The notes under the pieces: model-generated
Database searches by the model: none
The model's input: only the letters and a program-made list of their open reading frames with translations
Told to the model about the DNA's origin: nothing
Part shown: piece by piece, positions 1 to 38,088 of the stretch
Layout: every line of letters starts with the position of its first letter
How positions within the stretch are numbered: the stretch's first letter is position 1
Translations under genes and position numbers: made by a program
Assembly: GCA_031180595.1 (NCBI GenBank)
Contig: JAPSLQ010000013.1
Coordinates: 1-38,088 of the forward strand
Direction: 5' to 3'
DNA from: Isoptericola sp.
Lineage (GTDB): Bacteria > Actinomycetota > Actinomycetes > Actinomycetales > Cellulomonadaceae
DNA length: 38,088 nt

Positions 1-521
1 GTCGTCGGGACCTCCGTGATCCCGGCCTGCTCGAAGAGCGCCTTGTTGTAGAACACGGCCTCCGTGGCCTGGATGAACGGCACACCGTGGTAGCCGCCGT
101 ACTGGGTGGCGTTCTGCAGCGCTGTGGGCGTGAGCTGGTCCTCCCAGCCGTACTCCTCGTAATACTGGGTGAGGTCGGCGCTCATCCCGACCTCCACGAG
201 CTCGCCGCCTAGCCCCGCGCCACCCCAGTACCGGTAGATGTCCGGACCTGCGTCGGTGCCGGCGGCCTGGCGCAGGGCGTCCTTGTGAGGGTCGGTGGCG
301 CGCTCCTCCGTCACGATGGTGATGCCGGGGTTCGCCTCCTCGAAGGCCTCGACGGCGGCGTCCCACACCTCCTGCCGCTCGCCTTCCTGCGTGAGCGTCC
401 AGACCGTGACCTCGCTCGCGCCTCCCTCGGCCTCGTTTCCGCCGCCGCCGCCGCAAGCTGCGGCTGTCAGGGCCATCGCGCTGATCGCGACAGAGCTGAC
501 GATCGTCTTGTTGTTGAGCAC
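1..521 (-). CDS. Extracellular solute-binding lipoprotein of a CUT1-type sugar ABC transporter (3' part cut by window edge)
   Basis: Reverse-strand reading from GTG at 521: MLNNKTIVSSVAISAMALTAAACGGGGG...SEVTVWTLTQEGERQEVWDAAVEAFEEANPGITIV...; lipobox TAAAC and SBP_bac_1-like N-terminus; open at window edge. Confidence 0.85.
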   Translation of the reverse strand, partial: MLNNKTIVSSVAISAMALTAAACGGGGGNEAEGGASEVTVWTLTQEGERQEVWDAAVEAFEEANPGITIVTEERATDPHKDALRQAAGTDAGPDIYRYWGGAGLGGELVEVGMSADLTQYYEEYGWEDQLTPTALQNATQYGGYHGVPFIQATEAVFYNKALFEQAGITEVPT

Positions 522-594
522 CTTTGCCTCCTTGGTGATGTGTCGCCCCCTGTCGGCGTCGACGTACCGAGCCGTCGGAAGGTCCGAACCTGCT

Positions 595-1641
595 TCAGGC
601 GGATACGTCTGCCTGCCACCGGGTGAACTCGTCGAGCTTGAGGAAGAAGTCCTCGAACATCAGCCGGACGTCGACCTGGGTGTAGACGCGCATCGGCCGT
701 GCGCCGCGCACGGGACGGTACGTGCCGTCCGCCGTGAGCTCCGGCGTCGGTCGCTCCTCGTAGGACGACGACGACGAGTCGGCCTGGAACGTCGAACGCA
801 GGGCAGTGAGCAGGACGAGCGGCGAGTCACCCAGCGCGTACGACTCGCACACCTCCAGGCCGTGGTCGTGCACGCGTTGCTGCTCGTACGCGACCTCCTC
901 GTACAGGTATCTCCCCAGGGCTCCGCAGGACGCGACACGCTTGCGCAGCTCGACGTCGGACACGAGGCACTGGCGGTAGACGTCCCGCGGGATCTGCCAG
1001 ATGGTCAGGTCCGGCGCACCGAACAGCACGCGGGCCGCGTTGATGTCGATCAGGAGGTTGTACTCGATCGGCATGGCATCCATCGGTGGCAGGGCGAGGC
1101 CGTCGTGCTCGGGGCCGCCGATCCAGATCAGGATGAGCCGTTGGCCGATCCTGGGCTCCAGCAGGTAGGCGGAGGCCAGGTCCGTCAGGCCCCCGCCTGC
1201 CGCGTAGAAGAGCGGGGTGGCGACGTCGTCACGCATCGCCTCGGCGATGATCGCCTGCGCGGCGGCAGACACCTGCGGGGTCGTGGTGTCGACCATCGCC
1301 TCTGCCGCCCCCTCGTAGATGCGCTCGGTGGAGTCCAGGCCCATCCGCGCGAAGACGTCGGCAGCCACCGCGCGCGCGTTCCGCGCCGTCTCGGGTCCGG
1401 GGTCCATCGGGTCACCGGGTCGCAGGTGCGAGGCGATGATCAGCCGGATGTCGACCGCCGGCGACAGCACGTGGTGGACGAGCTGGAAGAGGTCGTCCGG
1501 GTCGCCCGAGAAGTCGTTGTCGATGATCACACGGGACCGAGGCGCAGGAAACGCCTGGTTACGCCAAGGCGTCTCTCCGAGGCGCCATCGCTTCGAGAAG
1601 GGGACGTCGTGGTCGATCGGCGGCCCGGGTACACGTGTCAC
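595..1641 (-). CDS. Nucleoside hydrolase (IUNH) family protein
   Basis: RVIIDNDFSGDPDDLFQLVHHVLSP, an N-terminal Asp-rich Ca-site motif like inosine-uridine nucleoside hydrolases; GTG start with GGAG upstream. Confidence 0.8.
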   Translation of the reverse strand: MTRVPGPPIDHDVPFSKRWRLGETPWRNQAFPAPRSRVIIDNDFSGDPDDLFQLVHHVLSPAVDIRLIIASHLRPGDPMDPGPETARNARAVAADVFARMGLDSTERIYEGAAEAMVDTTTPQVSAAAQAIIAEAMRDDVATPLFYAAGGGLTDLASAYLLEPRIGQRLILIWIGGPEHDGLALPPMDAMPIEYNLLIDINAARVLFGAPDLTIWQIPRDVYRQCLVSDVELRKRVASCGALGRYLYEEVAYEQQRVHDHGLEVCESYALGDSPLVLLTALRSTFQADSSSSSYEERPTPELTADGTYRPVRGARPMRVYTQVDVRLMFEDFFLKLDEFTRWQADVSA

Positions 1642-1684
1642 AGCTGCTCCATCGCATCTTCATTCACGCTTGCATCCTCACCGC

Positions 1685-1714
1685 AGCGTAGGCACGCGGC
1701 TTCGGCGCTGTCAA
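1685..1714 (-). promoter_or_regulatory. Putative sigma70-type promoter of the nucleoside hydrolase-SBP operon
   Basis: Minus strand TTGACA (1714-1709), 18 bp spacer, TACGCT (1690-1685). Confidence 0.45.
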
Positions 1715-2090
1715 CGGCTCGCAGACATCGCGCATCCCTTGACATCGCCCCTACCCGCCCCTGCCGTGACGCGAGCACGAACTGCTCGACGATGACGCGC
1801 AGGACGTCTGGCTCCGGGCGTGGGGGCGAGGCAGAACACGATCGCGCGGGCCCTGGAGTCGATCGAAGGACGAGATTGGGTGCTCTCCCGAGTGGCCCAG
1901 CATCCGTACTCGCGTGATCGACTAGGCAGTCATCGCGACCATCGGGAACCCAACAACGCCTACGCCGACTACATCGGGCCCAGCTGGCTCGAGATCCGGG
2001 TCTGAACTGCGAGAACCGTCGGCGCCCGCAGCGTCGTTTCCTGGCGTCACGACCGCCGGAGCGCGGCGCCCCTGGACCGGCCGAGCGTCG

Positions 2091-3545
2091 TCAGTACTCG
2101 ACCGGCGTCTCCACGGACTGCCAGTGCCACGGCTCCGGGAGGCGTCCGTCCGGACCGGCCCAGTCCGGGTGCACCCAGCCGAACTGCTCGGCGTTGGCCT
2201 TGAGCCAGACGTACCGCGGGCTGCCGAACCCCTCCGGTCCGACGCTCACGTCGATCGCGGTGCCGAGGCCGTGGTTCGAGCAGCCGGGCGGGGCGGCGAG
2301 CGGGTTGGGGTCGGCGGGGTTGTAGACGGCGACCTGCTCGTCGTACGTGCGGTACCCGGAGTTGACCGGGAGGTCCCGCCCGAAGTGTGCTCGGTAGGCG
2401 TCGTTGAGCGCCTCGAGCCCGCCGATCAGGTCGGCCCGGACGGAGTGCTGCGGTGCCCACGGGATCGGCGCGAGGTCGGCCGGGTCCAGCGTGCCGGCCT
2501 CGGGGAACCACAGCTGATCGGGGAAGGGGCAGGTCACGGCGTCCTGTGCGGTCATCAGGTCGGTCGTGGCCCGGCCGAGGTCGGCGCGGCGGGCTGCCAG
2601 GCTCGCCGACGCGCGCTCGACCTCGGCGACCTCCGCCTCGTCCAGCCGTTCGGGCGCGGTCGCAGCCACCTCGCCGCGAGTCGACTCGAGGGCCGCGCGC
2701 AGCGCGGACCTGACGGACTCGCCCGCGCCCAGCCCCTCGGTGGCAGCCAGCACCTGCTCGGCCCGGCCCACGACCGGGCCCAGCTCGTCGCGCGCGTCGC
2801 CGGCCGCGGCGAGCGCGAACTCGAGTCGGGAGCGGTCGACCGCCGCGACGGCGCGTGCCAGCCCCTCCCGGGCGCGTGTGGCGTCGCCCGGCAACCGGGC
2901 CAGGATCGGGGTCTCCGCCAGGACGGCCCGGGCGTCGTCGATGGTGCCGGCGAGCGTGGTCCGGACACGGTCGTCGACCACCCGGCCCTCGGAGCCGTCG
3001 AGCGCGCTCCGTGCGACGGCGACCTGCGCGGTCAGGTCGTTCGCCTCGGTCCACATGAACCAGCCGACGGCACCGCCTGCGGCCACCAGGAAGGTGAGCG
3101 GCAGGACCACCAGCGCGCGCCCCCGTCGACCGCGGGCCAGGCGCTCCTGCCCGGGCGACCGGCCCGTCGCCCGCACGGTGAGGTGGAGCAACGCCCCGCC
3201 CACCGCCGCGCCGAGGGCGTACCACGCCAGGTCCGGTGCACCGAACGTCGTGCCGAGCACGAACCGGACGAGGGGGAACCGCTCGATCAACGGTGCGGGC
3301 GCGCCGGTGAGGTGCGACAGCTCGATCGCCGCGCACGCCGCGAGCGCGACGCCGGCGGCGACGACCGGCGTCGTGCGTGGACGGACGAGCGCCACGACCA
3401 GGGCGACGAGGGTCGCGTAGAGGCAGTCCCCGAGCGGCGCGCCCACCGCCTCGGGCAGCGTCGCCCGGCCCACCAGGCCCGTGACGACCACGACGACGGC
3501 GAGGACGGCCGTCGCCGTGCGAGGCGGGCGGGGTCGCGGGCTCAC
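2091..3545 (-). CDS. DUF2809-like membrane domain fused to VanY-type D-Ala-D-Ala carboxypeptidase
   Basis: N-terminal hydrophobic DUF2809-like region (GDCLYATLVALVVALVRPRTTPVVAAGVALAACAAIELSHLTGAP); C-terminal SGYRTYDEQVAVYN...CSNHGLGTAIDVSVG...WVHPDWAG...EPWHWQS, the VanY/peptidase M15 pattern. Confidence 0.8.
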   Translation of the reverse strand: MSPRPRPPRTATAVLAVVVVVTGLVGRATLPEAVGAPLGDCLYATLVALVVALVRPRTTPVVAAGVALAACAAIELSHLTGAPAPLIERFPLVRFVLGTTFGAPDLAWYALGAAVGGALLHLTVRATGRSPGQERLARGRRGRALVVLPLTFLVAAGGAVGWFMWTEANDLTAQVAVARSALDGSEGRVVDDRVRTTLAGTIDDARAVLAETPILARLPGDATRAREGLARAVAAVDRSRLEFALAAAGDARDELGPVVGRAEQVLAATEGLGAGESVRSALRAALESTRGEVAATAPERLDEAEVAEVERASASLAARRADLGRATTDLMTAQDAVTCPFPDQLWFPEAGTLDPADLAPIPWAPQHSVRADLIGGLEALNDAYRAHFGRDLPVNSGYRTYDEQVAVYNPADPNPLAAPPGCSNHGLGTAIDVSVGPEGFGSPRYVWLKANAEQFGWVHPDWAGPDGRLPEPWHWQSVETPVEY

Positions 3546-3563
3546 AGCGGGAAACCCTACCGA

Positions 3564-4184
3564 TCAGCCGGGTGCGCTCATGTCTCCGGTCTCGGGCGTG
3601 CCGTCGGCGAGCCCGTAACGCAGGTACACGGTGCCCTTCGGACCCGCGGCCGGTGGCTCGAGGAGCATGACGTTGGTCGGCACCGCGCCGCCGTCGAACA
3701 CCTTCTTCCCGACGCCGAGGACGATCGGGTGCACCCACAGGTCGATGCGGTCGAAGAGCTTCTCCCGCAGGAGTGTCTGCACCAGGTTGAGGCTCCCCAC
3801 GACCTTGATGTGCTCGTGCCTGTCCCGGATCTCGCGCACCGCGCCCGCCAGGTCCGGGCCGAGCTGTGCGGACCCTGACCACGAGAGGTCAGGCCTGCCG
3901 CGGGAGGCGACGTACTTCGGGACGCGGTTGAAGAGGGTGGCGATCGTGTCGTCGCCGCCCTGCTGGTGCGGCCAGTAGGCGGCGAAGATGTCGTACGTCC
4001 GCCGGCCGAGCAGGAGGGCGTCCGTGCCCTCGTACGCGGCGTCGACCTGCGCGCCAGCGACGTCGTCCAGCAAGGGCGCCTGCCAGCCGCCGAACGGGAA
4101 GCCCACCGGGTCCTCGTCAGGGCTGCCCGGCGACTGCCCGACGAGATCGAGGGTCGCGAAGAGCTCGATGTGGATGAGGCCCAT
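3564..4184 (-). CDS. Dihydrofolate reductase-family (RibD C-terminal-like) protein
   Basis: MGLIHIELFATLDLVGQ...LLLGRRTYDIFAAYWP...VPKYVASR...HIKVVGSLNLVQTLLREKLFDRIDLWVHPIVLGVGKKVF. Confidence 0.8.
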   Translation of the reverse strand: MGLIHIELFATLDLVGQSPGSPDEDPVGFPFGGWQAPLLDDVAGAQVDAAYEGTDALLLGRRTYDIFAAYWPHQQGGDDTIATLFNRVPKYVASRGRPDLSWSGSAQLGPDLAGAVREIRDRHEHIKVVGSLNLVQTLLREKLFDRIDLWVHPIVLGVGKKVFDGGAVPTNVMLLEPPAAGPKGTVYLRYGLADGTPETGDMSAPG

Positions 4185-4297
4185 GGTCTTCTCCCGACGA
4201 GGTGTCGTCTCGGTCAGAGGGGAGACCCGCATGGGCGACCGGACTCATCGGTGCGGCGGTGGTCCTGGATGACCGTCGTCGTCAGCCGTCCTCCGCG

Positions 4298-5566
4298 TCA
4301 CTCGACCCCGGCGCGTTCCGGCGCCGTACCCGAGGTGGCGGCGGAGGCCTGCGGTCCGGTTGGCGGTGGCGTCCCGACCCGCAGGGCGGACTCGACCACG
4401 TCGACGGGTTCGTGCCGACGGGCGTAGGCCTGGCGCTGGGTTCGCGTGCCTGAGCCGTCGCCGAGGATGGCGGTCACGACGGCCCGGACGTCGTCGGCCT
4501 CGTCGTGCTCCTCGAGGACCGGTCGGAGGAGGGCCAGCAGCTCGGCCACGACGCCGCCCGCGGGCGCGAGGGATCCGGTGGCGGGACTCACGAGGAGATC
4601 GTCGAGGCCGAACCGGCTGGCGCGCCACGTCCAGGCACGCAGCTCGGCGGCGCTGACGGGCGGGGGCGGCTGCCCGCCGCGCCACTGCCGGGCGGCGGTC
4701 TCGACGAGCGCACGCACCAGTGCGGCGAGGACGGCGGCGTGCGTCACGTCCATGCAGATGTCGGCCACGCGCACCTCCACGGTGGGGAAGTGGGCCGACA
4801 GGCGCGCATCGAAGTACAGCATGTCCTCGTCGAGCGGGACGCCGGAGTCCAGGAGCGCTCGAGCCTGCCGGTCGTACGCCGCGGCCGAGCCGAAGACGTC
4901 GCACGGCCCTGCGGTGGGCCACCGGCTCATGGCCTGGTAGCGGTAGCTGGCGGACCCCGAGTCCACCCCGTACCAGAACGGCGAGTTGGCGCTGAGGGCC
5001 AGCAGCACCGGCAGCCAGACCCGGATCCTGTCCAGCACCGCCACGCCCTCGTCCCGGTCGCCGACCTCGACGTGCACGTGGAAGCCGCACGTGAGGTGCC
5101 TGACGGCGAGCAGCCCGGCGTGGTGCTGGATCCGGAGGTAGCGCGGCTCGGGGACCAGGCTCGGCGGCTCGGCGAAGACCGACGTGGCCATCGCCACGAC
5201 CCGTCCACCGACCGCACGGGCAGCCGCGTCGGCCAGCGCCCGGCCCTCGCGGATGGCGGTGAGCTGCTCCGCGAACGTCGTGCAGGGAGGCCCGACGACC
5301 TCGATCTGCTCGCGCTGCAGCTCGACCGTCAGCTGGTGGTACGCGGGCGCCTCGGACGTTCTGGGCGACCGGGCGAGGTCAGGTGCGAGGAGCGGCTCCG
5401 CGGGCCGACCCGCCGTGGCCACGGCAGCCTGCGCGCGCTGCTGCGCGGCGTGCACGGCGTCCTGGCCCGCGGAGAGCGGGCGGTGCGTCCGGGCATCGAC
5501 GAGCAGCAGCTCCTCTTCCACACCGAAGCTCCGCACAGGCCACCCCGTTCTCGTGGATCCCTCCAT
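4298..5566 (-). CDS. ybdK: Carboxylate-amine ligase / glutamate-cysteine ligase-like (YbdK family)
   Basis: RSFGVEEELLLVDARTHRPLSAG...GFHVHVEVGDRDEGV...LSANSPFWYGVDSGSASYRYQAMSRWPTAGP; start set at MEGSTRTGW. Confidence 0.8.
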   Translation of the reverse strand: MEGSTRTGWPVRSFGVEEELLLVDARTHRPLSAGQDAVHAAQQRAQAAVATAGRPAEPLLAPDLARSPRTSEAPAYHQLTVELQREQIEVVGPPCTTFAEQLTAIREGRALADAAARAVGGRVVAMATSVFAEPPSLVPEPRYLRIQHHAGLLAVRHLTCGFHVHVEVGDRDEGVAVLDRIRVWLPVLLALSANSPFWYGVDSGSASYRYQAMSRWPTAGPCDVFGSAAAYDRQARALLDSGVPLDEDMLYFDARLSAHFPTVEVRVADICMDVTHAAVLAALVRALVETAARQWRGGQPPPPVSAAELRAWTWRASRFGLDDLLVSPATGSLAPAGGVVAELLALLRPVLEEHDEADDVRAVVTAILGDGSGTRTQRQAYARRHEPVDVVESALRVGTPPPTGPQASAATSGTAPERAGVE

Positions 5567-5674
5567 GGTGGGCACACGATGGAGGCACCCGCATCGGCAG
5601 CCCGACGTGGCGTGATGGGACGGTGAGGCGAGGCCCTCGAGTCGAGGCGGGACGGCGTTCCGGCGTAGACAGCC

Positions 5675-5704
5675 CCGCCCCGGCGTCACAGCGCGCCGGG
5701 GCGG
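5675..5704 (-). terminator. Strong hairpin, probable terminator of the P2-P1 operon
   Basis: CCGCCCCGGCG-tcacagcg-CGCCGGGGCGG perfect 11-bp stem, extendable after one mismatch; lies 19 bp beyond the P1 stop; no T-tract. Confidence 0.6.
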
Positions 5705-5722
5705 AGCTTCGGCGGGCCTACG

Positions 5723-8158
5723 TCAGCCCAGCGAGGCGCACTGGCCCGAGGCCGGGCCGGTCACCTCGTTCTCCGTCCCGCTCGGTGTCCACCGGTTGTC
5801 GCTGCACGCGAGCGGGCCGCCGACCTCGTTTCCGTCGACGACGACGTCGCCGCGGTTGCCGGTCAACGAGACGCGGGACTCGAACGTGTTGTCGCGCAGC
5901 TCGACCGATCCGAGGGTGTCGCGGACGGAGACCGTGCCCGACACGGTCGATCCCGTCACGACCACCCGTCCCGCGCCGGTAGCCCGCAACGGACCGTCGA
6001 TCGTGGCGTCGGTCGCGACGAGCGTCGCGTCGTCGGCCACGATGACCGGCCCGGCAACGGTCGCGTCGGCGAGGCACACTGTCCCGTTCGAGATGGTGAG
6101 CCTGCCCTCGTGGCCTCCGGTGACGGTCGAGTCGCAGTGCACCGCGGTGGCGAAACGGTAGACGTGCGTCCCTTCCGAGAACCAGACGCGACCGTCGGCA
6201 TCGACCGTGAGCGCGTGTGCGTTGCGGTCCACGACGACGTGTCGTTCGTCGCGGGCCGCGTCGAACCAGCCGAGGCCCTCCCCACCCCAGTCGACGTAGA
6301 GCCGGCCGTCGAGCGGGTTGAACTCGAGCTGCTGTGCGCCCTGTGCGCCGTCGAAGCCGCGCGAGACCTCGCGTGTGGCGACGTCGAGGGCGAACACCTC
6401 GCCCGCGGCGGTGCCCCAGAGGGTGCCCGCGCCGTCGAACGCGAGGTCGCTCACCGTGCCGGCTCCCGGGACGGGCGCCGTCTGCCAGAGCAGTTCACGG
6501 TCGTCGACCGACCAGGCGAAGACGACCGCCTCGCTGGCGCGCGGCTGGGTCGCCGTGTACCCGCCGTAGATCGACGAGGCACCGTAGACGATCCCGTCAC
6601 GGTACGTGAGCGCCACGATGCTCTGATCGGGGACGAGCCCACGCTCCTGGAAGACGACCTCCTCGGTCGCGGAGTCCCAGAGCAGGAAGACCCCGCCGTA
6701 GCGGTCGAGGCCGGGCTCTGTTCCGAGCGCCACGTACCGACCGGCACCAGTCAGCGCCCCGGCGCGCACCTGCTCCTCGCTCTTGAGATTGACGATCTGC
6801 CGGGGGTTCTCTGGCAGGCCAGGTTCGCTCGACGGCGAGTACTCGCTGCTGTTCCACAGCTGCGTCGGGTCGTACTCGTAGAGTCGCGCGTCAGGGTAGG
6901 CGCCGAGGTACGTGCGGTCGCCGATCGTGACCATCGCCTCCATCTGTGCGAACCGACGGAACGACGTCTGGTCGCCGGAAACACTGTCGAACGTGGCGAA
7001 GCCGCCGCTGAGGAACCCACCCGCGTGCACCCGGTCGCCTGCGCCTTGCGCGAGCACGGTGACGGGGATCGGCGTGCCAGGGATCTGCGCGTCGACGAAG
7101 TCGAACGCACCGGTCACCGGGGAGTAGCGGAACATCGAGCCGCGCCACAACAGGCCCACGATGCTCCTGCCGGGGAAGTCTGGGTCGTCGAGTTCCGCCC
7201 ACCCGATGCCCCTGGTGTTCGCCACCCGGCCCTCGAACGGCATGTCGGTAGGCGTGAGCGTGCGGGTCGTCGGGTCGTAGCCGTGCAGCCGCCCGTCGGC
7301 GACGAGGTACACGGTCCCGTCTGGGCCCGGCGCGGAGACGTCCAGGCCGTGCGCGGCCGGGATGTGGTCGACCCACTCCCCGGCGGCGACGTCGTAGACG
7401 AACAGGTCGTCGGGGGACGCCTCACCGTACCGGGCGTAGAGATGGCCGTCCCAGACGTTCAGGTCGTAGACGTACTCCGAGGCCGGGTCGGCGGCGGGCG
7501 GTGCGGGCAGCTCGGCCGTCGAGCCCGTGACGGGGTCGAGCGCGAAGACGCGGCTCGGCCGGCTCGTGCCGAGGTACACCGTGCCGTCCTCGTAGGCCAC
7601 GCTGCGGACGTAGTCTGAGCTCGAGACCCTGCCGTAGTCGCGGAACCTCCCCGTCGCCGGGTCGTAGGAGAACACCGCTCCGTTGGGTGACATGCCTCCG
7701 TAGACGACGCCGTTCTCGTCGCTGTCGAGCGACCACACGAACGTGCCGCTGGGCAGCGGGTTGCCGAGGTCGATGACGCCCGTAGCGGCGGTCCATCGGT
7801 AGAGGTGGGAGGAGCCGTAGCTGCCGACGTAGACCGATCCGTCGACCGAGACCTCGACGGCCCACGCGCCGCCCGAGCCGGGCAGCGGGTAGGTCGCCAC
7901 GAGCTCGCCGGTGTCTGGGTCCACGGCGTTGAGCGCCGCGGGAGTGCTGCTCGACGCGCTCCACAGCACCGTGTCGCCGTGAGGGCCGGACCCCACGTCG
8001 CCCCCGATCAGGAGGACGTCGCGGAGCGGCTCGCCGAGGTCCTCGACCGGCGACGCCGGCTCGGCTCCGGCGGTTGAGGTGAGGAGTCCAACCGTGATGG
8101 CGGCGGCGGTGAAGGAAGCGATGCCGCGCCAGGGTCGTCGTCGGGACGTTTCACTCAT
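5723..8158 (-). CDS. Secreted beta-propeller protein P1 with C-terminal Cys-flanked repeat tail
   Basis: Signal peptide MSETSRRRPWRGIASFTAAAITVGLLTSTAGA; many blade-like repeats (VYVGSYGSSHLYRW, VVYGGMSPNGAVFSYDPATG, VYLGTSRPSRVFALDPVTG); tail CDSTVTGGHEGRLTISNGTVCLADATVAGPV...GPLACSDN...VTGPASGQCASLG. Confidence 0.8.
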   Translation of the reverse strand: MSETSRRRPWRGIASFTAAAITVGLLTSTAGAEPASPVEDLGEPLRDVLLIGGDVGSGPHGDTVLWSASSSTPAALNAVDPDTGELVATYPLPGSGGAWAVEVSVDGSVYVGSYGSSHLYRWTAATGVIDLGNPLPSGTFVWSLDSDENGVVYGGMSPNGAVFSYDPATGRFRDYGRVSSSDYVRSVAYEDGTVYLGTSRPSRVFALDPVTGSTAELPAPPAADPASEYVYDLNVWDGHLYARYGEASPDDLFVYDVAAGEWVDHIPAAHGLDVSAPGPDGTVYLVADGRLHGYDPTTRTLTPTDMPFEGRVANTRGIGWAELDDPDFPGRSIVGLLWRGSMFRYSPVTGAFDFVDAQIPGTPIPVTVLAQGAGDRVHAGGFLSGGFATFDSVSGDQTSFRRFAQMEAMVTIGDRTYLGAYPDARLYEYDPTQLWNSSEYSPSSEPGLPENPRQIVNLKSEEQVRAGALTGAGRYVALGTEPGLDRYGGVFLLWDSATEEVVFQERGLVPDQSIVALTYRDGIVYGASSIYGGYTATQPRASEAVVFAWSVDDRELLWQTAPVPGAGTVSDLAFDGAGTLWGTAAGEVFALDVATREVSRGFDGAQGAQQLEFNPLDGRLYVDWGGEGLGWFDAARDERHVVVDRNAHALTVDADGRVWFSEGTHVYRFATAVHCDSTVTGGHEGRLTISNGTVCLADATVAGPVIVADDATLVATDATIDGPLRATGAGRVVVTGSTVSGTVSVRDTLGSVELRDNTFESRVSLTGNRGDVVVDGNEVGGPLACSDNRWTPSGTENEVTGPASGQCASLG

Positions 8159-8223
8159 GATGTATCTGCTCTCTGTTCGTTCTGGGACGTGCTCGGGTCG
8201 TCGGTTGGGTGTTGGTCTCGTTC

Positions 8224-10920
8224 TCATCGACTCGTGAGGGGAGCGCACTGCCCCGTGACCGGCCCGTCGAACGTGCTCGGCAGGTCGGCATCGGTCGCGT
8301 CGACCGTGTTGCCCGCGCAGACGAGCGGGCCGTCGATCTCGCTGCCGGCGATGACGAGCGATCCCGCCGTGCCGGTGACGTGCACCGGCCCGTCGACCGA
8401 GGTTCGTCGCAGCTCGACGGTCGAGGCGGTGTCCGTGATGCGGACAGGCCCCGTCACGGTTGTGCGGGTGAGGTGGACGCCTTCGGCGGCCGTCGTGGTC
8501 ACCGGGCCCTCGATGGTTGCGTCGTCGGCCACCAGGGTCGCTCCGGCGCCGACCTCGACGGGCCCCGTGACGGTGCCGCTCAGGCACAGCACGCCCGGAC
8601 GTGCCGTGAGGCGGCCGTCGTGGCCGTCGACCGTCGTGTCGCAGGTCCACGGTGTCAGCGCGTACGTGACGGAGATCTGCGAGTTGGTCGCGGGGCGCAC
8701 GACGCGCACGGACCGTTCGCCCTCGCTCGCGTCCGAGGCCTCGTGGACGGTAAGCCGGAGCGAGCCGTCGTCCCCGACGTGGCGGGCGCCGAGTGAACGG
8801 CCGTCGACGTACGGCTCGACGAGCTCTCGGGGTCCGAACCCGGCGAGGCTCACGACGACGTCGTCTCCGGGGTGGGCGGAACGGGTGGACAACGTCACCG
8901 ACGCGGCGCGAGCCGTGGAACGCGTGTACTCCCACGCCGTCGTGTCCCGGCCGAGGTAGATGTGACCGTTGTTGCTCAGCACGCCGTAGGACGCCGGCCG
9001 GAACCACTGCGCCCGGCTGAGCGACTCGGTGTCGATCGAGTACGCGCGTGCCTGCGTGACGACGTCGAGGCGGTCTGTGTACGGGTCGATCCAGAGCCGG
9101 GCGCCGACCCATGCGTACTGGATCGACTCCCACGGGTAGGGCTCGTACGTGCGCGTGGCGAGGACGGCACCCGTCGCCGGGTCGATCTTCACCACAGAGT
9201 TGGGCGAGTGCGTCCAGAGCGTGCCGTGGCGGTCGACCACGAGCTCCCCGTAGGCGCCAGTCCCTGCCAAGGGAGCGACCTGCCACAGCAGGCGCCGCTC
9301 CTCGACGTCGTAGGCGAACACGCGAGCGTCGGTATCGCTCGGGCGTGGCGCCCCCGCACCGCCGAACACTGAGGTCGCACCGTAGAGCACACCGTCGACG
9401 TAGGTGAGGCCCACGACGCTGTGACCCGGGACGACGTCGACGAACCAGTGCTCACGGCTGGTGGTGTCGAGCAGGGTCAGGCCGCCGCCGGGCATGCCGT
9501 TGGCTGCGACGGTGCCGATGGCGAGGTGCTCGCCTGCCGACGCCATGGCGAACGGCCGCGACTGCCCGTGCTCGTAGAGGCGCAGCTCGAGCGAGGGGTT
9601 GACGCCGCGGCGGTAGGGCTCCGACGGGTCGTAGCGGTAGATCGCCCCGGATGGGTACGTGCCGACCCAGAGCGCACCGTCATGCGTCGTCATGCCCTCG
9701 GCCTGTCCGACCTCGGGCGCGAAGCCGCGCTTCTCACCGGTCACCGTGTCGAAGCTGGCGAGCCCCCCGGCGAGGTACGAGCCGAAATAGATGCGACCGT
9801 CAGGGCCGGTCGTCAACGATCGGATGGGCGCCGGTGCGCCGACGACGTCGGCACTGCGCTCCTCGCCCTCGCCGGTCACGGGGTTGTAGACGAAGTAGCC
9901 ACCCTGGTGGTCGGCGCCAACGACGCTCAACCCGGGCCACCTGCCGGAGCCGTCGTCGAGAGGCAGGAATCCGAACGCGCGGACGTCGGAGACCCCGGTC
10001 AGACTCGTCGGCTCGTAGGACCTGGACTCGAGGTCGTAGGCGTGCAGCGTGCGGTCGCGGACGAAGAACACCGTGCGGCCGTCCTCGGCGACGGGTGACA
10101 CGAAGAGGCCGTGCGCGCGGTCGATGGAGTCGATCCATTGCCCGGCCGCGATGTCGTAGACGTGCAGCGGCTCCGGGGCGCCGCCGCGGCTGAAGCGCGC
10201 GAAGAGCAGCCCACCGCGCACGTCGAGGTCGTAGACGTACTGCAGGGCGGCTGCCCCCTCGGGAAGCGGGATGGCGGTGCGCCACCCGGAGTCGACGTCG
10301 ATCGCGGTGATGGTCGGGGTTGCGCCAGTGCCGGCGTAGATCGTGCCGTCGGCCACGGTGATCGAGCGGACGATGAGGTTGGTGGTGTCGGGGACGGGGC
10401 CGTAGTCACGAGTCCGGCCGGTCCGTGGGTCGTACTGGAAGACGTGTCCGCCGAGCTGGCCCGTACCGCCGTAGACGCGGCCCTCCTCGTCGTGTGTGAC
10501 CGACCAGATGAACGTCTCCCCGGCGACCTGCTGGCCGAGGTCTTCGACGCTCGTGCTCCCCGGGGTGTACCGAAAGAGCCTGCCCTCGCCGTACGAGCCG
10601 ACGTACACGTCGCCGTTCGGCGTCACGTCGACGGCCCAGGACCCGGATGCGCCGGGCATCACCGCCTCGAATGTGCGCTCGCCCGTGCGTGCATCGACCG
10701 CGCTGAAGACAGCAGGCGACCCTGAGGAGACGTAGAAGATGAGCGGCTCGCCGTCGGGCCCCAGGCCGACCTGGGAGCCGGGGGCCGTGATGCCGTCGAG
10801 GGGTAGGGGACTGATCTGCTCGAACGTCGGTGTCGGATCCGACGCCACGGCCGGTGTCGTCAGCCCGATCGCGACGAGCGTGGCGAGCGCCTTGGCTGCG
10901 ATCGACGTGCGGATTTGCAT
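8224..10920 (-). CDS. Secreted beta-propeller protein P2 with Ig-like insert and C-terminal Cys-flanked repeat tail
   Basis: Signal peptide MQIRTSIAAKALATLVAIGLTTPAVA; blades paralogous to P1 (VYVGSYGEGRLFRYTPG, VYGGTGQLGGHVFQYDPRTG); tail CDTTVDGHDGRLTARPGVLCLSGTVTGPV...GPLVCAGN...VTGQCAPL; RBS GAAGGAG. Confidence 0.8.
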   Translation of the reverse strand: MQIRTSIAAKALATLVAIGLTTPAVASDPTPTFEQISPLPLDGITAPGSQVGLGPDGEPLIFYVSSGSPAVFSAVDARTGERTFEAVMPGASGSWAVDVTPNGDVYVGSYGEGRLFRYTPGSTSVEDLGQQVAGETFIWSVTHDEEGRVYGGTGQLGGHVFQYDPRTGRTRDYGPVPDTTNLIVRSITVADGTIYAGTGATPTITAIDVDSGWRTAIPLPEGAAALQYVYDLDVRGGLLFARFSRGGAPEPLHVYDIAAGQWIDSIDRAHGLFVSPVAEDGRTVFFVRDRTLHAYDLESRSYEPTSLTGVSDVRAFGFLPLDDGSGRWPGLSVVGADHQGGYFVYNPVTGEGEERSADVVGAPAPIRSLTTGPDGRIYFGSYLAGGLASFDTVTGEKRGFAPEVGQAEGMTTHDGALWVGTYPSGAIYRYDPSEPYRRGVNPSLELRLYEHGQSRPFAMASAGEHLAIGTVAANGMPGGGLTLLDTTSREHWFVDVVPGHSVVGLTYVDGVLYGATSVFGGAGAPRPSDTDARVFAYDVEERRLLWQVAPLAGTGAYGELVVDRHGTLWTHSPNSVVKIDPATGAVLATRTYEPYPWESIQYAWVGARLWIDPYTDRLDVVTQARAYSIDTESLSRAQWFRPASYGVLSNNGHIYLGRDTTAWEYTRSTARAASVTLSTRSAHPGDDVVVSLAGFGPRELVEPYVDGRSLGARHVGDDGSLRLTVHEASDASEGERSVRVVRPATNSQISVTYALTPWTCDTTVDGHDGRLTARPGVLCLSGTVTGPVEVGAGATLVADDATIEGPVTTTAAEGVHLTRTTVTGPVRITDTASTVELRRTSVDGPVHVTGTAGSLVIAGSEIDGPLVCAGNTVDATDADLPSTFDGPVTGQCAPLTSR

Positions 10921-11012
10921 CTCGTGTGCTCCTTCGAACTTCGTTGTTCGTCCGGTCGCCGAGGGCGCCACGCGGTCGGCGTGGCGCGTGAAGCGTCCTG
11001 TGGCGGTGTGCA

Positions 11013-11040
11013 TTGACAGCCCGCCCGCACCGTGGATAGT
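11013..11040 (+). promoter_or_regulatory. Putative promoter of the ABC importer/amidohydrolase/aminotransferase operon
   Basis: TTGACA (11013-11018), 16 bp spacer, GATAGT (11035-11040), upstream of GTG at 11091. Confidence 0.5.
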
Positions 11041-11049
11041 TTCGGTGCA

Positions 11050-11063
11050 GTCCGAAATCGGAC
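11050..11063. promoter_or_regulatory. Candidate operator palindrome GTCCGA-AA-TCGGAC
   Basis: Perfect 6-bp arms just downstream of the putative -10; overlaps a second inverted repeat TTTCGG-tgcagt-CCGAAA (11040-11057). Confidence 0.5.
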
Positions 11064-11090
11064 GACCTCATCTCACCATCGGAGGGCGAT

Positions 11091-12353
11091 GTGCACAAGA
11101 GACTCGCTGTTCCCGCCGCCGCGGCCGCCTCGCTCTTGGCGCTGACCGCGTGCGGGGGCGGGGACGGCGCCCCAGAGGGATCGGGCGGTGGCGAGCAGTC
11201 GACCGTCACGGTCTGGATGTACCCGGTGATCCCTGATGAGCAGGCGAGCCAGGCGTACTGGGCCGGAGTCGAGGAGGACTTCGAGGCGCAGCACGGCGAG
11301 ATCGACCTCGTCGTCGAGCTCCAGCCGTGGGACAACCGGGACGAGAAGATCGCGACGGCGCTCGCCTCAGGCCGCGGTCCGGACCTGGTCCTGCTCACCG
11401 CCGACCAGACGCTCAACTATCACGCGACCGGGGGTCTCAAGCCGCTCGACGACGTGATCGAGCCCTCGGAGTTCTACCCTCAGACCATCGACGCCGTGAC
11501 GTACGACGGCAGCGTCTACGGCTACCCGATCTACCAGACGTCGACGACGACGGTCTACAACACAGCCTTGTTCGAGCAGGCCGGGATCGAGGAGCTGCCC
11601 ACGACGTGGGACGAAGTCCTTGCCGCCGCGCCCGCGCTCGCGGAGCAGGGTGTGGCCGTCATGGACTACTCCGGCTCGCCGAACATGACGCTCAACCTCA
11701 GCTTCTACCCGTTGCTCTGGCAGGCGGGAGGCTCCGTCTTCACCGAGGACGGCTCCGACGTGGCGTTCGACGGCCCCGAGGGTGTCGCCGCGCTGGAGTT
11801 CCTCGTCGACCTGCAGGCGGCCGGTGGGCTTCCGCCGGACGCCGCAACCAAGGCCAACGCGATCGAGGGTGGCGCACTCGGCACCGGGGCGGCGGCCATG
11901 GGATATGCCGTCACGCTCGCCGAGGTCCAGCAGCTGCAGGCCGCGGTCGGTGAGGAGAACGTCGTGGTCGGCGAGCCGCTCACCGGCGTCGAGCAGGTCA
12001 CGTTCGGCACGCCCGGCGTGCTGGCCCTGACGACGATCAACGAGGACCCGGAGGCGGCCGCGAAGGTGGCGCAGTACCTCGGCTCGGCGGAGGTGAGCGC
12101 CGGCCTGCACGAGGCGTCCGGCACCTACCCGGTGCGACTCGACGCCGACACCTCTGGCTCCGACGAGCTCACGACGGCGTTCATCGACGCGCTCGACTAC
12201 GCTCGCCCGGGCGAGGTCGTCCCGAGCGCACGTCAGGTCATGGCCGCCCTGAGTCCGCACTTGCAGGCGGCCCTGCAGGGGACGGTCTCGGCCCAGGAGG
12301 CGCTCGACGCCGCCGCGGCCGAGGCTCGCCAGATCATCGAGCGGGCTTCCTGA
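11091..12353 (+). CDS. CUT1-type sugar ABC transporter substrate-binding lipoprotein
   Basis: MHKRLAVPAAAAASLLALTACGGGDG lipobox; VTVWMYPVIPDEQASQAYWAGVEEDFEAQHGEIDLVVELQPWDNRDEKIATALASGRGPDLVLL; RBS GGAGGG. Confidence 0.9.
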   Translation: MHKRLAVPAAAAASLLALTACGGGDGAPEGSGGGEQSTVTVWMYPVIPDEQASQAYWAGVEEDFEAQHGEIDLVVELQPWDNRDEKIATALASGRGPDLVLLTADQTLNYHATGGLKPLDDVIEPSEFYPQTIDAVTYDGSVYGYPIYQTSTTTVYNTALFEQAGIEELPTTWDEVLAAAPALAEQGVAVMDYSGSPNMTLNLSFYPLLWQAGGSVFTEDGSDVAFDGPEGVAALEFLVDLQAAGGLPPDAATKANAIEGGALGTGAAAMGYAVTLAEVQQLQAAVGEENVVVGEPLTGVEQVTFGTPGVLALTTINEDPEAAAKVAQYLGSAEVSAGLHEASGTYPVRLDADTSGSDELTTAFIDALDYARPGEVVPSARQVMAALSPHLQAALQGTVSAQEALDAAAAEARQIIERAS

Positions 12354-12367
12354 CGCATCCGTCACGC

Positions 12368-12400
12368 GGTGGCCGGCCGGGAAGCAGCCGGCCGGCCACC
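12368..12400 (+). other. Intergenic hairpin between SBP and permease genes
   Basis: GGTGGCCGGCCGG-gaagcag-CCGGCCGGCCACC: perfect 13-bp stem, 7-nt loop. Confidence 0.85.
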
Positions 12401-12422
12401 GTCACTCACCTCGAAGGCAACC

Positions 12423-13379
12423 ATGGCGCTCACGAAGCACAGGTCAGATCCGCCCACGACCGTGGCCGCCGCCCCCGGCGTGTCGCCCTTGGGCCGGCGT
12501 GCGGTGCCGCTGCGAGCACGGCTGCGCGAGCCGCTCGCCGGTCTGCTGTTCGTCCTTCCGATGCTCGTCCTGTTCGCGATATTCCGGTTCGTGCCGACCC
12601 TCGGTGCCGCCGGCATGAGCTTCACGGACTACCGTCTCAGCGGCGAGTTCTCCTTCGTCGGCGTCGAGAACTACGGGCGGCTCATGGGCGACCCGTTGTT
12701 CCTCCAGAGCCTCCGAACCACGCTGGTGTACGCCGCCATCTACGTTCCGATGGTCTTCGTCGTCGCGATGGGGACCGCGCTCCTCCTGCACCATGTCGTG
12801 TGGGCGAGGGGCCTCTTCCGCGGAGCGCTCTTCCTGCCGTACGTCACGTCGTTCGTCCTCGCCGGCATCATCTGGACGTGGGTCTACCAGACCGACGGTC
12901 TCGTCAACGGCCTGCTGCGGTCGGCGGGTCAGGACGCCGTCCCGTTCCTCTCGGGCGACCAGCTGCTCGTCCTGTCGTCGTTGAGCGTGGTATCGGCATG
13001 GCGTGGATTCGGCTACTCCATGCTCATCCTGCTCGCTGGCCTGAAGAACATCCCCGAGGAGCTCACCGAGGCCGCGATGCTCGACGGTGCGGGCCCGGTG
13101 CAGCGCTTCATCCGCATCACGTTCCCGCTGCTGCGCCCGGTCGTGTTCTTCGTCGCCGTGATCGAGACGATCGCCGCGTTCCAGGTGTTCGACACGATCT
13201 ACGTCATGACGGGCGGTGGACCCGCCCGCGCGAGCTACTCGCTCGTGTTCATGCTCTACGACCAGGGCTTCCAGTTCTTCGACTTCGGCTACGCGGCCAC
13301 GGTGGGCATCGCCCTGTTCCTCATCGTCTTCGTCATCTCGATCGTCCAGCGCCGCTTCCTCGACCGGGAGACCACATGA
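12423..13379 (+). CDS. Sugar ABC transporter permease (MalF/UgpA-like)
   Basis: GLLFVLPMLVLFAIFRFVPTLGAAGMSFTDY...VENYGRLM...EELTEAAMLDGAGPVQRFIRITFPLLRP (EAA motif). Confidence 0.9.
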   Translation: MALTKHRSDPPTTVAAAPGVSPLGRRAVPLRARLREPLAGLLFVLPMLVLFAIFRFVPTLGAAGMSFTDYRLSGEFSFVGVENYGRLMGDPLFLQSLRTTLVYAAIYVPMVFVVAMGTALLLHHVVWARGLFRGALFLPYVTSFVLAGIIWTWVYQTDGLVNGLLRSAGQDAVPFLSGDQLLVLSSLSVVSAWRGFGYSMLILLAGLKNIPEELTEAAMLDGAGPVQRFIRITFPLLRPVVFFVAVIETIAAFQVFDTIYVMTGGGPARASYSLVFMLYDQGFQFFDFGYAATVGIALFLIVFVISIVQRRFLDRETT

Positions 13380-14272
13380 CCGTCGAAGCGAGCACCGCCC
13401 CCGGGGAAGCGGGCACCGGTGCCACCACGACCCACGTCCCCGGCTCGGCCGGCGTCTCCCGCCGCCGGACGCACCGCCAGCCGTGGGCCATCGCGCTGCT
13501 CGTCGTCGCGTCGCTCTTCACGGTGGGCCCGTTTCTCGCCGTGTTCATCCTCGCCCTGAGCCCGGCAGGCGCCCCGACGATCCCGTTCCAGTGGCCTGAG
13601 GCGCTCACGCTCGACAACGTCTCACGGGTGCTCGGCGCGCGGAGCTTCGTGCGGTGGACGCTCAACTCGTTCGTCTACTCGGTCGTCTCGGTCGTCGTCA
13701 TCCTCCTGACGGCCGCCATGGCCGGGTACGCGTTCGCAAAGAAGCGGTTCCCGGGACGCGACGTGCTCCTGTGGTCCTTCCTGGCGACCCTGATGGTGCC
13801 CGTGCAGGCGACGATCATCCCGATGTTCGTGCTCGTGGCGGGCCTCGACGGCGTCGATACCTTCTGGGGGCTCATCGTGCCGACGCTCGCGAACTCGCAG
13901 GCGGTGTTCCTCATGCGCCAGTTCATCCGCGGGCTACCCGACGAGCTGTTCGACGCTGCCCGCATCGACGGGGCAGGGGAGTGGACGACGTTCTGGCGGA
14001 TCGTCCTCCCGCTCACCCGGCCCGTGCTCGCCACGCTCGGGATCTTCGTCTTCCTCTGGCACTGGAACGACTTCCTGTGGCCGCTGATCATCGCGCAGTC
14101 CGACGAGATGCGGACGCTCACCGTGGGCCTGTCGACTTTGAGTGCCGAGAACGTCGCGGTCGCGGACCTGATGGCGGCCGCCGCGGTCAGCGTGGTGCCG
14201 TGCCTTCTGGTGTTCGCTTTCCTGCAGCGCTACCTCGTCAACAGCATCGCCTCGACCGGGATCAAGGGCTGA
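13376..14272 (+). CDS. Sugar ABC transporter permease (MalG/UgpE-like)
   Basis: FAKKRFPGRDVLLWSFLATLMVPVQATIIPMFVL...DELFDAARIDGAGEWTTFWRIVLPLTRPVLATLGIFVFLWHWNDFLWPLI; ATGA overlap with preceding gene. Confidence 0.9.
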   Translation: MTVEASTAPGEAGTGATTTHVPGSAGVSRRRTHRQPWAIALLVVASLFTVGPFLAVFILALSPAGAPTIPFQWPEALTLDNVSRVLGARSFVRWTLNSFVYSVVSVVVILLTAAMAGYAFAKKRFPGRDVLLWSFLATLMVPVQATIIPMFVLVAGLDGVDTFWGLIVPTLANSQAVFLMRQFIRGLPDELFDAARIDGAGEWTTFWRIVLPLTRPVLATLGIFVFLWHWNDFLWPLIIAQSDEMRTLTVGLSTLSAENVAVADLMAAAAVSVVPCLLVFAFLQRYLVNSIASTGIKG

Positions 14273-14273
14273 C

Positions 14274-15020
14274 GTGCGGGTCGTCGACGCACACCGGTTG
14301 CTCGGTCCCCGGCCGACAGGTCCGGGGCCGGACACTGTCGTCGAGCTCCTGGACGACCTCGACCGCCTGGAGATCACCGAGGCTGCCGTGACGCCGAGCT
14401 GGATGATCCACGGCGACCCTCGTGCTGGCGCGGAGTACGAGACCGCGCGTGGGCTCACCGTCGACGACGAGCTCCGGGCAGCGGCCGGGCGCCTCACCCT
14501 GGTACCCGTCGTCGTCCCGGCGTCGGCCGGCACGGGCTGGCCCGCCTCGCCCGACGAGGTACGTGCGGGCCTCGTGCGCGCGTGCCCCGTGCGACACCGG
14601 TTCGACCTGCTCGGCCCGACGGCGACGGCCTGGTGGCATGCGTTGGACGAACGAGGCGTCGCGCTCGCGGTCGACGCATCCGAGTGCGGCCTGCGGCCGG
14701 TCGCCGCGCTGGCCGCGGCGGTGCCGGGCCTGCGCGTGCTCATCCTCTCGCCCGGGTATCGGGAGCTTCGCCGTCTCGCCGAGCTTCTCGAGCACGCACC
14801 CAGACTGCACCTCGAGACCGGGACGATCATCGCCGCAGGCGCCTTGGAGTGGCTCGCCCGGACGGTCGGGGCGCACCGGCTCGTGTTCGGCACCGGCGCG
14901 CCGGTCTGGGACGCCGCCGGGCCGCGGTTCCAGCTCGACCACCTCGACCTGCCGCGTGCCGACGTCGCCCGCATCGCCCACGGCAGCTGGGTGGACCTCG
15001 CCGGCGAGGGGACCGCATGA
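14274..15020 (+). CDS. Degenerate amidohydrolase-fold protein (pAH1)
   Basis: VVDAHRLLG...LEWLARTVGAHRLVFGTGAPVWD: Amidohydro_2-like layout, but second His of HxH and terminal FGSD Asp not conserved. Confidence 0.65.
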   Translation: MRVVDAHRLLGPRPTGPGPDTVVELLDDLDRLEITEAAVTPSWMIHGDPRAGAEYETARGLTVDDELRAAAGRLTLVPVVVPASAGTGWPASPDEVRAGLVRACPVRHRFDLLGPTATAWWHALDERGVALAVDASECGLRPVAALAAAVPGLRVLILSPGYRELRRLAELLEHAPRLHLETGTIIAAGALEWLARTVGAHRLVFGTGAPVWDAAGPRFQLDHLDLPRADVARIAHGSWVDLAGEGTA

Positions 15021-15811
15021 GCGCGATCGACATCCACGGGCACCTCGGGACGTGGAGCGACTTCTTCGTGCCAGAGCCTTCAGCCGCGTGGCTGGTCGCG
15101 ACGAACCGGCGCATCGGGATCACCGCGGTCGGGGTCTCCCACCTCGTGGCGGTCGGTCATGACACCGCCGTGGGCAACCGCATGGCACTCGCGGCCGCCG
15201 CGGCGTACCCGGAGAAGATCGGCGTGTGGCTCGTGGCGAACCCGCACCGCGGGAGCGAGGTCGAGACGCTCGACAGACAGCTCGACCTGCCCGGTGTGTG
15301 GGGACTCAAGCTGCATCCGGACGTCCACGAGCACCCAGTCGACGGCCCCGGGTACGAGCCGTTCCTGCGGCTCGCCGCCGAGCACCGCGCGCCCGTGCTC
15401 ACGCACGGGCAGACCCGGTCGCCGTGGTCGGACCCGGAGGCGGTCGCGTCCGTCGCAGGGAGCCACCCCGGCGTCGACCTGCTCATGGGCCACGCGGGCC
15501 TGTGGCCCGACGGCTTCCGGCGGGCTGCGACGCTCGCGCGTGCGCACGACCGGCTCTACCTCGAGACCTGCGGCTCGCGGCTGACCGACGCCTGGCTCGA
15601 GCGGCTGGTGTCGTGGGCGGGGCCCGAGAAGGTGCTCTTCGGTAGCGACGCGTGCTTCCTCGACCCGCGCGTCGGGCTCGGCAAGGTGCTGCACGCGCGG
15701 CTGGGCCAGGAGGAGAAGGAGCTCGTGCTCGGCGGCAACGCCCGCCGCATCCTGGGTGGTCGACTGTCCGCGCCCCGTCACGCGGGGCATGACGACGAAG
15801 GAGGACGATGA
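15017..15811 (+). CDS. Amidohydrolase family protein (AH1)
   Basis: IDIHGHLG...WGLKLHPDVHEHP...VLTHGQT...LLMGHAGL...VLFGSDACF...GNARRILG; ATGA overlap with pAH1. Confidence 0.85.
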   Translation: MSAIDIHGHLGTWSDFFVPEPSAAWLVATNRRIGITAVGVSHLVAVGHDTAVGNRMALAAAAAYPEKIGVWLVANPHRGSEVETLDRQLDLPGVWGLKLHPDVHEHPVDGPGYEPFLRLAAEHRAPVLTHGQTRSPWSDPEAVASVAGSHPGVDLLMGHAGLWPDGFRRAATLARAHDRLYLETCGSRLTDAWLERLVSWAGPEKVLFGSDACFLDPRVGLGKVLHARLGQEEKELVLGGNARRILGGRLSAPRHAGHDDEGGR

Positions 15812-17004
15812 GCGTGCTCGCCATCGACGGCGGCCGGCCCGCGCACCCCGGCCCGTGGCCCCAGTGGCCCCCGGCGCCGGCGCCTGACCAGCGCGCGCTG
15901 CTCGAGGAGGTGGTCGCATCGGGCGCCTGGGGGTCGACGTCGGGGCCGTTGTGCGACCGCTTCGCGAACCGGTTTGCGGCCGCGCACGGCGTCGAGCACG
16001 GCGTCGCGTTGACCAACGGCACGCTCGCGCTCTTCGTGGCGCTCCAGGCCGCCGGCATCGGGCCGGGCGACGAGGTCGTCGTCCCCGGCTACACCTTCAT
16101 CGCGTGCGCCACGTCGGTGCTGCTCGCGGGCGCCACGCCGGTGATCGCCGACGTCGACCCCGATCATCTGCACCTGAGCGGTGAGACGCTCGAGGCGGCC
16201 GTAGGCGAGCGGACGCGAGCCGTCATGGTCGTCCACCTCGCCGGCAGCCCGGCGCCGATGCGCGAGCTGACCGAGGTCGCCGCGCGCGAAGGCCTCGTCG
16301 TCGTCGAGGACGCCGCGCAGGCGCACGGCGCGCGCTACCGCGACGCCCCGGTCGGCTCCCTCGGCGACATGGGCACGTTCAGCTTCCAGTCGAGCAAGGC
16401 GATGACGGCGGGGGAGGGCGGCCTGGTCGTCAGCCGCGACCGCGAGCTCGCCGATCGCGCGTGGTCGCTCTGCAACGTCGGACGCGAGCGTGGGGGTGCG
16501 TGGTACCACCACGCCACGGTCGGGTGGAACCTGCGGATGACCGAGTTCCAGGCCGCGCTGCTGCTGCCCTGGCTCGACCGTCTCGACGACGAGATCGCCG
16601 CGCGCGAGCGCTTCGCGCGAGCGTTCGCGCGGTCGCTCGACGACGCGGGAGTCGGTGCTGCGGTGCTGCCCGACCCCGAGGGCACGACCCGCAGCTCTCA
16701 CCATCTGCTCATGGTCGACCTCGGTGACGACGTCGACCGCTCGTGGGCGGCCGCAGCGCTCGCGGCCGAGGGCGTACCGGTGGACCTTGGCTACCCAGCG
16801 CTCGGTTCGGTCGAGGCGGTGGCCCGGCATGCGCGGGTCCTGCCGACGCCGGGTCTCGGCGCGCGGGCGGAGCGGACGGTGTGGTTGCGCCAGCCGATGC
16901 TCATGGCCGCCGAGGACGACGCGGCTCAGGCAGGCGAGGCGTTCGCGCGTGTGCTCGGCGACCGGCGCGCGACCGGAGTGAGCCTTCAGAGCCGCAGCCG
17001 GTAG
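15808..17004 (+). CDS. DegT/DnrJ/EryC1/StrS family PLP-dependent aminotransferase (AT1)
   Basis: AHGVEHGVALTNGTLALFVALQAAGIGPGDEVVVPGYTFIA...FSFQSSKAMTAGEGGLVVS (putative PLP Lys)...WNLRMTEFQAAL. Confidence 0.9.
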   Translation: MSVLAIDGGRPAHPGPWPQWPPAPAPDQRALLEEVVASGAWGSTSGPLCDRFANRFAAAHGVEHGVALTNGTLALFVALQAAGIGPGDEVVVPGYTFIACATSVLLAGATPVIADVDPDHLHLSGETLEAAVGERTRAVMVVHLAGSPAPMRELTEVAAREGLVVVEDAAQAHGARYRDAPVGSLGDMGTFSFQSSKAMTAGEGGLVVSRDRELADRAWSLCNVGRERGGAWYHHATVGWNLRMTEFQAALLLPWLDRLDDEIAARERFARAFARSLDDAGVGAAVLPDPEGTTRSSHHLLMVDLGDDVDRSWAAAALAAEGVPVDLGYPALGSVEAVARHARVLPTPGLGARAERTVWLRQPMLMAAEDDAAQAGEAFARVLGDRRATGVSLQSRSR

Positions 17005-18224
17005 AGGGTCAGCGGGCGCCCGGAGCCGCCCGCTGACCGACTGCCGCTGCGCTCGGCGACACCTGCGAGCTCGAGGCGCTGCAAGACGCGCCGGGCGGTG
17101 CGCTGCTGGACTCCGAGCCGTTCTGCGATGTCGCGCGTGGTCAGGAGTTCGGCGCCGACCTCCTCGGACAGCTGGTGGAGGCGTTGCAGGGTGGGCACCG
17201 AGAGGCCGACCCGAGCGGCGACGACGCCGATGCTCGCGTGGTCGAGCGCGTCGGCGCCCTCCGAGTCGTCCTGCTGCGCCTCGAGCAGGATGTCGATGTC
17301 GTTGCGGAAGGACGCGACCGCGGCCACCGGGCCATGGTTGCCAGCGCGGGAGAGCGCGCGGCGGGCGAACGTCTCGGCCTCGACCGCGCTGCGACCGACT
17401 CCGAATCCGACATGCACCGTGGTCAGGCGCGCCGCGAGGCGATGCAGGAAGGGGGCCGCCCGGAACCGGTCCGTGACCTCTGCAAGCCGGCCGTACGTCG
17501 TCACCAGGAGGAGCCGGCCGTCACCGGCGTCGGCGACGGTCCCGGCGAGCGCCATCGCGACCGGCGCGCCCTCGGCGGCGAGCGCGTCGGCCGACGCGCC
17601 CGACTCCACGAGGCCGAGCGCCACCTGGGCGCCCTCGCTGATCTGATTGGTCGTGATCAGCAAGAGCTGGTGCAGCGCGGACGAGATCGACGCGCGCGAA
17701 GGCACGAGGCGCAGCACGGTCCGGCCGTCGGCGGCGAGCGCGTCCCGTACCGAGGAGACGCATGTGATCGCGATCGTGTCCTCGCCCGCGTGGCGTCGGT
17801 GGAAGGCCACGAGAGACTCCGAGCTCTCTCCCGCCCGGAAGGCGAGGGTGTGCACGTCGTCGGTGGGGATCTCGGCCTCGTGGAGCACGCTGCGCACGTC
17901 AGCCGCCCCGAGCGTGTCGATGCTGAGGCGGGTGACGTCGTGCCCGCCACGCAACAGCCGCACGAGAGCCTGCAGGAGCGTCGCGCCCGAGTAGTCGACG
18001 AAGCTGGCCGGCCGCGTCAGGACCGGCGTCGCGAGCGTGTAGGGGATGATGCCCGTGAAGAGCCAGGCGTCGACCATCGGCGCGTGCTCCTGCACGATCC
18101 GCGGTGCGTCGGACTCGTGCCCGTAGGTGAAGCGCTCGACGCGCACTCCGGACTGCGACTCGCACACCGCTGCGACGTGGTCGACGAGATCGCGCGGGCC
18201 GACCACGCCGACGATCGTGTCCAT
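16986..18224 (-). CDS. Transcriptional regulator with GGDEF-like domain and C-terminal winged HTH
   Basis: TTVHVGFGVGRSAVEAETFARRALSRAG (GGDEF-like pattern of some regulators); LLTTRDIAERLGVQQRTARRVLQRLELAGVAERSG (HTH). Confidence 0.65.
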   Translation of the reverse strand: MDTIVGVVGPRDLVDHVAAVCESQSGVRVERFTYGHESDAPRIVQEHAPMVDAWLFTGIIPYTLATPVLTRPASFVDYSGATLLQALVRLLRGGHDVTRLSIDTLGAADVRSVLHEAEIPTDDVHTLAFRAGESSESLVAFHRRHAGEDTIAITCVSSVRDALAADGRTVLRLVPSRASISSALHQLLLITTNQISEGAQVALGLVESGASADALAAEGAPVAMALAGTVADAGDGRLLLVTTYGRLAEVTDRFRAAPFLHRLAARLTTVHVGFGVGRSAVEAETFARRALSRAGNHGPVAAVASFRNDIDILLEAQQDDSEGADALDHASIGVVAARVGLSVPTLQRLHQLSEEVGAELLTTRDIAERLGVQQRTARRVLQRLELAGVAERSGSRSAGGSGRPLTLYRLRL

Positions 18225-18304
18225 CCCCGTCCCTCCGTTCCGGGCAGCGCCGTGCCCGCGTGCCAGCATAGGGCCGGCGCGGTCGATTCGGTCAGGCCCA
18301 TTAT

Positions 18305-18316
18305 CCCGACGTCGGA
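18305..18316. promoter_or_regulatory. Candidate operator CCCGA-CG-TCGGA upstream of the regulator
   Basis: Perfect 10-bp core palindrome CCGACGTCGG next to minus-strand GATAAT (18305-18300); similar to 11050-11063. Confidence 0.4.
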
Positions 18317-18323
18317 ACAGACG

Positions 18324-19220
18324 TCACCACGCACGCAGCGAGCGTGCGGTGGCGATCACCTCGTCGCGTTCGGTGTCGAGCAGGCCTGCTGGGCGCGCGG
18401 GGTCCACCGCGTACTCCCACGGGATGCGCCCTTCGTCGGCCGCGATCCACGCCATGCGCTGCACGTAGCCGTCGAACGGCTCGCGGAAGGTCACGCGCGC
18501 GAGCTCGTCGAGTGCCCGCGCGGCGATGACGAGGTTCGGTCCATCGGTCGCCGCGAGGGCGCGGGCGGTGAGGGATGTGGCGGCGGCGGCGATGCCGACG
18601 AGCGCACCGGTCGCGCCCCACAGCAACGAGGGGACGAACATGCGGTCCTCTCCGGTGAGCACGGCGACGCGAGCATCGAGCGCGTCCCGGATGCCCTCCT
18701 GGCACGCGAGCGCATCGCCCAGGAGCGCCGGCTTGTAGGCGCGCACGCCGGGGTGCGCGAGCACGGCGCGGCGCACCCGGGACGTGTACGGGGCGGTGTA
18801 GAGGTCGAACGCGACGAGGGGGAGACCGCTCTCGGCGCTCGCGACGTCGAGACGCCGCAGTTCCCGCTCGGTGTCGATCGGATGGCTGGGCGCCATCAGC
18901 AAGGCAGTCGCGCCTGCCTCGGCCGCGGTCGCCGCCGCGCGCGCCGTGTCGTCGTCGGGCCACACGCCCGTGACGACGACGGGGGAGACCGTGGTGGCGA
19001 GGCGGACCAGGGCCGCGCGCTCGTCGAGCGGCAACGAGGCGCCGCGGCCCGTGTGCACCGCCACGGCAAGCCCGTCCGCACCGTCTGCGGCGAGGCTCTC
19101 GAGGTAGGCGCGCGTGACGGACTCGTCGCGTCGCCCCTCAGCCGTGGTGGGGGTGAGCGCCGCAGCCACCAGGGCGCCCTCGAACGGACCGGCGGCGGTC
19201 ACGGGAACGGCAGGCTCCAT
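18324..19220 (-). CDS. Dihydrodipicolinate synthase/N-acetylneuraminate lyase family protein
   Basis: GALVAAALTPTTAEGRRDESVTRAYLESLAADGADGLAVAVHTG...VAFDLYTAPYT...HPGVRAYKPALLGD (putative Schiff-base Lys). Confidence 0.8.
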   Translation of the reverse strand: MEPAVPVTAAGPFEGALVAAALTPTTAEGRRDESVTRAYLESLAADGADGLAVAVHTGRGASLPLDERAALVRLATTVSPVVVTGVWPDDDTARAAATAAEAGATALLMAPSHPIDTERELRRLDVASAESGLPLVAFDLYTAPYTSRVRRAVLAHPGVRAYKPALLGDALACQEGIRDALDARVAVLTGEDRMFVPSLLWGATGALVGIAAAATSLTARALAATDGPNLVIAARALDELARVTFREPFDGYVQRMAWIAADEGRIPWEYAVDPARPAGLLDTERDEVIATARSLRAW

Positions 19221-19287
19221 GGCGGGATCATGCCATCGGCCCGGGGTCCAGCGTCCGCGCTCTGGGACCTGTGCTTGACTGACCGCC

Positions 19288-20220
19288 ATGGCTGAGCCGG
19301 CGACAACGCCCCCACGGATCGCGATCCTCGGGCTCGCGACAAGTCACCCGCTGTCAGACGCCGCGACGATCGCGAGGCTGCGGCCCGAAGCGGAGCTGCG
19401 TGCCTGGGATCCCGACGACGACCGGCGCGCGGCGTTCGCGGCTGCGGTGCCGGGTGTGCCGCTGTGTGACACGAAGGCCGAGGTGCTCGACGGCGCCGAC
19501 GGCGTCCTGCTGACGGCACGAACCGACCGGGTGGCCGAGCTGCTCGAGGACGCGTCCGAGCTGCGGGTGCCGGTGTTCGTCAACAAGCCGGCCGCGGCCA
19601 CCGCGGCGCAGCTCGAGGCGCTCGAGACGGCGTGGTTGCGTGCGCCGGAGCTCTTCTTGACCAGTTCCGTGCTGCGCTTCGCCGAACCCGTGCGGAGGCT
19701 CCGCACGGAGCTCGACCTCGCCGACGTGCTCTCAGCACACGTCCGCGTCCGGCACGATGTGGGGCGGTGGCAGGAAGGGTCGACGCCATGGCAGGACGAC
19801 CCGGCCGTCGGCGGCGGCCTTGTCGTGACGATGGGGATTCACGGGGTCGAGATGCTCGCCTCCGTCCTGGGCCCCAGGTTCTCGCTGGCGTCCTGCGTGG
19901 TCTCACGCCGCCGGTACGAGCGCCTCCGCAGCGGTGACGTGGCCAGCATCGCTCTGCGCTGGTCGAACGGCACGCTCGGGACCGTCGACGTGCTCGGCGT
20001 CGCCCAGTCCGAGGACTACGAGATGCGCGTGGAGACGGTGGACGGGCCGCGAGAGGTGCGGCTCGGCTCGACCGGGGGCGACGATCCGCTCGGGTACCGC
20101 CGGACGATCGAGCACTTCCTCGCGATGGTCGAGGACGGGGCTGCGTCGCCCGTGCCGTGGACCGAGACACGGGCGATCCTCGCCGCCCTCGTCGCGGCGT
20201 CGGAGGCCGGCCAGCGCTAG
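19288..20220 (+). CDS. Gfo/Idh/MocA family oxidoreductase
   Basis: RIAILGLATSHPLSDAATIARL...VPVFVNKPAAATAAQ (KP motif)...VGGGLVVTMGIHGVEML. Confidence 0.85.
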   Translation: MAEPATTPPRIAILGLATSHPLSDAATIARLRPEAELRAWDPDDDRRAAFAAAVPGVPLCDTKAEVLDGADGVLLTARTDRVAELLEDASELRVPVFVNKPAAATAAQLEALETAWLRAPELFLTSSVLRFAEPVRRLRTELDLADVLSAHVRVRHDVGRWQEGSTPWQDDPAVGGGLVVTMGIHGVEMLASVLGPRFSLASCVVSRRRYERLRSGDVASIALRWSNGTLGTVDVLGVAQSEDYEMRVETVDGPREVRLGSTGGDDPLGYRRTIEHFLAMVEDGAASPVPWTETRAILAALVAASEAGQR

Positions 20221-20226
20221 ACGGGG

Positions 20227-21027
20227 TCAGCTGCGGCGGTCGGTCCGAACGGCGTGACCCGGGGCGGTCACCAGCCAGGGCTCGCGGTGGACGGCCTTCC
20301 AGCCGAGCACGTTCGTCGCGGTGTCGTCGTCGATCGAGACCCCCTGCGTGTCGCCCGTGACGGCGACCGCCGCATAGGGTGCCCCGTCGCGGTGGAGGGC
20401 GGCCTCGACCGCGTCCGCGAGGTCGTCCGGGTGCAGCGCGCCGAAGCACGTGCCGTCGTCGAGGGCCGGCACCCGCGGCGCGGTCGCCTCACCGGCGCCA
20501 GGCGATCTCCACGCCGGCCAGAGCGCGTCGGTGGTCGGGAAGGCGAGCCTCAGCGACGTCACGCGCAGGTCGTCGCCCGCGATGGCCCGGCACGCGGTTT
20601 CGGCGAGCCGCTTGGTGAGCCCGTACGGCTCGTGCGCATCGGGGACGGCGCCGCGCTCGATGCGCACCCGGCCGTAGTCGCGGAACACCGACAGGGTGCT
20701 CGCGTGCACGACGTGGCCGACACCGGTCTCGCGCGCGGCGTGGAGCGTGTGGACCACACTCGAGACGTTCACACGCAGGGCGGCATCGATCATCCGTGCG
20801 TCGCGGGCGGCGGAGCCGCGAGGCACGACCGCTGCGAGATGGACCGCGGCGTCCGCTCGAGCCAACGCGGCGCGCACGGCCGCCGGGTCGGTGGCGTCCA
20901 GGTGCAGCCGCTCTGTGCTGGCGCCGCCGGAGGCCAGGTCTCCGACCGTGACGTCGTGGTGGGCGCGCAGACGGGCGGCGAGCGCGGAGCCGACGACCCC
21001 CGCGCCGCCGATGAGCAGGATTCGCAT
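20227..21027 (-). CDS. NAD-dependent epimerase/dehydratase (extended SDR)
   Basis: MRILLIGGAGVVGSALAARL (GxxGxxG)...EPYGLTKRLAE (YxxxK); RBS GGAGGT. Confidence 0.85.
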   Translation of the reverse strand: MRILLIGGAGVVGSALAARLRAHHDVTVGDLASGGASTERLHLDATDPAAVRAALARADAAVHLAAVVPRGSAARDARMIDAALRVNVSSVVHTLHAARETGVGHVVHASTLSVFRDYGRVRIERGAVPDAHEPYGLTKRLAETACRAIAGDDLRVTSLRLAFPTTDALWPAWRSPGAGEATAPRVPALDDGTCFGALHPDDLADAVEAALHRDGAPYAAVAVTGDTQGVSIDDDTATNVLGWKAVHREPWLVTAPGHAVRTDRRS

Positions 21028-21090
21028 GGCACCTCCATGGACGATCGTGGCGGACAACGCGCGCGAGCGACGACCTCGCGCGGGATACTT

Positions 21091-21102
21091 GACGATATCG
21101 GA
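21091..21102. promoter_or_regulatory. Candidate operator GACGA-TA-TCGGA in divergent promoter region
   Basis: Core palindrome CGATATCG overlapping TTGACG (21089-21094); reverse complement GTCCGATATCG resembles GTCCGAAATCG at 11050. Confidence 0.4.
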
Positions 21103-21161
21103 CCAGGCCGTAATCATGATGACCATTCGCCGCGACCGGCGCGGCTGCGTTCAGGAGTGTC

Positions 21162-22202
21162 ATGAGCAACCCTCTGCAGGTTCCCGCCGACGAGCGCGAG
21201 CTCGAGGACCGGCTGTCCACGCCTAGCGACGCGCTGTGTGCGGAGCTGGCGACGCTCGACGGCGACGTCGTCATCCTCGGCGCCGGCGGCAAGATGGGAC
21301 CCACGCTGTCGCGCATGGCGCGTCGTGCGCTCGACGCGGCGGGGCGGCGCGACGTCACGGTCCACGCCGTCTCGCGCTGGAGCGACACCGCGGTGCGTGC
21401 CCGGCTGGACGGGGCGGGTGTCGCCACCGTCGGCGCCGATCTCGCGGACCCGAGCGCGCTCGAGGCGCTCCCCGACGCCGCGAACGTGGTCTTCATGGTC
21501 GGCGCCAAGTTCGGGGTGACGGGCCACGAGTATCGAGCATGGCTGACGAATGCGGCACTGCCCCACGCAGTCGCGCGGCGCTACGCGAGCGCGCGCGTGG
21601 CGTCCTTGTCGACGGGCAACGTCTACCCCCTCACGAGCCTCGTGACGTCCCCACCGACTGAGGAGTCGCCGCTCGGACCCGTCGGCGAGTACGCGATGAG
21701 CTGCCTCGGCAGGGAGCGCGTCTTCGAGGGGGCCGCGGCGACGCAGGGCACGCGCGTCTCGCTCGTGCGGCTGAACTACGCGGTCGAGCCGCGCTACGGC
21801 GTCCTCGCGGACCTCGGTAGGGCGCTGGTCGCAGGGGAGCCCATCGACCTCACGACGGGCTTCGTCAACGTGGTCTGGCAGCGCTACGCCAACGAGGTCG
21901 TTCTCCGCTCCCTCGTGCGCGCCGCGCCGGAGCCTTTCGTCCTCAACCTCACCGGTCCCGAGACGTTGTCGGTGCGCACGACCGCCACCGCGCTCGGGAA
22001 GATTCTCGGCGTGGAGCCGAAGTTCGAGGGCGAGGAATCCGGCTCGGCACTGCTGTCCGACGCCCGCCGCTGCCACGAGCTCTTCGGCTACCCGGACGTG
22101 CCGGTCGGCGCCCTGGTGCGCTGGCAGGCCGACTGGATCGCCCGGGGCGGCGTGCTGTGGGACAAGCCGACGAAGTTCCAGCGTCGGGACGGCCGGTTTT
22201 GA
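21162..22202 (+). CDS. NAD-dependent epimerase/dehydratase-like protein with altered YxxxK motif
   Basis: VVILGAGGKMGPTLSRMARRAL...STGNVYPL...GEYAMSCLGRERVFE...LNLTGPETLSVRTTATALGKILG. Confidence 0.8.
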   Translation: MSNPLQVPADERELEDRLSTPSDALCAELATLDGDVVILGAGGKMGPTLSRMARRALDAAGRRDVTVHAVSRWSDTAVRARLDGAGVATVGADLADPSALEALPDAANVVFMVGAKFGVTGHEYRAWLTNAALPHAVARRYASARVASLSTGNVYPLTSLVTSPPTEESPLGPVGEYAMSCLGRERVFEGAAATQGTRVSLVRLNYAVEPRYGVLADLGRALVAGEPIDLTTGFVNVVWQRYANEVVLRSLVRAAPEPFVLNLTGPETLSVRTTATALGKILGVEPKFEGEESGSALLSDARRCHELFGYPDVPVGALVRWQADWIARGGVLWDKPTKFQRRDGRF

Positions 22203-23263
22203 GCGGCCACGGGCGTCCGCCGCGCTCCGCCGAGGAGGTTCACGAACGGCTCAGCCGCGGGCTCGTCGTGCCGGCGATGCCGCTTGCGCTGCGCCACGAC
22301 CGCACCTACGACGAGCGGTACCAGGCCGCGCTCACTCGCTACTACGCCGAGGCGGGTGCGGGCGGGATCGCCGTGGCCGTCCACGCGACCCAGTTCGAGA
22401 TCCGCGACCTGAGCACCCGGCTGCTCGAGCCGGTGCTCGAGACAGTCGCCACGTCGCTGCGCGACCATGGGCACGAAGACCTGTTGCGCGTCGCCGGCAT
22501 CGCCGGGCCCACCGCCCAGGCCGTGGCAGAGGCCGAGGTCGCGCGGGAGCTCGGCTACGACGCCGCGCTCCTGTCTCCGCCGATGGGGACGCCTGCCACC
22601 GAGACCGAGATGCTCGAGCGTGCGCGGGCCGTCGCCGAGGTGATGCCCGTGATCGGGTTCTACCTGCAGGACGCCGTCGGAGGTATGCGCCTGTCGGGTC
22701 GCTTCTGGCGCGCCTTCGCCGAGATCGACGGCGTGGTCGGGGTCAAGATGGCTCCGTTCGACCGCTACCGCACGCTCGACGTCGTGACGGCCGTGCTGGA
22801 GTCGTCGCGGGCGGACCGCATCTCGCTCTACACCGGCAACGACGACAACATCGTCGGCGACCTCATCACGCCCTTCGAGTGGCGCGGGGGCGAGCGGTGG
22901 ATCGACGGTGGCCTCCTCGGGCAGTGGGCGGTCGGCACCCGCCGGGCCGTCGAGTCGATGTCGCTGGTGCACGCGGCGCGCGGCGGCGACGATGCGGCGC
23001 TCCGGCGCTTGCTGGCGGTCGGCCCGCAGCTCACCGAGCTCAACCAGGCGGTGTTCGACGCGGAGAACGCGTTCCGCGGATGCATCGCCGGCGTCGGCTA
23101 CGTCCTCTGGCGCCAGGGACTGCTCCCGAGCACGCGGTGCTTGAGCCACCGCGAGGTGCTCTCGCCCGGGCAGGCCGAGAGGATCGACGCACTCCACAAG
23201 CGCTACCCGTGGCTCTCGGACACGGAGTTCATCGAGGAGCACCGCGACCGGTGGCTCTCGTGA
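22199..23263 (+). CDS. Dihydrodipicolinate synthase family protein (longer, divergent)
   Basis: LVVPAMPLALRHDRTYDERYQAALTRYYAEAGAGGIAVAVHATQFEIR...VIGFYLQDAVGG...DGVVGVKMAPFDRY; likely TTG start overlapping TGA of previous gene (ORF extends to 22157). Confidence 0.75.
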   Translation: MSGHGRPPRSAEEVHERLSRGLVVPAMPLALRHDRTYDERYQAALTRYYAEAGAGGIAVAVHATQFEIRDLSTRLLEPVLETVATSLRDHGHEDLLRVAGIAGPTAQAVAEAEVARELGYDAALLSPPMGTPATETEMLERARAVAEVMPVIGFYLQDAVGGMRLSGRFWRAFAEIDGVVGVKMAPFDRYRTLDVVTAVLESSRADRISLYTGNDDNIVGDLITPFEWRGGERWIDGGLLGQWAVGTRRAVESMSLVHAARGGDDAALRRLLAVGPQLTELNQAVFDAENAFRGCIAGVGYVLWRQGLLPSTRCLSHREVLSPGQAERIDALHKRYPWLSDTEFIEEHRDRWLS

Positions 23264-23354
23264 GGACGCCTTCTGGTCGTCCGCGACGCTCAGCCAGCCC
23301 TACCCGGCCACGCCGTGGCCACGACCTCGCCTCGGCGAACGACAGGAGTTCTCA

Positions 23355-25814
23355 ATGCGGAGAATGACTCGACTCGGGATCGTCGCGGCGCTCGCCGCGG
23401 CGACCACGGCGCTCGTCCCTACCGTGGTGTCGGCGACGCCCGACACGTGGTCCCCTGGTACGTCCGTGCAGCCGGGGCACGAGGAGAACCTCGGCCAGAC
23501 GATGCCCGACAAGATCCTTTCGCAGGACCAGTCGCAGGGTGTCTCGCGCGACGGACGCCCGCAGGCCTACTGGGTGACGGCCGGCAACGAGGTGACACCC
23601 GCGATGTTCCAGGTCACGGACCTGCGGACGGGAGACGTCGTCTTCGCCGAGCGGCTCCCCCGGGGGCGCGACAGCTGGGCCAACGCCTTCTCGTACGCAG
23701 AGGGCGCCGTGTACTTCGCGACCACCGAGGGCTACCTGTACCGGTGGGCGGACGGCGACGAGCACGTGACCCAGCTGGACTACCCCTTCCGAGGGGAGGG
23801 GATCTGGCGCCTCGCCGTGGCGCCCGACGGGACCGTCTACGGCGGGACCTACCCCGGCGGCCTCCTATGGTCGTACGACCCCGCCACGGGGGAGTTCAGC
23901 GACCACGGGCAGATCGTGCCGGGGGAGACGTACGGGCGGGCCCTCGCCGTGGACGACGAGCACGTGTACTTCGGCACGCAGCCCAACGCACGCCTCGCCC
24001 GGATGGACCGGGGCACCGGCGAGGTGACCCAGATGCCGCTGCCGGCCGAGTACGAGGGCCAGAGCGCGGTGTACGACATGACGCTCGCCGGCCGCTACCT
24101 CCTCGCGCGTGTCCAGGACGTCAACGACATCCTCGTCTGGGACACGACGACGCTCGAGCTGGTGCACGTCGTCGAGCAGGTCTCCGGGCGTGCCATCTCC
24201 CCGCCGGACCCGAGCGGGCAGCACGTCTACTTCCGGCGCGCGAGCCAGGGCATCGTGCAGCTCACGCTCGGCACGTGGCAGGAGCAGCCCGTCCGCTGGG
24301 GGCCGAACGCCTTCCCGGGGTCGTGGGCCTGGATCGACATGGCGGACCCCCGGTACCCCGGGCTGTCGCTGTCGATGACGTACTACCGCGGCCGGGTGTA
24401 CATCATGAACCTCGAGACGCGCGCGAACGCCTACTACGGCGAGGACCGTCTGCAGGGCGCCCCGACGCCGCTCCAGGCGCTCGGCGTGGGTGACGACGGG
24501 ACGGTGTACACCGGGGGATTCCTCACGCCGCCCGGGATCTCGGCCTACCGACCGGACACCGGCGCGTTCGCTCTCCTCAGCGGTGGCGGTCAGGTCGAGG
24601 GGTTCGGCTCGTTCGACGGTGATGTCGTCTACGGCCGGTACCCAGAGGGCCACCTCCTGCGCTACGACCCCGACCGGCCGTGGACGACCTCCGGCAACCC
24701 GGGACCCGCGACCGTCATCGGCCACGAGCAGGACCGCCCGCAGGCGCTCGTGCAGGCCGGTGAGCTCGTGGTCGTCGGGAGCGTGCCGAAGTCTGGGCGG
24801 CTCGGCGGCGCCCTCAGCCTGTGGGACCCCGACACCGGAGCCATCGAGGTGCACCGCGACGTCGTCGCGCAGCAGAGCGTCGTCTCCCTGGCGGTCGCCG
24901 ACGGCCTCGTGGTCGGTGGCACCTCGATCTGGGGCGGCTACGGCATCGAGCCCACGGCCCGCGAGGCCGAGCTCTTCGTCTTCGACCTGGAGACCCGGGA
25001 GCGCCGGTCCACGCGCGTCGTCGTGCCCGGCGCCGAGTCCGTCAACGCCCTGACGTTCGACGAGAAGGGGAAGCTCTGGGGCATCGCCGACGGCACGTTG
25101 TTCCGCGCCGAGCTGGATCCCGACACGGCCGAGGTGCGTGTCGAGCGCGCCGAGCAGCTCTTCGGTGCGGACCGGGCGCGGTACGGCGCCGACCGTGGCC
25201 TGGTGTTCCGCGACGGCATGCTCTACGCCACCTCCGGCGGGCGCCTCTGGTCGGTCAACCCGGTGACGTGGCGCGCGACCGCCCTCGCGGGCGGCGGCCT
25301 CGGCCACCTCGCGAACGGGCACGACGGCTCCCTGTACTACGTGCGCGGACACGAGCTCCGGCGGTGGGTCTTCGAGCCCACGCCGGAGCCGCCGACCTGC
25401 ACGACCGTCCTCGACGAGCCGCACGCCGCACCTGTCACCGTCGCCGAAGGCACGACGTGCATCGTCGGCACCGTCGTCGACGGGGCGATCACGGTTCAGC
25501 CGGGCGCGTCGCTCGTCATCGACGGCTCTCGCGTCACCGGACCGGTGCGCGCCACAGGCGCGGACGTGGTCTGGGCCTTCGACGCCGACATCGTCGGCCC
25601 CGTGGCGCTTCACGACACCGCCCGCCGCGTCCACGTCGACTCCTCGCGGATCGATGGACCGGTGACCGTGCGGGGCAGCGCGGGACCCGTCGTGGTCACC
25701 GCCACCACCGTCGACGGTCCGCTCGCATGCGACGACAACTCCGAGCCCCCGACGGACGTGGGCGTCCGGAACGCGGTCGCCGGCCCTGCACGCGGGCAGT
25801 GTGAGACATGGTGA
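23355..25814 (+). CDS. Secreted beta-propeller protein P3 with C-terminal Cys-flanked repeat tail
   Basis: Signal peptide MRRMTRLGIVAALAAATTALVPTVVSA; blades VYGGTYPGGLLWSYDPATG, VYFGTQPNARLARMDRGTG; SVVSLAVADGLVVGGTSIWGGYG matches P1/P2 motif; tail VVDGAITVQPGASLVIDGSRVTGPV...GPLACDDN...VAGPARGQCETW; RBS AGGAG. Confidence 0.8.
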   Translation: MRRMTRLGIVAALAAATTALVPTVVSATPDTWSPGTSVQPGHEENLGQTMPDKILSQDQSQGVSRDGRPQAYWVTAGNEVTPAMFQVTDLRTGDVVFAERLPRGRDSWANAFSYAEGAVYFATTEGYLYRWADGDEHVTQLDYPFRGEGIWRLAVAPDGTVYGGTYPGGLLWSYDPATGEFSDHGQIVPGETYGRALAVDDEHVYFGTQPNARLARMDRGTGEVTQMPLPAEYEGQSAVYDMTLAGRYLLARVQDVNDILVWDTTTLELVHVVEQVSGRAISPPDPSGQHVYFRRASQGIVQLTLGTWQEQPVRWGPNAFPGSWAWIDMADPRYPGLSLSMTYYRGRVYIMNLETRANAYYGEDRLQGAPTPLQALGVGDDGTVYTGGFLTPPGISAYRPDTGAFALLSGGGQVEGFGSFDGDVVYGRYPEGHLLRYDPDRPWTTSGNPGPATVIGHEQDRPQALVQAGELVVVGSVPKSGRLGGALSLWDPDTGAIEVHRDVVAQQSVVSLAVADGLVVGGTSIWGGYGIEPTAREAELFVFDLETRERRSTRVVVPGAESVNALTFDEKGKLWGIADGTLFRAELDPDTAEVRVERAEQLFGADRARYGADRGLVFRDGMLYATSGGRLWSVNPVTWRATALAGGGLGHLANGHDGSLYYVRGHELRRWVFEPTPEPPTCTTVLDEPHAAPVTVAEGTTCIVGTVVDGAITVQPGASLVIDGSRVTGPVRATGADVVWAFDADIVGPVALHDTARRVHVDSSRIDGPVTVRGSAGPVVVTATTVDGPLACDDNSEPPTDVGVRNAVAGPARGQCETW

Positions 25815-27064
25815 CGGGGTACCGCGCCAGGCTGGCTCTCGACGGGGGGGTACCGGTGCGCACCCGAGCGATCCCGACGACGCTCGAGCGCGCCGGCCGA
25901 CGCTTTGACGAGGCCGAGGAGGAGGCCGTGCTTCGCGTGGTGCGGTCGGGGATGCTGTCGAGCGTGTGGGGTCACGAGACGAGAGCGCTCGAGTCGGAGT
26001 TCGCAGAGCTCGTCGGCGTCGACCACGCGGTGGCATGCTCGAGCGGCACGGCTGCGATCCACCTCGCGATCGCGGCCGTCGACCCGGCGCCCGGTGACGA
26101 GATCATCGTGCCGCCCATCAGCGACATCGGCTCCGTGCTGCCGGTCCTGGCGCACAACGCGGTACCCGTCTTCGCCGACGTGGACCCGGACACCGGCTGC
26201 CTCGATCCCGCGGCGGTCGAGGCCGCGCTGACGCCGCGGACTCGGGCGATCATGGCCGTGCATCTCTTCGGAAAGCCAGCACCGGTCGACCGCCTGCGCG
26301 CGATCGCCGACCGTGCGGGTGCCGTGCTCATCGAAGACTGCGCCCAGTCCTACCTCGCACCTACCCCCGGCGGTGCGCTCGCCGGGGCGGTCGGGCACGT
26401 CGGGTGCTTCAGCCTCCAGCAGCACAAGCACATCACCGCGGGTGACGGCGGCCTGGCGGTGACGCGTGACCCTGCGCTCGCCGAGCGCATGCGTCTCTTC
26501 GCCGACAAGGGCTGGCCGAGGGCTGAGGGACGCGTCTACCGCTCGTTCGCCCTCAATTACCGCATGACCGAGCTGACCGCGGCCGTGGCGCGGGCACAGC
26601 TGCGCAAGCTGTCCGGGGTCGTCGCCGACCGACGGGCCGCCGCGGCCCGCCTCCGGGCGGCACTGGACGGTGTCGACCACCCCGTGCTTCCCGACGACGA
26701 CGGCCACGTCTACTGGTACCTGCCACTGCTCGTCGACGGCATCGACCAACGCGGGCTCGCCCGCTACGGCGACGCACTGACGGCGGAGGGAGTCCCCGCC
26801 ATCGCGGGCTACCTGGCGCGACCCCTCTACGCCGAACCCGTGCTCCGTGACGAACTCGCGTACGGGGGCAGCGGTTACCCGACACGCGGTGCAAGGTCGT
26901 ACCCCGACGGCCTGTGCCCGGTCGCGGAGGAGATGATCGCGAGACGACTCGTCGTCGTCCCGTGGAACGAGAACCTCTCGACGGAAGACGTCGAGGACGT
27001 CGCACAGGCGATCGGGAAGGTCCATCGTGCGGTCACGGCCGCGTCGGACGGGAGCGCGGCGTGA
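25808..27064 (+). CDS. DegT/DnrJ/EryC1/StrS family PLP-dependent aminotransferase (AT2)
   Basis: VDHAVACSSGTAAIHLAIAAVDPAPGDEIIVPPISDIG...CFSLQQHKHITAGDGGLAVTRD (putative PLP Lys)...LNYRMTELTAAVA; overlaps P3 stop. Confidence 0.9.
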   Translation: MVTGYRARLALDGGVPVRTRAIPTTLERAGRRFDEAEEEAVLRVVRSGMLSSVWGHETRALESEFAELVGVDHAVACSSGTAAIHLAIAAVDPAPGDEIIVPPISDIGSVLPVLAHNAVPVFADVDPDTGCLDPAAVEAALTPRTRAIMAVHLFGKPAPVDRLRAIADRAGAVLIEDCAQSYLAPTPGGALAGAVGHVGCFSLQQHKHITAGDGGLAVTRDPALAERMRLFADKGWPRAEGRVYRSFALNYRMTELTAAVARAQLRKLSGVVADRRAAAARLRAALDGVDHPVLPDDDGHVYWYLPLLVDGIDQRGLARYGDALTAEGVPAIAGYLARPLYAEPVLRDELAYGGSGYPTRGARSYPDGLCPVAEEMIARRLVVVPWNENLSTEDVEDVAQAIGKVHRAVTAASDGSAA

Positions 27065-27765
27065 TCCTCGACTGCGACCTGCTCGTCGGACGCGACCTCG
27101 ACACCGCGCGGAGGCAGCGCCCGGCGGAACTCGCGGACACGCTGCGCGAGGTGGGGATCGACGGAGGCGCCGTCGCGTCGCTGCGGGCACTTTCGTTCCA
27201 TGCGCGAAGCGGAAACCGAGAGGCGCACGAAGCGGCCGTCGCGCACGGGTGGCTGGCTGTCGTCGCCGTCGATCTCCGCGACCCGCTCGGGGCAGAGGCG
27301 GAGATCCTGGCGGCGCGTGAGGCCGGCATCCGGCTCGTGCGTCTTGCTCCCGAGCGTCAGGGCATCCCGCCGGCGGCGCCCAGGGTGCGGCTCTTGGCCC
27401 GGATCGCGACCGAGAGCGGTGCGACGATCCTCGCCGAGGGCGCGCTGCCCAGCGTCGCGCCGGCGTTCGTCGGACTCGGGGCGAACGTCGTGTTCCTCGA
27501 CCAGCACTTCTACGACCTGGGGGAGTTCATCCTGCTGTCGCGCGACGAACCGGGCTTTCACGCCTCGACCCGGCTTCTCGGCGCTCCGGGGGCGTGGGAG
27601 ACGCTCCTCGAACACGCGGGCGTGGAACGCCTCGTGTTCGGGGTGCGCAGCGGGTGGTACGAGATCTCGAGCGTGCTCGAACGGTTCCACGCTCTCGGCC
27701 TCGACGACGTCGAGCGGGCGCTCGTCGGGCACGGCAACCTCGAACGCTTGGCAGGACCGCGATGA
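27061..27765 (+). CDS. Degenerate amidohydrolase-fold protein (pAH2)
   Basis: MILDCDLLVGRD in place of DxHxHxG; VERLVFGVRSGWYE in place of FGSDxP; same operon position and layout as pAH1; GTGA overlap. Confidence 0.6.
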   Translation: MILDCDLLVGRDLDTARRQRPAELADTLREVGIDGGAVASLRALSFHARSGNREAHEAAVAHGWLAVVAVDLRDPLGAEAEILAAREAGIRLVRLAPERQGIPPAAPRVRLLARIATESGATILAEGALPSVAPAFVGLGANVVFLDQHFYDLGEFILLSRDEPGFHASTRLLGAPGAWETLLEHAGVERLVFGVRSGWYEISSVLERFHALGLDDVERALVGHGNLERLAGPR

Positions 27766-28499
27766 TCATCGACGTGCACGGACATCTGGGGCCGTGGTTC
27801 TTCTCCGGCAACGATGCGTCGACCGGGCAGGACAACGTGCGCCTCATGGACGCTCACGGCATCGACGTGCAGCTCGTCTCGAGCGTCGAGGCCGTCAACT
27901 ACGACCCTGAGTCGGGCAACCAGGCCCTGGCCTCGGCGATCGCCGACGAACCGCGGCTCCTCGGGATGCTCGTGATCGACCCCCGGGAGCTGGCGCTCGC
28001 GGAGAGGCAGCTCGAGTCCCTGCCGTCGACGTTCGTGGGGGCCAAGATCCATACCCACTACGCGCGCACGTCGCCACGGTCCGGTGCGATGGCCGACGCT
28101 CTGCGACTGTGCGCGGCGGCCGGGCTTCCCGTGCTCGTGCACACGTGGGAGGCCGAGGTGGTCGAGCTTGCCGAGACCGTGGCACGCGTCGACGACGTTC
28201 GCGTGATCGCCGGCCACATGGGCGGACCCGGCTGGCGCCGGAGTCCGAGTGCGGTCGAACGGACCGACCGCCTCTGGCTCGAACCGTGCTGGTCGCACGC
28301 TCCTGCCGGACGCATCCGCTGGGTGCTCGATCGCGTCGGTCCCGAGCGGCTCGTGTTCGGCAGCGACTCGACGCTCATCGACCCGGGAGTCACGCTCGGG
28401 GCGGTCAGGGCCGCTCGTCTGGACGCCGAGGAGGAACGCCGGGTCTTCCACGCCAACGCCATCGAGATCTTCGGAGACCGGGTGGTTCCTGGGTCATGA
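27762..28499 (+). CDS. Amidohydrolase family protein (AH2)
   Basis: MIIDVHGHLGPW...VGAKIHTHYARTSPRSGAM...VLVHTWEAE...VIAGHMGG...LVFGSDSTLIDPG; ATGA overlap. Confidence 0.85.
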   Translation: MIIDVHGHLGPWFFSGNDASTGQDNVRLMDAHGIDVQLVSSVEAVNYDPESGNQALASAIADEPRLLGMLVIDPRELALAERQLESLPSTFVGAKIHTHYARTSPRSGAMADALRLCAAAGLPVLVHTWEAEVVELAETVARVDDVRVIAGHMGGPGWRRSPSAVERTDRLWLEPCWSHAPAGRIRWVLDRVGPERLVFGSDSTLIDPGVTLGAVRAARLDAEEERRVFHANAIEIFGDRVVPGS

Positions 28500-28550
28500 C
28501 GTCGGTTCGGTACGCCGAGGCTCCTGGAGATCACGGCACCGGCCGTCGCC

Positions 28551-29225
28551 TCAGGTGAGCAGCCCTTCCTGCAGGGCGCGGAGCACCGCCCGCGTCCGGT
28601 CGCGGACGCCGAGCTTGAGCAGGACGGCGGACACGTGGTTCTTGACCGTGCCCTCCGCGAGGTAGAGCGCGTCGGCGATCTGCCGGTTCGACCAGCCGTG
28701 CGCCAGCAGCCGGAGCACCGCGAGCTCCCGCTCGGTGAGGGAGTCCATCACGGGGCGCTCGCCGTCCGCCGACAGGCCGGAGCGGACCGCCCGGAGCAAC
28801 CGCTCGGTCACGGCGGGCTGCACGAAGGTGCCGCCCTCGGCGAGCACGTGTACCGCCTGGACGAGCCGGTCGAGGGTCACGTCCTTCAGCAGGTACCCGT
28901 CCGCGCCGGCCCGCAGCGCACGCAGCACGAGCTCGTCGTCGTCGAACGTCGTCAGGACCAGCACGGGGGTCTCGTGCCCTCGCTCGCGCAGCGTCTCGAG
29001 CGCCCAGATGCCGTCGCGGCCGGGCATGCGCAGGTCGAGCAGGACGACGTCGGGCGCGTGCTCGGCGACCGCCGCGACCGCCGTCTCGCCGTCGTCGGCC
29101 TCCGCCACCACGTCGAACCGCACGCCGTCATGGTTCGCGATCTCGAGGAGGCTCCGGATGCCGCGCCGCACGAGCGTCTGGTCGTCGACCAGCACGATCC
29201 GGACCGCGACCGCCACGTCGTTCAC
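28551..29225 (-). CDS. NarL/LuxR-type response regulator
   Basis: VRIVLVDDQTLVRRGIRSLLE...DVVLLDLRMPGRDG...LTERELAVLRLLAHGWSNRQIADALYLAEGTVKNHVSAVLLKLGVRDR. Confidence 0.95.
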   Translation of the reverse strand: MNDVAVAVRIVLVDDQTLVRRGIRSLLEIANHDGVRFDVVAEADDGETAVAAVAEHAPDVVLLDLRMPGRDGIWALETLRERGHETPVLVLTTFDDDELVLRALRAGADGYLLKDVTLDRLVQAVHVLAEGGTFVQPAVTERLLRAVRSGLSADGERPVMDSLTERELAVLRLLAHGWSNRQIADALYLAEGTVKNHVSAVLLKLGVRDRTRAVLRALQEGLLT

Positions 29226-30349
29226 GATGCCGTCCGTGCTGCGAGGTGCGCCTCCACGCGGAACCCCGCCGACGCGTCGAACGACGCCTCGCCCCCGAGG
29301 GCCCGCGTGCGCTCGACGATGCCGCGCAGCCCGTTGCCGAGCCGCACGTCGCCGGAGGAGAGACCGTCGTCCTGCGCCACCAGCGTGAGGCGGTCGCCGT
29401 GGCTGGCGACCTCCAGCCGCAGCACCGTGGCCATCTCCGCATGGCGCACGGCGTTGGTCACCACCTCCTGCACCACCCGCACGAGGGCGGCTGTCTGCTC
29501 CTCGTCCGCGACGACGTCGTCGGCCACGACGACCTCCACGCGCGGCCGCGGAACCGCCGTGGCGACGGCCTCGAGCGCCGCGCGGAGGTCGGGCGCCCGC
29601 CGGCGCAGCTCGCCGACCGTATGCCGGACGTCGTCGAGCAGCTCGCGTGCCACGGCGCGTGCCCGCTCGACGTGCTCGCGCCCGGCGTCCGGGTCACGGT
29701 GCACCGCGGACTCGAGCTCGAGGGCGAGCACGGTGAGCTGGTGACCGACGAGGTCGTGCAGCTCCCGCGCGATGCGGAGCCGCTCGGAGGCGCGCGTGGC
29801 CTCCTCCCGCAGCACCGCCGCGGCGGCGAGCTCGGCGTGCGCGGCGGCCAGCTCCGTCCGCATCCGCTGCTCGCGCTGCAGGGCGATGCTCACCATGACG
29901 GCCGAGACCTGCAGCAGCAGGTACAGCCCGACCGCGAGCGCGTTCTCGAGCACGCCCTGTCCGTGGCCGCTCAGACCGCCGACGACGGCGAGGGCGGCCG
30001 TGTTCGTCACGACGACCACGACCGTGGTCCACGGCGGTGCGACGTAGGTGCTCAACGCCGCGCCGACCACGAGCAGGATCGGGAGCCAGCCCGCGCCGGG
30101 CACCGTGACGACGAGCGCCGCGGCCAGCGCCGTCTGCAGGAGGCACGCGACGACGGCGCGGCCGCTGCGCGACGTCGTCGCGGCGCACGCGAGCACGGCG
30201 GCGAAGTACAGGCCCGCGAGGGCGCCCCACACCCAGACCGGGACGAGGAACCGCGCCGGGTCGCCGGCGAAGGGCACGGGGACGACGATCACCAGGCAGA
30301 CGAGCAGGGTCGTCAGCCCGGCCAGCATCTCCGGACCGAGGCGGCGCAC
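29222..30349 (-). CDS. Sensor histidine kinase (HisKA_3/NarX type)
   Basis: ERLRIARELHDLVGHQLTVLALELES; HATPase region VVQEVVTNAVRHAE...LGNGLRGIVERTRALGG; multiple TM helices; start inferred from TACCGT -10 and leaderless GTG (ORF extends to 30382). Confidence 0.9.
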   Translation of the reverse strand: MRRLGPEMLAGLTTLLVCLVIVVPVPFAGDPARFLVPVWVWGALAGLYFAAVLACAATTSRSGRAVVACLLQTALAAALVVTVPGAGWLPILLVVGAALSTYVAPPWTTVVVVVTNTAALAVVGGLSGHGQGVLENALAVGLYLLLQVSAVMVSIALQREQRMRTELAAAHAELAAAAVLREEATRASERLRIARELHDLVGHQLTVLALELESAVHRDPDAGREHVERARAVARELLDDVRHTVGELRRRAPDLRAALEAVATAVPRPRVEVVVADDVVADEEQTAALVRVVQEVVTNAVRHAEMATVLRLEVASHGDRLTLVAQDDGLSSGDVRLGNGLRGIVERTRALGGEASFDASAGFRVEAHLAARTAS

Positions 30350-30459
30350 GCGTCCACGGTATCGGGACGCGGGCCGGGCCACCCGTGCCGGAAGTCACCG
30401 GCGCGCCCGGTGACCGTCGGCACACGTGCGCGCCGACGGGGCGCCCTAGCGTCGGGGCC

Positions 30460-31236
30460 GTGGATGCCATCAGGACGCAGCGGCTGCGCAAGACCTACCG
30501 CCGGAGAGGCCGCGGTCGCGGACGGACCGTCGCCGTCGACGACCTCGACCTGACCGTCGTCAGCGGCGAGGTCATGGGCCTGCTGGGGCGCAACGGTGCC
30601 GGCAAGACGACGGCTGTCGAGATGATCGCCGGCCTGCGCACGCCGGACCGTGGACAGGTGCGGGTCCTCGGCCTCGACCCGCGGACGGACCGCGCCCGCG
30701 TGCGCGGGGTGCTCGGCGTGCAGCTGCAGGCCCCGCGGCTGCACGACGCGTTGACCGTCCGCGAGCTGGTGCGCCTGCACCGGTCGTTCTACCCGACGGG
30801 CCGCGACCCCGACGAGCTGATCGACGCGCTGGGTCTGGGCGAGGTCCGCGGCACCCGGTTCGAGAAGCTCTCCGGCGGCCAGCAGCAGCGCACCTCGGTC
30901 GCGGTGGCGCTCGTCGGCGCGCCGCGCGTGGTCGTGCTCGACGAGCTCACCACGGGGCTGGACCCGGAGGCGCGGCGGGGCATGTGGGGGCTCGTGCGGG
31001 GCCTGCGCGACGACGGCGTGACCGTGCTGCTCGTGAGCCACCACATGGACGAGGTCGAGCGGCTGTGCGACCGCGTCACGGTGCTCGACGGCGGTCGCGT
31101 CGTCGCGCGCGGCACTCCCGCCTCGCTCGTGGCCGACGCCCGACTCGCCCCGGGTGCCGGGCTGGAGGAGGCGTTCTTCGCCCTCACCGACCGCGCCGCA
31201 CCGGTCCCGCCGATCACCGAGGAGGCCGCCCCATGA
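30460..31236 (+). CDS. ABC transporter ATP-binding protein
   Basis: GLLGRNGAGKTTAVEMIAGL (Walker A), LSGGQQQRTSVAVALVGAPRVVVLDELTTGLDP. Confidence 0.95.
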   Translation: MDAIRTQRLRKTYRRRGRGRGRTVAVDDLDLTVVSGEVMGLLGRNGAGKTTAVEMIAGLRTPDRGQVRVLGLDPRTDRARVRGVLGVQLQAPRLHDALTVRELVRLHRSFYPTGRDPDELIDALGLGEVRGTRFEKLSGGQQQRTSVAVALVGAPRVVVLDELTTGLDPEARRGMWGLVRGLRDDGVTVLLVSHHMDEVERLCDRVTVLDGGRVVARGTPASLVADARLAPGAGLEEAFFALTDRAAPVPPITEEAAP

Positions 31237-32024
31237 CCGCCCCGACCACCATGACCGCCCTGCCCGCCGTCCGTCCCGGGCCGCGCGCGTGGGCGGCCCT
31301 GGCGCTCGCGGAAGCGAGGATGGTCGCGCGCGACACCGCGGGCCTCGTGGTCCCGCTCGGCATGCCGGTGCTGATCCTCGTCATGAACGGCATCGCGTTC
31401 GGCACGGACCAGGTGCTGCCGGACGCCGGTGGCCGGACCGTGCTCGAGGTGCACGTGCTGCCGGTGACGCTCACGATCGTGGTCACCATGGTCGGCGTCG
31501 TCAACGTGCCGAGCTTCCTGGCCGCCTACCGGCGCACCGGGATCCTGCGGAGGCTCGGCGTCACACCCGCCTCGCCGGCGATGGTGCTCGTCACGCAGGG
31601 GCTCGTCGGGATCGTCCAGATCGCGGCCGGTCTCGCGATCGCCCTCGGCGTCGCCGTGTGGCACTTCGGTGCCGCCGGCCCGGCGCGCCCCTGGGCGGCC
31701 GCGGGCGCGCTCGCGCTCGCGGTGGCGTCGACGTACGCGGTCGGGATGCTGGTCGCCGCCGTCGCACCCACCCCGCAGTCCGCGGTCGCGCTGGGGCTTC
31801 TCGCCTTCTTCGCGATGGGCGCCACGGGCGGGATGTTCGGCCCGCGCGAGAACCTGCCCGACGCCGTGCGCGACGTCGGTGCCGTGCTCCCGTTCGGCGC
31901 CACGGTCGACACCTTGGGCTCCGCGTGGGTCGGGTCGGGCGCGCCGGGTGCGGCCCTGCTCGGTCTGGTCGCCACCGCGGTGATCGGGGGAGGACTCGCG
32001 GCGCTGTGGTTCCGCTGGGAGTAG
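31233..32024 (+). CDS. ABC transporter permease (ABC-2 type)
   Basis: ATGA overlap with ATPase; multiple TM segments; FLAAYRRTGILRRLGVTPASPAMVLVTQGL. Confidence 0.9.
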   Translation: MTAPTTMTALPAVRPGPRAWAALALAEARMVARDTAGLVVPLGMPVLILVMNGIAFGTDQVLPDAGGRTVLEVHVLPVTLTIVVTMVGVVNVPSFLAAYRRTGILRRLGVTPASPAMVLVTQGLVGIVQIAAGLAIALGVAVWHFGAAGPARPWAAAGALALAVASTYAVGMLVAAVAPTPQSAVALGLLAFFAMGATGGMFGPRENLPDAVRDVGAVLPFGATVDTLGSAWVGSGAPGAALLGLVATAVIGGGLAALWFRWE

Positions 32025-32072
32025 CCGAGCGGTACGGGGGCGAGCGGTGCGCACCGGGCGTACGATCCGGAC

Positions 32073-32957
32073 ATGTTCGAGGAAGGACAGCTCTACGCCC
32101 CCGTCACCGAGGACGAGGACGGCGTCACGGTCCACCTGGCGGACGACCACCCCGGCGCGAACGACGCGGTGTACCGGCGGCGTCGCGAGGAGATCGCCGG
32201 GCCCGCGCTGCGGTGGACCCCGGGCGATCCCGTGCCGCAGGTCGAGTACACGGACGCCGAGAACGAGATCTGGCGCAAGGTCTGCTCGGAGCTCGCGCCG
32301 AAGCACGAGCGGCTCGCGATCCGGGGCTTCCTCGAGGGCAAGGAGGCCCTCGGGCTCCCCACCGACCGTGTGCCCCAGCTCGACGAGGTGAGTGCCGGGC
32401 TCGAGGCGCTCAGCGGGTTCCGGCTGCACCCGGCCGCGGGGCTCGTGCCGCTCGACCAGTTCTACGGCTCCCTGGCCGACGGCGTCTTCCACTCGACGCA
32501 GTACCTGAGGCACGGGTCCCAGCCGCTGTACACGCCGGAGCCCGACATCATCCACGAGGTCGTCGGACACGGGAACCTGCTCGCGAACCCGGGGATCGCC
32601 GAGGTGAAGCGGCGCGCGGGGGAGGCGGCCCGCCGGTGCGAGACCCCGGAGGGGCTCCAGTTCGTCGCGGACGTCTTCTGGTTCACGATCGAGTTCGGGG
32701 TCATGTACGAGGACGGCGAGCTGCGTTGCTACGGCGCCGGCCTGCTCTCGTCCTACGGCGAGATCGAGGAGTTCCGGGACGCCACCATCCGCCCTCTCGA
32801 CTTCTACGCCATGGGCACGCTCGACTACGACATCTCGCACTACCAGCCCACGCTGTTCGCCTGCGACGGGATGAACGAGCTCACCGAGCGCGTGGGCGAG
32901 TTCTTCACCGAGTTCGACGACGAGACACCGGCGCGCCTGGCCGCACGAGCCCGCTAG
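32073..32957 (+). CDS. phhA: Aromatic amino acid hydroxylase (phenylalanine 4-monooxygenase-like)
   Basis: DIIHEVVGHGNLLANP (HEVxGH) and FWFTIEFGVMYEDGELRCYGAGLLSSYGE; consistent with 2-His-1-Glu iron site. Confidence 0.9.
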   Translation: MFEEGQLYAPVTEDEDGVTVHLADDHPGANDAVYRRRREEIAGPALRWTPGDPVPQVEYTDAENEIWRKVCSELAPKHERLAIRGFLEGKEALGLPTDRVPQLDEVSAGLEALSGFRLHPAAGLVPLDQFYGSLADGVFHSTQYLRHGSQPLYTPEPDIIHEVVGHGNLLANPGIAEVKRRAGEAARRCETPEGLQFVADVFWFTIEFGVMYEDGELRCYGAGLLSSYGEIEEFRDATIRPLDFYAMGTLDYDISHYQPTLFACDGMNELTERVGEFFTEFDDETPARLAARAR

Positions 32958-33025
32958 GGAGCGCCCCCGCGTCGTTCGGCGCACGCCTGCGCACGCGCAA
33001 CTTTCCCCGCGGGCCTGAGCGGGCG

Positions 33026-33055
33026 TTGACATGTGACCAAATGGTCACCTATCTT
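33026..33055 (+). promoter_or_regulatory. Promoter of ArsR-type operon
   Basis: TTGACA (33026-33031), 18 bp, TATCTT (33050-33055). Confidence 0.65.
33033..33048. promoter_or_regulatory. Probable ArsR-family operator GTGACCA-AA-TGGTCAC
   Basis: Perfect 7-bp inverted repeat within the spacer of the ArsR gene promoter. Confidence 0.65.
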
Positions 33056-33060
33056 GAGGT

Positions 33061-33399
33061 GTGACGAGAGACGACGACCTCGACCTGACGTTCAAGGCTC
33101 TCGCCGACCCGACCCGGCGGCGCATCCTCGACGCGCTGCGGGACCGCGACGGCCAGTCGCTCTCGGAGCTCGAGGCACTGGTCACCAAGGAGACCGACAT
33201 GACGCGGTTCGGGGTCATGAAGCACCTGAAGGTCCTGGTCGCGGGCGGGCTCGTGACGACCGAGCGGCAGGGCCGGCAGACCTTGCACTACCTGAACGCG
33301 ACGCAGATCCGCCTCATCCACGACCGCTGGATCTCGAGGTACACCGAACCGAAGGTCGCCGCGCTCAGCGACCTCAAGAGCAGATTGGAGTCGACGTGA
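33061..33399 (+). CDS. ArsR-family transcriptional regulator
   Basis: LTFKALADPTRRRILDALRDRDGQSLSELEALV...MTRFGVMKHLKVLVAGGLVTTERQGRQTLHYLN. Confidence 0.92.
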   Translation: MTRDDDLDLTFKALADPTRRRILDALRDRDGQSLSELEALVTKETDMTRFGVMKHLKVLVAGGLVTTERQGRQTLHYLNATQIRLIHDRWISRYTEPKVAALSDLKSRLEST

Positions 33400-33881
33400 C
33401 CCACCCCGCCGCTGCGGACGCCACCAGCACCGAGGCCGCCGACAGGCTCGTCTTCCAGATCTACATCAGGGCCACGCCGGAGCAGGTCTGGCAGGGGATC
33501 ACGCAGACCGAGTTCCGCAGGCAGTACTTCTTCGGCTCGACGTTCGAGTCGACGCTGGAACCCGGTTCACCCCTGCGGTCGCACGGCCCGGACGGCGAGC
33601 TGTGGGGGGACGACGTCGTCCTCGAGTGCGACCCGCCCCGGCTGCTCTCCCACAGCTGGCGGAGCCTGTGGGACCCGGCCGCGGCGGAGGAGGCCCCGAG
33701 CCGCGTCACCTGGCGGATCGAAGAACAGGGGGACGGCATCACCAAGCTCACCGTGGTGCACGACCGGCTCGAGCACTCGCCCGCCACGGCGCGCGGGGTG
33801 AGCAGCGGCTGGGCGCTCATCATCAGTGGCCTCAAGACGGTCCTCGAGACCGGCACCCCGCTCTCCGGATCCCGGGGATGA
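33396..33881 (+). CDS. SRPBCC (AHSA1-like) domain protein
   Basis: FQIYIRATPEQVWQGITQTEFRRQYFFGSTFESTLEPGS...RVTWRIEEQGDGITKLTVVHDRL; GTGA overlap with ArsR. Confidence 0.88.
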   Translation: MTHPAAADATSTEAADRLVFQIYIRATPEQVWQGITQTEFRRQYFFGSTFESTLEPGSPLRSHGPDGELWGDDVVLECDPPRLLSHSWRSLWDPAAAEEAPSRVTWRIEEQGDGITKLTVVHDRLEHSPATARGVSSGWALIISGLKTVLETGTPLSGSRG

Positions 33882-33898
33882 ACAAGGAGGAACATGCG

Positions 33899-34219
33899 AT
33901 GTCCTGGTACCTCTACAGGCTCCGGGCCCACCGCCCGGACTTCGCCCAGACCATGACCGAGGCCGAGACGGCCACGATGATGGCGCACGTCGAGTACTGG
34001 CGCGGCCCGTCGCGAGACGGCCGCGTGCTGATCTACTCGCCCGTCGCCGACCCTGCGCACAGCTGGGGGATGGCGATCGTGCAGGCCGACTCCGACGCCG
34101 AGCTCGAGGAGCTCCGCGCCGGGGACCCTGCCCACCTCGCCGACGTCGGCGAGATCGACTGGCTGCTGCTGCCCATGCCCGTCGTGGCCGGGGTGGCGGC
34201 GCCGACCCACACCAGGTAA
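33899..34219 (+). CDS. YciI-like family protein
   Basis: MSWYLYRLRAHRPDFAQTMTEAETATMMAHVEYW...VLIYSPVADPAHSWGMAIVQADS; RBS AAGGAGG. Confidence 0.75.
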   Translation: MSWYLYRLRAHRPDFAQTMTEAETATMMAHVEYWRGPSRDGRVLIYSPVADPAHSWGMAIVQADSDAELEELRAGDPAHLADVGEIDWLLLPMPVVAGVAAPTHTR

Positions 34220-34231
34220 GGAACCAGTGCG

Positions 34232-34585
34232 ATGGCAAAGCACCCCGTGGCGTTCTTCGAGATCGTCAGCCCCAAGGCACCCGAGGCCCAGGCCTTCTAC
34301 CGCGACCTCTTCGGCTGGTCCGTCGACACCGACGACGACGGCTACGGCCTGGTGGACACCGGCGCCGGGGACGACGCCGTCGGCGGCGGGATCGGCCCGT
34401 CGGCGACGTCCGGCGACACCGGCGTCAAGATCTACGTCCGGACCGACGACCTCGAGGGCACGATCGCTCGTGCCCAGGAGCTCGGGTCGTCGGTCTACCT
34501 CGAGCCGACGGACCTGCCGGGCGGGTTCGGACGGATCGCCGTCGTCAGCGACCCTGACGGCAACCCGCTCGGCCTCTGGGCCTGA
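34232..34585 (+). CDS. VOC (glyoxalase) family protein
   Basis: HPVAFFEIVSPKAPEAQAFYRDLFGWSVD...VKIYVRTDDLEGTIARAQELGSSVYLEPTDLPG...VVSDPDGNPLGLWA. Confidence 0.92.
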   Translation: MAKHPVAFFEIVSPKAPEAQAFYRDLFGWSVDTDDDGYGLVDTGAGDDAVGGGIGPSATSGDTGVKIYVRTDDLEGTIARAQELGSSVYLEPTDLPGGFGRIAVVSDPDGNPLGLWA

Positions 34586-34595
34586 GCGGCACCTC

Positions 34596-34612
34596 CGAGG
34601 GTCACGCCCTCG
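34596..34612. terminator. Small hairpin between convergent VOC and LacI genes
   Basis: CGAGGG-TCACG-CCCTCG; 6-bp stem, 5-nt loop. Confidence 0.4.
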
Positions 34613-34650
34613 CTCGGCCTGCGGCGCCGGACGACGCAGGGGACGCAGGG

Positions 34651-34690
34651 CGGTGCCGATCGGTGTCGGTCGACGCCGGTCGGTGCCGGT
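34651..34690. repeat. Four tandem imperfect 10-bp repeats (CGGTGCCGGT-like)
   Basis: cggtgccgat cggtgtcggt cgacgccggt cggtgccggt. Confidence 0.75.
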
Positions 34691-35751
34691 CAGCGGCGTC
34701 CGGCGCCGGGCGCCGGGATCTCGCCCGACCCGCGCACGACGAGGCGGGCCGGGACGACGAGATGGCGGGGCGGGCCCGTGTCCCCGTCGAGCCGCGCGAA
34801 GACGCGCTCGGCGGCGAGCCGGCCGATGCGGTCGGGGTCCTGCGCGACCGTGGTGACGGACGGCTTCAGCAGGTCGCTCGTCTCGACGTCGTCGAAGCCG
34901 ACGAGCGCGACCTGGTGCTCGAGGCCGAGCTGCTGCAGCGCGCGGATGGTCCCGATGGTGATGAGGTTCTGGCTCGAGAAGATCGCCGTCGGCGGGTCGG
35001 GGAGGGTGAGCAGGCGCCGCGCGACCGCCGTGGCGCTGGCGTCGTCGTGCAGCCCCAGCACGACGAGCGCCGGGTCCGCCGCGAGTCCGGCGGCGGCGAG
35101 CTCGTCGAGGTAACCCTGCTGCCGGAGCGCCGCGGTCTGGATCCGTTCGAGGTCCCCGAGGAAGGCGATCCTGCGGTGCCCGTGCGAGACCAGGTGGCGC
35201 ACCGCGTCGCGCGCGCCGGCGACGTTGGAGGTGACCACGCTGTCGGTCTCGATGCCGTGCGGCTCGCGGTCGACGCAGACGAGCGGCGTGCCGCGGTCGA
35301 CATGGACGCGCAGGTACGTCTGGTCGTCGCGGACCGGGGTCACGACGAAGCCGTCGACCCGCCGTCGCGCCAGCGCGGCGACGGCACGCAGCTCGGCGTC
35401 GGGGTCGTCCTCGAGGCTGGTGGCGAAGACGGCGTAGCCGTGCTCGGTGGCCACGCGCTCGATGGCGCGGTGCACCTGGGCGGCGAACGGGTTGGCGACG
35501 CTCGAGACGAGGAGCCCCAGGGTCCGTGACCGGCCGTCGGCCCGGCGCAGGTTGCCGGCGTGGAGGTCCGGCTCGTAGGCCAGCTCGGCCGCGGCACGGC
35601 GCACGCGCTCCGCCGTCGAGGGGGAGACGTTCGCCTCGCCGTTGATGACGCGAGAGACCGTCTTGATGCCGACCCCCGCCAGCAGGGCGACGTCGCGCAT
35701 GGTCGGGCGCCGCCTCGCAGCCGCCGGGGCGCCGTCTGACACCGATGTCAC
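34690..35751 (-). CDS. LacI-family transcriptional regulator
   Basis: PTMRDVALLAGVGIKTVSRVINGEANVSPSTAERVRRAAAELAYEPD; periplasmic-binding-like C-domain. Confidence 0.93.
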   Translation of the reverse strand: MTSVSDGAPAAARRRPTMRDVALLAGVGIKTVSRVINGEANVSPSTAERVRRAAAELAYEPDLHAGNLRRADGRSRTLGLLVSSVANPFAAQVHRAIERVATEHGYAVFATSLEDDPDAELRAVAALARRRVDGFVVTPVRDDQTYLRVHVDRGTPLVCVDREPHGIETDSVVTSNVAGARDAVRHLVSHGHRRIAFLGDLERIQTAALRQQGYLDELAAAGLAADPALVVLGLHDDASATAVARRLLTLPDPPTAIFSSQNLITIGTIRALQQLGLEHQVALVGFDDVETSDLLKPSVTTVAQDPDRIGRLAAERVFARLDGDTGPPRHLVVPARLVVRGSGEIPAPGAGRR

Positions 35752-35779
35752 GAAACCGTCACTCCTTGCTCGTCGTGGG

Positions 35780-35808
35780 TTGACCCTATCGCGACCGTCG
35801 GGTAGACA
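35780..35808 (+). promoter_or_regulatory. Promoter of ribose-type ABC operon
   Basis: TTGACC (35780-35785), 17 bp, TAGACA (35803-35808). Confidence 0.55.
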
Positions 35809-35815
35809 AGCACCT

Positions 35816-35827
35816 GACAACGTTGTC
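35816..35827. promoter_or_regulatory. LacI-family operator GACAACGTTGTC
   Basis: Perfect 12-bp palindrome with central CG, just downstream of the -10, between divergent LacI and SBP genes. Confidence 0.7.
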
Positions 35828-35859
35828 GGGCGACGAGCCCCCAACCCAGGAGTTCGACG

Positions 35860-36954
35860 GTGAACCAGATGAGCATGAACCGAACGCCGCTGCGCCGCGG
35901 CGCGGCCCTGACCAGCGTCTTCGCCTTCGCCGCGCTCGGCCTGACGGCATGCGGGGACGGCACCGCGGAGGCCGGCGGCACTGACAACGGTGTCGGCGTG
36001 TCCCTGATCGTCAAGACCACGACCAACCCGTTCTTCGTGGCGATGCAGGAGGGGGCCGAGGCCGCCGCGCAAGAGCACGGCGTCGAGCTCACGCTCGCCG
36101 CCGGGCGCGCCGACGGCGACGAGGAGACGCAGATCCAGGCCATCGAGAACGCGATCGCGCGCGGCGACGCCGGGATCCTCATCACCCCGAACGGTCCTTC
36201 GGTCGTCGACGCGATCGCCAAGGCGCGCGACGCCGGGCTGTACGTCATCGCGCTCGACACCCCGCCGGACCCAGCGGACGCCGTCGACATCACCTTCGCG
36301 ACCGACAACCGCCTCGCGGGCAGGCTCATCGGCGAGTGGACGGCCGCGCAGCTCGGCGGCGAGAAGGCCACGATCGCCCTGCTGGACCTCTTCGACGACA
36401 AGGTCGTGTCGGTGGACTACGACCGCGACCAGGGCTTCCTCGAGGGCATGGGCATCGACGTGGCGGACCCCGGCGTCAACGGGGACGAGGCGCCGACCGG
36501 CTCGTACAGCGGCGGCGAGTACGAGATCGTCGGCAACGAGGCCAGCCAGGGCGCCGAGGACGGCGGGCGCACGGCGATGGAGAACCTCCTCACCAAGAAC
36601 CCCGACATCAACGTCGTCTACACGATCAACGAGCCCGCCGCGTACGGCGCCTACCAGGCGCTCGAGGCCGCCGGCACGGCCGACGACGTCCTCCTCGTCT
36701 CGGTCGACGGCGGCTGTGCGGGCGTCGAGAACGTCGAGCAGGGCATCATCGACGCCACGAGCCAGCAGTACCCGGTGAAGATGGCCGAGCTCGGCGTCGA
36801 GGCGATCGCCGAGCTCGCGGCCACCGGGACCGCGCCCGAGACCACCGAGGGCCTCGACTTCTTCAACACCGGCGTCGAGCTCGTGACCGACGAGCCCGCC
36901 GACGGCGTCGAGTCGATCGACTCCGCCGCCGCGTCGGAGATCTGCTGGGGCTGA
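35860..36954 (+). CDS. RbsB-like sugar ABC transporter substrate-binding lipoprotein
   Basis: LGLTACGDG lipobox; VSLIVKTTTNPFFVAMQEGAEAAAQEHGVELTLAAGRADGDEETQIQAIENAIARGDAGILITPN. Confidence 0.93.
   Translation: MNQMSMNRTPLRRGAALTSVFAFAALGLTACGDGTAEAGGTDNGVGVSLIVKTTTNPFFVAMQEGAEAAAQEHGVELTLAAGRADGDEETQIQAIENAIARGDAGILITPNGPSVVDAIAKARDAGLYVIALDTPPDPADAVDITFATDNRLAGRLIGEWTAAQLGGEKATIALLDLFDDKVVSVDYDRDQGFLEGMGIDVADPGVNGDEAPTGSYSGGEYEIVGNEASQGAEDGGRTAMENLLTKNPDINVVYTINEPAAYGAYQALEAAGTADDVLLVSVDGGCAGVENVEQGIIDATSQQYPVKMAELGVEAIAELAATGTAPETTEGLDFFNTGVELVTDEPADGVESIDSAAASEICWG
35981..35996. promoter_or_regulatory. Candidate auxiliary LacI operator inside SBP CDS
   Basis: CTGACAACGGTGTCGG vs CTGACAACGTTGTCGG at 35814-35829: one mismatch in 16. 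Confidence 0.45.
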
Positions 36955-36962
36955 CGCGCAGC

Positions 36963-36988
36963 GCCGCGCCGCCGCCCGGCGGCGCGGC
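36963..36988 (+). other. Intergenic hairpin between RbsB-like and RbsC-like genes
   Basis: GCCGCGCCGCCG-cc-CGGCGGCGCGGC; perfect 12-bp inverted repeat. Confidence 0.8.
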
Positions 36989-37021
36989 CCTCCCGTCGCA
37001 CCGCACCACCAAGGAGTTCAC

Positions 37022-38056
37022 GTGAGCACATCCACCCTGCCCGCGCCCGCGCACGACCCGGCCGCGGAGTTCCTCGACCGCCGCTCGCCGCTCGAACGCG
37101 CCCGTGGCGTCCTGCACCGCTACCCGGCCCTGAGCCCCGCGATCGTCCTCGTGCTGTCGGTCGTCGTCTTCGGTCTCCTCAACGACCGCTTCTGGGCACC
37201 GGGGAACCTCTCCCTCATCACGCAGCAGGTCGCCGTCGTCGGGACGCTCGCCGTCGCGCAGACCCTGGTGATCCTCACCGCCGGGATCGACCTGTCGGTC
37301 GGGTCGATCATGGTGCTGGCGTCGATGGTGATGGCCCAGCTGGCGACGAGCCTCGGACTGTCGCCGGTGCTCGCGCTCCTGCTCGGCCTGCTCGTCGGCC
37401 TCGCCGCCGGAGGGCTCAACGGGTTCCTGGTGACCCGGCTCAAGCTGCCGCCGTTCATCGCGACCCTGGGGACGCTCAACGTCTTCCTCGCGGTCACCCT
37501 GCTGTACTCGCGCGGCGCCACCGTGCGGGGTGGCGACATGCCCGCCGTGCTGACCTGGACGGGCAACGCGTTCCCCGTGCTGGGCGTGCGCGTGTCCGTC
37601 GGCGTCGTCCTCATGCTCGTGGCCTACCTGCTCGTGGCGCTGGCGCTCTCGCGCACGGCGTGGGGCAAGCACGTCTACGCCGTGGGCGACGACAAGGACG
37701 CGGCCCGCCTGTCGGGCATCAGCGTGAACCGCGTGCTGCTCAGCGTGTACCTGTCGGCCGGCGCGATCCTCGCCCTGGCCGCGTGGATCCAGATCGGCCG
37801 CGCGAACGCCGCGAGCCCGAACGTCGGCGTCGACATGAACCTCGACTCGATCACGGCCGTCGTCATCGGAGGCACCAGCCTGTTCGGCGGTCGCGGAACC
37901 GTCTGGGGCACGCTGCTCGGCGCGCTGATCGTCGGGGTGTTCCGCAACGGGCTGTCGCTCGCCGGCCTCGACGTGCTCTACCAGACCCTCGCCGTGGGAG
38001 TCCTCGTGATCGTCGCCGTCTCGCTCGACCAGTGGATCAGGAAGGTGCGCAAGTGA
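37022..38056 (+). CDS. RbsC-like sugar ABC transporter permease
   Basis: GTLAVAQTLVILTAGIDLSVGSIMVLASMVMAQL...GGLNGFLVTRLKLPPFIATLGTLNVF...GDDKDAARLSGISVNRVL...VVIGGTSLFGGRGTVWGTLLGALIVGVFRNGL. Confidence 0.95.
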   Translation: MSTSTLPAPAHDPAAEFLDRRSPLERARGVLHRYPALSPAIVLVLSVVVFGLLNDRFWAPGNLSLITQQVAVVGTLAVAQTLVILTAGIDLSVGSIMVLASMVMAQLATSLGLSPVLALLLGLLVGLAAGGLNGFLVTRLKLPPFIATLGTLNVFLAVTLLYSRGATVRGGDMPAVLTWTGNAFPVLGVRVSVGVVLMLVAYLLVALALSRTAWGKHVYAVGDDKDAARLSGISVNRVLLSVYLSAGAILALAAWIQIGRANAASPNVGVDMNLDSITAVVIGGTSLFGGRGTVWGTLLGALIVGVFRNGLSLAGLDVLYQTLAVGVLVIVAVSLDQWIRKVRK

Positions 38057-38088
38057 CCACCATCGACACCACCACGGCGGCCGGCGGC
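38053..38088 (+). CDS. Start of next gene in the ribose-type operon (probably the ATP-binding protein), cut by window end
   Basis: GTGA overlap with RbsC-like stop; only 12 codons visible; identity inferred from operon context. Confidence 0.45.
   Translation, partial: MTTIDTTTAAGG

Follow-up and report, generated by a model that had tools for sequence, protein, structure and literature searches.

Layout and gene content of the locus

The window, i.e., the whole stretch of DNA analysed, comprises 38,088 nucleotides of an Isoptericola sp. contig (JAPSLQ010000013.1). Judging from the encoded sequences, its portion from 5723 to 28499 is most likely a conserved catabolic gene cluster of this actinobacterial genome, hitherto uncharacterised. 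The 18 genes listed by the initial annotation, with two sets of aminotransferase (AT), pseudo-amidohydrolase (pAH) and amidohydrolase (AH), three propellers and one importer, were all recovered at the positions reported in Table 1.

Table 1. Genes of the cluster and their positions in the window
Gene	Positions	Strand	Assignment	Evidence or remark
P1	5723..8158	-	secreted double beta-propeller + C-terminal beta-strand-rich domain, P2/P3 paralogue	Pfam DUF6923/Reg_prop; alignments
P2	8224..11013	-	secreted double beta-propeller	Pfam DUF6923/Reg_prop; alignment
SBP	11091..12353	+	CUT1-type solute-binding lipoprotein	Pfam SBP_bac_8/SBP_bac_1, E 1e-32
permF	12369..13379	+	ABC permease	Pfam BPD_transp_1
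permG	13376..14272	+	ABC permease, overlaps permF by 4 bases	Pfam BPD_transp_1
pAH1	14274..15020	+	pseudo-amidohydrolase	reads H L R C D S G at the ligand positions (H H K H H H D); metal ligands missing
AH1	15017..15811	+	amidohydrolase, ligand set complete (HxH, K, H, H, D)	Pfam Amidohydro_2
AT1	15808..17004	+	DegT-family PLP aminotransferase	Pfam DegT; best solved relative 2-deoxy-scyllo-inosose aminotransferase
REG	16986..18269	-	probable transcription regulator, C-terminal HTH	most of length without Pfam family; co-occurs with cluster
DapA1	18324..19289	-	DHDPS-superfamily aldolase/dehydratase	HTGRG replaces canonical motif
GFO	19288..20220	+	Gfo/Idh/MocA oxidoreductase	Pfam GFO_IDH_MocA; weakly similar to inositol 2-dehydrogenase
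SDR1	20227..21126	-	NAD-dependent epimerase/dehydratase-type SDR	Pfam Epimerase-type
SDR2	21162..22202	+	SDR-like protein, a core marker for the system across many phyla	Pfam Epimerase-type; YxxxC replaces YxxxK
DapA2	22199..23263	+	DHDPS-superfamily enzyme, coupled to SDR2	VHTTQF-type motif
P3	23355..25814	+	secreted double beta-propeller + C-terminal beta-strand-rich domain	Pfam; model pLDDT 87, pTM 0.77
AT2	25808..27064	+	DegT-family PLP aminotransferase	Pfam DegT
pAH2	27061..27765	+	pseudo-amidohydrolase	reads D L R A E D R at the ligand positions; metal ligands missing
AH2	27762..28499	+	amidohydrolase, ligand set complete	Pfam Amidohydro_2

Specifically, module A consists of P2 and P1 on the minus strand, followed on the plus strand by SBP, permF, permG, pAH1, AH1 and AT1, while module B runs entirely on the plus strand in the order SDR2-DapA2-P3-AT2-pAH2-AH2. 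The intergenic distances in module A are -4 (permF/permG), +1 (permG/pAH1), -4 (pAH1/AH1) and -4 bases (AH1/AT1), and those in module B are -4 (SDR2/DapA2), -7 (P3/AT2), -4 (AT2/pAH2) and -4 bases (pAH2/AH2). The overlaps of a few bases between AT, pAH and AH genes noticed earlier thus measure 4 bases in both modules.

The solute-binding protein and two permeases of a CUT1 importer are all present, and no gene for the importer ATPase lies within 5723–28499; actinobacteria usually rely on a shared ATPase. The Pfam scan of the cluster proteins returned no glycoside hydrolase or polysaccharide lyase, bearing out the absence of a recognisable glycoside hydrolase, and none of the 10 cluster proteins scanned reached the cut-off of an NCBIfam equivalog. 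We found no published account of the locus in the literature on the enzyme families, DUF6923, aminocyclitol catabolism and conserved clusters.

AT1 and AT2 match Pfam DegT over their full length (E 1e-84 to 1e-88), and the Schiff-base lysine is present in 101/101 DegT aminotransferase sequences. Two divergent DHDPS matches agree with the proposed DapA/NanA-like and DapA-like enzymes, with the Schiff-base lysine in 24/24 DapA1 and 47/47 DapA2 sequences and the active-site tyrosine in 20/24 and 45/47, respectively; however, the canonical (T/S)TGE-type carboxylate-binding motif is absent from both, DapA1 carrying HTGRG (24/24) and DapA2 VH(T/S)TQF. Likewise, YxxxK is visible by eye in SDR1, but SDR2 departs from this catalytic motif, with YxxxC in 47 of the 49 sequences.

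Amidohydrolase active sites and secreted propellers

AH1 and AH2 belong to Amidohydro_2 (PF04909), which they match above the cut-off (E 8e-32 and 2e-25) and with complete metal ligands, whereas pAH1 and pAH2 reach only 3e-6 and 2e-4 and lack the complete ligand set. Among the homologues, 75 domains have the complete set, with the H-x-H, K, H, H and D ligands each found in 72–75 of the 75 and the strand-4 lysine in every one; in the 79 degenerate domains the strand-4 position is mostly arginine (65/79).

As to the reaction carried out by AH, profile and fold searches led to gamma-resorcylate, 2,3-dihydroxybenzoate and 5-carboxyvanillate decarboxylases and to ACMSD, so that, by profile, AH has decarboxylases and not deacylases as its closest characterised amidohydrolases. 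These matches make it a real, if tentative, possibility that AH is not a hydrolase but an ACMSD-type non-oxidative decarboxylase or C–C lyase with an amino- or keto-uronic acid as substrate. On the other hand, HxH, H, H and D together with a lysine that never varies at the end of strand 4 match the ligand pattern of the superfamily's binuclear hydrolases, and 3cjp, the closest solved relative of small size, is itself uncharacterised. The COG2159/ACMSD-type decarboxylases, although closest to AH among characterised sequences and folds, are larger and of low identity, and we know of no pairing of these enzymes with dead paralogues. According to the title of PDB entry 4ifk, ACMSD depends on essential arginines from a neighbouring subunit.

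P1, P2 and P3 are mutually paralogous by alignment and share an invariant Tyr, Arg and Gln (Y429, R461 and Q459 in P3). Being the sole obvious secreted proteins apart from SBP, and given these invariant residues, the propellers could themselves be catalytic, i.e., a new lyase or hydrolase releasing the imported product. We regard this as rather unlikely: the matches in the P3 fold search were for the most part WD40 double propellers of a generic kind, at low TM-scores; the glycan-sensing domains of BT4663/BT4673 also appeared, and the top 50 contained neither a lyase nor a glycosidase. The P3 sequence had no match among solved structures. Since the fold matches are generic and their TM-scores low, we do not name a function for the propellers.

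Pairing of active and degenerate amidohydrolases

Both pseudo-amidohydrolases noted by the initial annotation have lost the metal ligands; what the initial annotation had missed is a pairing rule that holds across phyla. A same-strand pAH lies no more than 150 bases away from 67 of 77 AH genes, and most of the remaining cases are explained. Adjacent or fused AH–pAH pairs occur in Actinomycetota, Chloroflexota, Acidobacteriota, Planctomycetota, Verrucomicrobiota, Hydrogenedentota and haloarchaea, with fusions in three lineages (Caldilineaceae, Jiangella and haloarchaea) and in both domain orders. One fused pair was modelled with pLDDT 83 and pTM 0.83, its inter-domain placement resting on five near-identical fused rows and two others.

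In the phylogenetic analysis, 43 of 46 pAH sequences fall in one clade (support 100/99), which is independent of the tree rows labelled 'out'; these rows include second copies from the window and locus proteins, and so inflate the number of label changes. The AH tree is mirrored by that of pAH (r 0.878; 0/2000 permutations), and pair type is concordant in 40 of 41 cases. Chance neighbourhood of pAH and AH is ruled out by the fusions and the mirrored trees. Since many genomes conserve an intact pAH reading frame, we also reject the idea that pAH is a sequencing artefact or a decaying gene.

Chloroflexota contain both type-1 and type-2 pairs. The two modules therefore stem from an old duplication and have had separate jobs since long ago; a recent local duplication is ruled out by the same observation. 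The modules are thus duplicated, as initially described, but the AH/pAH tree indicates ancient rather than recent copies. The mirroring of the AH and pAH trees reflects in part shared inheritance.

Could pAH instead be a separate metal-independent enzyme or ligand-binding protein, sitting next to AH only through a common pathway? The pAH proteins are under constraint, with many conserved positions of their own (49 invariant in 13 pAH1 and 32 in 25 pAH2), and neighbouring genes are in themselves no proof of contact. Nevertheless, fusions in several lineages and both orders, near-constant pairing and mirrored trees make such independence unlikely. The better supported part of our interpretation is that each AH probably functions together with its pAH in a heteromer, to which pAH would belong as an obligate non-catalytic subunit.

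The closest precedent for such an arrangement appears to be AibH1H2, the alpha-aminoisobutyrate hydroxylase of Rhodococcus, a heteromer of adjacent PF04909 subunits, one of them non-catalytic, that works in a catabolic pathway (PMC7782822, PMC10401708, PMC12141560). The cluster likewise holds two adjacent PF04909 genes, one with ligand loss and predicted to be non-catalytic. Ligands and redox partners differ, however: AibH1 retains metal binding (PMC7782822, PMC10401708, PMC12141560), while pAH has lost its metal ligands; the dinuclear Mn/Fe site of AibH2 is built from D-x-H and additional acidic ligands, in contrast to H-x-H, K, H, H, D in AH; and AibH2 requires ferredoxin and a reductase, for which no genes were seen among the scanned cluster genes. 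In addition, the subunits of AibH1/AibH2 are about 375 aa long, against about 245 aa for AH/pAH, and relatives of AibH2 do not always have an AibH1-like partner. A precedent for the mode of action, in an unrelated protein and pathway, is trypanosomatid deoxyhypusine synthase, which is strongly activated by its own inactive copy (PMC3663545).

Recurrence of the cluster and proposed pathway

The cluster recurs with shuffled gene order in Jiangella, Nonomuraea and Rhizohabitans, and partially in Kribbella and Streptomyces; genome G225 has 17 of the 18 genes together, and Nonomuraea gerenzanensis 16. Among 395 genomes of the class, the propeller family occurs in 16/16 genomes with AH2 and in 10/379 others, and the REG family in 16/16 and 2/379; with the dominant genus reduced to one genome, the association with AH2 remained (P = 4e-8 for the propeller, 3e-10 for REG). 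SDR2-DapA2 accompany the propeller in Paenibacillus, Streptomyces and Mesobacillus. Homologues therefore do co-occur, and none of the genes was assigned to a characterised pathway. The view of the locus as one conserved functional unit is upheld by this co-occurrence across genera and families, by the importers found alongside and by the lack of a characterised-pathway equivalog.

Neighbours in related loci include a sulfatase, PIG-L with CBM9, ROK with SIS, an AAC(3)-like acetyltransferase, heparinase II/III and a BadF-type ATPase, which are compatible with an amino-sugar-like extracellular substrate. In Caldilineaceae the module adjoins a peptide-type ABC importer, a class-III aminotransferase and an M14 peptidase, and the substrate there is therefore not necessarily a sugar.

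The solved relatives of AT1 and AT2 (2-deoxy-scyllo-inosose aminotransferase, AHBA synthase, perosamine synthetase) are mostly biosynthetic. The DegT/DnrJ/EryC1/StrS sugar and cyclitol aminotransferases (5w70, AHBA synthase, perosamine synthetase) share with AT1/AT2 full-length similarity and the PLP lysine, whereas the latter are encoded together with aldolase-like enzymes, amidohydrolases and an importer, outside any biosynthetic context. A biosynthetic cluster, whose DegT aminotransferases and oxidoreductases would serve the synthesis of an aminocyclitol or amino-sugar natural product, is thus suggested by these relatives but is improbable, considering the solute-binding-protein importer within the unit, the lack of any glycosyltransferase, NDP-sugar, export or resistance gene among the cluster genes, and cluster variants with PIG-L deacetylase, sulfatase, serine ammonia-lyase or M20 deacylase, which fit breakdown.

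We slightly favour the view that the locus breaks down an amino-sugar- or aminocyclitol-like compound by a non-phosphorylative route, employing heteromeric AH/pAH metalloenzymes with an obligate non-catalytic pAH. In such a pathway, the propellers would bind (or cleave) glycan-like material outside the cell, and the importer would take up an amino-sugar- or aminocyclitol-like product. This could be oxidised by the GFO/SDR enzymes, its amino group removed or moved by the aminotransferases, and the AH enzymes would carry out a metal-dependent hydrolysis or decarboxylation; DapA1 and DapA2 may split the product or remove water from it, with no sugar kinase involved. The pAH barrel, devoid of a metal site, perhaps contributes residues to the AH site (e.g., conserved arginines) or the right quaternary structure, and the type-1 and type-2 pairs might serve two different intermediates or related substrates.

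More speculatively, and with less confidence, AH and pAH may be ancient obligate enzyme–pseudoenzyme heteromers of bacteria and haloarchaea, in which a metal-less barrel completes the site of its active twin, the two pairs driving successive steps in the degradation of a propeller-recognised polymer containing amino-sugar or aminocyclitol units.

In conclusion, active and dead amidohydrolases have been kept paired over several phyla and repeatedly fused; if our reading is true, this would be a strong example from nature of a very large superfamily in which a pseudoenzyme serves as obligate partner. The cluster genes would also mark a widespread degradation pathway, for which we found no description in the literature. 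Because this pathway is undescribed and its aldolase-, SDR- and regulator-like proteins are non-standard, it may hold new chemistry and point to a new environmental nutrient.

Gene content and recurrence of the unit

The eighteen genes lie in a window with a GC content of 72% (contig G000:C337 of a 3.2-Mb genome of the class Actinomycetes, 86.6% complete in 356 contigs) and fall into two modules. In module A, the genes of the secreted double beta-propellers P2/P1 are divergent from a CUT1-type importer (SBP-permF-permG), followed by the pseudo-amidohydrolase pAH1, the amidohydrolase AH1 and the DegT aminotransferase AT1, while module B reads SDR2-DapA2-P3-AT2-pAH2-AH2. Between them lie a regulator-like gene (REG), DapA1, the Gfo/Idh/MocA oxidoreductase GFO and SDR1. 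Stop and start codons overlap by 4 bases at pAH1/AH1, AH1/AT1, SDR2/DapA2, AT2/pAH2 and pAH2/AH2, and P3 and AT2 overlap by 7 bases. Pfam backed every gene family assigned in the initial annotation, and the same scan, which found no glycoside hydrolase or lyase among the cluster genes, confirmed its statement that no recognisable glycoside hydrolase is present. The flanking genes (nucleoside hydrolase, VanY, RibD-C and GCS2 on the left; response regulator, histidine kinase and ABC exporter on the right) look unrelated to the unit.

Coordinates of the features discussed
Feature	Sequence	Coordinates	Observation
DUF2809/VanY-type ORF	window	2091-3545	DUF2809 and VanY-type carboxypeptidase domain in a single ORF
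Eighteen-gene unit	window	5723-28499	
REG	window	16986-18269	
DapA1	window	18324-19289	
SDR2	window	21162-22202	
DapA2	window	22199-23263	
Hydroxylase gene	window	32073-32957	biopterin-dependent aromatic amino acid hydroxylase (Pfam E 2e-66)
AAC(3) homologue	L041	17053-17847	
AAC(3) homologue	L072	11350-12234	
Klebsiella plasmid operon	L049	9950-14962	
REG copy	G153:C1	3917935-3919221	in-frame TAA

The co-occurrence proposed for checking in the initial annotation was searched in 395 genomes of the class and in named genera, and the cluster genes do recur together. Specifically, AH2 is present in 16 of the 395 genomes, the window's own included; all 16 carry the propeller family and REG, compared with 10 and 2, respectively, of the 379 genomes lacking AH2, and 15 of the 16 carry SDR2. 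With the dominant genus reduced to one genome, the association with AH2 gave P = 4e-8 (propeller), 3e-10 (REG) and 2e-5 (SDR2). Gene order varies from genome to genome and content is retained: 17 of the 18 genes are found in genome G225 and 16 in Nonomuraea gerenzanensis (counts that take in locus L089), with similar content in named Jiangella, Nonomuraea and Rhizohabitans, and part-sets in Kribbella, Streptomyces, Actinomadura and others. The eighteen genes are thus one conserved unit. The window genome is exceptional in its genus: among 17 congeners searched, an AT2 relative was found only in G004, where AT1, SDR2 and DapA2 lie close by. This pattern suggests that the unit was gained horizontally or has been widely lost.

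Pairing of AH and pAH

Across the loci, 75 AH domains show H-x-H, H, H, D and an invariant strand-4 lysine; 79 other domains have lost the ligands, and mostly carry arginine at the lysine position. A pAH lies on the same strand within 150 bases of 67 of the 77 AH counted in loci. The remaining ten comprise five cut by locus ends, one long-linker fusion, two of another AH type, one on a Klebsiella plasmid with its partner past PTS genes, and one (L169) without such explanation. In the uncharacterised Klebsiella operon, the AH and a degenerate AH are separated by genes for a mannose-type PTS and an ADP-ribosylglycohydrolase. The pAH gene comes first in Actinomycetota, Chloroflexota and the planctomycetotal locus L137, and the AH gene comes first in Acidobacteriota, Verrucomicrobiota, Hydrogenedentota and the planctomycetotal L158. 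Fused forms are found in Caldilineaceae (506-519 aa; one of them gave a good predicted model, pLDDT 83, pTM 0.83), in two Jiangella loci and, with either domain first, in haloarchaea.

In the tree, a single clade (100/99) holds 43 of 46 pAH, and the AH and pAH sides show mirrored branches, type-1 (like AH1-pAH1) and type-2 (like AH2-pAH2), the types matching in 40 of 41 pairs. AH-AH and pAH-pAH distances over these 41 pairs correlate with r = 0.878 (0 of 2000 permutations), which supports long joint inheritance and is not proof of contact, because shared inheritance itself contributes to the correlation. In Caldilineaceae, a DegT aminotransferase is flanked by a type-1 pair of separate genes and a type-2 pair that is fused. 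In addition, the AH/pAH pairs of L128 and other Caldilineaceae loci are accompanied by an ABC importer of the peptide type, aminotransferases of class III and of the DegT family, a third amidohydrolase and an M14 peptidase, a further uncharacterised pathway employing the pair.

Accompanying enzymes and neighbouring genes

The PLP lysine is kept in all 101 relatives of AT1/AT2, whose best solved relatives are 2-deoxy-scyllo-inosose aminotransferase (AT1) and a sugar aminotransferase (AT2). DapA1 and DapA2 retain the Schiff-base lysine and, in most relatives, the tyrosine; their carboxylate-binding motif, normally TTGE-type, is HTGRG or VH(T/S)TQF, and a His-containing motif (HTGRG, VHTTQF) is common to both. 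In SDR2, only distantly related to solved SDRs, the catalytic lysine is replaced by cysteine (YxxxC for YxxxK) in 47 of 49 relatives, despite which the protein is strongly conserved over phyla, haloarchaea included. None of ten cluster proteins scanned reached an NCBIfam cut-off. REG, which is large and closely tracks the cluster, ends in an HTH; outside it neither a Pfam family nor a solved relative was found, and REG may represent a new regulator family. In G153, the in-frame TAA in REG and the missing neighbouring propellers suggest that REG and its cluster are decaying.

SDR2 occurs in many phyla, usually adjoining DapA2. It is frequently accompanied by a propeller, Gfo/Idh/MocA enzymes and sugar importers, for example on plasmids of Paenibacillus, Mesobacillus (importer not seen) and Streptomyces. 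Related loci with a propeller or SDR2 neighbour a sulfatase, a PIG-L deacetylase with CBM9, ROK and SIS, a phosphotriesterase-family protein and AAC(3)-like N-acetyltransferases; haloarchaeal ones neighbour heparinase II/III, sulfatases and a BadF-type ATPase. Plasmid islands of the haloarchaea Halomontanus and Natronosalvus (L041, L042) hold SDR2, a DegT aminotransferase, fused AH/pAH, sulfatases and AAC(3)-like acetyltransferases, with heparinase II/III in the former. A Prescottella plasmid retains REG, SDR2, DapA2, GFO and DapA1 without AT or AH, adjoining a true L-serine ammonia-lyase and an M20 deacylase. These neighbours favour an amino-containing, sugar-like substrate, with hints varying by lineage. 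Homologues of aminoglycoside 3-N-acetyltransferase lie inside the putative degradation loci L041 and L072, possibly the natural context of that family.

Proposed function

The unit would most likely serve the uptake, followed by non-phosphorylative breakdown, of an amino-sugar- or aminocyclitol-like compound, each AH most likely working as a heteromer with its own pAH. Profile and fold comparisons both place AH nearest to ACMSD-type decarboxylases, while its strand-4 lysine recalls binuclear hydrolases. The propellers, predicted to be double and to carry a beta-strand-rich C-terminal domain, have the glycan-sensing domains BT4663 and BT4673 among their fold matches, which favours binding rather than cleavage; a catalytic role is the less favoured possibility. 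The nearest known heteromer in the amidohydrolase superfamily is AibH1H2, from which AH/pAH differs in its ligands and in the metal-bound auxiliary subunit and redox partners that characterise AibH1H2, and is therefore not a member of that type (PMC7782822, PMC12141560).

In conclusion, the locus, a description of which was not found in a literature search, is most likely a catabolic gene cluster built of familiar parts; its enzyme–pseudoenzyme pair AH/pAH is unusual and widely conserved.
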